NCBI GenBank assembly: GCA_020845575.1
Contig: JADLFL010000059.1
Coordinates: 1-64,000, forward strand
DNA from: Acidobacteriota bacterium
Lineage (GTDB): Bacteria > Acidobacteriota > Vicinamibacteria > Vicinamibacterales > Vicinamibacteraceae
Reading direction: 5' to 3'
Length of the DNA stretch: 64,000 nt
A program made the translations under genes and the position numbers. The notes beneath the pieces were generated by a model. The model was not told the origin of the DNA. It saw nothing but the letters and a program-made list of their open reading frames with translations, and ran no database searches. Below, one piece after another: positions 1 through 64,000 of the stretch (positions are counted from its first letter, which is position 1; each line of letters opens with the position of its first letter).

Positions 1-160
1 AAACGCTGAAAGCATCTAAGCGTGAAACCCTCCACGAGATGAGATCTCCCTGGACGCAAGTCCCTGAAGGCCCCTGGTAGACCACCAGGTGATAGGCCAG
101 GTGTGTAAGGGTGGCGACATCCTCAGCTGACTGGTACTAATCGGCCGTGAGGCTTGACCA
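1..160 (+). rRNA. 23S ribosomal RNA, 3' end (partial)
   Basis: The window opens inside the last domain of 23S rRNA. The sequence runs through the conserved segment CTGGTACTAATCGGCCGTGA and ends in GGCTTGACC, the usual 23S 3' terminus. The exact mature end is uncertain by a few bases. The 5S gene follows on the same strand, so this is the distal part of an rRNA operon. No ribosomal anomaly is visible in the part present. Confidence 0.95.
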
Positions 161-390
161 TAACTTCACCCTCTGCGGTGTCGTCGAGTAAACACTACCG
201 TTTGCAGGATATTCAGTTGTCCGCCCACGCGGCCTTTGGCCGCTACGGCGGGGTTCTTTTACAACGAGATGCGCGGCTGCACGTCATGCCCTTCACGGAT
301 GTTGGGGCCCCAGGCGTGCGCACCTCGGACGACGAATGTCGTCGAGGGCTCGGTACCGGATGAGTCCGGTGCCGGCCGCCAACAAGTTTC
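161..390 (+). other. 23S-5S transcribed spacer
   Basis: This 230-base spacer carries no tRNA. Three inverted repeats are visible: GCGGCC/GGCCGC near 229-243, a stem near 322-347 (CGGACGAC/GTCGTCG around GAAT), and a stem near 349-374 (GGTACCGG/CCGGTGCC). The last two lie just before 5S and are the sort of stems processed by RNase III-type enzymes; that role is inferred. A 69-codon ORF across it is fortuitous. Confidence 0.7.
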
Positions 391-506
<116 letters not shown>

Positions 507-514
507 ATATATCG

Positions 515-550
515 AAGCCTCGGGCATCGGAAGATGCTCGGGGCTTTTTT
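515..550 (+). terminator. Rho-independent terminator of the rRNA operon
   Basis: The arms AGCCTCGGGCATC and GATGCTCGGGGCT pair (with two G-U pairs) around a short loop and are followed by TTTTTT. It directly follows 5S, so it ends the rRNA transcript. Confidence 0.9.
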
Positions 551-564
551 GTGTTCCGTAGCGT

Positions 565-1440
565 ATGTCGCCTGGTTCCGTTTCCCGCGTCGTCCTCATC
601 ACCGGCTGCTCGTCGGGCATCGGGCACGCGACGGCGCTGCGTCTGCGGGCGCGCGACTGGCGGGTGTACGCCACGGCGCGCGACGTGCGCACACTCGACC
701 ATCTGAAAGCCGCGGGGTGTCACGTGCTCGCCCTGGATGTCACCGACGAAGCGGCGATGCAGGCCGCCGTGGAACACGTGACGCGCGAGGCCGGTGGCAT
801 CGGTGCGCTCGTCAACAACGCGGGCTACAGCCAGTCGGGCGCGTTCGAGATGGTCCCCCTGTCGCGCGTACGGGCACAGTTCGAGACGAATGTCTTCGGC
901 CTCGTGCGCCTCACGCAGCTGGTCCTGCCGGGCATGCGCGCGCGCCGCTGCGGCCGCATCGTCACGATTGGATCAATGGGCGGCCGGCTCACCTTCCCGG
1001 GCAGCGGCTTCTATCACGCCACCAAGCACGCGCTCGAGGCGCTGACCGACGCGCTGCGCTTCGAGACGGCCGGGTTCGGGATCAAGGTGGTCCTGATCCA
1101 GCCTGGTCTGGTGCGGACAGCCTTCACGAAGACCGTCACGGCGCACGTGGAGGCGCTGGAGTCCGGCGCGTCTGGTCCATATGGCCACTTCACGTCGGAA
1201 GTCGAGCGGATCACGCGCGAGTCGTACGAGAAGGGGCCGGTCGGGCGGCTGACGGCGACGGCTGATGAGGTGGCGGCGACGATCGAAGAAGCGCTGACGA
1301 CGATGGACCCGCGTCCGCGGTATCGGGTCGGCTGGTCGGCGACGGTGTTCATGACGTTGCGCGCCCTGGTGCCTGACCGGGTGTGGGACGCGCTGCTGGC
1401 GCGCACGTACCCGCGCCCTGGCGACCGTTCCGGCCCGTGA
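565..1440 (+). CDS. Short-chain dehydrogenase/reductase (SDR)
   Basis: This 291-aa protein is a classical SDR oxidoreductase using NAD(P)H. The Rossmann glycine motif TGCSSGIG lies near residues 13-20. NNAG follows in the fold core, then a serine strand (IGSMGG) and the catalytic pair YHATK. The length is slightly above the family norm of about 250, with a C-terminal extension. The substrate cannot be read from the sequence; similar proteins act on sterol, retinol or acyl groups. It starts 15 bases after the rRNA terminator and needs its own promoter or read-through. The ATG at 565 gives the expected N-terminus just before the first beta strand. Confidence 0.9.
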   Translation: MSPGSVSRVVLITGCSSGIGHATALRLRARDWRVYATARDVRTLDHLKAAGCHVLALDVTDEAAMQAAVEHVTREAGGIGALVNNAGYSQSGAFEMVPLSRVRAQFETNVFGLVRLTQLVLPGMRARRCGRIVTIGSMGGRLTFPGSGFYHATKHALEALTDALRFETAGFGIKVVLIQPGLVRTAFTKTVTAHVEALESGASGPYGHFTSEVERITRESYEKGPVGRLTATADEVAATIEEALTTMDPRPRYRVGWSATVFMTLRALVPDRVWDALLARTYPRPGDRSGP

Positions 1441-1464
1441 CGCCACCGTATACTCTCTGACGCC

Positions 1465-2178
1465 GTGTCCCATCGGATACCCGTCGAGCTCGACACAGAA
1501 CGGAAGGTTCGCACCCGGAACAAGCTCTACTACCGATGGCTGCACTGGCCGCTCTGGATCTTCGTCTTCTTCATCGCACCGGGACCGCTGACCTTCGATC
1601 TGTTCGAACGCGGCTTCGATCGGCGGATGATCCTGTGGCTCGGCGCCGTGCTCGTGGCCACCGGCATCGCGTTCGCACGCGGACGCCTGCCTGGCTGTGA
1701 ACCGGCGCCGTACATCATCAGGTTCACCGAAGATCGTCCGAACCCGCCGTATCGCCGCGTGTGCTACTCCTTCGCCTGGGGTGAAGCCGTCGCGTTCGCG
1801 GTACTCAACATCGCGGGGCTCGTCGTGGCGATCGCCACGGGCACGTGGATGCTGAAGGAGATCTACCGGTACGCGTACTTCCCGATCGCGGGCTCGATCT
1901 GGATCGCCGGCCTGGCCGGTCATCTTCCCCGCGTGAGACCGTCCACGGCTGGCGAAGGACGCGAGCGGCGCTACTTCTACGGCACCGTCTGGGCCGTCTC
2001 CGTGGCGCAGCCCGTGCTCTGGCTGCTGTATCTCACACTCCCGAAGGGACCCGTGCCGGACACGTTCAAGCTCGCGGCGTTCATCGGCACGCTGGCCTTC
2101 ATGGGCGGCCTGGCCTACAAGGGCCGTCTGCCACGCACGCGCCCGATCGTGCCTGGCGAACTCGCCGCGCTCGATTGA
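1465..2178 (+). CDS. Multi-pass membrane protein of unknown function
   Basis: This 237-aa protein starts at GTG 1465, 25 bases after the SDR. Hydrophobic segments are visible near WLHWPLWIFVFFIAPG, MILWLGAVLVATGIAF, VAFAVLNIAGLVVAIATG, YFPIAGSIWIAGLAG, SVAQPVLWLLYLTL and FIGTLAFMGGLAY, suggesting five or six membrane spans. I do not recognise a family and see no catalytic motif. The codon pattern and the spacing to the SDR support a real gene, possibly co-transcribed with it. Confidence 0.75.
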   Translation: MSHRIPVELDTERKVRTRNKLYYRWLHWPLWIFVFFIAPGPLTFDLFERGFDRRMILWLGAVLVATGIAFARGRLPGCEPAPYIIRFTEDRPNPPYRRVCYSFAWGEAVAFAVLNIAGLVVAIATGTWMLKEIYRYAYFPIAGSIWIAGLAGHLPRVRPSTAGEGRERRYFYGTVWAVSVAQPVLWLLYLTLPKGPVPDTFKLAAFIGTLAFMGGLAYKGRLPRTRPIVPGELAALD

Positions 2179-2230
2179 CCCGCTGCCCGGACCGTTCCCG
2201 GGCGACGTGAACTAAGATGCGCTGCACGTC

Positions 2231-3439
2231 ATGACTGCATCCGAGCCGTTGACGGTCCTTTGTGTCGCGACCTACGAGAAGGGCGCCGACTTCCTGCGCG
2301 AGTGCAAGCGGCAGGGGTGTACCGTGCTGCTGCTCACCACCGACGCGCTGCAGCACGCCGCAAGCTGGCCGCGCGAGGCGATCGACGAGCTCTTCGCCAT
2401 CCCTGTCGACATCTCCCGCGAGGACCTGCTCAAGGGCGTGAGCCATGTGGCGCGCACGCACCGCTTCGATCGCATCGTGGCGCTCGACGATTTCGACGTC
2501 GAGACCGCCGCGCTGATTCGCGAGCACCTGCGCGTTCCGGGCATGGGCGAGACCACGGCGCGCTACTTCCGCGACAAGCTCGCGATGCGCATCAAGGCGC
2601 ACGATCACGGCATCCTGGTGCCGCCCTTCACGCCACTCTTCAACGACGCGGACGTGAACGATTTCCTCGATCACGTGCCCGGCCCGTGGCTGGTGAAGCC
2701 GCGATCGCAGGCCGCCGCCATCGGCATCCGCAAGGCCACCACGCGCGATGAGGCGTGGCGGTACATCGACGATCTCGGCGACATGCGGGCCTTCTCGCTC
2801 ATCGAGCAGTTCGTGCCGGGAGACATCTTCCACGTCGACGCCATCGTCTCGCATCGCGAGGTGCTGTTCACGGCGTCGCATCGCTATGGATCGCCGCCCT
2901 GGACCGTGGCGCACCATGGTGGTGTCTTCACCACGAGCTCGCTCGACAGGGCGTCTGACGAGGCGCGTGAACTCGACGAGCTCAATCGCCACCTCCTCGA
3001 CACGCTCGGGCTCGTCCGCGGCGTGACGCACACCGAGTTCATCAGGGCAGACGCCGACGGCCGGTTCTACTTCCTCGAGACGGCGTCGCGCGTGGGCGGC
3101 GCCTTCATCGTGGACGTCATCGCCGCCGCGACGGGGCTGAATCTCTGGTGCGAATGGGCGAAGGTCGAGATCGCCGGCGAGCACGGCCACTACGACGTGC
3201 CTCCGCACACCGACGACTACGCGGGCCTCGTGCTCTCGCTCGCACGGCAGGAGCACCCCGACACGTCGGCGTACGTCGACCCGGAGATCGTGCACCGTAT
3301 CGACATGGCGCATCACGCGGGCCTCATCGTGCGCGCCGCGACGCCCGATCGCGTCAACGCGCTGCTCGACGCGTACGGTCATCGTTTCATCGAGGACTTC
3401 TACGCCTCGGCACCGGCCCCCGACAAGGCCGCGCACTGA
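2231..3439 (+). CDS. ATP-grasp family ligase
   Basis: This 402-aa protein looks like an ATP-grasp carboxylate-amine/thiol ligase. An N-terminal Rossmann-like pre-ATP domain (TVLCVATYEKGADF) is followed by the region VPGMGETTARYFRDKLAMR, typical of ATP-grasp enzymes. The ATP-binding segment PWLVKPRSQAAAIGIRK and the metal/substrate region RFYFLETASRVGG (E with N/R-like ligands) come next. The substrate is unknown. The stop overlaps the ATG of the next gene, a methyltransferase, so the two are translationally coupled and probably act on the same small molecule. Confidence 0.85.
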   Translation: MTASEPLTVLCVATYEKGADFLRECKRQGCTVLLLTTDALQHAASWPREAIDELFAIPVDISREDLLKGVSHVARTHRFDRIVALDDFDVETAALIREHLRVPGMGETTARYFRDKLAMRIKAHDHGILVPPFTPLFNDADVNDFLDHVPGPWLVKPRSQAAAIGIRKATTRDEAWRYIDDLGDMRAFSLIEQFVPGDIFHVDAIVSHREVLFTASHRYGSPPWTVAHHGGVFTTSSLDRASDEARELDELNRHLLDTLGLVRGVTHTEFIRADADGRFYFLETASRVGGAFIVDVIAAATGLNLWCEWAKVEIAGEHGHYDVPPHTDDYAGLVLSLARQEHPDTSAYVDPEIVHRIDMAHHAGLIVRAATPDRVNALLDAYGHRFIEDFYASAPAPDKAAH

Positions 3440-4272
3440 TGTCTCGCGACATCGACGCGCTCACCTCCTACACCCTCAAGCACCTCCGCGATCGCTGGTG
3501 GACCACGCGATGGACGCAGTGGGTGAGCCGCCATCTGCGGTGCGATCCGGGCGAGCGCTTCATCCACGTGGGCTGCGGCAACGGCGAGATCGATGTCGCG
3601 CTCGCGCTGGCCACGCCGGGTCTCGACGTCGTGTCGCTCGACGTGATCGAGGCCCGAGCGCGGCACACGCGCGAGCTCGCCGGAGACGTGGACGTGCGCG
3701 TCCATGCCGTTGCGGGCGATCTGCGCGCGCTGCCTGTCGCGCCGGCGAGTGCCAACGCGGTGCTGTGCATCGGAGTCCTGCAGCACCTGCGAGATCCGGA
3801 AGCCGCCGTCGCCACACTGGCCGCGCTCGTGAGGCCCGGCGGCCGCATCCTCGTCGTCGAGCCCGACCACGAGGCACGGTACTGGTTCAGTGGCACGCCT
3901 GCCGGTGAGAGAGCTTTCGTCGCGGCCACGGAAACGCTCGGTGGCTGGCACGTCGCGCGTGTGGCAGGTGCGCCGTCGCGCCTGGGTGTCCACGTGGCAC
4001 CGTGGCTGCGCGACGCGGGCATGGAACCCCTCTCCGTGGAGGCCCTGCCCGTCTCCGAATCGAGGCTTGGCGCGCCGCCGCCCGGCGTGTGGGAGGCACG
4101 CGAGCGCGCCGCCACAGCGCTCGCTGCCACGCCGGGCCGCGAAGCGGACGGCCATCGCCTCCTCGACGCCGTGAAGGAGTACAGGCGCGAGGCCGACGCC
4201 CAGGGTGCCGCCTTCGTCGAAGTGCAGCACGCCCTCCTCATCGCCACGTTGGCGCAGCGCCCCAGCCGCTGA
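3439..4272 (+). CDS. Class I SAM-dependent methyltransferase
   Basis: This 277-aa protein has the SAM-binding motif FIHVGCGNGEIDVAL, then an acidic residue at the end of strand 2 (VVSLDVIEAR) and the later VLCIGVLQHLRDPEAAV and VRPGGRILVVEP strands of the methyltransferase 11 fold. I chose ATG 3439 because it overlaps the TGA of the ATP-grasp gene. The longer frame from 3148 reads out of phase through that gene. The substrate is unknown. Confidence 0.85.
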   Translation: MSRDIDALTSYTLKHLRDRWWTTRWTQWVSRHLRCDPGERFIHVGCGNGEIDVALALATPGLDVVSLDVIEARARHTRELAGDVDVRVHAVAGDLRALPVAPASANAVLCIGVLQHLRDPEAAVATLAALVRPGGRILVVEPDHEARYWFSGTPAGERAFVAATETLGGWHVARVAGAPSRLGVHVAPWLRDAGMEPLSVEALPVSESRLGAPPPGVWEARERAATALAATPGREADGHRLLDAVKEYRREADAQGAAFVEVQHALLIATLAQRPSR

Positions 4273-4365
4273 CCGGTTGCCCGTTGCCGTTCCGTAGGGA
4301 CGGCCCGTGCCCGCCCTCCGTAGCTGCGTAGCAGCGGAGAGGGTGGCGACAGCTACACTGACGCG
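4273..4365 (+). repeat. Intergenic copy of dispersed GGTTGCCCGTTGCC repeat
   Basis: The gap between the two methyltransferase genes holds CCGGTTGCCCGTTGCCGTT followed by a GC-rich imperfect palindrome (CCGTAGGGACGGCCCGTGCC, then CTCCGTAGCTGCGTAGCAGCGGAG). The first part is the reverse complement of units seen at 22243-22346. It appears to be a dispersed short repeat; no function is evident. Confidence 0.5.
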
Positions 4366-5139
4366 ATGCCATCGGGCCATGAAGGATGGGGGGCGTACGC
4401 GCCGTTCTACGACTGGGAGAACGCGCGGACGATGGGGCGGCGGGATGTGGGGTTCTGGCGCCAGCTCGCCACGCAGACGGGCGGGCGCGTACTCGAACTC
4501 GGCAGCGGTACGGGCCGACTGACGGTGCCGCTCCATCGCCAGGGCATCCCCATCGTCGGCGTGGATCGCGCGGCGGAGATGCTGCAGCGCGTCGGACCGC
4601 GTGCGCGACGATCCCGCACCACGCGACCGCCCCTCGCCCGCGGCGACATCACGCGATTGCCGTTCGCCGATGAGCGCTTCAGGCTCGTCATGGCGCCGTA
4701 CGGCATGCTGCAGTCGCTCCTCAGCGACGTGGTGCTGGGACGCACCATCCGCGAGGCCTGGCGCGTGCTCGAACCGGGCGGCGTCCTCGGCGTGGACCTC
4801 GTGCCCGACGTTCCGCGTTGGCGGGAGTACACGAGGAAAGTCGTGTTCTTCAGCCCGGCAGGTCCCCGCGGCCTGCCCATCACCCTCCGCGAGACGGTCA
4901 GGCAGGACCGCGACAGGGGCGTCACCACCTTCGAGCAGGAGTACATCGAGGGCCGCGGCAAGGCGCGTCGGGTGACGCCGTTCACGATTCGCTTCAGGAC
5001 GCTGCCGCTTCCGGCGATTGCGGCCCGACTGGAGCGAGCAGGCTTCCAGGTGGAGGCCGTCCTGGGCGACTACAGAGGCACTCCCTGGGACCGCCGGGCC
5101 GACGTCTGGCTGCTCATCGCCCGCAAGCCGACGTGCTAA
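4366..5139 (+). CDS. Class I SAM-dependent methyltransferase
   Basis: This 257-aa methyltransferase is unrelated in detail to the one just upstream. It shows the motif RVLELGSGTGRLTVPL, then GVDRAAEMLQRV, and GDITRLPFADERFRLVMAPYG, as in UbiE/methyltransferase-25 type folds. The C-terminal half carries a beta-rich insert typical of small-molecule methyltransferases. It begins 93 bases after the previous gene and ends 42 bases before yebC. The substrate is unknown. Confidence 0.85.
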   Translation: MPSGHEGWGAYAPFYDWENARTMGRRDVGFWRQLATQTGGRVLELGSGTGRLTVPLHRQGIPIVGVDRAAEMLQRVGPRARRSRTTRPPLARGDITRLPFADERFRLVMAPYGMLQSLLSDVVLGRTIREAWRVLEPGGVLGVDLVPDVPRWREYTRKVVFFSPAGPRGLPITLRETVRQDRDRGVTTFEQEYIEGRGKARRVTPFTIRFRTLPLPAIAARLERAGFQVEAVLGDYRGTPWDRRADVWLLIARKPTC

Positions 5140-5181
5140 AATCCCACGGTTCTACGACGTTCTGCCGAGGAGTTCCACGCG

Positions 5182-5934
5182 ATGTCCGGCCACTCGAAAT
5201 GGCACACCATCAAGCACAAGAAGGGCGCGCTCGACGCCAAGCGCGGCAAGATCTTCACGCGCATCATCAAGGAACTGTCCGTCGCGGCACGTAGCGGCGG
5301 AGGCGATCCGGCGATGAACCCGCGGCTCCGCACCGTGATCGCGGAAGCCAAGTCCGTCAACATGCCCAACGACAACATCGCGCGGGCGATCCGGCGCGGC
5401 ACGGGCGAGGAAGACGGCGTCAACTACGAGGAGATCACCTACGAGGGCTACGGCCCCGGCGGTGCGGCCGTCATCGTCGAGACCCTCACCGACAACCGCA
5501 ACCGCACCGTGGGCGAGCTGCGGCACATGCTGACCAAGTTCGGCGGCAGCCTCGGCGAGACCAACAGCGTGGCGTGGATGTTCGATCGCAAGGGCTACAT
5601 CGTGGTCGACAAGACCGCCGCCGCCGAAGAGGCGTTGATGGGCGCGGTGCTCGACGCCGGCGCCGATGACATGGCCGACGATGGCGACACGTGGGGCATC
5701 ACGACGGACATCTCTGGCTATGAAGCCGTGCTCGACGCCGTGAAGCAGCTCGGCGTGGAACCGTCCACGGCGCAGGCCATGGCGATGCTGCCGAAGAACA
5801 CGATCAAGCTCGAGGGCAAGACGGCGCAGCAGATGCTGAAGCTGATGGACGCGCTCGACGACCACGACGACGTCAAGCAGGTGTGGTCGAACTTCGACAT
5901 CGAGGAGAAGGAGATCGAGGCCTCGATGGCATGA
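5182..5934 (+). CDS. yebC: YebC/PmpR family protein
   Basis: This 250-aa protein carries the family signature MSGHSKWHTIKHKKGALDAK at the start, followed by GKIFTRIIKEL and the block GYGPGGAAVIVETLTDNRNRT. YebC-family proteins have been described as transcription regulators and, more recently, as aiding translation of proline-rich stretches. The length matches the family. Its TGA overlaps the ATG of ruvC, and the yebC-ruvC-ruvA-ruvB order is conserved in many bacteria. Confidence 0.97.
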   Translation: MSGHSKWHTIKHKKGALDAKRGKIFTRIIKELSVAARSGGGDPAMNPRLRTVIAEAKSVNMPNDNIARAIRRGTGEEDGVNYEEITYEGYGPGGAAVIVETLTDNRNRTVGELRHMLTKFGGSLGETNSVAWMFDRKGYIVVDKTAAAEEALMGAVLDAGADDMADDGDTWGITTDISGYEAVLDAVKQLGVEPSTAQAMAMLPKNTIKLEGKTAQQMLKLMDALDDHDDVKQVWSNFDIEEKEIEASMA

Positions 5935-6494
5935 GGATCTTCGGGATCGATCCCGGATCGGTGCGCACGGGGTACGGCTGCATCGAGTCCAGCGGCAGCT
6001 GCTGGGCGCTCGTCTGCAGTGGCGCCATCGTGCCGCCGGCAGGGCGCGACTTCCCGGAGCGACTCCAGATCCTGCACCACGAGCTCGCCGATCGACTGGC
6101 CGCGTCAAGGCCCGACTGCGTGGCCATCGAGAGTCTGTTCCACGGCCTGAACACCCGCAGCGCCTTCGCGCTCGCGCACGCGCGCGGCGTGCTGCTGCTG
6201 GCCGCCAGGCAGCAGGGCGTGCCCATCGTGGAGTACGCACCGGCGGAAGTGAAGCGCGCCGTCGTCGGCTTCGGCCGCGCGGAGAAGGCGCAGGTGCAGC
6301 AGATGGTCACCATGCTGCTCGGTCTCGCGGCGCCCCCGCGACCCTACGACGCCTCGGACGCCCTCGCCGTGGCCATCTGTCACGCGCACACCTCGTCGCG
6401 TCAGCTCTCGCACGTCGACGCCTCGCCGTTCGCGCGCGGGCGGCGCGTCACGAGCTGGCGGCAGATGCGCCCCGAAGACCTGGAGCACCGGTGA
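5931..6494 (+). CDS. ruvC: Crossover junction endodeoxyribonuclease RuvC
   Basis: This 187-aa protein is the Holliday-junction resolvase that cuts junctions processed by RuvAB. The catalytic acids are visible: D7 in MRIFGIDPGS, E in VAIESLFHG and the C-terminal pair in YDASDALAVAICHA. I chose ATG 5931, which gives the canonical N-terminus and a four-base overlap with yebC; the longer frame from 5883 lies inside yebC. The stop overlaps the GTG of ruvA. Confidence 0.97.
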   Translation: MRIFGIDPGSVRTGYGCIESSGSCWALVCSGAIVPPAGRDFPERLQILHHELADRLAASRPDCVAIESLFHGLNTRSAFALAHARGVLLLAARQQGVPIVEYAPAEVKRAVVGFGRAEKAQVQQMVTMLLGLAAPPRPYDASDALAVAICHAHTSSRQLSHVDASPFARGRRVTSWRQMRPEDLEHR

Positions 6495-7084
6495 TTGCTG
6501 CGCTGCGTGGACGGCTGATGGAGAAACAGCCGGCGCGAGTGATCGTGGATGTGAGCGGTGTCGGCTACGACGTGCAGGTGCCGCTGTCCACATACGGCCG
6601 CCTCGGCGACGTCGATGCCGACGTCGTGCTGCGCATCCACACGCACGTCCGCGAGGAGCAGATCGCGCTCTTCGGATTCCTCACGGCCCTCGAACAGCAG
6701 ATCTTCGAGCGGCTCATCTCGGTGAGCGGCATCGGCCCGAAGGTGGCGCTTGCCGTGCTGTCGGGTGTCGCGCCCGGCGATCTCGTGGCGGCGGTGCAGG
6801 GCAACGAACCCGCACGCCTCACCGCCATCCCAGGCATCGGGCGCAAGACCGCCGAGCGCATCGTCCTCGAGCTGCGCGATCGACTGCCCGCAGCGATGCC
6901 CGTCGCGCAGGACGCCGCGACGCCCGGAGGCGCCGTTCGCGCCGACCTGCTGTCGGCGCTCGTCAATCTCGGTTACCCGCGTCCGACGGTCGAGAAGGCC
7001 GTTGGTGACGTCCTGAAGGCGCAACCGTCGGCGTCGTTCGACGAGGCCCTGCGGCAGGCGCTCGGCAGGCTGGCGCGCGCATGA
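6491..7084 (+). CDS. ruvA: Holliday junction DNA helicase RuvA
   Basis: This 197-aa subunit binds Holliday junctions and loads RuvB. The N-terminal OB fold ([20 protein letters not shown]) is followed by two helix-hairpin-helix motifs, [15 protein letters not shown] and [16 protein letters not shown]. The C-terminal domain ([15 protein letters not shown]) contacts RuvB. It starts at GTG 6491 inside the ruvC stop and ends overlapping the ruvB ATG, so the three genes are translationally coupled. Confidence 0.97.
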
Positions 7085-8118
7085 CGGCCGAGCGCGACAT
7101 GCCCGATCCGCGCGTGCTCAGCGGACGCGTCACAGACGATGAGGCGCAGTACGAAGCGGGCCTGCGTCCCCGGACGCTCGATGCGTACATCGGCCAGGAT
7201 CGCGTGCGCGAGAACCTCCAGGTGGCCATCGCCGCGGCGCGACAGCGGGACGAGGCGCTCGATCACGTGCTCGTCTCCGGCCCTCCCGGACTCGGCAAGA
7301 CGACGCTGGCACACGTGATCGCCAACGAACTCGGCGTGTCGATGAAGGCGTCGTCAGGACCCGTGATCGAACGTCCTGGCGACCTCGCCGCGATCCTCAC
7401 GACCCTGCAGCGCCACGAGGTGCTGTTCATCGACGAGATCCACAGGCTGTCTCCCGCGATCGAGGAGATCCTCTATCCCGCGATGGAGGACTACGAACTC
7501 GACATCGTCATCGGGCAGGGCCCTGGGGCGCGGTCGGTGAAGGTGCCCGTGCAGCCGTTCACGCTCGTCGCTGCGACGACTCGTACTGGATTGCTGACGG
7601 CTCCCCTGCGCAGCCGGTTCGGTCTCGTTCATCGTCTCGACTACTACGCCGAGGCGGACATGATCGAGATCGTGTCGCGCTCGGCGCGCATCCTCGGCGT
7701 GACGATGGATTCCGAGGCCGCCGCGGAAGTGGCCCGTCGGTCGCGCGGCACGCCGCGCATCGCGAATCGCTTGTTGCGTCGCGTGCGCGACTACGCGCAG
7801 GTGCGGGCCGACGGGTCGGTGACTCTCGACGTGGCGCGCGCGGCGCTGACGCTGCTCGAAGTTGACGCACATGGCTTCGACGAGGTCGATCGCCGGCTCC
7901 TGCGGGCGATCATCGAGAAGTTCGACGGCGGGCCCGTGGGCGTCAACACGCTCGCGGCGGCACTCGGCGAGGAACGCGACGCCATCGAAGACATCTACGA
8001 GCCCTTCCTCATGCAGGTGGGCTTCCTCGAACGCACGCCCCGCGGCCGCATGGTGACGCGACGCGCGTACGAGTTCTTCGGGCTCGAGGAGCCCGGAAAG
8101 GACACGCGCCTGTGGTGA
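7081..8118 (+). CDS. ruvB: Holliday junction DNA helicase RuvB
   Basis: This 345-aa AAA+ motor drives branch migration with RuvA. Walker A is GPPGLGKTT at residues 67-75 and Walker B is DEIH at 118-121. The [18 protein letters not shown] block holds sensor 1 and the arginine finger region. The C-terminal winged helix ends in [17 protein letters not shown]. The N-terminus [11 protein letters not shown] matches the family. The last bases overlap the GTG chosen for fabH. Confidence 0.97.
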
Positions 8119-9155
8119 CCCAACCAGCGGCTCAGCCGCATGGAGTGTTCAGCGGCGGACGGCCGACGATCCAACCCTGCATCAGCGGCCTGGCCACGTA
8201 CCTGCCGCCGCGCACGCTGACCAACGCCGATCTCGAGAAGATGGTCGAGACCAGCGACGAGTGGATCCTCCAGCGCACCGGCATCCGCAAGCGCCACATC
8301 GTCGATCCGGGTGTGGCCACGTCCGATCTCGCGGCCCAAGCCGCGCGCGAGGCCATCGCCAAGGCGGCCATCGGACCCGAAGACATCGACTTCATCGTCG
8401 TCGGCACGACGACGCCTGACACCATGTTTCCGAGTACGGCGTGCCTCGTGCAGGACAAGATCGGCGCGACGCGCGCGTGGGGGTTCGATCTCGGTGCCGC
8501 GTGTTCAGGATTCACGTATGCGCTGACGACGGCGGCGGGCTTCGTGAGCAGCGGTGTGGCGCGGCACGCGCTCGTGATCGGCGCCGACGTGATGTCGAGC
8601 ATCATCGACTACACCGATCGGACGACGTGCGTGCTGTTCGGCGATGGTGCGGGTGCGGCCGTCGTCTCGGCCGCGCCGGGACCGGGTCTCGGGATCATCG
8701 ACTTCGTGCATGAAGTGGACGGCAGCGGCGGTCCTGCACTGTGCATGCCGGCGGGTGGATCGCGCCTGCCGGCGTCGCACGAGACTGTCGACAACCGCCA
8801 GCACTACGTCCACCAGGACGGTCAGACCGTCTTTCGTTTCGCGGTCCGCAAGAACGAGGAGATCTGCCGGCGCCTCCTCGAGCGCAACGGGATCGGCCCC
8901 GACGACATCGACCTGTTCGTGTCGCACCAGGCCAACAAGCGCATCATCGAGAACACGGCGGAACGCGTCGGCGTCCCGCGCGAGAGGGTCGTCATCAACA
9001 TCCAGGAGTACGGCAACACGACGGCCGCCACCATCCCGCTGGCGCTGCACGACGCCGTGAAGGACGGCCGCCTGAAGAAGGGCGACCTCGTGCTCATGGC
9101 CTCGGTCGGCGCCGGCTTCACTGCCGGATCAGTCCTGCTGCGCTGGGCGTATTGA
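8112..9155 (+). CDS. fabH: 3-oxoacyl-ACP synthase III (KASIII)
   Basis: This 347-aa enzyme starts fatty-acid synthesis by condensing acyl-CoA with malonyl-ACP. The Cys-His-Asn triad is complete: C131 in [12 protein letters not shown]272 in FVSHQANKR and N302 in [12 protein letters not shown]. The core begins at [16 protein letters not shown] near residue 22. The GTG at 8112 therefore gives a leader of about 20 residues that may not be used, but no better start is obvious before the core. It closes the plus-strand cluster and converges on treY. Confidence 0.93.
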
Positions 9156-9167
9156 GCGGGCCTGGCT

Positions 9168-9240
9168 CGACCTTCGACTGCGATCAGGTCGCCCTGCGCT
9201 TGCCGAAGGGCGGAGCGCCGGTCCTGCCAGGCAGGATGAC
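9168..9240. repeat. REP-like palindromic repeat between convergent genes
   Basis: The gap between fabH and treY holds CGACCTTCGACTGCG and TTGCCGAAGGGCGGAGCGC. This imperfect hairpin resembles the widespread CCTTCGACTGCGCTCAGG...CGAAGG type of interspersed repeat (recognised from memory). The palindrome TCCTGCCAGGCAGGA follows. There is no T-run, so use as a terminator for the two converging genes is only a possibility. Confidence 0.5.
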
Positions 9241-9254
9241 GTGCCCTGGTGGCG

Positions 9255-12200
9255 TCATCGTCGCTGGCTGGACAGGGAATGCGCATGGGTGCAGGCGGGA
9301 GGACGCGCCAAGGGGACGAGCACCGAGACGGGGACGGACTGTAGCGTCTGGGCGAGGAAGAGCCAGCGTTCCGTTGCTGACTCCACGGGGCGGTGTTCCG
9401 TGCCTGTCAGAAGATCGCGCCACGCGCCTGAGGGCGCCGATGGCGACAGTACGACGCGCGAGGTTGCCCAGGCGGCGCCGACGGGCCAGTCTCCATGCAG
9501 TCGCGCCGTGCGCGTCCCCGCGATGACGATGGCCCAGCGATCGGCTGACGCCACACGTGCGTAAGCCATCGCTGTCGCATCGACGGATGTCTCGGCGAGG
9601 AGCGGTTGGTAGCCGCCCTGCAGCCACAGCTCGGGATCCGCGCGCCGTGCCCGCAATAGCGTGGACACCACGTGCCGCTTGATATCGCCGTCCTGCCAGG
9701 TGTCGAGCCACGCGGCGAGCCGATCCGGGCCGAACGTGCTGGCCTGCTGCGCCGCCGTTACGTGTGCGAGACGCGTTGCGAGCCCGTCGAAATCGACAGG
9801 GCCCCTGTTGTCGGGATCGACGAGGTGGAGTGCCCACTCCTCGGTGCCCTGATACGTATCGGGCATGCCGGGCGCCGTCAGCTTGATGGCGGTCTGCGCG
9901 AGTGCGTTGCTCACGCCATGTCGCATCACGCGCGTCATGAGCGGACGCAGCGCCGCGAGCGCGCGCTTCGAGCCAGGCCCTCGCAGCAGGCCTTCGACGT
10001 ACGCGAGCATGCCGGTTTCGTACGCCTCATTGGGCGTCAGCCAACTGGTGTGCCGCTTGGCTTCACGGATCGCCTTGGTCATGTACGTCTGCAACCGTTC
10101 GACGAGCGCCTCTGGTGCTGGCGCCGCGACGGGCACATCGGGCGGCCAGCATCCGACGAGGATCTGGAGGCATCGATACTCATCGCTGCGATCGGGTGCC
10201 CACGTATCGGCAAGCCGCACGCGCAGGTGTGACGTTGCGCGCAGCACACGACCGAGCGTCTCCCGCCAGGGATCGGGCAACTCCGACAGCACGTTGAGGC
10301 GCGCACGCACGTCCTCGCCGAGCTTCGTGTCATGCGTCGTCAGCGTCGTCATCGTCAGCGGCGTGTCGGCGACGCGAGAGGCCATGCGCGTGTGGAACTC
10401 CTCCACGTCGCGCGCCGCCCGCGCGGGCTCGCCGCCGACCTCCGTTGTGGAGACGAGCACGTTGTGACGATAGAACGCGGTGTCTTCGACGCCCTTGGCC
10501 TGCACCGGACCCGTGTACTGCTGCAGCTTCATCGCGAACGCGAGACGGCGCTCGTGCATCCCGTCGTTGTCGCTGCCGTCAGCGGTCTCTTCGCGCTCCG
10601 AAAGCAGCACCGCGCGCAGGAACGTGAAGAGCGATCGCTCCGTCGCGGGGTTGCGTCGCCGCGCCTCGGCGATGGTCCTGTCGATGATGATCCCGTCTTC
10701 GGGCGTCCACCCTCGCGGACCGACGTACGTCCTGTAGACGGGGATGCACGCGACGTATTCGATGAGCAGTTCCCGAAGGCTGTTCTGCGTGAAGTCGCGC
10801 GTGCGCCTGTCCGATCGCGCGATGCGGGCAAGCGCGTCGGTCAACACGCCGAGCTCGCTCGACATCGTCGTGTTCATGATCAGCTTCTTCGACTCGTACA
10901 CGATCTCGTGCAGCGGATCGCGCAGACCGGTGACGCGCGCGTGGAGACGTTGCAGCTGACGCATGCCGGCAGGATCGAGGAAGAGCCCGTTCACGTCGGA
11001 CAGGAACGCATAGCCCGTCGTCCCGTGTACCTCCCAGTCGGGCCGCAGCCGTTCGCCGTTGGAGAGGATCTTCTCCGCAACGGTGTAGATCGGCGCCGTG
11101 CGCGCCGTGGCGATCCGCGCCAGCGCCTGAAGCCGCTCGAAGTATGCCGGCGGATCGAGCAGGCCGTCGGGATGATCGACGCGCAGCCCGTGCACGATGC
11201 CTTCGCGCAGCCAGCGTTCGACGAGGACGTGCGTGGCGTCGAACACGTCGTCGTGCTCGACGCATACGGCGGCAAGGTCGTTGACGTCGAAGAAGCGGCG
11301 ATAGTTGATCTCGTCGACGGCCGTTCGCCACGACGCGAGCCGGTAAGGCTGTGCCTCGAGCAGCATGTGGAGGTCGTCGAACGATTCCGGATGACCGGGA
11401 CGGCCGTTCACGTGCCTGAGCGCGCCTTCGATGGCGTCGAGGACGACAGGCGTGTCAGCGACGAGCCGTGCAAGGCGGCCCCGCAGCACCTCCTTCTCTC
11501 TCGCGCGAGTCGCGATGCGATCGGACTGCGTGTCCGTGTAGGGCGGCAGGTTGCTCAGTCCTTCGATGATGCTCAGGAACTCGAGCACGGCCGGATGCGC
11601 GTCGCCGAACGTTGCGCGCAGGTGCGGCTCGGCATGCCGCAGCGCGATGGGCGCCTGCCGCGGATTGATCGGCAGCACGGTGTCGACGTACCGCAGCAGC
11701 AGGCGGCCATCGTCGAACGCGACCTGAAGCTCGCCGCGCTCGAGCACCGCGCCGTACTGATCGCCGAGAATCGGTAGCAGTACCTTCTGGTGCAGGTGCG
11801 GCGTGATCGGTTCCCAGTCGATGTCGAAGTACCCGGCGTACATCGAGCACGGGCCGTTCTCCAGCACCTCACGCCACCACGGGTTGGCCTGTGGATCCAC
11901 GCCGACATGGTTGGGGACGATGTCGGCGAGCAGTCGCAGACCGTGACGATGTGCGGTGCTCGCGAGACGTACGAGATCGTCGTCGGTGCCGAGATCCGGA
12001 TTGAGCGCGCCGTGTTTGCAGATGTCGTAGCCGTGCGTGCTGCCGGGTCTCGCCTCCAGCATCGGAGAGAGATACAGCGCACCAACGCCCAGCGACGCGA
12101 GGTACGGAACGAGGGCTTCGGCGTGCGCGAAGGTGACCGACGGTCCGAGCTGGAGCCTGTACGTGCTCGTGGGTGTCCATGCGGCGTGCGTGAGGCTCAC
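9255..12200 (-). CDS. treY: Maltooligosyl trehalose synthase
   Basis: This 981-aa GH13 enzyme converts the reducing-end glucosyl unit of maltodextrins to a trehalose linkage, the first step of the TreY-TreZ route. The N-terminus TPTSTYRLQLGPSVTFAHAE is diagnostic. Family blocks follow: LADIVPNHVGVD, the nucleophile region HGLRVDHPDGL, the acid/base region IYTVAEKILSNGE and LTTHDTKLGEDVRARL. I chose GTG 12200, which overlaps the treZ stop (GTGA). The open frame continuing upstream to 12758 is antiparallel to nothing useful and lies inside treZ. Last gene of the minus-strand cluster. Confidence 0.93.
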   Translation of the reverse strand: MSLTHAAWTPTSTYRLQLGPSVTFAHAEALVPYLASLGVGALYLSPMLEARPGSTHGYDICKHGALNPDLGTDDDLVRLASTAHRHGLRLLADIVPNHVGVDPQANPWWREVLENGPCSMYAGYFDIDWEPITPHLHQKVLLPILGDQYGAVLERGELQVAFDDGRLLLRYVDTVLPINPRQAPIALRHAEPHLRATFGDAHPAVLEFLSIIEGLSNLPPYTDTQSDRIATRAREKEVLRGRLARLVADTPVVLDAIEGALRHVNGRPGHPESFDDLHMLLEAQPYRLASWRTAVDEINYRRFFDVNDLAAVCVEHDDVFDATHVLVERWLREGIVHGLRVDHPDGLLDPPAYFERLQALARIATARTAPIYTVAEKILSNGERLRPDWEVHGTTGYAFLSDVNGLFLDPAGMRQLQRLHARVTGLRDPLHEIVYESKKLIMNTTMSSELGVLTDALARIARSDRRTRDFTQNSLRELLIEYVACIPVYRTYVGPRGWTPEDGIIIDRTIAEARRRNPATERSLFTFLRAVLLSEREETADGSDNDGMHERRLAFAMKLQQYTGPVQAKGVEDTAFYRHNVLVSTTEVGGEPARAARDVEEFHTRMASRVADTPLTMTTLTTHDTKLGEDVRARLNVLSELPDPWRETLGRVLRATSHLRVRLADTWAPDRSDEYRCLQILVGCWPPDVPVAAPAPEALVERLQTYMTKAIREAKRHTSWLTPNEAYETGMLAYVEGLLRGPGSKRALAALRPLMTRVMRHGVSNALAQTAIKLTAPGMPDTYQGTEEWALHLVDPDNRGPVDFDGLATRLAHVTAAQQASTFGPDRLAAWLDTWQDGDIKRHVVSTLLRARRADPELWLQGGYQPLLAETSVDATAMAYARVASADRWAIVIAGTRTARLHGDWPVGAAWATSRVVLSPSAPSGAWRDLLTGTEHRPVESATERWLFLAQTLQSVPVSVLVPLARPPACTHAHSLSSQRR

Positions 12201-14140
12201 GACGACACTCCTGCGGTGTGAAGCACCACGGCATACGGTGCTGACGGTGCATCGATCGCGATCGCGTCGCCCTCGACACTCACGCTGGTGGCCCGCGGCG
12301 CCGCGGTGGACGCCGTGGCATGGAGAAGGCGAACCTCGCGTCCCGCCACGTTGCGCGGCCACGGCACGAATCGCGCGGGCGTGTCGGAGAAGTCGACGAT
12401 GGTGACCAGGTGTCCGCCGCACGCGCTCGGTTGCGCGAGACACAGCGCCCGCGGCCCGACCACGTCGCAGCGGATCGACGTCCTGTCGCGGGGCATCGAC
12501 AGGTGCGCGGCGCGGATCCCCAGCAGCGCCGTCGTCTCCGCCAGCACGTGTGCGTGGATCGGCTTCGCAGGCTCGGTCCAGTCGAGCACGCTGGCCCGCC
12601 ACGTCGCGATGTCCTGTGGACTCGGGATCCGCGCACTGGCCAGGTCGCTCGCGAACGCCGCGAATCGCCTGAACTCGCGCCGGCGTCCGTCGATCACCTG
12701 ACGCCCGAGCCCTGGCTCGTGATCGGTGAAGTACAGGAACGGCGTCGACGCTGCCCATTCCTGCCCCATGAAGAGGAGTGGCGTCTCAGGCGCCGTCAGG
12801 AGCAGGGCCGACGCGGCAAGCCACGCGGCGATGTCGATCCCGTGATGCAGGCGATCGCCGAACGCCCTGTTACCGATCTGGTCGTGGTCCTGCAGGCAGA
12901 TGACAGCGGCTTCGATGGGCACGTCGTGCGGCGGTGTGCCGCGTGCGCCGCCGAAGTGCGACGCGTACTGGCCGGTGAACACCCACCCGTCGCGGACGGC
13001 CGTCGCGATCTCGCCGATGTCTCCCGTGAAATCGGCGAACCACGCGTCGCGATCGCCGGCGAGATGGCGGCGTACCGCGTGATGGAAGTCGTCGGTCCAG
13101 ACGCCCGTCATCCCTGCGCCACCGCGCGAGACGGGATGCAGCAGCGTGTTCAGGTTGCGCTCGTCCTCGGCGATGAGGTGGACCTCGCGATCGGAGATGC
13201 ACGCAGCGACTTCGCGCGCCAGCTGCGCCAGCAGATGCTCGGGACTGGTGTCCACGAGCGCGTGCGTGGCGTCGAGCCTCAATCCATCCATGTGGTACTC
13301 GATGAGCCAGTGGAGCGCGTTGTCGCACAGGAGCCGGCGCACGTCGGTGCTGCCCGGGCCATCGAGATTGATGGCCCGGCCCCATGGCGACGTGCTGCTG
13401 TGGAAGATGGTGGGCATCCACGCCGCGAGATAGGCACCGTCGGGACCCAGATGGTTGTAGACGACGTCGAGCAGGACCGCCAGACCGAGCGCGTGCGCGC
13501 GATCGACGAGACGGCGCAGATCGTCAGGATGGCCGTAGCGCTCCGACGGCGCGAAGAGCGCCCCGCCGTCGTAGCCCCAGTTCCTCGTGCCTGGAAACGC
13601 GGCGATCGGCATCAGCTCGATGGCCGTCACGCCGAGTGCGGCGAGTTCCGGCAGCTTCGCCGTCGCGGCAGCGAATGTCCCCTCGCTGGTGAAGGTCCCT
13701 ACGTGCAGTTCGTAGATCGCGAGGCGAGGGCGTGCGACCCCCGTCCACGACGCGTCAGTCCATGCGAACGCATCAGGGTCGACGAGCATCGATGGACCAT
13801 GCACGCCGTCGGGTTGCCAGTGGCTGCACGGGTCGGGCCACGTGTGCGTCTCGTCGCGACCGAGCATGTAGCGATCGCCGGCGCGCGCACCGATGACGTG
13901 CGCCTCGAACACGTCGCCCTCGCGTCGCGTCATCTGGTGGACGTCGCCGGTGCTCATCACCACGGAGACCGACGCGGCGTCGGGCGCGCAGACGCGGAAC
14001 GTCGCGCCCGTGGTCTCTGCGGTGCCCGGTGCCCGGGGCCTCGTCCCTTCGATCCGATGCCCGATGCCCGGTGCCCGGTGCCCGGCCCCTTCGATCCTGT
14101 GCAGACGCGGTCCGAACGCCGGCTGCCACCGCGCGCTCAT
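12197..14140 (-). CDS. treZ: Malto-oligosyltrehalose trehalohydrolase
   Basis: This 647-aa GH13_10 enzyme releases trehalose from the product of TreY. An N-terminal CBM48-like domain ([16 protein letters not shown]) precedes the barrel motifs [25 protein letters not shown] (nucleophile Asp), HLIAEDERN (acid/base Glu) and [16 protein letters not shown]. The start ATG 14140 overlaps the treS stop. Residues about 13-42 are a low-complexity run of RIEG/RAPG units encoded by a dispersed DNA repeat and are not part of the conserved fold. Confidence 0.95.
14018..14105. repeat. Dispersed CCCGGTGCCCGG repeat inside treZ
   Basis: Tandem-like units GGTGCCCGG/GATGCCCGG and two copies of CCCTTCGATCC lie within the 5' end of treZ and remain in frame, encoding alternating RIEG and RAPG tracts. 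The same class of short unit occurs between genes elsewhere in the window. Confidence 0.6.
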
Positions 14141-17100
14141 CGGCTCGCTCCCGTGCTGCGCGCGGCGAGGTCGGCGAGCATGCGCGTGGCCTGTTCCCGC
14201 CGCGCGTGCCCGGCGCTCGCCGCGTCGACGAGCAACCGCCAGAGCAGTCCCGCCCGCAGTCGTGCGACGAGGACGGCCGGCTCTGGCGCCGACCGTCCTT
14301 CAGCGGCAAGGCCTTCCTGCCAGCCGCGCACGAGACTCCATGTCGCCACGGCCCACCACGCGCGCGCCGCGGCGATGGGGGCCGGAGCGTCGTCGACGGC
14401 AGGCAGGACCGTGAGCGCCACGTAGGCGAGATCGGCAGACAGCGCGGCGATGTCGCGCTCGCCCGGATCGGCGCCGCCGCTGTGCAGGCCCGGCGTGCTG
14501 TCGTCGGGATCGATGGGGATCGGGGCGTGGCCTGCCCACCGCCAGCGCGCCAGCGCGCCGAGGACCTGACGTGAGTCCAGCACGTGTCGGGCGGCATCGC
14601 TGCCGAGCAGCGTGGCCCATCGGCTGCGCACCGAGTTCGGTACGCCGCTCGCCGCGGCGAGCGCGGCATCGGCCAGGTCGCGATCGTGCGACGTCACGGG
14701 CGCGTCAGTCGTCGTCGCCGTGTCGGCGGCGGTCGACCGCTCGATGGCGACGTGCGTGCGCGCCACGCCATGGCCCATCGCGCGCATCATCGGTTCGAGA
14801 TCGCGCAAGGGGTCGCCGTCCAACGGCGGTGCGTCACGCTCTTCGATCAACCACACGAACGGATCGGGTGCGGCATCGAGCGACCGCGGCTCGCCGATCC
14901 ATTGCCTGGCGAGGGCTTCGGCGCGCTGCCACCCGTCCTCCGGGTACGGGACGCGCGACCGGAGCAGCACGAACGGCCAGCGCGCGCCGTCGGGCGTGAG
15001 CAGGTCGATGCCCGCGTACACGGCAGGCAGGTCGACGTCGAGATCGTCGGCCAGTGCGGCCATCAGTGTGTGTTCGTACGAGCGTCCTGGCAGCAGGCGT
15101 CGCCGGATCTTCAACTCCGCGGCCGCGCCGCACGCGATGACCGTCTGCGCCAGTGTCGTCGGCAGGGCCTCGTACGGCTCGTGGTCGGCAAGCACGACAG
15201 GGCCGCGCGATGCCGCGTCGAAGGTGCCGCCCTGACCCGTGAATCGCGCACCCTCGGTCAGCGCGCGCATCAGCACGCGAGCCGCGTCCGCCTCGACGAC
15301 TTCGTGCAGCACGCCCGTCCGCGCCCCGCCGATGCGCGCGAGCACCAGATCCGGGTGCGTGTCGAGCACCTCTTCGCCGCGCGCGCCGGCCGTGAACGTC
15401 AGGGTCAGGCCGAACCTGTAGGTATCCACTTCGCCTTCCACGTCGACGGCCACGAGCACCACCGGCTCGGTCCCGTCGCGCGCGACGGCATGCGCGGCCA
15501 CGCGCACCGCACGGACCTGTGCGCCAGGTGCGCGATACCAGGGCTGACGCTGAAGGTATGGCAGCAGATAGCGCCGCTCGAGGATCGCGCGGACGGGACC
15601 GTCCAGGACCGTGCTCCACCTGTCACTCACGAGCAGATCCGGAAGGGGATGGCGGCGCTGCTCGTCGGCGGCCTCGCTTCTTGCGCGTGGATCCGAAGCC
15701 TCGACGAGGTCGAGCCAGTACCAGCCGAATGGCGCAAGGGTGACAGGGAGTGTGCCATCGGCGACCGACGGCAGGCGCGTGCCGCCGAGTATCTCCACGG
15801 GCACGCGCACGTTGGTGGATCGCCGGGCTCGGAGAGCCGGCCCTACCACCGAAGCCGGTCCTACCATCGATTCCGTCGGGCCGGTGGCGATTTCTATTTG
15901 CGCCGCCTGTACGTCGGCAGACAGGTTGGCGACAACGAGGACGCGCTCGTCGCCGAGCGTGCGGGTGAACGCGAGCACGCGACGATTGCCCGTCTCGGGA
16001 AACTCGACGAGACCGCGGCCGAACGTGCGTCTGGTCTGGCGTGCGGCGATCATGCGTCGCGTCCAGTGCAGGAGCGACGAGGGCGTCCGTTCCTGTGCCT
16101 CGACGCTGACGGCCTGATACCCGAACACCGCGTCCATCACGAGCGGCGCGCAGAGCCGCTGCGGATCGGCGGTCGAGAAGCCGGCGTTGCGATCGCCCGT
16201 CCACTGCATCGGCGTGCGGACGCCGTAGCGATCCGAGAGGTAGATGTTGTCGCCCATCCCGATCTCGTCGCCGTAATACACGACGGGCGTGCCCGGCAGA
16301 GACAGCAGCAGGACCGTCAGCAGTTCCACGCGACGCCTGTCGCCGCCGAGCAGTGGCGCGAGCCGTCTGCGGATGCCCGCGTTGATCCGCATGCGCGGGT
16401 CCTCGGCGAACGCGCGCCACATCGACTCGCGCTCCTCGTCGGTCACCATCTCGAGCGTCAGTTCGTCGTGGTTGCGCAGGAACAGCGCCCACTGGCAGAG
16501 GTCGGGGATGTCTGGCGTCTGCCGCAGGATCTCGACGATCGGCTCGCGGTCTTCGCGCTGCAGCGCCATGTACAGGCGCGGCATCAGCGGGAAGTGGAAC
16601 GCCATGTGGCACTCGTCGCCCGCGCCGAAGTACGCGCTCACGTCGGCAGGCCACTGATTCGCCTCGGCCAGCAGCGCGCGTCCCGGATACTCCGTGTCGA
16701 GGAAGCGCCGGACCTGCCTGATGATGGCGTGCGTCTCCGGCAGGCTCTCGCACGACGTGCCTTCACGCTCGATGAGGTACGGGATCGCGTCGAGGCGGAA
16801 GCCGTCGACGCCGAGATCGAGCCAGAACCGCATCACGCGCAGCATCGCGCGCAGCACGCGCGGGTTGTCGTAGTTGAGGTCTGGCTGATGGTGGTAGAAC
16901 CGGTGCCAGTAGTACGCCCGCGCCACGGGATCCCACGTCCAGTTGGACGCTTCCGTGTCGCTGAAGATGATGCGCGTGTCCTCGTACCTGCTCGTCGAGT
17001 CGTGCCACACGTAGAAGTCGCGTGCCGGGGATCCCGGCGGGGCCTGTCGTGCGGCCTGGAACCACGGGTGCTGGTCGGACGTGTGGTTCATCACCAGTTC

Positions 17101-17412
17101 GGTGATGACGCGCAGCCGTCGCGCGCGGGCCTCACGCAGGAAGCGGCGCACGTCGCGCAGCGTGCCGTACGCGGGGTGCACGCTCTGGTAGTGCGCGATG
17201 TCGTACCCATCGTCCCGGAGCGGCGACGGATAGAAGGGGAGGAGCCACAGCGTGTCGACGCCGAGGCGCTGGATGTAGTCGAGTCTGGAGATCAGGCCTG
17301 CGAAGTCACCGATCCCGTCGCCGTTGCCGTCCAAGAAGGTCCGCACGTGGACCTGATAGATGACGGCGTCCTTGTACCAGTCGATGGGAGTTCCGTGCGT
17401 GAGTTCGTCCAT
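14137..17412 (-). CDS. treS: Trehalose synthase fused to a maltokinase-like domain
   Basis: This 1091-aa protein has a complete TreS part (residues about 1-560). [20 protein letters not shown] opens it, the nucleophile is D208 in FRLDAIP, the acid/base is E250 in LLAEANQWP, and D316 is in NHDEL. It interconverts maltose and trehalose. The C-terminal part has the architecture of Pep2-type maltokinase ([36 protein letters not shown]). It lacks the HGDLHLGQ and DFEGEP catalytic segments, so kinase activity is doubtful. I chose ATG 17412; the frame open to 19212 lies inside glgX. The stop overlaps treZ. Confidence 0.92.
15820..15885. repeat. In-frame dispersed repeat (CCGGTCCTACC type) in treS
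   Basis: Within treS, the units CCGGCCCTACCACCGAAG and CCGGTCCTACCATCGA follow a CGGAGAGCCGG palindrome arm. On the coding strand they give a [13 protein letters not shown]-type linker between the TreS barrel's C-terminal domain and the rest. The DNA resembles a GTAGGGCCGGCTCTCCG interspersed repeat that I recall from similar genomes. Confidence 0.45.
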
Positions 17413-17507
17413 GTCACCTGAAATGCGACGTGCACGCCTGCCGCAACCGGTACGGTCGGGCTGACGTGCACGAGCCGGCGCGGGGCCGGAGATGAGATGG
17501 ATCGAGT

Positions 17508-19640
<2,133 letters not shown>

Positions 19641-19703
19641 CGTGTACGAGAGGCGCGGCGACGACGCGGCCGTCGCGCGGCGCCCAAGTATGTCATCGGC
19701 CGC

Positions 19704-20615
19704 TCAGGCCGTTGATGCAGCCCGACCCAGGGCGGCGCGCAAGGCGTCCTCCAGAATCGGGTGCGTGAAGGTGAATCCTGCCTGCTGCAGCGCGCGCGGC
19801 AGGACGCGCTTGCTGCTGAGGAGTTCGGCCCGCGCCATCTCGCCGACGAGCGCCTCCAGGACGCCAGCCGGCATGGGGAGCGCCGCGGGGCGGTGGAGTA
19901 CGTGCGCCAGCGTGCGCGTGAACTCCGCGTTGGTGACCGGTGTCGGCGCCGTCACGTTGATGGGCCCGGCGACGTCATCGCGCGTCAGCGCCAGCAGGAC
20001 CGCACGCAGGACGTCGGTCATCCCCACCCAACTGTAGAACTGCGTGCCGGGACCGAGTCGCCCGCCGAGGCCCAGCGAGAACGGCAGGCGCATCTTGCCG
20101 AGCGCGCCGCCACGCCCGTCGAGGATCACGCCGAAGCGGGGGTGCACCACGCGGATGCCGGCCTCGCGTGCCGGGGCTGCGGCGGCCTCCCAGGCCTGGC
20201 AGGTCTCGGAAAGGAAGCCGCGACCGGGCGGGCTGTCTTCCGTCAGATCCTCGGTGCCACGGTCGCCGTAGTACCCGATGGCCGAGGCGCTCACGAGCAC
20301 CCGCGGCCGTGCGGACACGGTGGCCAGCGACCGCGCCAGGGCCGCCGTCGGGCCGACGCGGCTGTCGCGGATGCGGGCCTTCACGGCTGGGGTCCAGCGC
20401 GCGCTGGCCACGCCCTCGCCGGCCAGATGGACCACGGCGTCAAGCCTCCCGAACATCGCCGTGTCTGGCAGGCCGACCGCGGGCGCCCACCGATGCTCGT
20501 CTCCGCTGCGCGGTCCGCGACGCACGAGTCGAATCACGTCGGGGCCAGCCTCGCGGAGGAACGGCACGAGCGCCGTGCCGACCAGACCCGTCGATCCCGT
20601 GATGGCAATGCGCAT
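19704..20615 (-). CDS. TIGR01777 family NAD-dependent epimerase-like protein
   Basis: This 303-aa extended-SDR protein begins MRIAITGSTGLVGTAL, with the nucleotide-binding glycines. It continues with VVHLAGEGVASARWTP, SASAIGYYGDRG and LPMPAGVLEALVGEMARAELL, the signature blocks of the TIGR01777/YfcH group. The reaction is not established for the family. ATG 20615 gives the usual family N-terminus; ATG 20636 would add seven residues. It is the first gene of the minus-strand run and is divergent from queA, so 20616-20709 must hold both promoters. Confidence 0.88.
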   Translation of the reverse strand: MRIAITGSTGLVGTALVPFLREAGPDVIRLVRRGPRSGDEHRWAPAVGLPDTAMFGRLDAVVHLAGEGVASARWTPAVKARIRDSRVGPTAALARSLATVSARPRVLVSASAIGYYGDRGTEDLTEDSPPGRGFLSETCQAWEAAAAPAREAGIRVVHPRFGVILDGRGGALGKMRLPFSLGLGGRLGPGTQFYSWVGMTDVLRAVLLALTRDDVAGPINVTAPTPVTNAEFTRTLAHVLHRPAALPMPAGVLEALVGEMARAELLSSKRVLPRALQQAGFTFTHPILEDALRAALGRAASTA

Positions 20616-20709
20616 CTCGACTCCATCCTTTGCCATGGTCGTGCTCGGCGCGCGATCATGACGCCCTGCCCGTGGCGCCAACGCCAGCCGGGCGCCCCGA
20701 CGGTTGCCG

Positions 20710-21771
20710 ATGCGTGTTGACGAGTTCGACTTCCACCTGCCAGAAGCCCAGATCGCCCAACACCCACCCGATCGGCGGGGGACGTCGCGCATGCTCGTCC
20801 TCGATCGCATCACGGGCGCGATCGACGACACGACCGTTGCCGACCTCCCTGAGTGGCTGCGCAAGGGTGACGTGCTCGTGCTCAACGACACGCGCGTGTT
20901 CCCGGCGCGCCTGCTCGGGCGTCGACTGCCTGGTGGAGGGCGACTCGAGTGCCTGCTCGTCCAGGCCCACGGCGGCGACGCATGGGATGCGCTCGTCCAC
21001 CCTGGGCAGCGCCTGCGCGTCGGCAGCACGTTCGTGTGCGACGGACCCGATGGCGCGATCCACGGCTCGATCACCGGCCGCGGCGAGTTCGGCAGGCGTC
21101 GGGTGCAACTCCGCGCCGACGGTTATCGCGACGTCGATGCCGCGATCGAGGCCATCGGCCACGTGCCACTGCCGCCCTACATCAGGCGGCCTGACGCCTC
21201 CACCGATCGCGAACGATATCAGACAGTGTTCGGGATGCATCGCGGCTCGGTGGCCGCGCCGACGGCCGGGCTGCATTTCACGCCCGCGCTGCTCGACGCG
21301 ATACGCGCCCGTGGTGTCGACGTCGTCACCATCACGCTGCACGTGGGCTACGGCACCTTCAAGCCCGTGCGTGTCGATCAGATCGAGGATCACATCGTCG
21401 ATCCGGAGCGCTATGAGGTGCCGGACGCTGCGGCGGCAACCATCAACAGAGCGAAAGCCGAGGGGCGTCGCGTGGTGGTGGTCGGGACGACGAGCACGCG
21501 TGCGCTCGAGAGCGCCGTCGACGATGAGGGGCGCGTGCGTGCGGGGGCGGGCAACGCGACCATGTGCATCAGGCCGGGTCACACGTTCCGCGTGGTCGAC
21601 GCGCTGATGACCAACTTCCACGTCCCGCGCTCATCCCTGCTGTTTCTCGTATGCGCCTTCGCCGGCCGGGAACGCGTCCTCGCCACCTACGCCCACGCCG
21701 TCGCCAACGGCTACCGCTTCTACAGCTACGGCGACGCGATGCTGATTGTGACGGGGAGCAATGACGAATGA
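20710..21771 (+). CDS. queA: S-adenosylmethionine:tRNA ribosyltransferase-isomerase
   Basis: This 353-aa enzyme transfers and isomerises the ribosyl part of SAM to make epoxyqueuosine in tRNA. Typical blocks are MRVDEFDFHLPEAQIAQHP, LNDTRVFPARLLG, LHFTPALLDAIRARGV, HVGYGTFKPV, and RVVDALMTNFHVPRSSLL near the end. I chose ATG 20710 over the TTG at 20704. It stands alone here; no other queuosine gene is in the window. Confidence 0.96.
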   Translation: MRVDEFDFHLPEAQIAQHPPDRRGTSRMLVLDRITGAIDDTTVADLPEWLRKGDVLVLNDTRVFPARLLGRRLPGGGRLECLLVQAHGGDAWDALVHPGQRLRVGSTFVCDGPDGAIHGSITGRGEFGRRRVQLRADGYRDVDAAIEAIGHVPLPPYIRRPDASTDRERYQTVFGMHRGSVAAPTAGLHFTPALLDAIRARGVDVVTITLHVGYGTFKPVRVDQIEDHIVDPERYEVPDAAAATINRAKAEGRRVVVVGTTSTRALESAVDDEGRVRAGAGNATMCIRPGHTFRVVDALMTNFHVPRSSLLFLVCAFAGRERVLATYAHAVANGYRFYSYGDAMLIVTGSNDE

Positions 21772-21837
21772 CGAATGCTTGCCGCGCCGTAGCACCATAG
21801 GTGCGAAGGCGGGACGGTTGCCGGCTATCCTCTCCTC

Positions 21838-22242
21838 ATGACCTCCACGAAACTGACCTTCCTCGCCGGACTGCTGGCCGGCTCGGCGATCACGGTTGGC
21901 GTGCTGACGCTCGGCCACGCGGGCGTCGCCGCGGCCACGCCGCCGGCCGCACAGGTTGCGGGCAGATACGCCAGTCAGACCGTGTTCGAGAACGAGCGGG
22001 TGCGCGTGAAGGACGTCACGTTCCCGCCGGGCGTGTCCGACACGGGGATGCACACGCACGACCTTGCGCACGTGGGCGTGATCCTCACGGAAGGCCGGCT
22101 CGTGTTCACCGAGAAGGACGGCACGAAGGAGACGGCGTCGTTCTCGAGCGGCAGCGTCGGCTTTCGCGGGCCGAACGCCACGCACATGGTGGCCAATCCG
22201 GGCACGACGCCGATGCGCGTGATCGAGGTCGAGCTGAAGTGA
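21838..22242 (+). CDS. Cupin-domain protein with N-terminal signal or anchor
   Basis: This 134-aa protein has a hydrophobic N-terminus (LTFLAGLLAGSAITVGVLTL) that could be a signal peptide or an anchor. One small cupin barrel follows, seen in the motif TGMHTHDLAHVGVILTEGRL and the later PNATHMVANPG. The histidines would bind a metal. Function beyond that is unknown. It is likely exported to the periplasm. The sulfatase gene follows after a repeat-rich gap. Confidence 0.75.
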   Translation: MTSTKLTFLAGLLAGSAITVGVLTLGHAGVAAATPPAAQVAGRYASQTVFENERVRVKDVTFPPGVSDTGMHTHDLAHVGVILTEGRLVFTEKDGTKETASFSSGSVGFRGPNATHMVANPGTTPMRVIEVELK

Positions 22243-22346
22243 ACGGGCAACCGGCAATCAGGGGACGGCAACCGGCAACCGTCAACGGGCAACCGGGTGT
22301 CGAAGGCCGTCAACGGGCAACCGGCGATCGGCAGCCGGGCTCACGC
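22243..22346. repeat. Cluster of CGGGCAACCGGCAA units
   Basis: The gap between the cupin and sulfatase genes is almost wholly made of 7-8 base units (ACGGGCAAC, CGGCAACCG) in slightly varied copies: about four ACGGGCAACCGG-like blocks at 22243, 22268, 22286 and 22310. There is no spacer regularity as in CRISPR. The reverse complement of the same unit occurs at 4273-4300. Confidence 0.75.
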
Positions 22347-23729
22347 ATGTCGCGTCGCGCTCGGCTCCGGCGCGTGGCCTGGGGCGTCGTGGCGGTCGTG
22401 GTGATTGTCGGATGCGCGCTGCTGCAGCCGTCACTGGTCACTTACGCACAGGCGCCGGGCGCACCTGCGCGCCCCAACATCGTCATCATCCTCGCCGACG
22501 ACATGGGGTACGGCGATCTCGCGTCGTACGGGCATCCGGCGCACCGCACGCCGAACCTCGATGCCATGGCGCGCGAAGGCGTGCGCGCCACGGCGGCGTA
22601 TGCACCGTCGCCGTCGTGTTCACCGACGCGTGCGTCGTTGCTGACGGGCCGCTACGCGTTCAGGGTGGGCATCAAGGCGCCGCTCGCGCCGTTGAGCGAG
22701 AGCGGCCTGCTCGCACGCGAACATGTGACGATGCCGCAGGTGCTGCACGAGGCGGGCTACAGGACGATGCTCGTGGGCAAGTGGCATCTCGGCGACAGGC
22801 CGGGCATGCGCCCGCTCGACCACGCGTTCGATCGCTTCGTGGGCATGCTCTACAGCCACGACTACAAGGATCCGTTCGTGAAGACGCCCGAGAAACTGGC
22901 GATCTTCGATGGCGAGACGCGGCGCGTCGAGGAGCCCGATCCAGCCACGCTCACGGCGACGTACACGCGCGAGGCCGTGGCGTTCATCCGCGAGAGCGCG
23001 GCAGCGAAGACGCCGTTCCTGCTCTACTTCGCGCAGCCGATGCCGCACACGCCGCTCGCCGTGTCGAAGAAGTGGAAGGGCATGACGCGGAGCCTCTATG
23101 GCGACGTGATGGCGGAACTCGACGACTCGGTGGGGCAGGTGAGGGCCGCGCTCGCCGCGACGGGCGTCGCGCGCGAGACGCTCGTGATCTTCGCCAGCGA
23201 CAACGGCCCCTGGAATGCCATGCCTCCGCGCATGTTGGGTCGCGACATCGTCAAGCCCTGGGACCACGGTACGCCGGGGCCGTTCAGGGCAGGCAAGGGG
23301 TCGACGTACGAGGGTGGGCATCGCGTGCCGTTCCTCGCCGTATGGCCGGGGACGATCGCGGCGGGCCGGACGACGGATGTGCCGATCAGTCTTGTCGACG
23401 TGTTCCCGACGGTGGCTGTGCGTGCCGGGCTGTCTGCACGCGTGCCCGCTCGCGTCGATGGCATCGACGTGTGGTCCGTGCTGACGGGCACCGGCGACGC
23501 GCCGGCGGATCGTGTGCTGCTGTACGACAACCAGGGGAAGGCCGAAGCGATTCGCGTCGGGCCGTGGAAGCTGCGCGTGGGCACGACGGGGCAGGGCGCG
23601 GAGGCCCGCGAGCAGGTGGAGCTGTTCAACCTGCTCGACGATCCGTCGGAGCGCTACGACCAGTCGGCCGCGCAGCCTGATGTCACATCGCGCTTGCGCG
23701 AACGGCTCCGCGAGGAGAACGCGAGGTAG
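22347..23729 (+). CDS. Exported arylsulfatase-type sulfatase
   Basis: This 460-aa protein starts with MSRRARLRRVAWGVVAVVVI, a basic then hydrophobic signal/anchor, so it acts outside the cytoplasm. The alkaline-phosphatase fold begins PNIVIILADDMGYGDL with metal-binding aspartates. The formylglycine motif is SCSPTRASLLTGR with C91, which an FGE-type enzyme must convert; no such gene is nearby. LVGKWHLGDRPG and FASDNGPW complete the active site. The longer frame from 21801 reads through the cupin gene out of phase. The substrate sulfate ester is unknown. Confidence 0.92.
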   Translation: MSRRARLRRVAWGVVAVVVIVGCALLQPSLVTYAQAPGAPARPNIVIILADDMGYGDLASYGHPAHRTPNLDAMAREGVRATAAYAPSPSCSPTRASLLTGRYAFRVGIKAPLAPLSESGLLAREHVTMPQVLHEAGYRTMLVGKWHLGDRPGMRPLDHAFDRFVGMLYSHDYKDPFVKTPEKLAIFDGETRRVEEPDPATLTATYTREAVAFIRESAAAKTPFLLYFAQPMPHTPLAVSKKWKGMTRSLYGDVMAELDDSVGQVRAALAATGVARETLVIFASDNGPWNAMPPRMLGRDIVKPWDHGTPGPFRAGKGSTYEGGHRVPFLAVWPGTIAAGRTTDVPISLVDVFPTVAVRAGLSARVPARVDGIDVWSVLTGTGDAPADRVLLYDNQGKAEAIRVGPWKLRVGTTGQGAEAREQVELFNLLDDPSERYDQSAAQPDVTSRLRERLREENAR

Positions 23730-23875
23730 CGCGAGCATGCCGAGGCTTCCACGTGCTGCGCAAGGTGTCGCAGGCGCCAGAACCAGCCGTGGGCGCGTGC
23801 CGGCGCACCGCTCTGGTACAATCAGCCGTTCTGGTCTCCGTCGGCGTCGCCGCAGGAGGCCAGCCTGCCAGGGGT

Positions 23876-23952
23876 GCCGGTGTAGCTCAGCCGGTTAGAG
23901 CATGCGTCTCATAAGCGCAGGGTCGGCGGTTCGAGTCCGCCCACCGGCACCA
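23876..23952 (+). tRNA. tRNA with CAU anticodon (elongator Met, possibly Ile2)
   Basis: A full 77-nt cloverleaf is visible. The acceptor GCCGGTG pairs with CACCGGC, the D arm is GCTC/GAGC, the anticodon loop is CTCATAA with CAT at 23910-23912, the T arm GGCGG-TTCGAGT-CCGCC follows, and A-CCA is encoded. A paired first base rules out initiator tRNA. A CAU anticodon could also be the lysidine-modified Ile tRNA. The integrase gene begins about 190 bases downstream, so the tRNA 3' end is the likely attachment site of the island. Confidence 0.93.
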
Positions 23953-24053
23953 TAGTTTCTTCCAGCCCCATCCATAGTGGTCCACGCCATCACGATTTGC
24001 GCCTGAATTTGCGCGATCGCGTCCGTGGTGGTCTACTCTTGTCCCTAGCCATC

Positions 24054-24130
24054 GCCACGTTGTTGCAGTAGGACACGCAGTAGACAGCCTCCTACTGCAT
24101 CCTCCGCCGAAGTTCCTACTGCAACGTGGC
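24054..24130. repeat. TCCTACTGCA repeats: candidate integrase arm sites
   Basis: Between the tRNA and the integrase gene, TGCAGTAGGA (24064-24073) is followed by two opposite-oriented copies TCCTACTGCA (24090-24099, 24114-24123) and a degenerate CGCAGTAGA near 24077. The outer flanks GCCACG and CGTGGC pair as well, making an inverted repeat of about 17 bases per arm. The position fits arm-type sites for integrase or an excisionase, or an operator of the integrase gene. Confidence 0.55.
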
Positions 24131-24144
24131 TGGCCGGAGGCGTC

Positions 24145-25332
24145 ATGTCACGTCTGGTCGTGCCCCTCAGCGATGCGCGGATCCGGCGAACGAAGGCCGG
24201 CGCCACGCCCGTCCGCCTGTCCGACGGCGACGGCCTCTTCCTGCTGGTCCAGCCGAGCGGCTCTGCCCTCTGGCGGTTTGACTACATCCTTCAGGGCCGC
24301 CGCAGCACGCTGTCGTTCGGCGCCTACCCCGAGGTGTCGCTGGCGCTCGCCCGGCAGCGCCGGGCGGAGGTGCGGGCGAAAGTCGCCGCCGGCATCGACC
24401 CCAGCCGTGAGCGGCGGGAGGCCCGCGAGGCGGCCGTCCAAGCGATGACGTTCGCCGAGGTCGCCGACGAGTGGCTCGAGCGGCAGAAGCACGTGCTCGC
24501 GGCGGTCACGTTCGAGAAGGCGACCTGGATGCTGAAGTCGCTGGTCAACCCGTGGCTCGGCAAGCGCCCGATCGCGGAGATCGAGCCACCGGAGCTGCTC
24601 TCGGTGCTGCGCCGCATCGAGAGTCGCGGGAAGCACGAGACCGCCCATCGCACCAAGCAGCGCTGCGGCCAGGTTTTCCGCTACGCCATCGCCACCGGAC
24701 GTGCGCAGCGTGACCCGTCGGCCGACCTCCGCGACGCGCTCACGCCCGTGCGATCGCAGCACCGCGCGGCGGTCACGCACCCGGAGCAGGTGGGCGAACT
24801 CCTGAACGCCATCGACGGGTACCATGGGAGCTTCGTCGTCCGGGCGGCGCTCCAACTCGCGCCGCTCGTCTTCGTCCGCCCGGGAGAACTCCGGAAGGCG
24901 GAGTGGAGTGAGATCGACCTCGATGCCGCTGAGTGGCGCATCCCAGCGGAGCGCATGAAAATGCGCGAGGCGCACATCGTGCCACTGAGCACCCAGGCCG
25001 TCGCCATCCTGCAGGAGCTCAGGCCGCTCACCGAGCACTCGCGCTACGTGTTCCCGTCCATCCGCACCATCACGCGGCCAATGAGCGACGGCACCATCAA
25101 CGCCGCGCTGCGACGACTGGGTTACGACTCCGACCAGCACGTTGGCCACGGCTTCCGTGCGATGGCCTCCACGCTGCTGAATGAGATGGGCTGGGCGCCG
25201 GACGTCATCGAGCGCCAGCTAGCGCACGCCCCGCGCAACAAGGTGCGAGCGGCCTACAACCGCGCGCAGCACCTGGCGGAGCGGCGGAAGATGATGCAGG
25301 TTTGGGCCGACTTCCTAGCCGGCTTGCGATGA
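24145..25332 (+). CDS. P4-type tyrosine integrase
   Basis: This 395-aa protein has the N-terminal DUF4102 arm-binding domain (LSDARIRRTKAGATPVRLSD), a SAM-like core-binding domain (TFAEVADEWLERQ), and the catalytic domain. The catalytic residues are visible: the first Arg in VRPGELRKAEW, HxxR in HGFRAM and Tyr371 in AAYNRA. Such integrases insert islands at tRNA 3' ends, and this one reads away from the tRNA just upstream. Its stop is only about ten bases from the IS21 element. Confidence 0.95.
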   Translation: MSRLVVPLSDARIRRTKAGATPVRLSDGDGLFLLVQPSGSALWRFDYILQGRRSTLSFGAYPEVSLALARQRRAEVRAKVAAGIDPSRERREAREAAVQAMTFAEVADEWLERQKHVLAAVTFEKATWMLKSLVNPWLGKRPIAEIEPPELLSVLRRIESRGKHETAHRTKQRCGQVFRYAIATGRAQRDPSADLRDALTPVRSQHRAAVTHPEQVGELLNAIDGYHGSFVVRAALQLAPLVFVRPGELRKAEWSEIDLDAAEWRIPAERMKMREAHIVPLSTQAVAILQELRPLTEHSRYVFPSIRTITRPMSDGTINAALRRLGYDSDQHVGHGFRAMASTLLNEMGWAPDVIERQLAHAPRNKVRAAYNRAQHLAERRKMMQVWADFLAGLR

Positions 25333-25425
25333 CAATATCGTTCCTCGGTGGACAGGTCAAAACCGGCAATTGATGGACGACGCAAAACCGGCAATTGTCG
25401 GGGCGCGGCCGAGACAGGGTGAGTT

Positions 25426-26187
25426 CTATCCCAGGCGCTCCCCTGGGGGCAAATCGGTCGTCAGTTTCGTGCGCCAGCTGCGCGGCCCGCACGTGAGGAC
25501 GTGGGCGTGGTGCAGGAGGCGGTCGAGTAGCGCGGTGACCGCCGCGGTGTCGCCCAGGAGCTTGCCCCAGTCGTCGACGGGCCGGTTCGAGGTCAGCAGC
25601 GTGGAGGCCCGCTCGTAGCGCCGCATGATCAGCTCGAGGAGTTCCTCGGCCGCCGTATGCGGCAGCTTGCGCATACCGAGGTCATCGATGATCAGGAGCG
25701 GCACGGTCCCCAGTTCCGTCAGCGTCTGCTTGCGCGTGCCCGCCAGGGTGGCGTCGGCGAGGTCTTCGAGCAGCGCGTGGGCTTCGCGGTAGATCACGCG
25801 GTAGCCCTGACGAATCGCGGCATGGCCGAGCGCCTGCGCGAGATGACTCTTGCCCGTGCCGGGGGGGCCGAGGAAGAGGACGTCCTCGCGCTGGGCGATG
25901 AAGCGCGTGGTGGCGAGGTCGTAGACGAGCGCCCGATTCATCTTGGGGTTGAAGGCAAAGTCAAAGGTGTCGAGCGAGCGCTGCGGATCGCGAAAGCGCG
26001 CGAGCTTGTGGCGCCGCTCAAGGAGGCGATCCTGCCGGCGCTGCAGTTCGTCGGTGACCAGCGCGGCGACGAGATCGAGCGGCGGCAGCCGCTCGGTCTG
26101 CGCTTGGCGCAGGCGGATCTCGAGGACGGCGGCCATACCCGAGAGGCGCAGCTGCCGTAAGGCGCGGTCGAGTTCACTGAGGGTCAT
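25426..26187 (-). CDS. istB: IS21 helper ATPase IstB
   Basis: This 253-aa AAA+ protein helps IstA choose and remodel target DNA. Walker A is FLGPPGTGKSHLAQALG and Walker B is LLIIDDLGM; sensor and arginine regions follow (LLTSNRPVDDWGKLL). The length is normal for the family. It overlaps the end of istA by 14 bases, so the pair is translationally coupled. The gene appears intact. Confidence 0.95.
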   Translation of the reverse strand: MTLSELDRALRQLRLSGMAAVLEIRLRQAQTERLPPLDLVAALVTDELQRRQDRLLERRHKLARFRDPQRSLDTFDFAFNPKMNRALVYDLATTRFIAQREDVLFLGPPGTGKSHLAQALGHAAIRQGYRVIYREAHALLEDLADATLAGTRKQTLTELGTVPLLIIDDLGMRKLPHTAAEELLELIMRRYERASTLLTSNRPVDDWGKLLGDTAAVTALLDRLLHHAHVLTCGPRSWRTKLTTDLPPGERLG

Positions 26188-27748
26188 GCGGGTCTCCGGT
26201 CGTGCGATCGATGAGATCGCGATAGAGCGTGACTTGGCGAATCAGGGGATCGACCTGGCGCAGCGTGAGCGGCACCGGGGGCCGACGATCGAGATAGCGA
26301 CGGACAAAGCGATACGACGGGGCGCCCAGATCGCGCGCGGCGGTGGCGGCGTCCTCGACGACCGCCCCGCCGTGCTTCTTGACGAGGCTCAGCAAGCCGA
26401 GGAGATGCCGGACCGCGCGGGCGCCCTCGTGCTGCTGGAGGTAATCGGCGACGGCCCCGAGCGCGGGGCCCACGCGATGCGCAGCCGCGAGCAGGGCGAG
26501 CACTTTGGCGGGCGTCCGCGCCGGCCGGTCGGCGTCGGCAATCCGATGCCAGCCCCGCGGCGCGCGGACGTGCTCGCGCAGGAGCTGCCCGGTCGTGGGC
26601 GCGAGGATCCGGACGTGGAGGTCGGTCCATTGCACGTCGACCTGCCGACCGATCCAGCCGGGCGGCACGCCGTAGTAGGCGGCCTCGACTTCGACGCAGC
26701 CATCGAGGTGGACGGTGCGGACGCCGAAGCGGTAGTACCGAAACGGCTCGACCGGCAGCGCCCCAAGCGCGGGCTGCTCCTCGGCAAACATCGCGGCGAC
26801 CTGTCGCTTCGTCGTGCCGTGGATGCGCGTGTCGGCCCACCGAGTCTCCCACTGATCGAGATGGGCTTGCGCCGCGTCGAGCGTCTCGAAGCGCAGGCCC
26901 TGCAGTGGCGTGCGCTGCGTGTGCCCGATGGCCGATTCGACCTTGCCCTTGCGATCCGGATCCCGCACCCGACAGGGCAGCGCGACGACGCCATAGGGCG
27001 CGAGCACATCGCGGTAGAGCGGATTGAGCGTGGGGTCGTAGACGTCGGGCGTGAGCACGCCCTCCTTGAGGTTGTCGAGCACGATGACCCGCACCGTGCC
27101 GCCCAGGCGCCGAAACGCGCGCTCATGGAGTTCGGCCCAAATCTGCGTGCTCGACGTCCAGACGAGCAACCGCACCGCCTTGCGCGAGTAGCCCAGGGTG
27201 AGGACGAAGAGCCGCGTCCGGCGATGCTTGCCCGTCGACGGATGACGGACCATCGGGCCCTCGCCGTAATCGACCTGCCCTTCCTCGCCGGGCGCCGTGG
27301 TGATGACGGCGTGCGCCGCCGGGGACGTGGCGCCGCGCAGGCCGGCGACGAAGCGGCGGACGCTCGCATAGCGCCCCGGAAAGCCGTGCGTGTCGACCAG
27401 GTCCTGCCAGATCGCCATCGCGTTCCGACCCCGCGCCCGCGCGTCCTCGATCAGCTCGCGGTAGGGCGCACACGCGCTGGCCGACGGTGCGCGGCTCGGC
27501 CCGGCCGCGGGCGGCGCGGGGGCTGGCGCCGCGCCAGAGTCGGTGGACACCGGGGCGACGGACATTGCCGGTTTTGCCAGTGCCCCCGGCCGGCCGCGAC
27601 CGCGCACCGCAATGCCGGCGGCCTTCAGGTAGCCGCTCACCGTCTCTCGGCGGACACCGGTCGCCGTCTGGATGCGCGACAGGGTCCAGCCGAGCCGGCC
27701 CAACGCGAGAATCTGCTGCTGCGTGCTCTGGTCCAAGACGTTGCTCAT
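26174..27748 (-). CDS. istA: IS21 transposase IstA
   Basis: This 524-aa DDE transposase starts with a helix-turn-helix region (ILALGRLGWTLSRIQTATGV). The integrase core follows: the first Asp is in GEEGQVDYGEGP and the second is in RVIVLDNLKEGVL, with the expected beta-strand FVLTLGYSRKAVRLL between. A C-terminal Mu-type beta domain is seen in VDVQWTDLHVRILAP. The gene is full length, so the element may be active. Confidence 0.95.
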   Translation of the reverse strand: MSNVLDQSTQQQILALGRLGWTLSRIQTATGVRRETVSGYLKAAGIAVRGRGRPGALAKPAMSVAPVSTDSGAAPAPAPPAAGPSRAPSASACAPYRELIEDARARGRNAMAIWQDLVDTHGFPGRYASVRRFVAGLRGATSPAAHAVITTAPGEEGQVDYGEGPMVRHPSTGKHRRTRLFVLTLGYSRKAVRLLVWTSSTQIWAELHERAFRRLGGTVRVIVLDNLKEGVLTPDVYDPTLNPLYRDVLAPYGVVALPCRVRDPDRKGKVESAIGHTQRTPLQGLRFETLDAAQAHLDQWETRWADTRIHGTTKRQVAAMFAEEQPALGALPVEPFRYYRFGVRTVHLDGCVEVEAAYYGVPPGWIGRQVDVQWTDLHVRILAPTTGQLLREHVRAPRGWHRIADADRPARTPAKVLALLAAAHRVGPALGAVADYLQQHEGARAVRHLLGLLSLVKKHGGAVVEDAATAARDLGAPSYRFVRRYLDRRPPVPLTLRQVDPLIRQVTLYRDLIDRTTGDPHDPQ

Positions 27749-27856
27749 CGCGAACGCAGGATGCCGACATCCTGGCCCGCCTCAACGGCTCGACCGCCGG
27801 GCTAATTGCCGGTTTTCAGGTGTCCATCAATTGCCGGTTTTGGGTGTCCACCGAGG

Positions 27857-28187
27857 TATACGCCTCGACGGCCTTCTCGAACGTCATCTTCGAGATCATG
27901 GCCGCGTAGCGGACGGCCTGGAGCTCCATGTGGCCGCCGTCCTCCGTTCGCTTTAGTTCGATTACCACCAGCGACCCATTCCGCGCCACGCCCAAGAGAT
28001 CGATCCGTCGTCGCGAGTCCTCCCAGTCGCCGAACTCTTCGGCGATGATCAGGACATCGTCGGTGATGACATCGATCTGCGATCGCAGCAGACGCTGAAG
28101 GTCCGACCGTTCCTTCAGCCCAGCTGCCGCGAAGCGCGTTGTTTCTAGTCGCTGAATCCTGTCAGTACTAATCTCAAACAGCGCCAT
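27857..28187 (-). pseudogene. NucS/DUF91-like nuclease, 3' end lost to IS21
   Basis: Starting at ATG 28187, the frame gives MALFEISTDRIQRLETTRF, then DLQRLLRSQIDVITDDVLII, SRRRIDLLGV and LVVIELKR, followed by HMELQAVRYAAMISKMTFEKAV. The D...ExK pattern with the following Gln is that of PD-(D/E)XK nucleases of the NucS/DUF91 type. The frame runs a further 14 codons into the IS21 end and stops at 27816. A matching 3' part is not found on the other side of the IS, where only ten bases separate it from the integrase. The gene is therefore truncated, probably with an adjacent deletion. Confidence 0.75.
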
Positions 28188-28670
28188 TGAATCGAAGTCT
28201 CTGCAATCCTGTGGAGCGCAGAGTATAGCCGCGGCTACTGCACCACGGGCAGAGCGGCTACTACTCCCGGAGCAGCGTGGTTGGCTGCACCAGCGACGCC
28301 TTCCGCACGGGACGCACTGTGGCCAACCCCGCGGCCGTCGTTGATCGCAAGCGCTCACGCTCCAGGGCCACGCTTCGGCGACGCTCGTCCCGTTGCCGTA
28401 CTCGCGCGAGCAGTCGGCGCCCGGGATCAAACCGACGCTAAGGTGGAGCGCCCCACGAGACAGCGGCCATGACGCCTGTCCCCTGACGAGGGCTTTGCAC
28501 CTAGCGACCGCTCCTTTCGTGCACCAAGCTGGCGTAGCTGCCGATTCACTGCGAGAATGGCCACGCTCGAGCTGCAGAGGCAGGACAGGCGACCGGCACG
28601 GTGTCAGACCTGCGTCTTTAGACTCGTCTGTTGAGCACCATAGCGCAGTGGGGGAGGTACCAGCCTAGGC
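28188..28670. promoter_or_regulatory. Divergent intergenic region before the defence operon
   Basis: This 483-base gap lies between the truncated nuclease (minus) and the first defence gene (plus), so it should hold promoters for both. ORFs in it have no homology I recognise and look fortuitous. GGGGGAGGT at 28650-28658 is a plausible but distant ribosome site for ATG 28671. GCGGCTACT occurs at 28231 and 28254. No convincing -35/-10 pair or operator could be assigned by eye. Confidence 0.4.
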
Positions 28671-31600
28671 ATGCCGACTTTCGACGACGGATTCGAGAAG
28701 TTCGAAGAGAACTTCCGGAAGCAGCTCGCTGGCAAGACTCTCCTTGGCGAGATCCCGTTCGACGAGCAGTACTGCGACCTCCTGGCGGAGATGTTCAAAG
28801 GGCCGTTGACCCAACTTGGACTAGGCCGAGGTCTCCAGTGGATCCGCGCTCGATTGCCCATCACATTCGCGATGTGGCTGGTCAATGAGGCGTACTACGG
28901 ATACGACGGTGGCTTATGGCCCATAGTCCTGCCCAAGCTAGGCCTCCAGCACCAGCCGCAGTCGGCCTTGCTGGGGAAGCTGTTCATCGAGATCATCGAA
29001 GCGCACAAGCTCCCTCGTTTCGCAAAACTCAATACGAAGTGGTCCTACCTCGGGCCGATTCTTGCCCATTGCGGTATCCCCAAGTCGCGCCTTCCCGAGT
29101 TCTTCGAGGTGGTCCTGCCTGAGGCTGCCCGAATAGGCGTGAGTTCTCCGGAGGGATTGGCCGAGTTCGAGGATCACCTCGAGGAACTCCGTGTAGCGAA
29201 GGTAATCGACTGGTTTGTGCGGTTCGGCGAGAAGACCAGTGCAGAGTTCTTGCGCCGCAGCGTGGACATGTATCGGCTCGCGCGCGATGGCAGCGACCTC
29301 CCGCCTGCGGCCGCGCTGGGCCTGCCCGAACGCGTCCGGGCCGCCTTCGCTGACTGGCGGAAGACCGCCGACATACAGGGACCCGAGTCGACCCGTTCCA
29401 GGCTGAGGCGACCGCGCCTGTACGTGGATCCGTCGCAGGGTCTTCGGCTGGAACTCCCGTCGCAACCCTGCGCGCCGTCGCACTCAGAGCTGCAGTGGGA
29501 GATTCAAGTGGATTCAGAGGCGAACCAGCTCCGCAGGGCGCCTCGATTCGTCGGCGACACGCGCACTCAAGCCGACGACGTGCTGCTCCCGAAAGCCTTC
29601 GCGTCAGTCGTCGTGCGGCTCGCCGACCCAGTAGGAAGGGCCCTCGGAATCTGGGTGCTGAACGGCGTCTCACCAGAACTTCCGGTGATCTATTTCGATC
29701 CTGCGACGACATCGCTGCTGCCGTCCCAGCAAGTGGCTGCCGGCGTCGTCGGCATGATGCACCCAGTGGGCTGGTCCGTGGCGCTCGAGCCGACGACCGA
29801 CGCCAAGACGGCATCCGTCCTGAGCAATCTCGGCGCGCTGCCATTCGGGTGGTCGGCGTTCCGAGCAGCCATCTTCGACCTATCTGGTGGAACGAAGGTC
29901 CGGTTCGTGGATGCGCAGAGCATCGATCGTGGCACGCTGGAACTGGCCGAGCAGCTGGCCTTGCCGCCTCGGATTGATGGCGTCGACGTGCCGTTCCTCA
30001 TGGCGCCCGATCGCGCCCGCGTGTTCTCCGGAAGCGCGCCGGCCCTTTTGGTCGCGGCCACGCTGGACGAGTTCCGCCGGGACTGGCACTTGCGCGTATC
30101 GCCAGTATCGGAGCTGTGCGACGCTGCTCCCCCGGTGGTCGCGCCGTCGGCGGAGACACTCCTTGCCGAGGCGGTGGACCGCGACGGCAAGACATGGCTG
30201 CGCGTTCCGCTGGACCAGCCATCGTTGCTCGGTCCCCGGCCATGGGGTGTGTTCGACATCGCCGCAACAGGTCCGATGGGGCAGGCGCTCCGGACCCGAA
30301 TCGCCACCCTGCCCTCGATTCGCCTCAGTCACGATTGGGCCGAGTGGCGCCAGGGAGAGATGGTCCAGGCGCAGCTCTCTACGAACGCTCAGCTCACTGG
30401 CGCCGACGTTCGGCGGGTGAACCACGAGACTTGGGCGCTACCAGTGGGCGACGGTCGGGCACCGCTTCGAGTGCAGTTCGCCGGATACGGTGAGCAACGT
30501 TGGTCGATCCCACTCGACCTGCGGCTGCCGATGCCCTCATGGTCCGTGTTCGACGAAAGTGGGGCAGCGCACCTCGTGACGTGGTCGTCGCGCCCCGCCT
30601 CCGTAACGCTTCCCGACATCGACGGGCGCGCGCCGTGGCTTCTCGCCCGCCTCGAGACGCCCTGGGGCATTCCGCACGCTGTCACGGCCTCGCTCTGCTA
30701 TCACGACCGAGTGCTGCTGTCGGTACCCGTGCCCATGGAGCAGAGCGGCTTCGCACGGCTTGACCTGCAACGGGTGATGGCGGACGCAAGACAGGCGGGC
30801 TTGGCGCGCACGTCGCTCCGACTCGACCTGGAACTGACCCGAACGGTCTCGTTGCAGTGCCTGTGGGTCGAACACACATGGACGGTCGACCACCTGTCGG
30901 TGACGTCAGACGGTGATGAGCTGCGAGTGACCTGGAACGAACGTGTGCCCGTTCATGGCCGAGTGCTTCGCGCCTATTCCTTGCTCCAGCCCTGGGAGGC
31001 TCCGCGTACCGTGGCTCTCGGGGACGATCAGAGTGGCACGTGGCAGGGGAGCCTCGACGCGCTTGTTTCGGAGGTGGGCCGCTACCGGATCGAACTCGGG
31101 CTCGAAGATGAATGGACGGGAAGCTACCAGAGCGTTGCCTCGGCAGAGTGGGATCACGGGCACGCAGAGGAGTGGGAAACGGCGCCGCTCGCAGGCGACT
31201 CGTCCATCGACGGCATGTTGTACAGGCTCCTCGTGGCCGCGGCGTCGGGACGCCCGCTCCTTCCCGGACACAACGCCGTCGGGACCGACGAACGCGCCGA
31301 GGAGTTGGCAACGAAGGCGCTGCTCGCGCGGCAGGCCGTTGCTCACGTCCCGGCGGTGGCCAGGCAGCTCGACGCGCTGCTGCGTCGCGTTGACTTGTGG
31401 CCGCTTCTTCGCGGCGTGCTCGCGGCCGGGGCGGCAGTGACCCCGCGAACGTTGTTGGAACTCGGTGTGCTGACGCGGCCAAGATTCGGCGCGGAAGGGG
31501 TTCCGCTGAGCGACGAGCGCGCCGACGCCCTGTGGCGGTTCTGGGAGCCGCTGGGGGCATGGGCCGATTTAAACGCGATCGAGGCAACTGGCAGCCAGGC

Positions 31601-32222
31601 CGCATGGATGCGGATGACTCGTCGCCTCGGCGAGCAGGCGCTGTCGACGTTGCCAACGACCTTTCGTCCGCGAGTCGACGAGTTCGCCATTACGCAGATC
31701 AACAGCAATGGTGGCACGTTCCTGCGGGGACTCCTCGAGCACTGTCGTCCCTTTCCATCGAGTCCCATCGGCGATGAAGCGTTTCAAGCGGCGTGTTTTG
31801 AATGGACCATTGCAGCAGCCGACAACCTGGCGAAGCGGGGCGACCTCGAGGCTCTCTGTCGCGAGATTGGTCCCCTCTGTGCCGAGGCCAGGACCGCGAG
31901 TGACGTTGCTCCGGAGCACCTGCCAGTGTTCGAGCGCCTTCGCAGCGAACTGAAGGCGCGCTTTCACCCGCTCTTCCAGGACACACGGCTGCTCGCGACT
32001 CACGAGGTCAGTTGGCTGCTGGCGTCGCTGATGGTGTGGCGCTCGCTGGGTCGATTGCCATTCGCGACGTGCTCCGAAACGCTACTCGCACAGCTCTCGA
32101 CGCGGCTGTTCGATATCGCGCCTGCATTACTGGCGCACGACATAGTCAAGGTCTGTGCCATCGAGGCACTGCACACGCTCCAATCCAACCATGCCCCTGA
32201 ACCCCAGCTCGCTGACCAGTGA
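28671..32222 (+). CDS. Large unknown protein, DruH-like by position
   Basis: This 1183-aa protein heads the defence locus. I recognise no enzymatic motif. The N-terminal 240 residues look helical (FDDGFEKFEENFRKQLAGK). Residues about 250-850 are rich in short beta strands, suggesting several Ig-like or jelly-roll domains (TWQGSLDALVSEVGRYRIEL). The last 300 residues are helical again. There is no signal peptide, so it is cytoplasmic. It overlaps the DUF1998 helicase by 32 bases. A long protein of unknown fold directly before a DruE-type helicase is the layout of Druantia type III (druH-druE). That analogy rests on position and size, not on seen homology. Confidence 0.6.
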   Translation: MPTFDDGFEKFEENFRKQLAGKTLLGEIPFDEQYCDLLAEMFKGPLTQLGLGRGLQWIRARLPITFAMWLVNEAYYGYDGGLWPIVLPKLGLQHQPQSALLGKLFIEIIEAHKLPRFAKLNTKWSYLGPILAHCGIPKSRLPEFFEVVLPEAARIGVSSPEGLAEFEDHLEELRVAKVIDWFVRFGEKTSAEFLRRSVDMYRLARDGSDLPPAAALGLPERVRAAFADWRKTADIQGPESTRSRLRRPRLYVDPSQGLRLELPSQPCAPSHSELQWEIQVDSEANQLRRAPRFVGDTRTQADDVLLPKAFASVVVRLADPVGRALGIWVLNGVSPELPVIYFDPATTSLLPSQQVAAGVVGMMHPVGWSVALEPTTDAKTASVLSNLGALPFGWSAFRAAIFDLSGGTKVRFVDAQSIDRGTLELAEQLALPPRIDGVDVPFLMAPDRARVFSGSAPALLVAATLDEFRRDWHLRVSPVSELCDAAPPVVAPSAETLLAEAVDRDGKTWLRVPLDQPSLLGPRPWGVFDIAATGPMGQALRTRIATLPSIRLSHDWAEWRQGEMVQAQLSTNAQLTGADVRRVNHETWALPVGDGRAPLRVQFAGYGEQRWSIPLDLRLPMPSWSVFDESGAAHLVTWSSRPASVTLPDIDGRAPWLLARLETPWGIPHAVTASLCYHDRVLLSVPVPMEQSGFARLDLQRVMADARQAGLARTSLRLDLELTRTVSLQCLWVEHTWTVDHLSVTSDGDELRVTWNERVPVHGRVLRAYSLLQPWEAPRTVALGDDQSGTWQGSLDALVSEVGRYRIELGLEDEWTGSYQSVASAEWDHGHAEEWETAPLAGDSSIDGMLYRLLVAAASGRPLLPGHNAVGTDERAEELATKALLARQAVAHVPAVARQLDALLRRVDLWPLLRGVLAAGAAVTPRTLLELGVLTRPRFGAEGVPLSDERADALWRFWEPLGAWADLNAIEATGSQAAWMRMTRRLGEQALSTLPTTFRPRVDEFAITQINSNGGTFLRGLLEHCRPFPSSPIGDEAFQAACFEWTIAAADNLAKRGDLEALCREIGPLCAEARTASDVAPEHLPVFERLRSELKARFHPLFQDTRLLATHEVSWLLASLMVWRSLGRLPFATCSETLLAQLSTRLFDIAPALLAHDIVKVCAIEALHTLQSNHAPEPQLADQ

Positions 32223-35200
32223 CCTGATCGAGCAGTACTCGAGCTACCTTCGCAGTCGCTTTCACTTCCGCGACGCGGACCTGCGCGCGCAGTTCGCCAA
32301 GGCGCTGGGTGGCGATCGCCCGCTGCATGCGGGCCCATACCTCGAAGTACTTCCGGCGTTCAGGGCTGCTCGCAGCATCCGCGAGTTGAGCGCCGACGGT
32401 GTCCTTGCGCCTGAGTTCCTGAAGCTCGCCCCGAAGGCCGCCGACATTGAGCGGCCCCTCTATCTCCACCAGGAAGAGGCGATCACGAAGATTCAGGACG
32501 GGCGCAACGTCGTCGTGGCGACCGGCACGGGCAGCGGCAAGACCGAGACCTATCTGCTGCCGATCATCAGCCACCTGTTCGAGACGCTGTCGGCGGGCCC
32601 TCGCCGCCCCGCGGTGCGCGCGCTGCTGGTGTATCCGATGAACGCGCTCGCGAACGACCAGCTTAGACGAATCCGGCAGTTGCTCGCCGACGTGCCATCG
32701 CTGACCTTTGGTCGTTACACGGGCGAGACTCCGCAGACGAAGGACAAGGGCGAGGCGCGCTTCCGTCAGATGTGGCCGCATGAGCCAGTGCTGCGCAACG
32801 AACTCAAGAGCCGCGAAGAGATGTGGGCAGCCCCGCCCGACATCCTGATCACGAACTTCGCGATGCTGGAGTACCTCCTCGTCCGTCCGCAGGAAGCCGT
32901 CTTCTTCGCGCCTGGCACGGCCGAGTTCCTGAGGTTCCTCGTCTTCGACGAAGTCCACACCTACGACGGCGCGAAAGGCTGCGAGATTGCGATGCTGCTA
33001 CGACGGCTGAAGCATCGCATCGGGGCGACCGAGCGCGGACGCCTGCGATGCATCGCGACGAGCGCGACACTGGGCGGCGGGAAGGACTTCCCGGACGTCG
33101 CGGCATTTGCCGAACAGTTGTTCGATGAGCCGTTTGAATGGGGTGACCGAGCCAGCCGGCACGATGTCGTCCAGGCACACCGCGTCGAGTACGTCGAACC
33201 CGCTCGAACGTGGTGCCCTGAATCGTCGCTTTATCAACGGCTCGCCGACGCATTGACGTCGTCAGACCCCGGTGCGGCCTTGCTGCGCACCTGTCGCGCG
33301 ACCAGGCTGCCAACGGATGTCGTGGACGAGGCCCTCAGGGCGCTCGACGTCGAGGATGGGGCTGATGCGGCAGCGTCAGACCAGGAATCGGCCGACGACG
33401 AGTGGGGCTGGGGAACGCCGGCGGCAGCTCGCACAGAGGCCGCGCCGGCCGACGCTGCGCACATCAACCGCGCGTTGCATGTGCTGCTGCAGGGCGACGA
33501 GCGTATCGTTCGCCTTCGACGCGCCTGTGACAAGGGAGCGCGCCCGATCAATGAACTTGCGCGAGTCGTGTTCGAGGACCCCCTCGCTCCCGCGGTCGAC
33601 GGCCGCCTCCTGGCGCTGATTGGGCTGGCCGGCCGAGCAACAGCGCCGGATGGGCAGACCACGCTTCTGCGCGCTCGCTATCACTTCATGCTGCGTGCGC
33701 TCGAGGGCGGCTTCGTCTGCTTTGGGAAGCACGACGATGGTGCCCCGCACCTGCACCTGGAGCGGCGCACGACGTGTGCCGAGCACGGTCGCGACCACAA
33801 GACATTCGAGATTGGCGTTTGTCGCCGCTGCGGTGAAGCCGTGATCGCGGGAAGTCTTCAGCGAGACCCGATCACGCACCGTGACATCGTCGGCAGCGAC
33901 GATCCGACTCAGGACGCCCTGGTGGAGGACTCCGGACGTGTGCAGCGGGTGTTCCTGTCTTTGGCAGCGGCCGGGACAGAACGAATCGACGAGGACGAAC
34001 TCGACGCCGTCGACGAGGCGGCAGCGATCGGAGGCGACAAGGTCAAGCTCTGCGTTCGCTGTGGAACACTTGCGGAAGCAGGCGTGCAGGGTGACGTGTG
34101 TGAATGCGGTCCGCAGGCCGATGTTCGCGAGGCGTTCAAGTTGGAGGCGCGGGCTGGCGACTTGAAGGCCTGCCCGTCCTGTGGGACGCGCTCGCTGCAA
34201 AGGGAAGTGCTGCAACGGCTGTACACGGGACCAGACGAGCCAGTCGCCGAAGTGGCGACGACGTTGTTCCAGTCGGCCAATCGCGACCACCTCGACAAGG
34301 GTGCGCCGAAGCAGAAGCTCCTGACCTTTTCCGACAGCCGACAGGACGCTGCGTTTTTTGCACCGTACCTGGACAGCCTGTACAAGGCATCCCTGCGTCG
34401 CCGCGTGATGCTCGCGGCTATCGAGGCGGCTGACGGAGCGATGGCGGTTCCTGACTTGGCCACACGACTGGCTCAGGAGATCGAACAGCGCCACTGGCTT
34501 GGAATCAACGCCACCACCGGCGAGATCCAGACCGAGGCGTGGCGGTGGGTTGTGGGCGAACTGCTGCGCACGTCACGCGATCGCCGTAGCCTGGAGGAAC
34601 TGGCACTCGTCCGGTTCGCGTTGCGCCGTTTCCCCGACGTGCCAGCGCCGCCACCGCTGCTCCGCGCACCGTGGAACTTCACCGAGCAGGAGGCATGGGC
34701 GCTCGTCGAAGTGCTGGTCGACAGCCTGCGTGATCGCTTCATCATGGCGTCGCCTCCGGGAATCGTCCGCGATGACGAGGTGTACCTCCCCGGCCGCGGA
34801 GACATCGCGATCGCGGTCAAGCGCACGCCGAATGACCCGGGAACGCGGTCCTGGGTGCCGGAGCTGGCGCATCTCTCCAATGCCCGGCTCGATTATCTCG
34901 AGCGGCTCGCGACGCGCCGCGGGTTGGCGGTGAGCGCAGAACAGATTCGAACCTTCCTGGCCCAGCTGTTCACGCGCTACCTGACCGAGCCGGCCGGTGC
35001 ATTCGTCAAGCGGTACTTCGAGGCCGACAATCGAAATCTCGCGCAGGGTGTCGTCTATCGTCTGTCGCCACGCGGATGGGAGGTGTCACCGGCGCGTCTG
35101 TCTGGCACGGCCCACAGGTGTACCCGGTGCGGTGTGCGGACGTTCACGTCGATCAGCGGCGTCTGCCCGACCTATCGTTGTGACGGCGAACTCCACGCTG

Positions 35201-37440
35201 ATGTGGCACGAGACGATCGTGCCAACTACTTCGAGCGTCGCTACCGCGAGATGGCGGCACTGTGGCTGGTCGCCCGCGAGCACACGGCGCAACTCGACTC
35301 CGACACGGCGTCGGACTACCAGAACCTGTTCTTCGAAGGGCAGATCGACGTCCTGAGCTGCTCCACGACCTTCGAGCTCGGCGTGGACCTCGGCGAGCTC
35401 GAGACCGTGCTGATGCGAAACGTGCCGCCCACACCCGCCAACTACGCGCAGCGCGCTGGCCGTGCGGGCCGCCGCCTCGGCAGCGCGGCGTTCGTGGTGT
35501 CGTACGCGCAGCGCCGCTCGCACGATCTCACGTACTTCGGCGAACCACTTCGCATGATCGCCGGCCGCGTGCGCCCGCCGTCGTTCCGGCTCGACAACGA
35601 GCGGATCGTTCGTCGTCACGTCTACGCCACCGCCCTGGCGGAGTTCTTCCTGTCGCAGCCGAGTGCCTTCGGCAAGGGGCGACAGAGCGACTTGTTCGGC
35701 GGCGACGTCGCGGCCGAATCGCGGGTGGGCGAACTGGTGACATTCCTCGAAGGACATCCTGCTGGTCTCGGAGCGGGCCTGCAGTTCATCGTGCCCGCGT
35801 CGCTACAAGGTGAGCTCGGGATCAAGTCGTGGGGATGGCTACCGCGGTTCCTTTCGACTGGAGTGACGTCGGTCGCGAGCGTGCAGGCAGAGTACCGGCG
35901 GGACAGCGACTACTACCTGGGCGTTGAGCAGGAGGAGTCCAGGGCGGGGCACCACAAGCGAGCGGGGCTGATGAAGTGGGTGCGCAGCACGGTTCAGCGG
36001 CGCCCGTTGCTCGGCGTGCTGGCCAATCGCGGCTTGTTTCCCAAGTATGGGTTCCCGGTCGATGTCGTCGAGCTGGAAGTCGCACCGGAGGCCATCAACA
36101 ACGTCGTGCGCGGCGAGGGGCACAGTGCAGACAGTTTCGGATTGTCGCTGCAGCGAGATCTCCGTCTCGCCATCGCCGAGTACGCGCCTGGGAGTGAAGT
36201 CGTCGCGGCAGGCCACGTGTGGCAAAGCGCGGGACTCAAGGTGCTGCCCGACCAGCGGCTCGAAGAGCGGCGCTATTTGACCTGTGGATGCGGCGCATTT
36301 CAGCTGCTCGCCCCAGGAGAAGAACCCGCGGCGTGCCCGAACTGTGGTGCCGCGCACAATGGGCGGTTCCGCACCTACATCAAGCCGGAGTTCGGGTTCG
36401 TGACGACGACGCAGACGCCGAAGCGATCGACGACGCGCCGGCCAGGCCGCCAATACGCCTCCCGGCTGGCGTTTGCCGGCTACCTCGGAAGCCTGCCTCA
36501 GGAGTATACGGAGCGCTATCCGGGCATCCGCGTGGGAACGCCGCGGCAGGGGCGCCTTGTCAGTATCAACACCGGCTCCGCCAACCGCGGCTTCCGGGTC
36601 TGTCAATCATGCGGGGCTGCCGAGGTCATCCCGCACAAAGGCTTGCCGTTCCTGCAGTCGCACAAGAGTCCTCGCGGCCGCGATTGTACTGGGCAGGTCA
36701 GCTATCAGATCGACCTCGGCCATGACTTCATCACCGATGTTCTCGAGATCCACTTGAACACGCACCTGCCGATGCGTGTCGCCGACTGGTGGTCCGTCGG
36801 CTATGCCATTGCGGAAGGCACGACCTCCGCGCTCGGCATCAAGCGTGACGACATCGACCTTGCGCTCAGGCTCGCGCCGGAGGGCGGCTACTCGGTGTTC
36901 CTCACAGACTCGGTGCCTGGCGGCGCTGGCCACGTGGCGCGCATCCACGAACACCTGCCGCTCGTCCTCCGGAAGGCGCTGGATCGCGTGGAGCACTGCG
37001 CGTGTGAAGAGACCACGAGTTGCTACCAGTGCCTGCGCACGTACAGCAACCAGCGCATGCATGCGCGGCTTTCTCGAGGCGTGGCCGCCGCCTTCCTGCG
37101 CGAGGCCCTCGAACCGGCCCGGACCTCAGGTCGGGTCCGGCCGCCTGCCAGCCCGGCGAGCGAGGATCCCCTCGGCCTGATTCTCGACGCCGACGTCAGG
37201 GACGTCCTCCGCACGCTGGTCCCGCATGACGTTCCTGTTCCGGAGGTCGGCTTCGAGATCGTCGATGAACAAGGAGCAGTGGCCGGCGAGTTCGAGGCTG
37301 CGTGGCCGGCCAGCCACGTCGGCCTCGTGCTCGAGGCGCCGGACGCGCCCATGCCGGCGCCCTGGCGCGTGCTCAGGGCCGAGGACTTCCTGGCGCGGCC
37401 GGCTTCCCTGACCGAACTGCTCGCGGGCCCTGTCTCGTGA
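32191..37440 (+). CDS. YprA-type DEAD/DEAH helicase with DUF1998 (helicase 1)
   Basis: This 1749-aa superfamily 2 helicase has Walker A ATGTGSGKTE at residues 110-119, LLVYPMNALANDQ (Ia), DEVH at 253-256 and ATSATLGGG (III). The C-terminal RecA domain is STTFELGVDLGELETV with QRAGRAGRR. Zinc-finger-like cysteine pairs lie between the domains (CRRCG, CVRCG, CPSCG, CTRCG). The DUF1998 tail is FLTDSVPGGAGHVARIHE with HCACEETTSCYQCLRTY. The last 90 residues resemble a degenerate nuclease fold. Such helicases are the core of Druantia (DruE), DISARM (DrmA/B) and Dpd. The ATG at 32191 was preferred to that at 32155 as it begins the conserved-looking N-terminus. Confidence 0.85.
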   Translation: MPLNPSSLTSDLIEQYSSYLRSRFHFRDADLRAQFAKALGGDRPLHAGPYLEVLPAFRAARSIRELSADGVLAPEFLKLAPKAADIERPLYLHQEEAITKIQDGRNVVVATGTGSGKTETYLLPIISHLFETLSAGPRRPAVRALLVYPMNALANDQLRRIRQLLADVPSLTFGRYTGETPQTKDKGEARFRQMWPHEPVLRNELKSREEMWAAPPDILITNFAMLEYLLVRPQEAVFFAPGTAEFLRFLVFDEVHTYDGAKGCEIAMLLRRLKHRIGATERGRLRCIATSATLGGGKDFPDVAAFAEQLFDEPFEWGDRASRHDVVQAHRVEYVEPARTWCPESSLYQRLADALTSSDPGAALLRTCRATRLPTDVVDEALRALDVEDGADAAASDQESADDEWGWGTPAAARTEAAPADAAHINRALHVLLQGDERIVRLRRACDKGARPINELARVVFEDPLAPAVDGRLLALIGLAGRATAPDGQTTLLRARYHFMLRALEGGFVCFGKHDDGAPHLHLERRTTCAEHGRDHKTFEIGVCRRCGEAVIAGSLQRDPITHRDIVGSDDPTQDALVEDSGRVQRVFLSLAAAGTERIDEDELDAVDEAAAIGGDKVKLCVRCGTLAEAGVQGDVCECGPQADVREAFKLEARAGDLKACPSCGTRSLQREVLQRLYTGPDEPVAEVATTLFQSANRDHLDKGAPKQKLLTFSDSRQDAAFFAPYLDSLYKASLRRRVMLAAIEAADGAMAVPDLATRLAQEIEQRHWLGINATTGEIQTEAWRWVVGELLRTSRDRRSLEELALVRFALRRFPDVPAPPPLLRAPWNFTEQEAWALVEVLVDSLRDRFIMASPPGIVRDDEVYLPGRGDIAIAVKRTPNDPGTRSWVPELAHLSNARLDYLERLATRRGLAVSAEQIRTFLAQLFTRYLTEPAGAFVKRYFEADNRNLAQGVVYRLSPRGWEVSPARLSGTAHRCTRCGVRTFTSISGVCPTYRCDGELHADVARDDRANYFERRYREMAALWLVAREHTAQLDSDTASDYQNLFFEGQIDVLSCSTTFELGVDLGELETVLMRNVPPTPANYAQRAGRAGRRLGSAAFVVSYAQRRSHDLTYFGEPLRMIAGRVRPPSFRLDNERIVRRHVYATALAEFFLSQPSAFGKGRQSDLFGGDVAAESRVGELVTFLEGHPAGLGAGLQFIVPASLQGELGIKSWGWLPRFLSTGVTSVASVQAEYRRDSDYYLGVEQEESRAGHHKRAGLMKWVRSTVQRRPLLGVLANRGLFPKYGFPVDVVELEVAPEAINNVVRGEGHSADSFGLSLQRDLRLAIAEYAPGSEVVAAGHVWQSAGLKVLPDQRLEERRYLTCGCGAFQLLAPGEEPAACPNCGAAHNGRFRTYIKPEFGFVTTTQTPKRSTTRRPGRQYASRLAFAGYLGSLPQEYTERYPGIRVGTPRQGRLVSINTGSANRGFRVCQSCGAAEVIPHKGLPFLQSHKSPRGRDCTGQVSYQIDLGHDFITDVLEIHLNTHLPMRVADWWSVGYAIAEGTTSALGIKRDDIDLALRLAPEGGYSVFLTDSVPGGAGHVARIHEHLPLVLRKALDRVEHCACEETTSCYQCLRTYSNQRMHARLSRGVAAAFLREALEPARTSGRVRPPASPASEDPLGLILDADVRDVLRTLVPHDVPVPEVGFEIVDEQGAVAGEFEAAWPASHVGLVLEAPDAPMPAPWRVLRAEDFLARPASLTELLAGPVS

Positions 37441-37489
37441 GTTCGATGCCCTTGCTCTCCGTGAACATCGCGGACATCATGGCGCGCGC

Positions 37490-40408
37490 ATGGTGACCGC
37501 GACCCGCATTCCCCTTGCCCCTGGTGCTCGCGTCGTGATCCGCGACGAGGAATGGATCGTCCGCCGCGTGGATCCCTCGTCCGACGGCGGTGATCTCCTC
37601 GTCTGCGACGGCGTTTCCGAGGTCGTGCGCGGCCGCACGGCGCAGTTCCTGACGGTCCTCGAGGACGATCGCATCGAGGTGCTGGACCCGGCGGAGACGA
37701 CGCTCGTGGCCGACACGTCTCCGCACTTCAACGCCGGCCTGCTGCACATCGAGGCGATGCTGCGGCGCAACCTGCCCAACGACGACCGCATCCGGCTGGG
37801 GCACCGAGCGGTGATGGACGTGGTGCCGTACCAGCTCGATCCGGCGCTGCAGGCGCTTCGGCAGCCGAGACAGCGCATCCTGATCGCCGACGCGACGGGG
37901 CTCGGCAAGACCCTCGAGGCGGGCATCCTCACCACCGAGTTGGTTCAGCGCGGTCGCGGGACGCGCATCCTCGTGGTGACGCTCAAGAGCATGTTGACGC
38001 AGTTCCAGAAGGAGTTCTGGACGCGCTTCTCGATTCCGCTCGTGCGGCTCGACTCCGTCGGGCTGGCCGCCGTGCGCAACCGCATTCCGGCCAACCACAA
38101 TCCGTTCAACTACTACGACCGCACGATCATCTCGATCGACTCGCTGAAGAACAACCTCGAGTACCGCAACTACCTCGAGCAGGCGTGGTGGGATCTGATC
38201 ATCATCGACGAGTGTCACAACGTGGCCGCGCGTGCGACCGACAGCGGCCTGTCGCGGCGCGCGCGCCTGGCTCGTCTGCTCGCGGGCCGTTCCGATGCCC
38301 TCGTCCTCTTGTCGGCAACGCCCCACGACGGGTCGGCGCGATCGTTCGCGTCGCTTGTCACCTTGCTCGACCCGACAGCAATCAGCGACCCCGAGGACTA
38401 CACGCCGGAGGACTACCGGGACAAGGGCCTGGTGATTCGGCGGTTCAAGAAGGACATCCGCGACCAGGTGCGGCAGCAGTTCGAGGACCGCGAGACCACG
38501 GTGCTGCGTGCCAGGGCGAGCGCCGAGGAAGACGCGGCGTTCGAGGCGCTGCTCGCAGTGCCGTTCACCCATGGTGGACATCGCACGGCGGGCAGGCAGC
38601 ATGAGCTCTTGCGGCTCTCGCTTCAGAAAGCGCTGTTCTCGAGCCCTGCGGCGGCCGCCCAGTCGACGCGCAATCGGATGGCTTCGCTCGAACAGCGAGA
38701 GCTGGTCACCAACGAGACGAGAGCGGAGCACGCCGCTCTCGCCGAGCTGCTGGAGAAGGTCGACGCCATCACGCCCGCGTGTTTCAGTCGCTGGCAGCGG
38801 CTCCTCCAGCTCCTGCGCGATCCGTCGTACGGATGGTCGGCACAGCAGGACGATGATCGGGTCGTGATCTTCTCGGAGCGCCTCGACACGCTGGCCTGGT
38901 TGCGCGAGGAGCTGGGACGCGCCCTGAAGCTGCGGGCAGACGACTCGGACACGAGCCAGGTCGCTGTGCTGCACGGCGAACTGCCGGACACGGCCCAAAT
39001 GGCGCTTGTCGAGCGCTTTGGTCGCCAGACTGACCCGCTGCGTATCCTCCTGTGCTCCGATGTGGCCTCGGAGGGCCTCAACCTGCACCACTTCTGCCAC
39101 CGGCTGGTGCACTTCGACTTGCCGTGGTCCCTGATGGTCTTCCAGCAGCGCAACGGACGCATCGACCGCTACGGCCAGACGCGGAAGCCGCTCATCAGCT
39201 ATCTGCTAACCAGCACCGACGTCGAGCGAATCAAGGGCGACCTCCGAATCCTCGAGGTGCTCCAGCGCAAGGACGACCGCGCAAACCAGGACCTCGGCGA
39301 TCCAAGCGCGTTCATGCACCTGTGCGATCCGGACGCCGAAGCAAAGAAGGTCGCAGAGGTCATGGCCGCCGGCACCGATGCGGAGGCTTTCGACCGCGAG
39401 CTCGAACGCGATGCGGCGACCACGACCGAAGGCGAGGGGGACTGGCTGTTGAACCTCTTCAACGCTCCTCCCGAAGCGACCACCTCGTCTGCGCTCGACG
39501 CCATCTCCGAGGCGCCGTCGCTGTTCCCCGACGACTATGGCTTCGCGAAGGCCGCGCTCGAGGAACTCGGGCGGGGCAAGGCCATCGCCCAGTGGTCGCA
39601 CCATGATGCGAGCCGCACCCTCACCGTGACAGCACCGGCGGACTTGCAGGCGCGGCTCCGGCAGATTCCGCGCGAGGCACGCGATGCCGATGATCGCTAC
39701 GTGCTGACCGTGGAGAGGGCGCACGTTGCCGAAGCCATCGAACGCGCCCGCCAGGCGAAGTCGGCCGAGGAGAGCTGGCCCGACCTGCAGTACCTCTGGC
39801 CGCAGCACCCAATCAGCGAGTGGCTCCGGGATCGCGTGCTGGTGCACTTCGGCCGGCACACCGCGCCCGTGCTCCGATCGCCTCACCTCGCTGAGGGCGA
39901 GCGAGCGCTGTTGATGCTCGCGCTGATCCCCAATCGAAAGGGGCAGCCGATGGTGGTGGAGTGGCGCGCCGTGGTCCTACACGCCTCGCACTCGACAGCC
40001 TCGCTCGAGGACTTCGGGACGTTTGTCGCGAGGGCGGGGCTGAAGGCCGGCGCGTTGCCGAATCCCAACTCGTCTCTGGACACCCTGGGCCTCCAGGCAG
40101 ATCTCCGCGTTGCGGTCGCCCGTATGCAGCAGCACATGGCCGAACGGCAGGCCGGGTTCGCTCGTGAGATGGAAGCGCGCCTGTCGTCAACGCTCGCCAG
40201 ACTCGAGGAACTGCAGGGTCGCCAACTGCTGCAGTTGCAACTCCGCTTCGAGGAGATGGGTGGGCCCGAGAACCTGCGCCGAGGGCAGAAGGCGCGCCGC
40301 GAAGGCGAGATCCACCGGGTGTTCGACGACTACAAGAAGTGGGTCGAGGACAGCCTCGAGACCGAGCCCCATCCGCACCTCCAGGTGCTCGCGGCGGTCT
40401 GCCGCTGA
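37490..40408 (+). CDS. SNF2/RapA-like helicase (DrmD-like)
   Basis: This 972-aa protein is a Swi2/Snf2 ATPase. The N-terminal small beta domain (LAPGARVVIRDEEWIVRRVD) is like that of RapA/HepA. Walker A is DATGLGKT at 134-141, DECH is at 240-243 and SATPHDG follows. The second RecA domain gives SDVASEGLNLHHFCHRLVHF and QQRNGRIDRYGQ. The C-terminal 250 residues include a coiled coil (ERQAGFAREMEARLSSTLAR). It resembles DrmD, the SNF2 protein of class 1 DISARM, and the next gene is a methyltransferase, as in that system. It starts 49 bases after helicase 1; a 19-codon frame (GTG 37437 to TGA 37496) bridges the gap. Confidence 0.88.
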   Translation: MVTATRIPLAPGARVVIRDEEWIVRRVDPSSDGGDLLVCDGVSEVVRGRTAQFLTVLEDDRIEVLDPAETTLVADTSPHFNAGLLHIEAMLRRNLPNDDRIRLGHRAVMDVVPYQLDPALQALRQPRQRILIADATGLGKTLEAGILTTELVQRGRGTRILVVTLKSMLTQFQKEFWTRFSIPLVRLDSVGLAAVRNRIPANHNPFNYYDRTIISIDSLKNNLEYRNYLEQAWWDLIIIDECHNVAARATDSGLSRRARLARLLAGRSDALVLLSATPHDGSARSFASLVTLLDPTAISDPEDYTPEDYRDKGLVIRRFKKDIRDQVRQQFEDRETTVLRARASAEEDAAFEALLAVPFTHGGHRTAGRQHELLRLSLQKALFSSPAAAAQSTRNRMASLEQRELVTNETRAEHAALAELLEKVDAITPACFSRWQRLLQLLRDPSYGWSAQQDDDRVVIFSERLDTLAWLREELGRALKLRADDSDTSQVAVLHGELPDTAQMALVERFGRQTDPLRILLCSDVASEGLNLHHFCHRLVHFDLPWSLMVFQQRNGRIDRYGQTRKPLISYLLTSTDVERIKGDLRILEVLQRKDDRANQDLGDPSAFMHLCDPDAEAKKVAEVMAAGTDAEAFDRELERDAATTTEGEGDWLLNLFNAPPEATTSSALDAISEAPSLFPDDYGFAKAALEELGRGKAIAQWSHHDASRTLTVTAPADLQARLRQIPREARDADDRYVLTVERAHVAEAIERARQAKSAEESWPDLQYLWPQHPISEWLRDRVLVHFGRHTAPVLRSPHLAEGERALLMLALIPNRKGQPMVVEWRAVVLHASHSTASLEDFGTFVARAGLKAGALPNPNSSLDTLGLQADLRVAVARMQQHMAERQAGFAREMEARLSSTLARLEELQGRQLLQLQLRFEEMGGPENLRRGQKARREGEIHRVFDDYKKWVEDSLETEPHPHLQVLAAVCR

Positions 40409-40424
40409 CCTGGCGCACCTGACC

Positions 40425-43400
40425 ATGGCCATACTCGACACCGCCGCCCAGACGTTTGCCGGCATCACCAACGAGAACGAGTTCTTCGGGCACCACTACC
40501 TCGCCGAGGTCTTCCGGGGTGACATCCGCAATCAGCTCGACGCGTGGCTCGCGCGCGAGGAAGCAACGAAAGGAGTCGACGGCGTTGGCAGGGACGGCGG
40601 CTCCCCGAGCCGCCCTGAAATCATCCGCGCCCCGCAGAAGGTCCTGGCCGGTCTCGGCGGCCGTTGGTTCGTCGGCCGCAAGGCGCTCGCCGACGCGCGC
40701 GACGAGGACGCCTTCCGTGAGGCCTTCCTCGATCTCCAGAGACCGTTGCTCGCGGCGCTCGGCTACACGGTGGCGCCAGACGTCGCCACGCTCGTCGACG
40801 GCCATCCGTTCCGCGTGTGGTGCCGGGCGGGGCAGCACCCAGCCTCGCACGCCGCATCGCGAGTGCTGGTGATTCCTGCCGCCGCCTATCGGCACCTCGA
40901 AGACGACCTGCTCGACCAACCGATTGACGTGTCGCTGTATCCGGGAGCGGCGCCGGAGCACGCGAGAGACGCCACCTGGGCCGACTGGCTTTCGGACGCC
41001 GTCTTCGGGGCCGACGAGGGCGCGCCGCGCTTCGTCCTCCTGCTCGGTGCCGACGACTGGTTGCTGCTCGATCGGTTGAAGTGGCCCAACAACCGCGCCC
41101 TCCGCCTCTCGTGGGGTGAGATCCTCGACCGCCGAGACACGCCAACCATCGAGGCGACGGCCGCCCTGCTGCACCGGGAGAGCCTGGCGCCAGACGAGGG
41201 CACGCCGCTCCTCGACGGCCTCGACGAGAACGCGCACAAGCATGCGTTCGGCGTCAGCGAAGACCTGAAGTACGCCCTGCGTGAGGCCATCGAGTTGCTC
41301 GGCAACGAGGCAGCGAGGCAGTTGCGAGCTCAGGCCGAGGCGAAGAAGCTAAGCGTGTTTGCTGGCCGTGCGGAACTCGATGCAGAGCAACTCTCGCTCG
41401 AGTGCCTGCGGCTGATGTACCGGCTGCTGTTCGTGTTCTACATCGAGGCCCGGCCTGAACTCGGGTATGTCCCCATCCGAAGCGAGATGTACCTCAAGGG
41501 CTACAGCCTGGAAGCCCTGCGCGATCTGGAACTCGTGCAACTCGACACGCCGCGGGCGCGCGACGGACTGTTCTTCGACGACAGCCTCAGGCGCCTCTTC
41601 CGACTGATCCACGAGGGGAGCGGTGCGGCGTTGCAGCAATCGCTGCGGGATGCGGCGGAGGGCGCCAAGCCCACGGTCACCCTGGCCCCGCTGGACAGTC
41701 GACTGTTCGATCCCGAGGCGACGCCACTCCTCAATCTCGTCCGGTTCCCGAACCAGGTGTGGCAGCGCGTGATTGCGCTCCTCTCGCTCACGTCAGGCAA
41801 GGGCCGTGGCCGTCGCGGCCGGGTGAGCTACCAGCTGCTGTCCATCAACCAGCTCGGCGCCGTGTACGAGGCACTGCTCTCGTTCCGCGGGTTCTTCGCC
41901 AAGGAGGACCTGTTCGAGGTGCAGCCCGCGGCGAAGAAGACTGCCGCTGCCGCGTCGAGCGATCAGGATGACGAGGTCGAAGGCGACGAGGACGGCGATG
42001 AGGACGACGCGGACGCAGGCGAGTCCGAGGGCGCCGGCCGGCGTGGCAATCGCTCGACGCAAGGCGGAGCGGCCGGCGTGCGTCGTCGCGACGACCTCGA
42101 GGTCGGCTGGTTCGTCCCGGAGGCACGTCTTGCGGACTACGCCGAGGACGAGCGGGTCTACGAGCTCGACGAGCACGGCCATCGTCGGCTGCGTCGACAT
42201 GCGAAGGGCAGCTTCATCTACCGGCTGGCCGGGCGCGATCGCGAGAAGAGCGCGAGCTACTACACGCCGCAGGTGCTGACCGCATGCCTCGTGAAGTACG
42301 CGCTGAAGGAACTGCTGAGGCTCGACGACACCGACCCGGCGAAGCGGCTCAAGGCAGACGACATTCTCAGTCTTACGGTGGTGGAGCCGGCGATGGGAAG
42401 CGCCGCCTTCCTCAACGAGGCCGTCAACCAGCTCGCCGAGAAGTACCTCGAGCTGAAGCAGGCGGAACTCGGCACGCGCATCCCCCACGAGGCATATCCG
42501 CGCGAGTTGCAGAAGGTGCGCATGTACCTCGCCGACCGCAACGTGTTCGGCGTGGACCTCAATCCGGTGGCGGTGGAGCTCGCCGAGGTGTCGCTATGGC
42601 TCAATGCCATCTACGGCGACGCCCCGGACGAGCAGGGCCATCCGCGACCGGCGCGCGGGCCCTGGTTCGGCTACCAGCTCTTCGACGGCAACAGCCTGAT
42701 CGGCGCGCGTGCGGAGGTGTACGCCGCGACGTCCATCGCGAAGGGCGCCAAACCGGCCTGGCACGAGCAGGCTCCCCGTCGCCTCGATCCCCAGGCTCCG
42801 GATCGCCGAGCCGACGAGGTGTACCACTTCCTGCTGCCGGATCCGGGCATGGCGAGCTACACGGACAAGGTCGCGAAGGGGCTGTACGCCGACGACTTCG
42901 CACGGCTGAAAGTTTGGCGCAAGACCTTCTGCGCGCCGCTGCAGTCGTACGAGATCGCGCGCCTCCAGCAATTGAGTGCGAAGGTGGACGACCTGTGGGC
43001 CGCGCACGCTGCGCAGCTGCAGGGTGACCGGCGGGCCACGGAGGACCATCTGTCGGTGTGGCCAGCCGAGGGGCACAACGACACCATCACGTCACGGGCG
43101 TCGAAAGAGGCAATACGTCGCCAGGGGCTACTGAACGAAGACGGCGACGAGGCCACGCCTTACCGCCGCCTGAAGCTGGTGATGGACTACTGGTGCGCGC
43201 TCTGGTTTTGGCCCATTCGCGCGAGCCATCGCCTCCCCTCGCGCGACGAGTGGTGGATGGAAGTGGGCGCCATCCTCGAAGGCAACATCGTCGACGTGTC
43301 GCCCGACCTGCCGCTGCCCTTCGGGTATGACCGGCCGGGCGTCCCTCTCGTCACCGCAAATGCCCCACGGCTGCCGGAGTTCGAGGAACAGCCTGCCCTG

Positions 43401-45590
43401 GCCGTGCAGGACGTGTCGCCGCAGTTGCACGATCGTCTCGGCCGCTTGCGCATCACGAGGCTCCGCGAGGCGTTCAAGCGGATCGGCGAGGTGGAGGCGC
43501 TGGCGAAGGCTCGTCGCTTCCTGCACTGGGAGCTGGCGTTCGCCGATGTGTTCCACACGCGCGGCGGATTCGATCTCGTGCTCGGCAACCCGCCGTGGAT
43601 CAAGGTCGAGTGGAACGAGGCCGGTGTTCTCGGAGAGGCGAACCCCCTGCTGGCGCTTCGCAAGACCAGCGCATCTGAGCTGACGAGGCTCCGCGCCGAC
43701 ACGTTCGCGACATTCCCGGCACTGCAAGGGGAGTGGACGATAGAACTCGAGCAGGCAGAAGGGACGCAGGAGTTCCTGAACGCCACACAGAACTTTCCGC
43801 TACTCAGAGGGGTTCAGACGAATCTATACAAGTGCTTTCTGCCTCTCACGTGGCGCGTATCAGCGACGACAGGAGTGTCCGGGCTAGTGCACCCTGAAGG
43901 TGTTTATGACGATCCGAAGGGAGGAGTCCTTCGTGAGCCCCTCTATCGCCGACTGAGATCTCACTTTCAGTTCCAGAACGAGCTCAGTCTCTTTGGGATT
44001 AGTCACACCAGGCGATACGGTCTCAATCTGTTCGGGCCCGACCGCGCGACTGGCTTCGATCTGATCTCAAACCTATTTCACCCCAGGACGATAGATGAGT
44101 CTTACGCTCACCCCGGCAGAGGCCATGTGCCAGGCTACAAGTCTCAGGGTGAATGGGAGCTAGCTGGCCATAGAGACCGCATCGTTAGAGTTAGCGATAA
44201 CGAACTAGCCGTATTCGCATCGCTGTACGACGAGCCAGGCACGCCATCAAGTCGTGCGCGCTTGCCTTCGCTGCACGCCGGCGCCATGGCGAGCGTGCTC
44301 AGAAAGCTGGCAAGGTATCCGACGCGGCTTTCCGCTTTGGGCGATGACTACTCCTTGACGTGGATGTGGGACGAGACTCGGCAGCAGGCAGACGGCACCA
44401 TAAGCCGTAGAAAGGGAGAGTGGTTTCCCGCGACTCCTTCGGAGTTGATCATCTCAGGTCCCCACATATTCGTCTGCAACCCGTTCTACAAGTGCCCGCG
44501 TCGAGTCTGTACTGCGAATGGTCACTATGACGCTGTCGAGCTGAAGGCCTTGCCGGATGCCTACTTGCCCAGAGGCAATTTTCGGCCCATGGTCGATAGG
44601 GACGAGTACAAACGACGAATTCCGCGTGTCCCTTGGCTGAATGACGACGGGCACCGAACTCCCGTGACAGGGGACTACAGGCTTGCGGCCAGAAAGCGTC
44701 TCGCTCAGTCGGGCGAGCGAACGCTTGTGTGCGCACTCGTCCCTCCAAATGTCGCCCACGTGATCAGCTGCGTAAGTGCTTCTTTTCGATCCCGAGAAGC
44801 ACTGTTGGCTACTTCTGCCGCAGCATCTTCAATTGTCCTCGACTTCTTTGTGAAGTCAGCAGGGTGGGCCGACCTTACCGCAAGCGGAACGAAATTGTTT
44901 CCTTTGCTTCCGTATTCAATGGACTTAGGCACTCGCGTACTAGCGTTGAACTGCTTAACTCGAGATTACGCGCGCCTTTGGGGATCTGCGATTGGAGCGG
45001 CAGCGCGCAGCCAATCGTGGAGCCAGCCGAACAATCCGAGATTGCCGCAGAACTTCTTCGCAGAGTTGACCTCGGAGTGGACACCCGCTTGCGCGCTACG
45101 CAATGACTATGCACGCCGATTGGCGCTGGTAGAGCTCGACGTCTTAGTAGCGCGGGCTCTTGGCCTCACACTAGACGAACTCCAGCTCATTTACCGAGTG
45201 CAGTTTGCGATCGTAGCGCAAAACGAGTCCGATACCTGGTACGACATGCACGGTAGCGTCGCGTTCACGGCAAATCGAGGACTTCCCGGCGTTGGCCTTC
45301 CGCGCAGAGGCGGCCCAGGGAACCCTGCGACTCGCATTACATACGTGGATGGGCGAACTGTTTCCGGCAACGCGGGTTGGGAGGACGTGTGCGAAGTGCC
45401 TGAGGGCACCGTCATCGAACAGGAGGTCCTCGACGACACGCTCCCGAACGGCCCGCATAAGAAGACCCGTCGCTGGGTCGCGCCGTTCGCGCTTGCGAAC
45501 CGCGAGGACGATTACCGCATTGCGTGGGAGTACTTCCAGTCCCGGAGTGCGGTCGACGCCGCCGGCAACGAGGCTTTGCGGCACGGCTAA
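40425..45590 (+). CDS. PglX/Eco57I-like adenine DNA methyltransferase (DrmMI-like)
   Basis: This 1721-aa protein has the N6-adenine methyltransferase pattern. SASYYTPQVLTACLVKYALK precedes motif I PAMGSAAF at 655-662, then NVFGVDLNPVAVELAEVSLW and motif IV NPPW at 1055-1058. An acidic run of D, E and G (about 512-541) precedes the catalytic core. The N-terminal 500 residues are helical and unassigned. ATG 40425 was chosen; the upstream frame overlaps the SNF2 gene. From about 43780 to 45300 (residues about 1119-1626) GC content is much lower, and this covers the expected target-recognition part. In BREX and DISARM such enzymes mark host DNA. Confidence 0.88.
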   Translation: MAILDTAAQTFAGITNENEFFGHHYLAEVFRGDIRNQLDAWLAREEATKGVDGVGRDGGSPSRPEIIRAPQKVLAGLGGRWFVGRKALADARDEDAFREAFLDLQRPLLAALGYTVAPDVATLVDGHPFRVWCRAGQHPASHAASRVLVIPAAAYRHLEDDLLDQPIDVSLYPGAAPEHARDATWADWLSDAVFGADEGAPRFVLLLGADDWLLLDRLKWPNNRALRLSWGEILDRRDTPTIEATAALLHRESLAPDEGTPLLDGLDENAHKHAFGVSEDLKYALREAIELLGNEAARQLRAQAEAKKLSVFAGRAELDAEQLSLECLRLMYRLLFVFYIEARPELGYVPIRSEMYLKGYSLEALRDLELVQLDTPRARDGLFFDDSLRRLFRLIHEGSGAALQQSLRDAAEGAKPTVTLAPLDSRLFDPEATPLLNLVRFPNQVWQRVIALLSLTSGKGRGRRGRVSYQLLSINQLGAVYEALLSFRGFFAKEDLFEVQPAAKKTAAAASSDQDDEVEGDEDGDEDDADAGESEGAGRRGNRSTQGGAAGVRRRDDLEVGWFVPEARLADYAEDERVYELDEHGHRRLRRHAKGSFIYRLAGRDREKSASYYTPQVLTACLVKYALKELLRLDDTDPAKRLKADDILSLTVVEPAMGSAAFLNEAVNQLAEKYLELKQAELGTRIPHEAYPRELQKVRMYLADRNVFGVDLNPVAVELAEVSLWLNAIYGDAPDEQGHPRPARGPWFGYQLFDGNSLIGARAEVYAATSIAKGAKPAWHEQAPRRLDPQAPDRRADEVYHFLLPDPGMASYTDKVAKGLYADDFARLKVWRKTFCAPLQSYEIARLQQLSAKVDDLWAAHAAQLQGDRRATEDHLSVWPAEGHNDTITSRASKEAIRRQGLLNEDGDEATPYRRLKLVMDYWCALWFWPIRASHRLPSRDEWWMEVGAILEGNIVDVSPDLPLPFGYDRPGVPLVTANAPRLPEFEEQPALAVQDVSPQLHDRLGRLRITRLREAFKRIGEVEALAKARRFLHWELAFADVFHTRGGFDLVLGNPPWIKVEWNEAGVLGEANPLLALRKTSASELTRLRADTFATFPALQGEWTIELEQAEGTQEFLNATQNFPLLRGVQTNLYKCFLPLTWRVSATTGVSGLVHPEGVYDDPKGGVLREPLYRRLRSHFQFQNELSLFGISHTRRYGLNLFGPDRATGFDLISNLFHPRTIDESYAHPGRGHVPGYKSQGEWELAGHRDRIVRVSDNELAVFASLYDEPGTPSSRARLPSLHAGAMASVLRKLARYPTRLSALGDDYSLTWMWDETRQQADGTISRRKGEWFPATPSELIISGPHIFVCNPFYKCPRRVCTANGHYDAVELKALPDAYLPRGNFRPMVDRDEYKRRIPRVPWLNDDGHRTPVTGDYRLAARKRLAQSGERTLVCALVPPNVAHVISCVSASFRSREALLATSAAASSIVLDFFVKSAGWADLTASGTKLFPLLPYSMDLGTRVLALNCLTRDYARLWGSAIGAAARSQSWSQPNNPRLPQNFFAELTSEWTPACALRNDYARRLALVELDVLVARALGLTLDELQLIYRVQFAIVAQNESDTWYDMHGSVAFTANRGLPGVGLPRRGGPGNPATRITYVDGRTVSGNAGWEDVCEVPEGTVIEQEVLDDTLPNGPHKKTRRWVAPFALANREDDYRIAWEYFQSRSAVDAAGNEALRHG

Positions 45591-46453
45591 CGCTTCATGT
45601 GCTCCTCCGCTTCGGCAATCTCGAAGAACTCGTCCTGTGTGATGATCAAGGATCCGAGACCGCGCGCCGTCCTGAGCTTGAGTGTGTCGTCGAATCCCAT
45701 CAGCTCGCCTTGCACCAACGCCGCCGCTGTCGGCAACGCAGAAGCCTTCATTCCGATGAAGCCCCCAAGCTTTTCGACGTATGGATAGAGCCGCGAAGGC
45801 CGTGGCCAGTCGTGGATGCGTCCTGTGAACACGAACGTGTTGCCCTTGATGCGCTTCGGTAGCGTCCTCCTCCGCGGCGCTGGATCAGGCTCCTTGCGTG
45901 TGCGCTCGCGGAGCCGCGCCGCCTCGGCCAGGTTGTCCTTGCGCTCTTGCCAAGCAGCGCGGTATGCGGCGAACCAGTCGGGCGTCACGGGAGTGGCATA
46001 TGCGCCGTGGAACATCGCCTCGAACTGGGCCGCGAGGTCGGAGATGGCCTGGCGGTCCTCGATGAGGACATTGGCCTCGTAGTTGGCGGCCAAGCCACCG
46101 CCTGTCAGATTCGATGAGCCGACGATGGCGGCGGTGTCGCCGAAGACCCACAGCTTCGCGTGAAATGCCCGCGCCGCTGGCGAGGCGAAGCGCTTCACGG
46201 TGAACGAGGTCAGGTGCTGCCCGACAAGGTCTTGGAGGGCTGCGATGGCCTCGGGATGCGTTGGCAGGTCGGTCCCGAACAGGAACTCTCCAGTGGAGCC
46301 CCGTTTCAGTGCCGCCTGCAGGTCCGGAAGCAACTGCTCCAGCCCAGTGGCACTGACCAGGGCCATCGCGACATGAAAGGTGCTGGACCTGGCGATGTGC
46401 TGGCGAACTGCCTTGATGAGAGCATCTTCCTTGACGAGCGCGGTAACGGACAT
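45587..46453 (-). CDS. Phospholipase D-like nuclease fused to a BRCT domain
   Basis: This 288-aa protein lies on the opposite strand. The PLD part (residues about 1-170) has FHAKLWVFGD with H98 and K100, then AAIVGSSNLTGGGL. A single HxK motif suggests it acts as a dimer, as in DrmC. Residues about 198-284 look like a BRCT domain: GNTFVFTGRIHDWPRPSRLY, YVEKLGGFIG, LVQGELMG and SLIITQDEFFEIAEA mirror the C-terminal domain of NAD-dependent DNA ligase. ATG 46453 was chosen because it starts the conserved part. Its 3' end overlaps the methyltransferase stop by four bases, tail to tail. Confidence 0.82.
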   Translation of the reverse strand: MSVTALVKEDALIKAVRQHIARSSTFHVAMALVSATGLEQLLPDLQAALKRGSTGEFLFGTDLPTHPEAIAALQDLVGQHLTSFTVKRFASPAARAFHAKLWVFGDTAAIVGSSNLTGGGLAANYEANVLIEDRQAISDLAAQFEAMFHGAYATPVTPDWFAAYRAAWQERKDNLAEAARLRERTRKEPDPAPRRRTLPKRIKGNTFVFTGRIHDWPRPSRLYPYVEKLGGFIGMKASALPTAAALVQGELMGFDDTLKLRTARGLGSLIITQDEFFEIAEAEEHMKR

Positions 46454-46568
46454 CGACGATTCCTCGAAAGAGTAGCGGCCAAGCAAGAGCATAACGGCGA
46501 CAGCAGATGCCCCGATCTGAGTGGTCGTGGCCGTGTCTCGATGCGTCGGATAAGATGCGGTCGCCGAG
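46454..46568. promoter_or_regulatory. Divergent promoter region of PLD-BRCT and helicase 2
   Basis: The 115 bases between the two divergent starts must carry promoters for both directions. No consensus box, operator palindrome or strong ribosome site is obvious by eye. A longer minus-strand frame to 46702 runs through here but looks non-coding. Confidence 0.4.
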
Positions 46569-49500
46569 ATGCTGCCATCAATCCTCGCCCACGAACTCAG
46601 CGAGAGTACCCGCCGGTTTTTGATCACGGCGTTCGAGCCCGCAGACGCGTACTTCGGCGGCATCGTGCGCCGGTTCGTGGACACACCGGGTGCCATCGGC
46701 AAGGGGCCGTACCTGCAGCTCGGCCTCCCGTTTCGAGCAGGGACGGGGGCCCGCGCGTTCTTCCCTCGATTCGAGACCGAACACCCCGGCTTCAGTCACC
46801 AGGAGCACGCCTGGCGACGCCTCCGGAGCGATGCGGCGCCGTCCAATACGCTGGTCGTGACCGGCACGGGCAGTGGCAAGACCGAGTGCTTTCTCTATCC
46901 GGTGCTCGATCACTGCGCCAGACAGAAAGAGCAGGGCGCGGCACGCGGCATCAAGGCGCTCGTCATCTACCCGATGAACGCGCTCGCCAACGACCAGGCG
47001 CGCCGCTTCGCCGAAGTGGTCGCCCGTACGCCAGCGTTCGCCGGGCTCCGCGTCGGCATGTATATCGGAGGCGGCGGGCAAGGCAGCGCCGTGATGACGC
47101 CCACGACGGTCATCACCGATCGCGACACGCTGCGCAAGGCACCGCCCGACGTCCTGCTCACCAACTACAAGATGCTCGATTACCTGCTGGTGCGGCCGAA
47201 GGACCGCAGCTTGTGGGCGCACAACGCGCCGGACACCCTCCGGTACGTGGTGGTGGACGAACTGCACACGTTCGATGGCGCGCAAGGGACCGACCTCGCG
47301 CTGCTGTTGCGTCGCCTCCGCGCACGGCTGGGCACGCCTCCTGAACACGTCGTCTGCGTGGGCACCTCCGCAACGCTCGGGGATGGCGACACGGCGCCGC
47401 TCCGCACCTACGCCGGGCAGGTGTTCGCGAGCGCGTTCGAGGTCGAGTCGGTGGTCGCTGAAGACCGCGACTCGGTGGCGCAGTTCCTGGGCGAAGCGCC
47501 GATCAACCATCTGCTGCAGTCGCGCGACGACTTCGCCGAGATCCTCGACGCGCAGCGATATCGCTCGCAGGCCGAGGCCATCGCTGCGTGGTTTCCGGTG
47601 TTCTTCGCTGGCGAGGCCGTGCCAACTGACGTGTCGGATCCGGCCTGGCGATGCGCGCTCGGCCGCCTGCTCAAGCAGCACCTCCTCGTACACAACCTCC
47701 TGCGCGTGCTGAAGGGCGGCATCGGCGAGTGGAGCGTGCTGTGTGAGCAACTGACTGGCCCCATGCCAGCGGCCGCGCGCCCGCACGCGCCACGCGTGCT
47801 CGACGCTCTTGTGGCCCTCCTCGCTTGGGCGCGCGACGTGAAGGACCCGAACCTGCCGCTGGTCACCGTGCGTGTGCAGCTATGGATGCGTGAATTGCGT
47901 CGGCTCGTGGCCAGCGTCGTGCCCCTCGCCACGGGCGGCGACAACGCGCCTGTCGACCTGCCCGCGCTGCGGACCGCAGCCGACCTGAAGGCCGCGCGCG
48001 AGGGTCTGCACCTCCCGCTCGTGCAGTGCATCGAGTGCCATACGACCGCGTGGGTGGGCCTTCGGCAGAGCGGTTCCGTGAAGGTCGACTCGGTCCTGGA
48101 GGCCATCTACAACGCGTGGTTTAGGTCGGCGCCAGAACTGGTGCGGCTCTATGGAGACGCGACACTCGACCTGCCATGCCAGCGGTACCTGTGCGGCGCG
48201 TGCGGCAGATTGAACGACAGCCCTGGCACGTGTGCGGACTGCCGGCACTTGGGCCTCGTGCCTGTGTTCGAGCTGCAGGACTATCAACAGAGCAAGCGCG
48301 GCGACGTCACGTACAACTGGCACGACAAGACCTGCCCCGCGTGCGGTGCCCACGATCGCCTGCTGCTCCTCGGCGCGCGTAACGCGACGCTCGGCGCACA
48401 GCTGATTGAGCAGGGCTGGGCCACGCCGTACAACGACGACAAGAAGCTGATCGCCTTCTCCGATTCGGTGCAGGATGCCGCGCATCGCGCTGGTTTCTTC
48501 GGTAGCCGCACCTACCGGAACAACATCCGCATGGCCATCGCGCGCGTCGTCGATGCCCTCGCGCAGCCATCGGTGCCCTGGACCAGTCTGCTGGATCAGT
48601 TGCCGACATGGTTGCTCGATCCGGCGCGCTTGGGGCACCTGACGCCCGAGGCCTTCGTCTCCGAGTTCATCGGTCCCGACATGCTGTGGCAGCACCCATG
48701 GGAGGCGCTGCAGCGGGACGGCTCGCTGCCGGCCGGCAGCAAGTTACTGGCTCGCGTGCGCAAGAGGCTGGCCTGGGAGGCCGTCGCCGAGTTCACCTAT
48801 CTCTCCCGGCGGGGGCGCACCCTCGACCGCCTGGCGTTCGCCACCCTCACCTTGCCCGCCGATGCGCTCGAGCCGTCCGTCGATGCCGTGCATCGCCGCC
48901 TGGTCGAAGCCTTCGGGCTACGCGAGGTGACGCGCGATCAGGTGCGCCACTGGCTGTGGGGCATCGTGTTGCACCTCCGGCAGCGCGGCGCGATCACCCA
49001 CGACGAGATGAAGGGGTACGCGTTGTCGGGGTGGCTGGGCACGCTGACCTTCGATCGCGGACGACGGGACTGGCTGCCGCCGATCGGTCCTTTCAGTCAC
49101 CATCCGCAATTGCTGACCCTGGGCAAGCACCGCGACTTCGAGGTGCTGATCGACCGTGGGCGCAGCTGGTACGAGCAATGGCTTCGCGTGACCATCGGCC
49201 ACGGCCTGCTTCTGCCGAAGGGCTCCGAGCGAGAACTCTACGAGACGGCGCTGTCGGAATTGATCGCAGCAGACGTGTTGCAGCCCTTCGACGGCCGGGA
49301 CGGCCGCGCGATAGCACTGCGGGCCGAGCGGCTGGAGGTGGACCGCGACGCCGTGCAGCTCGGTGCCTCAAGTGGTACCCGTGAGCTGACCGTCTCACGC
49401 GCCCTTGCTCCAGTGGTGCTCGGCATGCCGTGCCTCGACGCAATGCACGAACGCTACACGGGGATCGTCGAGCCAGACGATGCCGAGATGTGGATGGTGC

Positions 49501-52500
49501 GCAGGTACCGCCACGGCGACATCCGCCGAGTGATTGCCGCCGAGCACACCGGCCTGCTCGAGCGTGACGAGCGCGAGGCGCTCGAGGACCGGTTCAAGGC
49601 GAAGCCGTCAGACGCCAAGCCGTGGTACGAGAACCTGCTGTCGGCCACGCCGACGCTGGAGATGGGCGTGGACATCGGCAGTCTGTCGTCATTGCTGCTG
49701 TGTTCCGTGCCTCCCTCGCAGGCCAGCTTCCTGCAGCGTGTGGGCCGGGCCGGTCGCCGCGATGGCAATGCCATCGTGGTGACGCTTGCCGACGGCGCCA
49801 GCCCCCACGATCTCTACTTCTACGAGGAGCCGTTCGAGATGATGGCGGGCGAGGTGGCGCCGCCGGGCACGTTCCTGCAGGCGCCGGAAGTGCTGCGTCG
49901 CCAGCTACTGGCCTTCTGCCTCGACACCTGGGTCGCCAGCGGCATCGCGGCCACTGCGTTCCCCGACAAGACCAAGCCGGCGCTCGACGCCGTCGAGCGC
50001 AAGGACGAGGCACGCTTTCCGTACAACTTCCTCAACTTCGTGCAGAACGACGAGCACGGCCTGTTGGACCGGTTTGTCGCGCTCCTCGACTACCAGCCTC
50101 AAGACGAAGTCGAGCGCCGCGGCGTGGTTCGTGTCCTCAACCGGCTGCGCGAGTACATGTTCGGTGAGGGCGGTGTCGATGCCCTGCGCGTGGGCCTCCT
50201 GAAGGTGCTCGAGGAGCTTCGCCGCGAGCGCCACGCGTATCTCGAGCGGGCCAGGGACATCAAGAAGGAGATTGAAAGACTCAAGCAGCAGCCGAAGGAC
50301 GAGGCACGGGACGCGCAACTGCGCGACCACATCCGCGAGCGCGGCAAGCTGCTGGAACTCGCGAAGGGCATCAGCGACCGCGACCTGCTCAACACTTTCA
50401 CCGACGCGGGCCTGTTGCCCAACTACGCCTTCCCCGAGGCGGGCGTCGAGCTGAAGTCGCTGCTCTGGCGGCGCCGGCATGCCGACGATGAGCCCGGTGG
50501 CGGGCTGTACGTCACCATCACGCAGCGCTTCGAGCGCCCAGCGGCGTCGGCCCTGTCGGAGTTCGCCCCGGAGAACCGGTTCTACGCCAACCAGCGCCGC
50601 GTGCAGATCGACCAGATCAACATGCAGCTCGCGAAGACGGAGGACTGGCGGTTGTGCCCGTCCTGCCATCATCTCGAGAACGTGCTCGTGAGCGGCGATG
50701 CCCACCCGGCGTGCCCGCGATGTGGGAGCGCGATGTGGGGTGATATCCAGCAACGCCGCACGCTTCTGCGCTTCCGCCAGGCCGTCGCGAACGCCAACGA
50801 CGAGAAGTCCCGCATCGACGATCGTAGTGACGACCGCGAGCCCCGCTTCTTCATCCGCCAGTTGCTGGTGGATTTCGACCCGAACGACGTGGTCGTCGCC
50901 TGGCGTCTGCAGGACGAGCACCTCGCGTTCGGCTTCGAGTCGATCCGCCGGGCGCAGTTCCGCGACATCAACTTTGGCGAGATGGGGCGGCAGGGCGTGT
51001 CGTTCAGTGTGGCCGACTGGGAAACGACACGTCCCGGCTTCAAGGTGTGCCGGCACTGCGGGATGGTGCAGACGCCGCCGCCGAGGCGACGGCCTGGCGA
51101 GAAGCCAGGCCCGGTGCAGAAGCACGCGCGCGACTGCCAGTGGTGGGGCAAGGACCTGCCCGAAGCGGTCCTGGACTGTCTGTACCTCTATCGCGAGTTC
51201 TCGTCCGAGGCCGTGCGCATCCTGGTGCCATACACACGCACCGGCTTGAACGAGACGGTGCTGCAGTCGTTCATGGCGGCCTTGCAGCTGGGGCTGAAGC
51301 GGCACTACGGCGGCAAGGTGGATCACCTACGCATCACCACGCAGGAAGAGCCAGGAGCGGACCAGGGCCCGAAGCGTCACTATGTGCTGCTCTACGACTC
51401 GGTCCCCGGAGGCACGGGCTACCTGCACCAACTCCTCAGTGAGGACGCCCAGACGCTCACGCAGGTGCTGCAGAAGGCGTACGCGACGCTGCGGGCCTGC
51501 CCTTGTAATGCAGTGCCGGAGAAGGACGGCTGCTACCGCTGCCTGTACCAGTATCGTCAGGGGCGGGCATTGTCGAAGGTCTCGCGCCGTGCTGCGGAGG
51601 ACCTGCTTGGGGAGCTGCTCGGCAGCATCGAGCACCTCGAACGGGTCAAGTCGCTCTCCGAGATCCACATCAACGCGCAGCTGGACTCGATCCTCGAGGG
51701 GCAGTTCATCGAGTGTCTCAGCCGCATCGGCGGCACGGCGGGCCTCCCGAAGATCAAGGTCACCCAGGACATCGTGCAGGGCAGGACGGGCTACCTGCTC
51801 GAGGTGGGCGCCGAGCGCTACTGGGTTCGGCTGCAGGTGGACGTTGGCCCCGACGATGGGGTGGGCGCGTTCGTCAGGCCCGACTTCGTGATCCAGCCGG
51901 TGCGCGGTACTTCGACTCGCCGGCCCATCGCGGTCTTCGCCGACGGCTGGGCCTATCACCGCGGCGCGGTGCGCGCCGATGCGCAGAAGCGTTCGGCGCT
52001 GGTGGCGAGCGAGAAGTATTGGGTATGGTCGGTCGTCTGGGAAGACGTGCAGGCGGCGCTCGCAGGGAACGTCGAGGCGACCCAGGACGTGATGGCCGCG
52101 CACGCGCGCCTTGGGGTTTCGGATCCGCTTGTCGTGAAGGTGCGATCGAGTCTGGGCCGCGGCTCCGGCACTATCAGCGAACACGCCGTGGCGCGCCTGG
52201 TGCGCTGGCTGTCCGATCCGGCTGATGATCCGGACGATGGAGCCTTACGGCGACGACAGCGCGAGGCTGCGGTGCTCGCGGCGCGCCTGATTGTGCATCC
52301 CCAGTCGCCGGACATCCCCGCGGCGCGAGGTGCGCTACAAGCCGTGGCAGCCGCCCTGCCTGATGGCCATCACGAGGCACCTCTGGATGCCGCGGTCGGA
52401 TGGTCGAAGGAGCCCTTGCGTGCGGCCGTCGTCAGGTTGGCATGGCCGCAGGCGTACATGCGCGGTGACTTCTCTGCAGGGTTTGGCGCGATCACCCTTG

Positions 52501-53000
52501 CGCCCGCCCAGGCACCGACGCCGGAGGCATTGAAAGCTTCCTGGCGGGAATGGCTGGAGCTGTTCAACGAGCTGCAAGTGCTGCCCGGCACGTTCCTGAT
52601 GGAGCAGGTCGGTATCGAGCACGGCGACTATGGCGGCCTCGCGCCTGCGGCGGTGAGTTCGTCGGTTCCAGTGCCCGCGGACGAGACCGACGGTGAGGCC
52701 CGCGCCTGGGACGTGGCCATTGGCCAGGCGGTAGGCGAGATGCATGAAGGGATGAGGGCTCTCGCCGCGCGTGGGGTGCCGGCTCCAGACGCGGTCGGCG
52801 TGGAGTTGGCGTCGACGAGCGGCGGCGTGATCGCCGAGGCCGAACTGCAGTGGGAGCAGCCGCATCTCGTGGTGCTGGCGCCCCACCAGGCCGAGCAGGT
52901 CGAGGCGTGCAAGGCGGCTGGCTGGCAGGTGGTGCTGGCTGTAGATTCAGGCTGGGCCGATACGGTCGCCCTGGCCATCATCGAGGTCGCAGACGTATGA
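46569..53000 (+). CDS. YprA-type helicase with DUF1998 and nuclease-like tail (helicase 2)
   Basis: This 2143-aa superfamily 2 helicase has Walker A TGTGSGKTE at 98-106, VIYPMNALANDQ, DELH at 230-233 and GTSATLGDG. The second domain shows LSATPTLEMGVDIGSLSSLL and QRVGRAGRRDGNAIVV. Cysteine clusters include CGACGRLNDSPGTCADC and CPSCHH...CPRCG. The DUF1998 part is LLYDSVPGGTGYLHQLLSED with ACPCNAVPEKDGCYRCLYQY. Near residues 1770-1800, VRPDFVIQP and IAVFADGWAYHRG look like a Vsr/PD-(D/E)XK fold. The final 350 residues are unassigned. It is 40% longer than a DrmA and best fits the DruE-like branch. Its stop overlaps the next ATG. Confidence 0.85.
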   Translation: MLPSILAHELSESTRRFLITAFEPADAYFGGIVRRFVDTPGAIGKGPYLQLGLPFRAGTGARAFFPRFETEHPGFSHQEHAWRRLRSDAAPSNTLVVTGTGSGKTECFLYPVLDHCARQKEQGAARGIKALVIYPMNALANDQARRFAEVVARTPAFAGLRVGMYIGGGGQGSAVMTPTTVITDRDTLRKAPPDVLLTNYKMLDYLLVRPKDRSLWAHNAPDTLRYVVVDELHTFDGAQGTDLALLLRRLRARLGTPPEHVVCVGTSATLGDGDTAPLRTYAGQVFASAFEVESVVAEDRDSVAQFLGEAPINHLLQSRDDFAEILDAQRYRSQAEAIAAWFPVFFAGEAVPTDVSDPAWRCALGRLLKQHLLVHNLLRVLKGGIGEWSVLCEQLTGPMPAAARPHAPRVLDALVALLAWARDVKDPNLPLVTVRVQLWMRELRRLVASVVPLATGGDNAPVDLPALRTAADLKAAREGLHLPLVQCIECHTTAWVGLRQSGSVKVDSVLEAIYNAWFRSAPELVRLYGDATLDLPCQRYLCGACGRLNDSPGTCADCRHLGLVPVFELQDYQQSKRGDVTYNWHDKTCPACGAHDRLLLLGARNATLGAQLIEQGWATPYNDDKKLIAFSDSVQDAAHRAGFFGSRTYRNNIRMAIARVVDALAQPSVPWTSLLDQLPTWLLDPARLGHLTPEAFVSEFIGPDMLWQHPWEALQRDGSLPAGSKLLARVRKRLAWEAVAEFTYLSRRGRTLDRLAFATLTLPADALEPSVDAVHRRLVEAFGLREVTRDQVRHWLWGIVLHLRQRGAITHDEMKGYALSGWLGTLTFDRGRRDWLPPIGPFSHHPQLLTLGKHRDFEVLIDRGRSWYEQWLRVTIGHGLLLPKGSERELYETALSELIAADVLQPFDGRDGRAIALRAERLEVDRDAVQLGASSGTRELTVSRALAPVVLGMPCLDAMHERYTGIVEPDDAEMWMVRRYRHGDIRRVIAAEHTGLLERDEREALEDRFKAKPSDAKPWYENLLSATPTLEMGVDIGSLSSLLLCSVPPSQASFLQRVGRAGRRDGNAIVVTLADGASPHDLYFYEEPFEMMAGEVAPPGTFLQAPEVLRRQLLAFCLDTWVASGIAATAFPDKTKPALDAVERKDEARFPYNFLNFVQNDEHGLLDRFVALLDYQPQDEVERRGVVRVLNRLREYMFGEGGVDALRVGLLKVLEELRRERHAYLERARDIKKEIERLKQQPKDEARDAQLRDHIRERGKLLELAKGISDRDLLNTFTDAGLLPNYAFPEAGVELKSLLWRRRHADDEPGGGLYVTITQRFERPAASALSEFAPENRFYANQRRVQIDQINMQLAKTEDWRLCPSCHHLENVLVSGDAHPACPRCGSAMWGDIQQRRTLLRFRQAVANANDEKSRIDDRSDDREPRFFIRQLLVDFDPNDVVVAWRLQDEHLAFGFESIRRAQFRDINFGEMGRQGVSFSVADWETTRPGFKVCRHCGMVQTPPPRRRPGEKPGPVQKHARDCQWWGKDLPEAVLDCLYLYREFSSEAVRILVPYTRTGLNETVLQSFMAALQLGLKRHYGGKVDHLRITTQEEPGADQGPKRHYVLLYDSVPGGTGYLHQLLSEDAQTLTQVLQKAYATLRACPCNAVPEKDGCYRCLYQYRQGRALSKVSRRAAEDLLGELLGSIEHLERVKSLSEIHINAQLDSILEGQFIECLSRIGGTAGLPKIKVTQDIVQGRTGYLLEVGAERYWVRLQVDVGPDDGVGAFVRPDFVIQPVRGTSTRRPIAVFADGWAYHRGAVRADAQKRSALVASEKYWVWSVVWEDVQAALAGNVEATQDVMAAHARLGVSDPLVVKVRSSLGRGSGTISEHAVARLVRWLSDPADDPDDGALRRRQREAAVLAARLIVHPQSPDIPAARGALQAVAAALPDGHHEAPLDAAVGWSKEPLRAAVVRLAWPQAYMRGDFSAGFGAITLAPAQAPTPEALKASWREWLELFNELQVLPGTFLMEQVGIEHGDYGGLAPAAVSSSVPVPADETDGEARAWDVAIGQAVGEMHEGMRALAARGVPAPDAVGVELASTSGGVIAEAELQWEQPHLVVLAPHQAEQVEACKAAGWQVVLAVDSGWADTVALAIIEVADV

Positions 53001-55093
53001 GTATCGCTCCACGCGTGGCGCTGTCGCAGGACTTCCTTCTCAAGCTCGGGAAGCTGCCAGCCGCTGTTCACGCCAACGTCGTGAAGTGGGCCCTCAAGTT
53101 CCAGCAGAACCCGACGGCGCCAGGCATCAACTACGAGGTCATCCGCGCCGCGCGCGACCGGAACCTGCGGTCGATTCGCATCGACCAGGACTGGCGCGGC
53201 ATCGTGTTCCGTCCCGAACAGGGAGACCTGTACATCCTCTTGCACGTCGACACGCACGACGAGGCCTATCGTTGGGCCGAGCGTCGCAAGTTGTCGGTGA
53301 ACCCGGTGACCGGGGCTATGCAGATGGTGAACCTCGAGGCTGTCGAGGCCCAGGCGGCTCCGGAAGCCCACGTTCGCGTTGCGCCTGCGGCAGACGCGCC
53401 AGCGCCGGCCCGCGAGGAGGTGGCCGCTCCGGCAGCCTCACCGCTGTTCAAGGACCTCACCGACGAGCAGTTGGTGCAGATCGGCACACCGCCGGAACTG
53501 ATTCCCATCGTGCGTTCGATGACGTCGGACGCGGACCTCGACCATGCGCAGGAGTTATTGCCCGTCGAGGCGTACGAAGGCCTGTTCCTGATTGCCGCGG
53601 GCGACTCGGTTACCCAGGTGCTCGTCGGACGCGAGACGCGGGTGGACCGCAAGGTCGATCCCGACGACTTCGTCACGGCCCTCGACACCGCTGAGAGCCA
53701 GTCGCGCTTCGTCGTCGTGACCAGCGACACGGAGATGTCGGCCATCCTCAACGCCCCGTTGCAGCAGTGGCGCGTGTTCCTGCATCCCACGCAGCGCAAG
53801 CTGGCCGACGGCGACAGGAGCGGGCCGGTCCGCGTGCTCGGTGGCGCCGGCACAGGGAAGACGGTACTCGCGATGCATCGCGCCGTGTGGCTCGCGAAGC
53901 ACAGGGCTTCACCCGAGAAGAAGGTCCTCTTCACGACGTTCACGCGCAACCTGGCGTTGGACGTCGAACACAACCTGAAGTCCCTGTTCCTTGGCGACCC
54001 GGCCTCAGCCAACGTGGAGGTCACCAACCTCGATCGGTGGGTACACGGATACCTGCGCAGGAAGAAGTACCCACATCGTATTGCCTACGGCCTGCAAGAC
54101 GACCCATGGCGGAGCGCCCTGGAACTCGCCCCTGCATCGCTGGGCCTCGATGACGCGTTCTTCGCCGATGAATGGTCGCAGGTGATCACGGCCCAGGGGA
54201 TCGACTCGCTCGACGACTACCGGAAGGCGTCGCGCGTGGGACGGGGCACCGTCCTCACCCGGGCCAAGCGAGACCAGATCTGGCCCGTGTTCGAGGAGTA
54301 CCGGCTGCAGCTCAGCTCGCGTCAGCTCAAGGACGCCGACGACGCGTTCCGCGACGCCGCGGCGCTACTCGCCAGCGAGAAGGAGTCGCTCCCGTATGGC
54401 TCCATCATCGTCGACGAGACGCAGGACTTCGGGCAACAGGCGTTGGTGCTGCTGCGCGCGATGGCCGCGAAGGGACAGAACGACCTCTTCTTCGTGGGTG
54501 ACGGGCATCAGCGCATCTACGCGCGCCATCGGGCTGCGATGGGCAAGTGCGGCATCGACATTCGTGGCCGCTCCAGGAAGCTGTACCTGAATTACCGCAC
54601 GACCGAGGAGATCCGCCGCTTCGCTGTCGCGCAGCTCGAGGGCCGCGAGATTGACGACATGGACGGCGGGACGGACGACAATCGTCTGTACAAGTCGCTG
54701 TCCCATGGCCCCGCGCCGGAGCAGGTCGAGACCTCGAGCCCCGACCAGGCCTTGGACGTAGCGATCGCGCGCATCACAGGTTGGCTGAGCGACCCAGACC
54801 TGCCGGCTGGAACGGTGTGCCTCATGGCACCCTCCAAGAAGCTGCGCGGCGCCGTGGCCGACCGGCTGAAGGCGGCGAAGCTGCCCGTGAGCGTTGTGAC
54901 GTCGGAATCGGCTGACACAGCGTCCGGCGACGCCGTCCGCGTGGCCACGATGCATCGGGCGAAGGGATTGGAGTTCGACCGGGTGGTGGTGCTGGCTCCC
55001 AAGGGGGTCGAACCTGCGGGCGGAACCGATATCGCGCAATTGATCTACGTGTCGCTGACGAGAGCCAAGACGGCCGCCGTCCTCGTCCGGTGA
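52997..55093 (+). CDS. UvrD-like helicase with RelE-like N-terminal domain
   Basis: This 698-aa protein starts at ATG 52997, overlapping the helicase 2 stop (ATGA). Residues 1-95 (LPAAVHANVVKWALKFQQNP, LRSIRIDQDWRGIVFR, YILLHVDTHDEAYRWAERR) resemble the RelE/ParE toxin fold. A linker follows (100-260). The superfamily 1 helicase has GGAGTGKT at 282-289, SIIVDETQDFGQQAL, KLYLNYRTTEEIRR, TMHRAKGLEFDRVVV and YVSLTRAK. All main UvrD motifs are present. The toxin-like part may bind RNA or ribosomes or may simply be a structural module; its catalytic residues cannot be judged from sequence alone. Confidence 0.85.
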   Translation: MSIAPRVALSQDFLLKLGKLPAAVHANVVKWALKFQQNPTAPGINYEVIRAARDRNLRSIRIDQDWRGIVFRPEQGDLYILLHVDTHDEAYRWAERRKLSVNPVTGAMQMVNLEAVEAQAAPEAHVRVAPAADAPAPAREEVAAPAASPLFKDLTDEQLVQIGTPPELIPIVRSMTSDADLDHAQELLPVEAYEGLFLIAAGDSVTQVLVGRETRVDRKVDPDDFVTALDTAESQSRFVVVTSDTEMSAILNAPLQQWRVFLHPTQRKLADGDRSGPVRVLGGAGTGKTVLAMHRAVWLAKHRASPEKKVLFTTFTRNLALDVEHNLKSLFLGDPASANVEVTNLDRWVHGYLRRKKYPHRIAYGLQDDPWRSALELAPASLGLDDAFFADEWSQVITAQGIDSLDDYRKASRVGRGTVLTRAKRDQIWPVFEEYRLQLSSRQLKDADDAFRDAAALLASEKESLPYGSIIVDETQDFGQQALVLLRAMAAKGQNDLFFVGDGHQRIYARHRAAMGKCGIDIRGRSRKLYLNYRTTEEIRRFAVAQLEGREIDDMDGGTDDNRLYKSLSHGPAPEQVETSSPDQALDVAIARITGWLSDPDLPAGTVCLMAPSKKLRGAVADRLKAAKLPVSVVTSESADTASGDAVRVATMHRAKGLEFDRVVVLAPKGVEPAGGTDIAQLIYVSLTRAKTAAVLVR

Positions 55094-55263
55094 TGATCAA
55101 GGAGCATAGCCTTCCCCCACCGACAGGCCTGGGCGAAGAGCAGAAGCGGCATCGGGCGGAATGTCGCCTCGACACGTGCCTGAAGGGTGCGCGCTCCACG
55201 CGTCGTTCAGCGCGCCGTCGACTCGGTCTGGTTCGATATCGGTCTGTCGGAGGGCACAGATGA
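55093..55263 (+). CDS. 56-aa micro-ORF coupled on both sides
   Basis: ATG 55093 overlaps the TGA of the UvrD-like gene, and the frame ends in TGA at 55261-55263, overlapping the ATG of the next PLD-like gene. The product (MIKEHSLPPPTGLGEEQKRH at its start) is basic, with an Arg-rich second half and two cysteines. It fills the whole intergenic gap. No homology is recognised. It might be a real coupled small protein, or a leader that keeps ribosomes moving to the next start. Confidence 0.4.
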   Translation: MIKEHSLPPPTGLGEEQKRHRAECRLDTCLKGARSTRRSARRRLGLVRYRSVGGHR

Positions 55264-56465
55264 ACATTGAGATCCTGAGTGGGGCGACATCTTTCGCCGA
55301 CAGATTCAGGGAATGCTGCTCTCGGTACGACCGACTGGACTTGGCAGTCGCATGGTGCGGCGATCCATCTAAGACTCTTCCCTACGACCAAATCGGCGCG
55401 TTCAGAGGACAAGTGGACGCGACGGTGGGCATTGCCCTCAATCGCACGCATCCTGACGCCGTGTCGTGGTTCATGGGTCGCCAGAGGACTCAGGTCAGAA
55501 TCGTGGATGGCGAAAACGTCTTCTTTCACCCGAAGGTCTATCTATTCACCAAAGGCGATGCGTTTGCCTTGTTCGTAGGAAGTTCGAATCTTACGTTCAG
55601 CGGCTTCTACAAGAATGTCGAGGTCAATGCCTATTGCGAAGGTTCGCTGTCAGCCCGCGGCGCCAGTGGTGTGAAGGAACTGCGCGGACGACTGTCTGAA
55701 TGGAGGACGGACTCATTCTCGTTTGTGCCCTCTGTGCGATGGCTGAACGGATATCGCAAGAGGTATCAGGCTTCATTGGCAAAGGCTCGCAAGGCGGGAC
55801 TTGTTACAGAGCCTCAAGTTGAAGAACAGGTTGCCAGCGCGAGTTGGCTCAGACAAGCAGACTGGAACGTGTACTACGGGAAGGTCCTCGCCGGGCTGCG
55901 CGGTTCCGGACGCGAGGGCGGGCTCCGAACGGCCTTGGACGCCGGCGAACGTTTGCTGCCGCGCCCATGGAAGACGTCCTACTTCTCAGACGTCGAGCGG
56001 CGTCGGGTGATCAACGGCCTCGGCGACGACTACGCCTCCCTCGGGCACGTTGGCGCATCAGGAGCATTCCGGCAGCTGGTCAGGAATGGCACAGCACAGC
56101 AGCATGCCACCATCGTTCGCAGCATGAACGCCATTTCGGCGCTCCCCAGGCCGATACCCTGGCGTCGCCTTGAGCGCGTACTGCATGATCTCGTGCGTAT
56201 TGGGCCGACGATGAAGGTGTGGGGCCGGTTACTCTGCCTAGTCAGACCTGACCTCTTCTGTACGGTGGCTGCCCCAACGGTCCGAGCGAATCTATCGCAA
56301 GTCGTGGGGATAGGACAGGGACGCTTCGCTGACGTCGATGGATACATCGAACTGATCCGATTGCTGCACGCATCGCCCTGGTTCAACACTTCAGCACCGC
56401 AGACGCGACGAGCGAAGGAGATATGGAATCGGCGCGTGGCGTACATGGACGCGATCTTCTATTAG
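55260..56465 (+). CDS. Phospholipase D-like nuclease
   Basis: This 401-aa protein has an N-terminal PLD-like domain: LDLAVAWCGDPSK, then FHPKVYLFTKGD with H90, K92 and D100, and LFVGSSNLTFSGF. One HxK motif implies a dimer. The C-terminal 250 residues are not recognised. GGAGGG five bases before ATG 55260 is a good ribosome site and decides the start over the frame opening at 55161. Its base composition is lower in GC than the UvrD gene. It differs from the PLD-BRCT protein and may be a second effector nuclease. Confidence 0.75.
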   Translation: MNIEILSGATSFADRFRECCSRYDRLDLAVAWCGDPSKTLPYDQIGAFRGQVDATVGIALNRTHPDAVSWFMGRQRTQVRIVDGENVFFHPKVYLFTKGDAFALFVGSSNLTFSGFYKNVEVNAYCEGSLSARGASGVKELRGRLSEWRTDSFSFVPSVRWLNGYRKRYQASLAKARKAGLVTEPQVEEQVASASWLRQADWNVYYGKVLAGLRGSGREGGLRTALDAGERLLPRPWKTSYFSDVERRRVINGLGDDYASLGHVGASGAFRQLVRNGTAQQHATIVRSMNAISALPRPIPWRRLERVLHDLVRIGPTMKVWGRLLCLVRPDLFCTVAAPTVRANLSQVVGIGQGRFADVDGYIELIRLLHASPWFNTSAPQTRRAKEIWNRRVAYMDAIFY

Positions 56466-56584
56466 CTCAGAAGCCATTGAAGGGCGCCGATCTTCGCCAT
56501 GCCTGTGAATGGCCGCGGCCAGCGGGCCGCGGCTTCAGGGAACATAGCTCCGCAACGAACACCGCGCCGCGAGAGGAACCTGCT

Positions 56585-57208
56585 GTGACGCCACAGCTTC
56601 TGGACGATAGACCAGATGAGCTTCAACGCCTTCTGGGAGCATTCAAGGCCGGGCGCACGGCAGAGGCGCTCGCGGCCTGCGAGACGCGGATCGCGGAGTG
56701 CGACACGGATTCGAAGGCGTGGTTCATTCTGGGCCTGATTGCCCACGAAGAGGGTCGGGATGAGGACGCGCGGCAGGCGTACTCCTCGTCCCTGTTCGGT
56801 CACGTCTACTGGCTGCTCCGACGGCGACAGGCGATGTATTTGCGACCGGAGAACCCTCACTCCTCCGAGCTGGCGGAGCCCATATGGATGAAGGCATTCG
56901 TCCAGGCTGCAGCCCGCATCACCGCGGAAGATGGTTGCGCCGAGTTCGGGCTCGCCGAAGAGCACCTGTCGGACGCTGACGCGCCCAGTCGAGGATTGTT
57001 TTGGCTCGACAGCAAGGGGCAGGATGGCGGCGTGCGCCGGATCTGGCTGGTAGACGCTGCTTCGGCGCTCTTCTACCTCCTGCGAACCAACGATTTCTAC
57101 AGCACTTGTCTGGGAAATCTTGCGGTCACGTTGCGGCGGCTCGGTGAGCAGCAGCTCGCAGCAGCGTACATAAGGGAAGCCGAGGAGATGCGGCCGCAAC
57201 AGTTGTGA
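56585..57208 (+). CDS. TPR-like helical protein
   Basis: This 207-aa product begins at GTG 56585 after a GAGAGGAACC-like ribosome site. The segments LQRLLGAFKAGRTAEALAAC, KAWFILGLIAHEEGRDEDAR and LAVTLRRLGEQQLAAAYIRE have the alternating small/aromatic residues of tetratricopeptide repeats. No enzymatic motif is visible; a scaffold role is likely. It follows the PLD-like gene by 120 bases on the same strand. An earlier start at 56423 would overlap that gene. Confidence 0.6.
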   Translation: MTPQLLDDRPDELQRLLGAFKAGRTAEALAACETRIAECDTDSKAWFILGLIAHEEGRDEDARQAYSSSLFGHVYWLLRRRQAMYLRPENPHSSELAEPIWMKAFVQAAARITAEDGCAEFGLAEEHLSDADAPSRGLFWLDSKGQDGGVRRIWLVDAASALFYLLRTNDFYSTCLGNLAVTLRRLGEQQLAAAYIREAEEMRPQQL

Positions 57209-57551
57209 CACTGTGTGACAGATAAGGGCGAAGCACGAAACCATCCGCGGCGACCGTCGATTTCGGACGCTCGCCATCCGACCGCCATCGGTTCCCGTCA
57301 TGCCATGCGCGGTTGTCGCGGATGCTCTTGCAGCCGCAGGCCAGAAATGGCCTTTCAACTCCCGCAAGAAGCGACAGGTCCGGAACGACGGGCCGAGCGG
57401 CGCGTCCGCCCAGACTATACAAGTACCTTGATCCGGAAGACAATCCGCACGCCAAAGGCGGGCGTGAACCTTAAGGCGCGATGGCCTGGAACGTTGAACA
57501 TGCGGATAGTCACCCGCGACGCAGTGAGGGATGAGGGATGAGGACGAAACG
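57209..57551. other. Non-coding gap before the PHP gene remnant
   Basis: No credible gene is seen in these 343 bases. A small inverted repeat CCGCACGCC/GGCGGGCG lies near 57448-57467. GTGAGGGATGAGGGATGAGG just before ATG 57552 is a short direct repeat that can also serve as its ribosome site. The promoter of the truncated PHP gene is probably here. Confidence 0.4.
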
Positions 57552-57653
57552 ATGAGCGGCGTTCACGATCCCCGCGGCTCCCACTGGCATCGATGGGACC
57601 CGCACCTCCACGCCCCCGGCACGTTACTCAACGATCAGTTCGGTTGGGCTTGA
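57552..57653 (+). pseudogene. PHP-domain (TrlF-like) gene, 5' fragment cut by IS3
   Basis: From ATG 57552, 30-odd codons read GSHWHRWDPHLHAPGTLLND followed by QFG, matching the start of PHP-domain AAA-type proteins (usually WRKWDLHIHTP...). The HxH metal motif is intact. The frame enters the IS3-family end at about 57641 and stops at 57651-57653. The rest of the gene is not found on the far side of the insertion. TrlF-like PHP ATPases often sit in defence islands. Assignment is from about 20 conserved residues. Confidence 0.6.
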
Positions 57654-57689
57654 TCCGCTTTCGTGGACATCTTCCGAGAGGTGGATACG

Positions 57690-57972
57690 ATGTCCCGCAT
57701 GTCCAATCCGAAGCCGGCACGCTGAGGCGCCGGCAGTTCACTGACGAGTTCAAGGCGGGGGCCGTTCGGCTGGTCCTCGACGAGGGAAAGACGGTCGGCG
57801 CCGTCGCCCGCGAGCTGGATCTGACGCAGTCGGCATTGGCCGACTGGGTCCGCAAGGCCCAGGCCGAGCGCACCCAGGGGCGCAGCGGCCTGACCGGCGT
57901 CGAGCGGGAGGAGTTGACGCGCCTGCGCAAAGAGAACCGCGAGCTGCGGATGGAACGCGAGGTGCTAAAAAA
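57690..57972 (+). pseudogene. IS3 OrfA remnant (split and probably frameshifted)
   Basis: The frame encodes RRRQFTDEFKAGAVRLVLDE, then VGAVARELDLTQSALADWVR and a leucine-zipper-like REELTRLRKENRELRMEREV, the standard OrfA helix-turn-helix plus zipper. The natural ATG at 57690 is in another frame and meets TGA at 57723, so a frameshift near 57720 is likely. After KN at 57972 the frame enters the IS110 element. The last 12 or so codons survive at 59560-59594. Confidence 0.75.
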
Positions 57973-58202
57973 CGAGTCTCGGGCTCTCACGCAGCCCGAC
58001 TTGTGGGCCAGAAACTCCGTGGCGTACGCTCGCAGGCCCGAGGCCGTGGCCGTCCGCTTTCTGGTGACATCGTGAGCCCGCTAAAAAACATGGTCCGGGG
58101 GTGGCCTGCGCACATGTCAGTGGTGACGCCGCAAGGTGATCCCGTTTAGGAAAGTGTTCGAGTGCGCCGCCCCTGCCTCGGGAGATTCCGAGGAGGAGTG
58201 CG
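57973..58202 (+). ncRNA. Candidate bridge RNA region of the IS110 element
   Basis: This is the left non-coding end of the IS110 element, where bridge RNAs that pair with donor and target DNA have been shown for relatives such as IS621. The position and length fit. I could not fold it or identify the two guide loops by eye. The sequence around the target, GGTGCTAAAA/AAGCC, should match the target loop if it is functional; GCTAAAAAACATGG does occur inside it at 58080. Confidence 0.35.
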
Positions 58203-59558
58203 ATGGCGAAGCGTCGAGCGTCGAATCCGTTCTCTACGATCAATCCGCACGCCGCCGGCCTCGATATCGGGGCGACGCACCACGTCGTGGCGGTCAGGCC
58301 GGACCGAGATCCGACACCGGTCCGGACGTTCTGCACCTTCAGTGGTGACCTGCACGGCCTCGCCGATTGGTTGCAGGCCGTCGGCATCACGACCGTGGCG
58401 ATGGAGTCCACCGGGGTGTACTGGATTCCCGTGTTCGAGATCCTCGAAGCTCGCGGGTTCGACGTCGTGCTGGTCAATGCCCGCGACGTGAAGCAGGTGC
58501 CAGGGCGGAAGACGGACGTCAATGACGCGCAGTGGCTCCAGCAGTTGCACCAGTATGGGTTGCTACGCGGGAGCTTCCGCCCCCGCGAGGCGATCGTTCA
58601 GTTGCGTGCCTACCTCCGGCTGCGTGAGCGCCTCATCGAGTACGCGGCCGCGCACATTCAGCACATGCAGAAGGCGTTGATGCAGATGAATCTGCAACTG
58701 CACCACGCGGTGACCGATATCACCGGCGTCACCGGGATGCGCATCCTCCGCGCCATCGTCGCGGGCGAGCGCTCCGCGGAGGTCCTGGCCGCGCATCGCG
58801 ACGTGCGCTGTGCCGCCTCGGATGCGACGCTTCGGGCCGCTCTGACGGGGCACTATCGGCCGGAGCATGTCTTCGCCTTACAGCAGGCGCTGGAGCTGTA
58901 CGACTTCCATCAAACCAAGATTGCCGAGTGCGATACGCAGATCGAGACGGCGCTCCGGGCGCTGGCGGCGGAGCGCTCGGCACCCACGACACCGCTCCCG
59001 GCGCAACGGCACGCGAAGGGCCGCAATGAGCCGGCGTTCGATGTCCGGACCGTGCTGCACCGACTCCTGGGCGCGGACCTCAGTCAGATTCACGGCCTTG
59101 GTCCGTACACGGTGCTCCGACTGGTCGCCGAGTGCGGCGACGACATGACCCGATGGCCGACCGCCAAGCATTTCACGTCGTGGCTGTGCCTCGCCCCGGC
59201 CAACAAGATCTCGGGCGGCCGGGTGCTCAGCGCCGCGACCCGTCGCTCCTCCAGTCGTGTGGCAGCCCTTCTCCGCATCGCGGCCGTCAATGTGGGACGG
59301 ACGCAGACGGCCCTCGGGGCGTTCTACCGACGCTTGGCTGCGCGCATCGGCAAGGCGCAAGCAGTGACCGCGACGGCGCGCAAGCTGGCGGTGCTCTTCT
59401 ATAAGGCGCTTCGCTTTGGCGTGGCGTACGCCGACCCTGGTGTCTCTGCGTACGAAGCCAAGTATCGGCACCGCCTGGTCCAGCATCTCGAGCGCCGCGC
59501 AAAGACCCTGGGTTTTACGCTCGTCGCCAAAGCTGGGGTAGTGGCAGGAGTTTCTTAG
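58203..59558 (+). CDS. IS110-family transposase (recombinase)
   Basis: This 451-aa enzyme combines a RuvC-like DEDD domain with a C-terminal serine-containing Tnp_20 domain. The acidic residues are in AAGLDIGATHH, TVAMESTGVYW and GRKTDVNDAQWL. The Tnp_20 part is LGPYTVLRLVAECGDDMTRW and FTSWLCLAPANKISGGR. It is somewhat longer than the common 330-400 aa. The gene appears intact, with GAGGAG seven bases before ATG 58203. Confidence 0.93.
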   Translation: MAKRRASNPFSTINPHAAGLDIGATHHVVAVRPDRDPTPVRTFCTFSGDLHGLADWLQAVGITTVAMESTGVYWIPVFEILEARGFDVVLVNARDVKQVPGRKTDVNDAQWLQQLHQYGLLRGSFRPREAIVQLRAYLRLRERLIEYAAAHIQHMQKALMQMNLQLHHAVTDITGVTGMRILRAIVAGERSAEVLAAHRDVRCAASDATLRAALTGHYRPEHVFALQQALELYDFHQTKIAECDTQIETALRALAAERSAPTTPLPAQRHAKGRNEPAFDVRTVLHRLLGADLSQIHGLGPYTVLRLVAECGDDMTRWPTAKHFTSWLCLAPANKISGGRVLSAATRRSSSRVAALLRIAAVNVGRTQTALGAFYRRLAARIGKAQAVTATARKLAVLFYKALRFGVAYADPGVSAYEAKYRHRLVQHLERRAKTLGFTLVAKAGVVAGVS

Positions 59559-59591
59559 GAAAGCCGCGGCCTTCTTCGCGAAGGACCACCG

Positions 59592-60449
59592 ATGAAGTTC
59601 GCGTGGATCCACACGGAGAAGGCCACCTATCCGGTCAGCAAGTTGTGTCGCTGGCTCGGCGTGACGCCGAGCGGCTACTACGCCTGGTGCCTCCGTCCTG
59701 AATCGGCGCACCGCCGCCGGGACCGCCAGCTCAAGGTGTTGATCCGGGCGTCGTTCGACGCGCACAAGTCGCGCTACGGTAGCCCGCGGATCTACGGCGA
59801 CTTGCAGGACGCGCAGGAACCGGTGAGCAAGAAGCGCGTCGCGCGTCTCATGCAGGAAGACGGCTTGAAAGCGCGCCCCCGCAAGCGCTTCAAGAACACA
59901 ACGATGAGCGATCACGACCAGCCCGTCGCCGACAATGTGCTCGACCGGCAGTTCACCGCCGACACGCCCAATCAGCGCTGGGTAGGCGACACCACGGAGT
60001 TCGTCATCGGCGAGAGCAGCACGCTGTATCTCGCCGTCATCCTCGACCTGTTCTCCCGCTTCGTGGTCGGCTGGGCGCTCAGTGCGGTCAACGACCGGCA
60101 CCTGACGCTCCGCGCGCTGGACATGGCCGTGAAACGCCGTTGTCCCGGCGCGGGCCTGCTGTTCCACTCCGACCAGGGCTGCACGTACGCCAGTGAGGAC
60201 TATCAGGTCGCCCTGGGACCGCGCGGGATCACCTGTAGCATGAGTCGCCGCGGCAACTGCTACGACAACGCCGTGATGGAGAGCTTCTTCTCGACCGTCA
60301 AGAGTGAGCTCGCCGACCGCTTCGGCAGCTACAGCGAAGCCAAGATGGAGGTGTTCGACTACCTGGAGGTGTACTACAACCAGCGACGCCGGCACTCGAC
60401 GCTCGGACAGATCAGTCCGGCTGAATTCGAGCGACGTGCTGCCGCGTAG
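59592..60449 (+). CDS. IS3-family transposase OrfB
   Basis: This 285-aa DDE transposase domain is complete. It begins MKFAWIHTEKATYPVSKLCR, then has HTH_21 (KSRYGSPRIYGDLQD). The catalytic residues are in WVGDTTEFVIGESSTLYLAV (D), LLFHSDQGCTYAS (D) and CYDNAVMESFFSTVKSEL (E). It normally needs frameshifting from OrfA. Because OrfA is split by IS110, only the OrfB product could be made, so the element is probably not self-mobile. Confidence 0.92.
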   Translation: MKFAWIHTEKATYPVSKLCRWLGVTPSGYYAWCLRPESAHRRRDRQLKVLIRASFDAHKSRYGSPRIYGDLQDAQEPVSKKRVARLMQEDGLKARPRKRFKNTTMSDHDQPVADNVLDRQFTADTPNQRWVGDTTEFVIGESSTLYLAVILDLFSRFVVGWALSAVNDRHLTLRALDMAVKRRCPGAGLLFHSDQGCTYASEDYQVALGPRGITCSMSRRGNCYDNAVMESFFSTVKSELADRFGSYSEAKMEVFDYLEVYYNQRRRHSTLGQISPAEFERRAAA

Positions 60450-60505
60450 CCCTCTGCGGGGTGCTCGGCGGCATCCGGTGTCCAGCGTCGTGCTTGACCC
60501 GACCG

Positions 60506-60848
60506 CCGCCAAGCACCTGTAGACTTGCTACGACCGTTGAAGAACGAAGGCTGATTCGACTGAACTAACCCGTCCACGGGATCGGATCAGGCCCAGTGCC
60601 GCCACGCTGGGCGGTGGGCAGTGTATGAGGGCGTGACCTCCTTGGGCAAGCGCGTGGTTCGCGGTGTGTTGTTGCCGTTGACCCGATGACGAGGAGCGGC
60701 GGTGGGCGCTTGTGGGACACCGCGCTCTGTGCGGTGTTCCAAGGCGCGGTGGGCACCGGTCTTCGGTGTCCACGGCGCCGGCAGCGTCCACGGCCTCAGG
60801 CCTCCGGAGTTGCCGTGCGCGTGCCGGTCTCCTTCCTGCGTGCGCTAC
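60506..60848. other. Scarred non-coding stretch
   Basis: No gene can be supported here. Frames on both strands are short and have no recognisable family. The sequence is GC-rich with several inverted repeats (for example CACCGCGCTCTGTGCGGTG near 60718-60736). Lying between the IS3 end and an IS21-like end repeat, it is probably the residue of an older mobile element. Confidence 0.4.
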
Positions 60849-60850
60849 GC

Positions 60851-60905
60851 CATCGTGATCAGCCATTCCACCGCATCGTGATCACCGATTCCACGCATCG
60901 TGATC
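60851..60905. repeat. Three CATCGTGATC repeats: IS21-like end remnant
   Basis: CATCGTGATC occurs at 60851, 60874 and 60896 with spacing of 23 and 22 bases, joined by near-identical AGCCATTCCACCG/ACCGATTCCACG linkers. Serial sites like these form the ends of one branch of IS21 elements (GTGATCACGATG...GGAAT type, from memory). No transposase gene is left here. The helicase fragment begins directly after the third copy. Confidence 0.5.
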
Positions 60906-61285
60906 GGGCGTTTGACCTGCATCTGTACTGTCGGCACGTCATTCACCACGACTTGTGCTGGAACCCCTCGACGCTGGGACAGCGGACTGGACGGGTTGAC
61001 AGGATCGGGTGCCGCGCTGAACGCATCAGCGAGTCGATCCACCTGTACCTGCCCTGCATCGCCGCCACCCAGGACGAGAAGATGTTTCGCGTGGTGCGCG
61101 ACAGGGAGCGGTGGTTCAACATCCTGACGGGCGAGAACTACGAGGTGGACGAGGCAGCCACTGAGCGTCGCGCAGCCAGAGTGCCGCTTCCCCCAGTGCT
61201 CCAGAAGCAACTCTCGATGACCCTACATCCCACCACTGAGGACAGCCCGAGACCGGAGCAACCCGAGCAGGCCGCCATGGCATGA
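60906..61285 (+). pseudogene. SNF2-type helicase, C-terminal stub
   Basis: Right after the repeat remnant the frame reads FDLHLYCRHVIHHDLCWNPS and LGQRTGRVDRIG, the last helicase motifs (V-VI) of SNF2/RapA-like proteins. It continues with ISESIHLYLPCIAATQDEKM and FRVVRDRERWFNILTG, as in full-length relatives. Motifs I to IV are absent upstream. The stub ends at TGA 61283 and the next ORF starts at once. An IS event removed the front of this gene. Confidence 0.8.
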
Positions 61286-61636
61286 ATGTTCGGTCCAGCT
61301 CTGCCGATCGTTACCCGAAGTGAGGTCGCGTGGTGTGTGGCCGGTGCGCCCCTCAGGAGCGGAGCCGACGAGGAAGGCGGACTGAACTTCGTGCCTGAGC
61401 AAAAGACCCTGAGAAGTGTTCCGGAGAGTGGAGAAGCACGCTCGGATCTCCAGCGACGACCGGCGCTCGGGCTCGACCAGGTGTTCGCGGCACTCGTGGC
61501 TGCCTCCGAGGAGTCCGCTCCCCAAGCGCGCCAAGAAGAAGGCCCATTCGACCAGGCGCAAGGTCGCGCGTCCTCTCTATGGCGCTTCCTCCGTGAAGTG
61601 ACGAAGAACAGAGGGGGCGCATCGAGCTTGAAGTGA
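61286..61636 (+). CDS. Hypothetical protein
   Basis: This 116-aa ORF starts at ATG 61286, one base after the stop of the helicase stub, and its stop overlaps the next start (GTGA). I recognise no family. It is hydrophilic, with a Q/E/R-rich centre (SEESAPQARQEEGPFDQAQG) and no membrane segment. The chained overlaps with its neighbours are the main support. It may be a remnant of a longer protein. Confidence 0.4.
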   Translation: MFGPALPIVTRSEVAWCVAGAPLRSGADEEGGLNFVPEQKTLRSVPESGEARSDLQRRPALGLDQVFAALVAASEESAPQARQEEGPFDQAQGRASSLWRFLREVTKNRGGASSLK

Positions 61637-61950
61637 TCGCGGGGCAAGAAACAGGCAGCCCCAGCGCGGTTCTAGAGGATCTGCGCGAGTGTGTCAACGA
61701 GGTTGGTGGAAGAACAAGGAGATGGAAGGTCTCTGCCATCGTGCCGCAGTCGTATCGCTTCAAGGAGGCTGTGCATTATCGCTCGATCCTGGTCGACTCC
61801 ACATCCTGCTTGTTGCATGACGGCGGCATCGAAGGATTCGACGGTGAGAAGTTGAAGCGGACACTGCCGACGCAGCTGCTGCACCCCGGTGGACCGATCG
61901 CAAGCGACATCGATGATCTGAGCCGTTCAGCCAAGCCAAGGGTGATCTGA
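61633..61950 (+). CDS. Hypothetical protein
   Basis: This 105-aa ORF starts at GTG 61633 inside the previous stop and ends four bases before the HNH gene. Segments such as SYRFKEAVHYRSILVDSTSC and GFDGEKLKRTLPTQLL look like a compact mixed fold, but no family is recognised. The tight spacing suggests it belongs to the same transcript as the HNH endonuclease. Confidence 0.5.
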   Translation: MIAGQETGSPSAVLEDLRECVNEVGGRTRRWKVSAIVPQSYRFKEAVHYRSILVDSTSCLLHDGGIEGFDGEKLKRTLPTQLLHPGGPIASDIDDLSRSAKPRVI

Positions 61951-61953
61951 CCC

Positions 61954-62922
61954 ATGCAGGGATGGGTGGCCAATACGCACGCCGAGTGGTTCGACTTCCT
62001 GCGGGAACGGCGTGACCGCTGGGAAGAGGTCAACTTCTGGACGCCCTCTGACTACGCCGGATTCTCTGGCAGGCCGGGGGTGCCATTCTTCTTCAAGCTG
62101 AAGTCGCCTCGCAATCGAATCGGAGGCTTTGGTCTTGTCTCGCGGTACGCGCGACTCCCCGAGTGGCTGGCCTGGGAGTGCTTCGGCGAGGCGAACGGGG
62201 CGCCCGACATCAGCCTGATGACCCGTCGGCTCGAACAGCTTCGCGCATCCAACCGGATGAAGGGCCGAGAGCAGAAGGGCCCTCCCCAGATCGGGTGCGT
62301 CCTCCTGAGCGATGCCGTATTCTTCCCGGAGGACATGTGGGTGGCGCAGCCCACCGACTGGGCCCCGGAGATCGTCAGGTACAAGCGGTACGACCTGACC
62401 GTCGGCGAGGGACTGCGCGTGTGGCGCGAGTGCCAGGAGCGCCTGCAGTCGCTGAGGCTGGGTCGAGTCGGAGACGCCGTGATGATGAGAGAGCCGGGGC
62501 AGGACGGCTTGTTCGCCACGGCCCGATACGGCACGCCACAGCTCGTGGCACCGCGCCTCGGGCAGGGCATCTTCCGCGTTGCCGTGATGGACGCCTACGG
62601 GCGAGCCTGCTCTGTCACTGGCGAGCACTCCTTGCCCGCCCTCGAGGCGGCACACATTAAGCCCTACGCCCTGCATGGCTCTCATGATGTGCGGAACGGT
62701 CTGCTGCTGCGCTCGGACCTCCACCGCCTGTACGACACCGGGTACGTCACGGTGACACCGGAGTACCGGCTCGAGGTGAGCAATCGATTGCGCGCGGACT
62801 ACAGCAACGGCAAGAGCTACTACCCGATGCACGGGCAGTCGATTGGTCTCCCGAAGCGAACCCAGGAGAGGCCGGACCCGGACCTACTCGCATGGCACAA
62901 CGAGCGCGTGTTCAGGGAGTGA
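61954..62922 (+). CDS. HNH endonuclease
   Basis: This 322-aa protein has a C-terminal HNH_2-type nuclease domain. RVAVMDAYGRACSVTGEHSL is followed by ALEAAHIKPYALHGSHDVRN and GLLLRSDLHRLYD. The metal and catalytic residues are the histidines in AAHIKPY and DLHRLYD with the intervening Asn. The N-terminal 200 residues (TPSDYAGFSGRPGVPFFFKL) probably form a DNA-recognition domain, as in HNH restriction-type enzymes. It is the last of four chained ORFs behind the helicase stub. Confidence 0.85.
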   Translation: MQGWVANTHAEWFDFLRERRDRWEEVNFWTPSDYAGFSGRPGVPFFFKLKSPRNRIGGFGLVSRYARLPEWLAWECFGEANGAPDISLMTRRLEQLRASNRMKGREQKGPPQIGCVLLSDAVFFPEDMWVAQPTDWAPEIVRYKRYDLTVGEGLRVWRECQERLQSLRLGRVGDAVMMREPGQDGLFATARYGTPQLVAPRLGQGIFRVAVMDAYGRACSVTGEHSLPALEAAHIKPYALHGSHDVRNGLLLRSDLHRLYDTGYVTVTPEYRLEVSNRLRADYSNGKSYYPMHGQSIGLPKRTQERPDPDLLAWHNERVFRE

Positions 62923-63220
62923 GTGGGCATGGTTGATCTGGGACCGACTCTCGGTCCGGGGTGGCGCACGATCTGGAGCGGTACTCCTGTCTCCGTGAAT
63001 AGGACCACCTTGTACTCGGTCGTGGCTGCTGGCAGGCCGCGGCAGGACGCGTCTTTCATGCTGCGCGCAAGCGCACACCGAGAGTAGTGAAACACGATCG
63101 CTTCATCCGCTTCCTAGAGACGGCACCGGAGAAGTCCCGGTGCATGACCCGCGGCCGCACGACCTGCGATATCGAAGCGTCGAGTTGTGCCGACCCGGCC
63201 GACGCACCAACAGAGTAACC
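62923..63220. other. Intergenic region, nothing recognised
   Basis: These 298 bases hold no supported gene. The arms GGACCGACTCTCGGTCC near 62940-62956 form a tight palindrome soon after the HNH stop but lack a T-run. A promoter for the next gene may lie in the lower-GC part near 63080-63110. Confidence 0.4.
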
Positions 63221-63850
63221 ATGATCGCGATCTGCCCTGTACCGCGCGCCTGGCATCGTGTCTTCCAGCGGTTGGTGGACTTTGCTCAGCAACGCGGCGA
63301 GACCGGTCCTCCGGCACCTCTTATCCTTAGCGGCTGGACCTATTCGAGCGATGCAGACAAGCATGCGCGCTGGCAGCAAACCGTGCGCTGGGCAGAGGAG
63401 CGTGACTGCCTGGAGTTGCTTCAGGACATCACGCCAGACGACATGTATCGGGCGCCCGGACTCTCCTCGTATCGGCTTGGCGATGAGAGAGCGTTCTGGA
63501 ACACCACCGAGCGGCCGCTTCAGCCCCCGGAGCAGCTTGCTTCCTCGCTTGCCGCATTGCTGTCGAACTGGGACGAGATTGCTCCGGGCGGACTGTCGCT
63601 TGTGACGAGACCACTCGGCTGGTCCGGGCGAAAATCGCGGAGGCTGGTGGTGTGGGCCGATGCGTCGGCAGCCGCGCCGTGGGGCACGTGGGCATCACTC
63701 GACGACGACCGCAGCAAACGTCGCTCGTTCACGCGCCTGCGAGCGTCGGTCAACGTGGCCATCCAGCCGCACGCAGTGGACGACATCGTCTTCGTTCATG
63801 ACCCCGACTACTTGACAAAGAGACGGGCCCGGCATCGCTATCGGCCATGA
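63221..63850 (+). CDS. Hypothetical protein
   Basis: This 209-aa product from ATG 63221 reads MIAICPVPRAWHRVFQRLVD, then PLILSGWTYSSDADKHARWQ and LELLQDITPDDMYRAPGLSS. I do not recognise a family. It is a soluble mixed alpha/beta protein by composition, with a basic C-terminus. The frame opens further upstream at 63140, but ATG 63221 gives a more natural N-terminus. It has no close partner on either side. Confidence 0.6.
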   Translation: MIAICPVPRAWHRVFQRLVDFAQQRGETGPPAPLILSGWTYSSDADKHARWQQTVRWAEERDCLELLQDITPDDMYRAPGLSSYRLGDERAFWNTTERPLQPPEQLASSLAALLSNWDEIAPGGLSLVTRPLGWSGRKSRRLVVWADASAAAPWGTWASLDDDRSKRRSFTRLRASVNVAIQPHAVDDIVFVHDPDYLTKRRARHRYRP

Positions 63851-63945
63851 CGATTGCCGTGAGGGCCTCCCAACTGTGACACGTGCGCTCTCAAGCTTAC
63901 TCGGATCACCCCTCGGCATTGTCTGAGCAATAGGAGTCAAACTCG

Positions 63946-64000
63946 ATGGCACGCCGGCCGCGCACGTGGATCACTGACATGGGTCACTATCTTGAGGACG
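63946..64000 (+). CDS. 5' end of a further gene (cut by window edge)
   Basis: ATG 63946 follows AGGAG at 63932-63936 with a nine-base spacing, the clearest ribosome site in this part. The 18 codons present read MARRPRTWITDMGHYLED. No stop is met before the window ends. The product is unknown; the short N-terminus alone is not enough to assign a family. Confidence 0.55.
   Translation, partial: MARRPRTWITDMGHYLED

Follow-up and report, generated by a model that had tools for sequence, protein, structure and literature searches.

The defense locus found in the window, i.e., the whole stretch of 64,000 nucleotides that was analyzed, is probably a mobile-island locus in which a Druantia-like module, H′-DruE′, is joined to a complete ARMADA type II system, with a PLD gene lodged in the internal cargo slot of ARMADA. 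This explanation rests on gene identity, gene order, homology, the homology of a tail domain, and slot statistics, and all the functional steps given below are those that we infer from studied relatives.

Organization of the Locus

Table 1. Features of the locus and its mobile setting in the window.
Feature	Coordinates	Strand	Assignment and evidence
tRNA-Met	23876..23952	+	ARAGORN and Rfam; probable integration site
Tyrosine integrase of the island	24145..25332	+	Pfam Phage_integrase, Arm-DNA-bind_3
H′	28671..32222	+	Putative partner of DruE′, 1183 aa; matched by no PADLOC, Pfam or NCBIfam model
DruE′	32191..37440 (ATG at 32191)	+	YprA-like DEAD helicase, MZB, C-terminal ArmC/ZorE-type tail; PADLOC and Pfam
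ArmA	37490..40408	+	BrxHII/RapA-like SNF2 helicase; identity to E. coli ArmA, PADLOC DrmD/BrxHII
ArmB	40425..45590	+	PglX-like adenine methyltransferase, NPPW motif, Eco57I; start codon checked
PLD (HKD) nuclease	45587..46453	-	BRCT-like C-terminus, armB-armC slot cargo; PLDc_2, DrmC model
ArmC	46569..53000	+	YprA helicase, MZB, Vsr-type nuclease region inferred from homology, C-terminal tail domain
ArmD	52997..55093	+	RelE-like N-terminus fused to GajB/UvrD-like helicase; UvrD in Pfam
Second PLD-like protein	55260..56465 (possible start 55161)	+	PLDc_2 barely over the cut-off
TPR protein	56423..57208	+	Pfam TPR; putative system member

As shown in Table 1, the parts that the first-pass annotation had named on an integrase-bearing island are all present, and the integrase adjoins the tRNA-Met gene. 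A second copy of the 25-base 3′ end of this tRNA was not found in the genome with up to 3 mismatches, where the contig of the locus has 77,733 bases. The reading frames of all named core genes are intact, the Walker A/B motifs and NPPW are intact on motif inspection, and Pfam finds SNF2-rel_dom in ArmA and MZB/DUF1998 in both YprA helicases. The island might be decaying, with parts that no longer cooperate, as the IS21-, IS110-, and IS3-type genes flanking the locus and an ArmD that stops 11–18 residues short of its relatives would suggest; however, the open frames and intact motifs of the core make this very improbable.

The genes of H′, DruE′, ArmA, and ArmB (28671–45590) are closely spaced, with a 32-bp overlap followed by gaps of 49 and 16 bp, and armD begins within armC, with 4 bp in common. 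The tight packing agrees with the earlier view of the first four genes as one operon, but the first PLD gene is antisense, and therefore the whole row is not one unbroken operon. The earlier annotation had missed both this orientation and the cargo slot. Scans of two short stretches revealed no consensus promoter, which counts against the explanation given above. No relatives of the second PLD protein were found at E 1e-4 among the other loci first compared.

The ARMADA Type II Genes

The region of 37490–55093 is, as judged from its sequence, a complete ARMADA type II system consisting of ArmA, ArmB, ArmC, and ArmD. The four proteins are similar over their full length to those of E. coli, with identities of 45.7%, 45.9%, 35.9%, and 42.8%, respectively, and the order A-B-C-D is kept with the antisense gene between B and C. 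In the helicase tree, ArmC lies inside the ARMADA clade as the sister of Dyella and DruE′ lies within the DruE class, neither of them falling outside these groups. The matches and the placement of ArmC bear out the earlier suggestion of a DISARM-related part of the ARMADA kind. An acidobacterial host is likely: RuvB shares 74% identity with the protein of a Vicinamibacterales genome and 63% with the next best match, although two further acidobacterial genomes reached only 59–60% and ranked below two proteobacteria. The assembly yielded no 16S gene. In DISARM, the DrmA helicase and the DrmB DUF1998 protein are separate genes, whereas each of the two YprA helicases of the window combines helicase and MZB in one protein.

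The N-terminal domain of ArmD aligns with the N-terminus of E. coli ArmD; its RelE label is taken from Bell et al. (2025, PMC12458937), because Pfam gives ParE_like at an E-value of only 0.17 and the PDB profile search gives nothing relevant. The RPDF region of ArmC, where a Vsr-type nuclease is predicted, is conserved by homology, with no Pfam or relevant PDB match.

The accessible text of Bell et al. describes the same ArmA-ArmB-ArmC-ArmD order, the RelE-like fusion in ArmD, and an integrase and a tRNA beside the island. The window differs from that description in the antisense PLD gene that splits armB and armC, in its phylum, and in its distant ArmC lineage. According to the same text, ARMADA of E. 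coli NCTC 12900 provides non-abortive defense that requires all four genes, and ARMADA acts synergistically with Druantia III against some phages; the association of the two systems, which the earlier annotation had named, is confirmed there. The DruH-DruE-ARMADA gene arrangement itself is already published, and the earlier reading was broadly right.

The DruE-Class Helicase and Its Partner

DruE′ carries the MZB domain (Pfam) used as a criterion for Druantia III helicases, and it scores 616 bits on the PADLOC model DruE1 and 564 bits on DruE3, on which E. coli DruE scores 2184 bits. In the tree, DruE′ belongs to the DruE class yet lies outside the clade holding the type III DruE of E. coli. 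Its frame continues for approximately 135 aa beyond the MZB match and closes with a tail of another kind, and the C-terminal PLD domains of E. coli DruE are absent. The available part of PMC13192584 describes DruE as a helicase-nuclease and gives DruH a likely role as sensor; because DruE′ has no such PLD nuclease domains, cutting by DruE′ itself is doubtful.

The closest known arrangement is the Zorya II-DruH-DruE-ARMADA II array of E. coli (L157), where a large partner and a DruE helicase likewise stand directly upstream of ArmA, all in one direction. Unlike this array, the window yielded no Zorya gene in the set of proteins searched, its partner protein is not detectably DruH, and its DruE′ is of another clade, lacks PLD domains, and carries the ArmC/ZorE-type tail. 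Druantia type III and its "III-B" branch, compared by their description in the accessible text of PMC12458937, are likewise two-gene modules with a YprA-like helicase and MZB, and most III-B helicases have no nuclease domain; the partner in the window differs in that it is matched by none of the models searched.

Relatives of H′, 21–24% identical, stand directly upstream of DruE in three loci (L145–L147), and further relatives occur in L200 and L210, so that the H′ family is directly upstream of DruE in 6/6 readable contexts including the window. No relatives were found in plasmids, phages, or viral contigs. A single-protein search with H′ in 46 ARMADA genomes also gave no match, which is a false negative because one of the 46, G412, holds a relative by profile. 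Comparison of H′ with E. coli DruH using PADLOC, NCBIfam, blastp, hmmsearch, hhalign, and a PDB profile search gave nothing significant, and the identity of H′ with DruH was dropped as unproven. Because H′ is not recognizably DruH, a sensor role for it would be an analogy.

The locus could nevertheless be an ordinary Druantia III with ARMADA II as in E. coli, in which H′ is a DruH diverged past sequence detection, and we give this reading somewhat less than even weight. H′ has the position and order of DruH and a similar length (1183 vs. 1119 aa), and DruH is reported, in the part of PMC13192584 available, to have diverged substantially more than DruE has. An N-terminal profile-profile signal is collinear (33–152 vs. 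35–157) and scores 25.4 compared with 16.7–19.7 for three unrelated proteins. However, its hhalign probability is only 0.6%, where a control split of H′ itself gives 99.8%, the other comparisons are likewise without a significant match, and DruE′ lies outside the E. coli DruE clade. We therefore treat H′ as a putative separate partner family of a DruE-class helicase, which was not found in print. The earlier description of 28671–37440 as Druantia III-like holds for the layout and the DruE family, and does not extend to DruH or to the E. coli DruE clade.

In the profile search, a DruE-type helicase was found within approximately 2 kb of ArmA in 1/46 ARMADA genomes and approximately 14 kb upstream in one more. 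In the stretches read for Dyella (L074/L202) and Acidobacteriia (L049/L203), two of the nearest ARMADA relatives, no DruE-like gene was found upstream of ArmA. Both results count against the preferred explanation. In its favor, a Thermotogota genome provides a second case of H′-DruE′ beside ARMADA II.

The C-Terminal Tail Domain

ArmC, ZorE, and DruE′ have in common a C-terminal domain of approximately 85 aa, which is absent from E. coli DruE and was not found in print as a common domain. In DruE′ it covers residues 1674–1756, counted in the frame that opens at 32155 (E 8e-14), and the end of E. coli ZorE was matched to the ends of both ArmC and DruE′. A DruE-like helicase in L154 bears the tail as well, and the next gene there encodes an ArmD homologue, which makes ArmD the first candidate for a partner of the domain. 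In the accessible part of PMC13192584, the synergy-associated tail of ZorE is left unassigned. The packed genes and the tail common to ArmC and DruE′ favor a coupling of the two halves of the locus; the Thermotogota DruE′ beside ARMADA has no tail domain, which counts against the preferred explanation.

Cargo between armB and armC

A recurrent cargo slot lies between armB and armC in ARMADA II and was not found in print: cargo of 0.7–9 kb was present at this junction in 28/54 ARMADA II loci measured, compared with insertions in 1/34 at A-B and 1/71 at C-D. Among the slots tested, 10/16 contain a strong match to a defense protein, either known or candidate (Gabija, Zorya II, Hachiman, Mokosh, AbiE, and others), and 15/16 a PADLOC match, both being uncontrolled counts for slot cargo alone. 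These results suggest that ARMADA II operons offer a place where additional immunity genes can dock.

The slot might instead be a passive boundary between the separately evolving pairs A-B and C-D, where insertions are merely tolerated and functionally uninformative, which is plausible but falls a little short of an even prospect. The pairs do rearrange, because the YprA gene is usually first in ARMADA type I according to the accessible text of PMC12458937. The slot ends have no long repeats or site-specific scars beyond chance, with a mean repeat length of 5.1 bases vs. 3.4 in shuffles when runs below 8 are counted as 0. Against a passive boundary, B and C are at most 60 bp apart in 21 of the 26 loci whose slot was empty by measurement, and overlap by 4 bp in 7; in addition, 70/77 cargo ORFs (≥150 aa) are co-directional, and nearly all the slots tested have a PADLOC match. 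Docking of immunity genes at this junction has a likeness in BREX loci, which, in the part of PMC12839542 available, embed back-up nucleases of PARIS, Schlafen, HNH, and HKD (PLD) types inside a large defense operon. Compared with the BREX loci described there, ARMADA II insertions gather at one junction and include apparent multi-gene systems.

The cargo of the window is the antisense PLD protein, which matches PLDc_2 (E 4e-12) and the PADLOC DrmC model (47 bits); its BRCT-like label is weak, with ligase BRCT 1l7b matched at an E-value of only 0.1. At E 1e-4, neither the other loci first compared nor viral contigs yielded relatives; one partial plasmid match is 32% identical, and a protein of L210, not beside ARMADA, is 29% identical over 125 aa. 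A conserved ARMADA part was ruled out by these searches, and a single-sequence structure prediction was set aside (mean pLDDT 42). That the gene encodes a true, DrmC-like ARMADA subunit in this lineage is improbable: DISARM does own a PLD protein, DrmC, whose model the protein matches, but the gene is antisense to the operon, its relatives are scarce, and the armB-armC slot of Dyella, the nearest relative, is empty.

Proposed Mode of Action and Implications

By analogy with studied relatives, H′ may sense infection or license DruE′, and DruE′ and ArmC would load onto exposed single strands of phage DNA. ArmA and ArmB would remodel and methylate DNA. Destruction would be carried out by ArmD and the putative Vsr-type region of ArmC without killing the host, and the PLD protein may act independently of them as a back-up nuclease. 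The tail found in ArmC, DruE′, and ZorE may be a shared adaptor or a module that contacts DNA, by which the machines would act on the same intermediates.

A bolder reading, which we consider rather unlikely, is that ARMADA II is a dedicated platform, where armB-armC is a selected docking site for complete autonomous systems, and the adaptor of approximately 85 aa in ArmC, ZorE, and certain DruE proteins brings the Zorya, Druantia-like, and ARMADA machines to a single DNA intermediate or partner that they share. On this reading, DruE modules of different kinds would have arrived upstream of ArmA in at least two, and probably three, independent events (E. coli, the island of the window, and the Thermotogota genome). 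If true, the platform would give a molecular basis for the known synergy of these systems.

The locus bears on how neighboring defense systems come to cooperate. The slot would be a simple place to look for new defense genes if a matched control agrees, and the match among the tails of ZorE, ArmC, and DruE′ makes one small putative domain a handle on the coupling between neighboring defense systems.

Organization of the Locus and Its Host

The features of the window are listed in the table, together with the open reading frames of the armB-armC cargo slots discussed below. On the 3' side of the integrase and tRNA-Met, an IS21 pair precedes the small NucS_C-like gene, a relative of which (E 2e-38) maps close to a DruE-like helicase gene of a viral contig (L188). 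The core genes all have open frames, in which Walker and NPPW motifs are present. The window ArmD ends 11-18 residues short of its relatives and is without a short stretch before motif VI.

Features of the window and of related loci
Feature	Position	Strand	Remark
Integrase	24145-25332		adjoins tRNA-Met
Small protein	27816-28430	-	weak NucS_C match below Pfam cut-off
H'	28671-32222
DruE'	32191-37440
ArmA	37490-40408
ArmB	40425-45590
PLD gene	45587-46453	-	antisense
ArmC	46569-53000
ArmD	52997-55093
Second PLD gene, then TPR gene			after ArmD
IS3-type and IS110-type transposase genes	57593-60449		far side of locus
671-aa protein, Thermotogota array	L200:718-2733		between DruE' and ArmA
L042 slot ORF			MkoA, 1722 bits (PADLOC)
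L100 slot ORF			HamB, 1121 bits (PADLOC)
L118 slot ORF			GajA, 959 bits (PADLOC)
L056 slot ORF			ZorA2, 625 bits (PADLOC)
L086 slot ORF			LeoB, 548 bits (PADLOC)
L046 slot ORF			PDC-M07A, 509 bits (PADLOC; candidate defence family)
L117 slot ORF			AbiEii, 395 bits (PADLOC)
L105 slot ORF			CBASS phospholipase, 359 bits (PADLOC)
L106 slot ORF			Orf5/type IV enzyme, 321 bits (PADLOC)
L115 slot ORF			PDC-M68B, 197 bits (PADLOC; candidate defence family)

The source assembly comprises 4.57 Mb in 78 contigs. Its RuvB is 74% identical to a Vicinamibacterales (Acidobacteriota) RuvB and 48-63% identical to those of eleven other genomes compared; the values were 59 and 60% for two other acidobacterial genomes and 62 and 63% for two proteobacteria. 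The host is likely acidobacterial.

ARMADA Genes and Their Pairing with Druantia-like Modules

The annotated array of E. coli CFSAN061761 (L157) was used as the reference. Its order is Zorya II, DruH, DruE, ArmA, ArmB, ArmC, ArmD, other genes, integrase and tRNA-Phe, where DruH, DruE and ArmA-D were named here from their position and PMC12458937; the annotation itself names the Zorya genes and gives the remainder as helicases, a methyltransferase and the like. The DruH of L157 (1119 aa) matches 'DruH' of PDB 9tud across residues 3-1119 with 2544 bits. The window ArmA, ArmB, ArmC and ArmD are 45.7, 45.9, 35.9 and 42.8% identical to the E. coli proteins. In a likelihood tree, quickly computed for 60 YprA-like helicases, namely 25 of the 94 ArmC proteins (part chosen, part random) and all 35 DruE-class proteins, the window ArmC falls within the ARMADA clade as the sister of Dyella solisilvae ArmC (SH-aLRT 100). 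The identities and this placement identify 37490-55093, the DISARM-related part of the first-pass annotation, as ARMADA type II.

According to the main text of PMC12458937, ARMADA type II has four genes in strict order, all required, is non-abortive, and acts in E. coli in synergy with Druantia III against some phages. The ArmA-C stretch was matched in 520 of 5,426 E. coli genomes (over at least 80% of the stretch in 513), and a stretch across the DruE-ArmA junction in 525, of which 514 have at least 80% of that stretch together at a single site. Given that paper and these counts, the DruE-ArmA arrangement is already known; the array layout itself is not new, and the window locus is a variant of it.

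A set of 46 ARMADA II genomes was searched with a DruE profile, up to 10 candidates per genome being scored and their positions compared by hand. Among these candidates, a DruE-type helicase is found no more than about 2 kb from ArmA in a single genome, that of the Thermotogota G412, in the order H', DruE', 671-aa gene, ArmA, ArmB, ArmC, ArmD. In Thioclava sediminum (G430, contig C1), a 2104-aa DruE-type helicase (52960-58068) is encoded some 14 kb 5' of ArmA, in the same orientation. Other genes stand upstream of ArmA in the Dyella genome and an Acidobacteriia genome, which hold two near relatives of the window ArmC. The ArmC proteins of the window, E. coli and G412 fall into separate regions of the tree. 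The simplest reading is that Druantia-like modules and ARMADA were paired independently at least twice and probably three times, in separate lineages.

The H'-DruE' Module

PADLOC, Pfam and NCBIfam contain no match to H', and its comparison with E. coli DruH by blastp, hmmsearch and hhalign gave nothing significant. The best hhalign result has a probability of 0.6%, with collinear N-termini and a score of 25.4, compared to 16.7-19.7 for three unrelated proteins; in view of this collinearity and higher score, H' may still be a remote relative of DruH. DruE' matches the PADLOC models DruE1 (616 bits) and DruE3 (564 bits), and E. coli DruE scores 2184 on the latter. In the helicase tree, DruE' clusters with the helicases of L145, L146, L147 and L200 (SH-aLRT 99), a placement with long branches and without bootstrap. 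DruE' is thus of the DruE class but lies apart from the clade that includes E. coli DruE. The description of 28671-37440 as Druantia III-like holds for the gene layout and the DruE family, but not, by these comparisons, for DruH.

Within the window's phylum, relatives of H' were found in 5 of 396 genomes, counting the window itself; they were found in 2 of 103 in the phylum of G412 and in none of 349 in the phylum of Dyella. H' is directly upstream of DruE' in all six readable contexts (window, L145, L146, L147, L200, L210); G078, the seventh genome, has H' and the DruE-like gene on separate contigs. At L210:7444-18836 (genome G856), the pair adjoins a divergent protein of 848 aa, part of which is PLD-like, and no ARMADA match was found in the stretches examined. 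In L149, L151 and L152, DruE-like helicases related to DruE' adjoin long proteins of 1296-1452 aa; those of L149 and L151, the two checked, match MzaA in PADLOC, which suggests a further partner family.

The armB-armC Cargo Slot

The junctions were surveyed in 80 ArmC loci from genome contigs, the best 80 of 520 relatives. The B-C junction reaches at least 600 bp in 28 of 54 measurable loci, compared to 1 of 34 for A-B and 1 of 71 for C-D (Fisher p = 5e-7 and 6e-12, kinship ignored). The 26 loci excluded from B-C comprise 19 in which over 600 bp immediately 5' of ArmC contain no ArmB and 7 that were too short. Lowering the cut-off to 300 bp gives 28 for B-C, 4 for A-B and 2 for C-D; per cluster of 60% ArmC identity, the respective counts are 16/33, 1/26 and 1/46.

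Mapped on a FastTree of 59 ArmC rows (58 distinct, one locus being present twice), occupancy requires at least 16 changes, of which branches supported at 95 or higher demand 14. Shuffled occupancy gave a mean of 20.0 changes, with values as low as that observed in 19 of 500 shuffles, which indicates that occupancy is only weakly tied to phylogeny. In only 8 of 378 slot pairs do the two slots have a homologous ORF in common (blastp, E 1e-6). One Vicinamibacterales genome carries two ARMADA II copies (L054 and L105) with ArmC 81% identical; their cargo, 9.0 and 2.5 kb, is almost wholly different, with one short stretch in common.

Of 77 cargo ORFs with a length of 150 aa or more, 70 are co-directional with the operon; the antisense PLD gene of the window has the minority orientation. 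Within the window's phylum, the cargo of G392 is likewise antisense, G062 has a small transposase-like gene in sense, and the slot of G050 holds no gene.

Cargo was scanned with Pfam and PADLOC as a pool of 84 of the 92 ORFs (8 small ones omitted; results as tallies), and one hand-picked, mostly large ORF per slot was scanned individually with PADLOC in 16 of the 28 slots, two being taken from L056. Matches at E ≤1e-5 were obtained in 15 of the 16 slots and matches of at least 150 bits in 10, counts that refer to the slot cargo alone. The L061 ORF and the second L056 ORF gave no PADLOC match. Of the two proteins in the G392 slot, one matches PDC-M68A through its HNH part (113 bits), and the second has no PADLOC match. 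Zorya II-type genes lie inside armB-armC at L056:1549-5048 and L111:4720-8239 (ZorA of L056 by PADLOC, all others by similarity); in the E. coli record, by contrast, Zorya is located outside ARMADA. The window PLD protein matches DrmC with only 47 bits, and we read its C-terminus as BRCT-like from a resemblance to a ligase BRCT domain (E 0.1).

Embedded back-up nucleases of BREX loci are already in print (PMC12839542). In PMC12458937, neither the Results nor a word search of the main text shows any gene described as lying between ArmB and ArmC. Among the openly licensed papers listed for ARMADA, three have the name in this meaning, and of the 10 of 116 entries listed in a wider search the same preprint was the one relevant entry; the supplementary tables of PMC12458937 may show it.

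A Shared C-Terminal Domain

A profile was built from the C-terminal 120 residues of 85 ArmC proteins (window excluded, a few loci counted twice owing to overlapping stretches) and searched against 36 DruE-class helicases. It matches DruE' at residues 1674-1756 (E 8e-14), the L154 helicase (E 4.5e-27) and, weakly, those of L156 and L153, whereas the remaining 32 gave no match; E. coli DruE and the helicases of L145-L147, L200 and L210 were without the domain. Among 8,816 ORFs of the loci, the profile finds ZorE of E. coli and the ZorE-like proteins of the L056 and L111 slots (E 2.5e-18, 7.9e-23 and 1.5e-21), with three weak additional matches (L087, L069, L049). The reverse profile of the three ZorE tails recovers ArmC proteins, L154 (2.8e-12) and the window DruE' (5.4e-6), and gave 0 matches to reversed sequences; PADLOC also links DruE' 1678-1748 to ZorE (25 bits).

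In the main text of PMC13192584, Wu et al. report that 53 of 59 Druantia-associated ZorE leaves have a C-terminal region that is conserved but carries no assignment; we infer this region to be the same domain. Bell et al. describe, in the main text of PMC12458937, many ArmC proteins ending in inactivated Vsr or EEP domains and Druantia I and II helicases with an inactivated Vsr domain; these may be the tail domain. A word search of both main texts returned no ArmC-ZorE link. DruE' may have gained the tail from ArmC, or its relatives may have lost it. At L154:4050-11313 (genome G075), the tail-bearing helicase is directly followed by an ArmD homologue, with no ArmA or ArmB match within the 18 kb examined; this is possibly another YprA-plus-ArmD system.

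Proposed Mechanism

Beyond the gene identities, order, homology and slot statistics observed here, a working scheme can be proposed. ArmA-D would work as in E. coli, H' would sense or license, and DruE' and ArmC would load onto exposed single strands. The window PLD protein would be an independent back-up, and the tail domain might serve them as an adaptor in common or as a contact to DNA. The worth of the locus lies mainly in the slot and the tail domain, through which the co-operation of stacked defence systems becomes testable.

What the first reader, a model, noticed from the sequence alone, without database searches (positions are those of the whole stretch)
45587..46453. PLD nuclease fused to a BRCT domain
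Seen: HxK plus GSSN of a PLD nuclease at residues 98-115, followed at 198-284 by a region matching the BRCT pattern of NAD-dependent DNA ligase (FVFTG, LGG, GLGSLIITQDEFF). Known: DrmC of DISARM is a PLD protein with no BRCT domain that I recall. A BRCT module could direct the nuclease to DNA ends, nicks or a partner protein. The gene is also reversed relative to the operon it seems to belong to.
Basis: partly seen in the sequence, partly recalled or inferred. Interest (0 to 1): 0.7.

Follow-up and report, generated by a model that had tools for sequence, protein, structure and literature searches.

The report
PLD nuclease–BRCT fusion inside ARMADA
A small DNA-cutting enzyme joined to a DNA-ligase-type end-recognition (BRCT) module sits backwards inside a recently described bacterial anti-phage gene cluster (ARMADA), and it probably uses that module to find broken or nicked phage DNA.

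Summary
Window 45587-46453(-) encodes a 288-aa protein with a single-motif PLD nuclease domain (HxK and GSSN; Pfam PLDc_2 3.7e-12), a charged helical linker, and a C-terminal BRCT domain (about residues 200-288). Pfam misses the BRCT. It is supported by a LigA-BRCT profile (18.2 bits; best of 20,000 shuffles 8.2), tblastn to LigA C-termini, and an AlphaFold model (LigA BRCT Z 10.4, RFC1 BRCT Z 9-10; the input alignment held LigA rows). Four residues aligning with the presumed 5'-phosphate pocket (T210, G211, R218, K259) are kept. The DISARM label is wrong: the surrounding genes are ARMADA type II in canonical order (armA-armB-armC-armD), downstream of a Druantia-like helicase. The fusion gene splits armB from armC on the opposite strand, its stop codon overlapping armB's. 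That junction is variable: 4 of 12 loci read carry an insert there, each different. The fusion is rare: the only other trace in about 890 searched genomes is a truncated linker-BRCT piece. Most likely it is an accessory nuclease that BRCT directs to 5'-phosphorylated ends or nicks. Anatomy is well supported; function is inferred. New variant of a known kind.

The parts
45587..46453 (-). PLD-BRCT fusion gene, 288 aa
   Evidence: ORF; Pfam PLDc_2; LigA-BRCT HMM; AlphaFold model and structure search
46004..46429 (-). PLD nuclease domain, residues 9-150; H98, K100, GSSN 112-115, E126
   Evidence: Pfam; invariant columns across PLD relatives; indices
45857..46003 (-). Linker, residues 151-199: 'DWFAAYRAAWQERK' helix, then a basic Pro/Arg stretch
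   Evidence: sequence; helix 158-187 in the model; the helix also present in L059
45590..45856 (-). BRCT domain, residues 200-288; presumed phosphate pocket T210, G211, R218, K259
45587..45590 (.). Overlapping tail-to-tail stop codons of armB (TAA, +) and the fusion gene (TAG, -): CTAA
   Evidence: sequence
37490..40408 (+). armA: BrxHII/RapA-like SNF2 helicase, 972 aa
   Evidence: PADLOC DrmD/BrxHII models; 46% identical to E. coli plasmid copy
40425..45590 (+). armB: PglX-like / type IIG-like adenine methyltransferase, 1721 aa
   Evidence: Pfam Eco57I; PADLOC; 46% over 98% of length to E. coli
46569..53000 (+). armC: YprA-type helicase with MZB/DUF1998, 2143 aa; 'VRPDFVI...DGWAYH' near 1769-1797 looks like the Vsr-type nuclease
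   Evidence: Pfam DEAD, Helicase_C, MZB; tblastn; motif positions; Vsr assignment by reading
52997..55093 (+). armD: GajB-like UvrD helicase with conserved N-terminal domain (RelE-like in ARMADA II), 698 aa
   Evidence: 43% identical over 675 columns to the E. coli plasmid copy; PADLOC GajB; Pfam
32155..37440 (+). DruE-type (Druantia) helicase directly upstream
   Evidence: PADLOC DruE1 616 bits; BLASTP to the DruE-position gene of an E. coli plasmid
28671..32222 (+). 1183-aa protein with no family match, in the position of a Druantia partner gene
   Evidence: no similarity to the gene in the same position in E. coli
23876..25332 (+). tRNA-Met followed by a tyrosine integrase: likely island boundary

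Best explanation
The gene encodes an accessory anti-phage nuclease carried within an ARMADA type II locus. The PLD domain has one HKD-type motif, so it should dimerise to form an active site that cuts DNA without metal or strict sequence specificity. The BRCT domain is of the LigA/RFC1 class; the RFC1 member binds 5'-phosphorylated duplex ends, nicks and ss/ds junctions, and this one would dock the enzyme on such DNA. These structures are what the ARMADA and Druantia helicases act on or expose in phage DNA, so the likely outcome is degradation of phage replication or entry intermediates that those motors have opened. Shown here: the two domains, conservation of catalytic and presumed pocket residues, and the ARMADA II setting. 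Inferred: dimerisation, DNA-end binding, nuclease activity, cooperation with ARMADA.
For: PLD domain and motif. BRCT by profile, tblastn and model. Closest solved relatives are LigA and RFC1 BRCTs. Isolated RFC1 BRCT binds DNA with Kd about 10 nM and prefers 5'-phosphate ends (PMC9293009). The aligned residues T210, G211, R218, K259 are invariant in this protein, in L059 and in all LigA BRCTs aligned; that the RFC1 counterparts (T415, G416, R423, K458) form the pocket is from memory. ARMADA II gene set and order. Druantia III DruE engages ssDNA-containing intermediates (PMC13192584), which supports the substrate logic.
Against: No other ARMADA II locus examined carries the gene, including eleven read individually and E. 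coli, where 519 genomes match the armB-armC junction. ARMADA II works in E. coli without it. Reversed orientation argues against a co-regulated subunit. LigA's own BRCT is dispensable in one Thermus ligase (PMC10244674), so DNA binding by this BRCT is not guaranteed. The fold model used LigA BRCT rows; the single-sequence model had no confidence. No expression or activity data.
Confidence: 0.45

Rival explanations
1. Independent cargo: a self-sufficient defence or mobile-element gene that landed in a tolerated insertion site between armB and armC and does not work with ARMADA.
For: The armB/armC junction carries unrelated inserts elsewhere: an ImmA/IrrE-type peptidase gene recognised by reading (L047), an antisense two-gene TPR-GreAB-C-PIN system (L051), and a small transposase-like gene recognised by reading (L048). 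The fusion is on the opposite strand and absent from other ARMADA II loci. The only other trace lies in a genome without a detected ARMADA methylase.
Against: Stop codons of armB and the fusion gene overlap, a tight fit; base composition resembles the neighbours; nuclease and end-binding functions suit helicase-based defence.
Confidence: 0.35
2. The BRCT is a protein-protein module that tethers the PLD nuclease to a partner (an Arm protein, host LigA, the clamp, or a phosphorylated protein) rather than to DNA.
For: Most BRCT domains are protein-interaction modules (stated in PMC9293009).
Against: The closest relatives are LigA and RFC1 BRCTs, the DNA-associated class; the presumed phosphate-pocket residues are kept.
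Confidence: 0.15
3. It is DrmC of a DISARM system.
For: PADLOC DrmC models match the PLD core (4e-13).
Against: NCBIfam DrmC 38 bits against cutoff 133; no BRCT in DrmC as described; no separate DrmA/DrmB pair; operon matches ARMADA II.
Confidence: 0.02

Closest known systems
ARMADA type II (Bell et al. 2025, PMC12458937)
   Same: Same four genes in the same order, 42-46% identical to an E. coli plasmid copy for armA, armB and armD and 38% for armC, with a Druantia-type helicase upstream as in E. coli islands, next to a tRNA and integrase
   Different: Carries a reversed PLD-BRCT gene between armB and armC; no stand-alone nuclease gene is described for ARMADA II
HIT-PLD-helicase-DUF3427 proteins (e.g. 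L111:1319-4945)
   Same: Closest PLD domains found in the class, 27-36% identical over residues 8-191, with a similar 'TPDW...YR' segment after the domain
   Different: There the PLD domain leads into a DEXH helicase and DUF3427; here into a linker and BRCT, with no helicase
DrmC of DISARM
   Same: Small PLD nuclease next to helicases and a methyltransferase of related families
   Different: Scores far under the DrmC cutoff; no BRCT described; different operon
LigA (NAD-dependent DNA ligase) and RFC1 BRCT domains
   Same: Fold, length, presumed phosphate-pocket residues, C-terminal position in LigA
   Different: Attached to a PLD nuclease; divergent enough that Pfam BRCT misses it; a two-residue-longer loop near 236-242 and a longer one near 250-257

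Membership tests
PLD superfamily nuclease | HxK and GSxN active-site motif in a PLD-like domain | tested here: met
   H98, K100, GSSN 112-115; PLDc_2 46.7 bits, cutoff 27
PLD superfamily nuclease | Two motifs per active site, here by homodimer | not testable with these tools
   Only one motif in the chain; no oligomer data
BRCT superfamily, LigA type | Sequence relationship to LigA BRCTs above chance | tested here: met
   18.2 bits against best shuffle 8.2; tblastn to LigA C-termini
BRCT superfamily, LigA type | BRCT fold | tested here: met
   Z 10.4, rmsd 1.8 over 76 residues to LigA BRCT; caveat: LigA rows were in the input alignment
BRCT superfamily, LigA type | Score over the Pfam BRCT gathering cutoff | tested here: not met
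   No PF00533 hit at E 0.1, nor in its own genome at 0.001. A detection threshold, not a feature of the fold
BRCT superfamily, LigA type | Binding to 5'-phosphorylated DNA (property of the RFC1 member) | not testable with these tools
   Aligned residues conserved, no binding data
ARMADA type II | Four genes in order: BrxHII-like helicase, PglX-like methylase, YprA-like helicase, GajB-like helicase | tested here: met
ARMADA type II | ArmD with N-terminal RelE-like domain | tested here: met
   43% identity to E. coli ArmD from residue 5 on; the RelE assignment itself is the paper's
ARMADA type II | Vsr-type nuclease at the YprA C-terminus | tested here: inconclusive
   PD...DGWxxH-like motif at 1769-1797 by reading; no Pfam hit
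ARMADA type II | Phage protection | not testable with these tools
DISARM | Separate DrmA helicase and DrmB DUF1998 genes | tested here: not met
   One 2143-aa protein carries both helicase and MZB
DISARM | DrmC over the NCBIfam cutoff | tested here: not met
   38.2 bits against 133

The most novel reading that the evidence does not exclude
ARMADA type II loci have a dedicated swap site between armB and armC that holds exchangeable effector or control modules, and here it holds an end-sensing nuclease in which a ligase-type BRCT selects 5'-phosphorylated nicks or ends exposed by the ARMADA/Druantia motors.
Probability: 0.2. Interest if true: 0.65.

Novelty: new variant of a known kind. Interest (0 to 1): 0.45.

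Why it matters
I found no description of a PLD nuclease joined to a BRCT domain in the open-access papers searched, and BRCT does not occur in the main text of the ARMADA paper. If the BRCT binds 5'-phosphate ends, this is a simple example of a defence nuclease guided by DNA end or nick structure rather than by sequence or modification, an open question for DISARM, Druantia and ARMADA. The armB/armC junction as a variable slot also gives a concrete place to look for further ARMADA accessory genes.

Tried and rejected
DISARM/DrmC membership: rejected on gene content and score. Chance BRCT resemblance: rejected by shuffles and by independent LigA hits. A family of PLD-BRCT fusions next to DUF1998 helicases: not found in 193 genomes of the class, 396 of the phylum, 298 of another order, about 85,000 species genomes by degenerate patterns, 72,556 plasmids, 50,697 phages or IMG/VR; pattern scans reach close relatives only, so remote fusions could be missed. 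Single-sequence AlphaFold model: no confidence. Foldseek's best hit by E-value (SauUSI) has TM 0.21 and rmsd 23, so it was not used. The PLD half of the model is low confidence and was not interpreted. No sigma-70 promoter or relevant terminator at the junction. The 1183-aa upstream protein does not resemble the E. coli gene in the same position, so the upstream pair is called Druantia-like rather than type III. A paper that would confirm the RFC1 pocket residues is not held. Notebook entries 1 and 2 use ArmA and ArmC the other way round from the paper; the report follows the paper.

Full report
WHAT IS THERE. The ORF at 45587-46453 on the minus strand encodes 288 aa. Residues 39-147 match Pfam PLDc_2 at 3.7e-12. 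H98, K100 and GSSN 112-115 are present, and H98, K100, S113 and N115 are invariant across 14 aligned PLD sequences. The chain has one motif only, so by the known rule for such nucleases it should act as a homodimer (inference). Its closest PLD relatives in the class are the N-terminal PLD domains of HIT-PLD-helicase-DUF3427 proteins, 27-36% identical over residues 8-191.

THE BRCT DOMAIN IS REAL. No Pfam or NCBIfam BRCT model reports it. Five lines nevertheless agree. Phmmer against PDB chains puts the LigA BRCT 1l7b first, over the whole domain. Tblastn over the class hits C-termini of NAD ligases with E 5e-5 to 6e-4 per genome. A pattern scan of about 85,000 genomes with an alignment of this C-terminus and L059 returns three loci, all LigA C-termini. 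A profile built only from LigA BRCTs scores the protein 18.2 bits while the best of 20,000 shuffled versions scores 8.2; the independent homologue L059 scores 32.4. An AlphaFold model built with eight sequences has ten-residue mean pLDDT 69-91 for residues 200-288 and aligns to LigA BRCT with Z 10.4, rmsd 1.8 over 76 residues, and to RFC1 BRCTs with Z 9-10. That model is not independent of the sequence evidence, because LigA BRCT rows were in the alignment; without them confidence was nil.

ITS LIKELY SURFACE. The nearest solved structures are LigA and RFC1 BRCTs. The isolated RFC1 BRCT binds DNA with a Kd of about 10 nM and prefers 5'-phosphate ends, held in a groove (PMC9293009). I recall, but could not confirm in the held papers, that the RFC1 pocket uses T415, G416, R423 and K458. 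In the alignment these columns correspond to T210, G211, R218 and K259 here, and they are invariant in this protein, in L059 and in every LigA BRCT aligned. LigA's BRCT is not always essential for ligation (PMC10244674), so conservation does not prove DNA binding.

THE NEIGHBOURHOOD IS ARMADA TYPE II, NOT DISARM. On the plus strand lie a BrxHII-like helicase (37490-40408), a PglX/type IIG-like methylase (40425-45590), a YprA-type helicase with MZB domain (46569-53000), and a GajB-like UvrD helicase (52997-55093). This is the strict gene order of ARMADA type II, named armA, armB, armC, armD (PMC12458937). An E. coli plasmid carries the same genes in the same order at 38-46% identity, again downstream of a Druantia-type pair. 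Directly upstream here is a DruE-type helicase preceded by an unclassified 1183-aa protein. A tRNA-Met and a tyrosine integrase at 23876-25332 suggest a mobile island, as described for these systems.

WHERE THE FUSION SITS. It separates armB from armC on the opposite strand. Its stop codon overlaps that of armB (CTAA at 45587-45590), and 115 bases separate its start from that of armC. I read 12 loci with armB followed by armC, the window included. Eight have no gene between them (L043, L044, L045, L046, L049, L055, L056, L058). Four do: this one; an ImmA/IrrE-type peptidase gene, judged by its HExxH-type motif on reading, in Haematobacter (L047); an antisense two-gene TPR-GreAB-C-PIN system (L051); and a short transposase-like gene judged by reading (L048). 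No insert was seen at armA/armB or armC/armD in the loci where those junctions are covered. In E. coli 519 genomes match the junction, and the full-length rows listed span 1,993-2,005 bases, so have no insert. The sample is small and was not drawn evenly.

HOW RARE. Searches with the full protein found no complete second copy in the class (193 genomes), the phylum (396), plasmids, phages or IMG/VR. One genome of the same phylum has a linker+BRCT piece 39% identical over 122 residues at a contig edge, preceded by a stop codon and followed by a resolvase-like gene, with no PLD half found in that genome. It looks like a broken copy. No armB was detected in that genome at the threshold used.

MECHANISM. 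The best reading is a nuclease steered to 5'-phosphorylated ends or nicks by its BRCT, helping or supplementing the helicase-based ARMADA and Druantia machinery. Druantia III's DruE engages ssDNA-containing intermediates (PMC13192584), and DISARM has been proposed to borrow PLD nucleases (PMC9142583), so the substrate logic is plausible. The main rival is that the gene is independent cargo in a tolerated site; the reversed orientation and absence from other ARMADA II loci favour that. I give 0.45 to the first and 0.35 to the second.

VERDICT. Observation confirmed, interpretation partly right. The new points are the PLD-BRCT fusion itself, its location in ARMADA II rather than DISARM, and the armB/armC junction as a variable slot.

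Noticed in passing
window 55161-56465 (+): A second PLD-type protein (434 aa, no BRCT seen) lies directly after armD; its N-terminus matches PLDc_2 and NgoFVII-type PLD weakly, its C-terminal half is unassigned. A similar protein is in L014 (404 aa).
   Followed up: partly
window 28671-32222 (+): 1183-aa protein with no match in Pfam, PADLOC or NCBIfam, directly before a DruE-type helicase; possibly an undescribed Druantia partner.
   Followed up: partly
L051 6743-12794: An antisense two-gene TPR-GreAB-C-PIN conflict system inserted between armB and armC of an ARMADA II locus.
   Followed up: partly
L057 1-14887: In Cylindrospermopsis the order is changed: armC-armD come before armA-armB.
   Followed up: no
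L111 7774-12228 (-): A 1484-aa ankyrin-repeat protein with a C-terminal BRCT domain lies near a HIT-PLD-helicase-DUF3427 gene and a SprT-like gene; the BRCT in the matching ORF of L110 also scores strongly on the LigA-BRCT profile.
   Followed up: partly
window 25426-27748 (-) and 57593-60449 (+): IS21-type IstB/IstA genes near the integrase, and transposase genes (IS3-like, IS110-like) after the defence cluster, suggesting a much-rearranged island.
   Followed up: no
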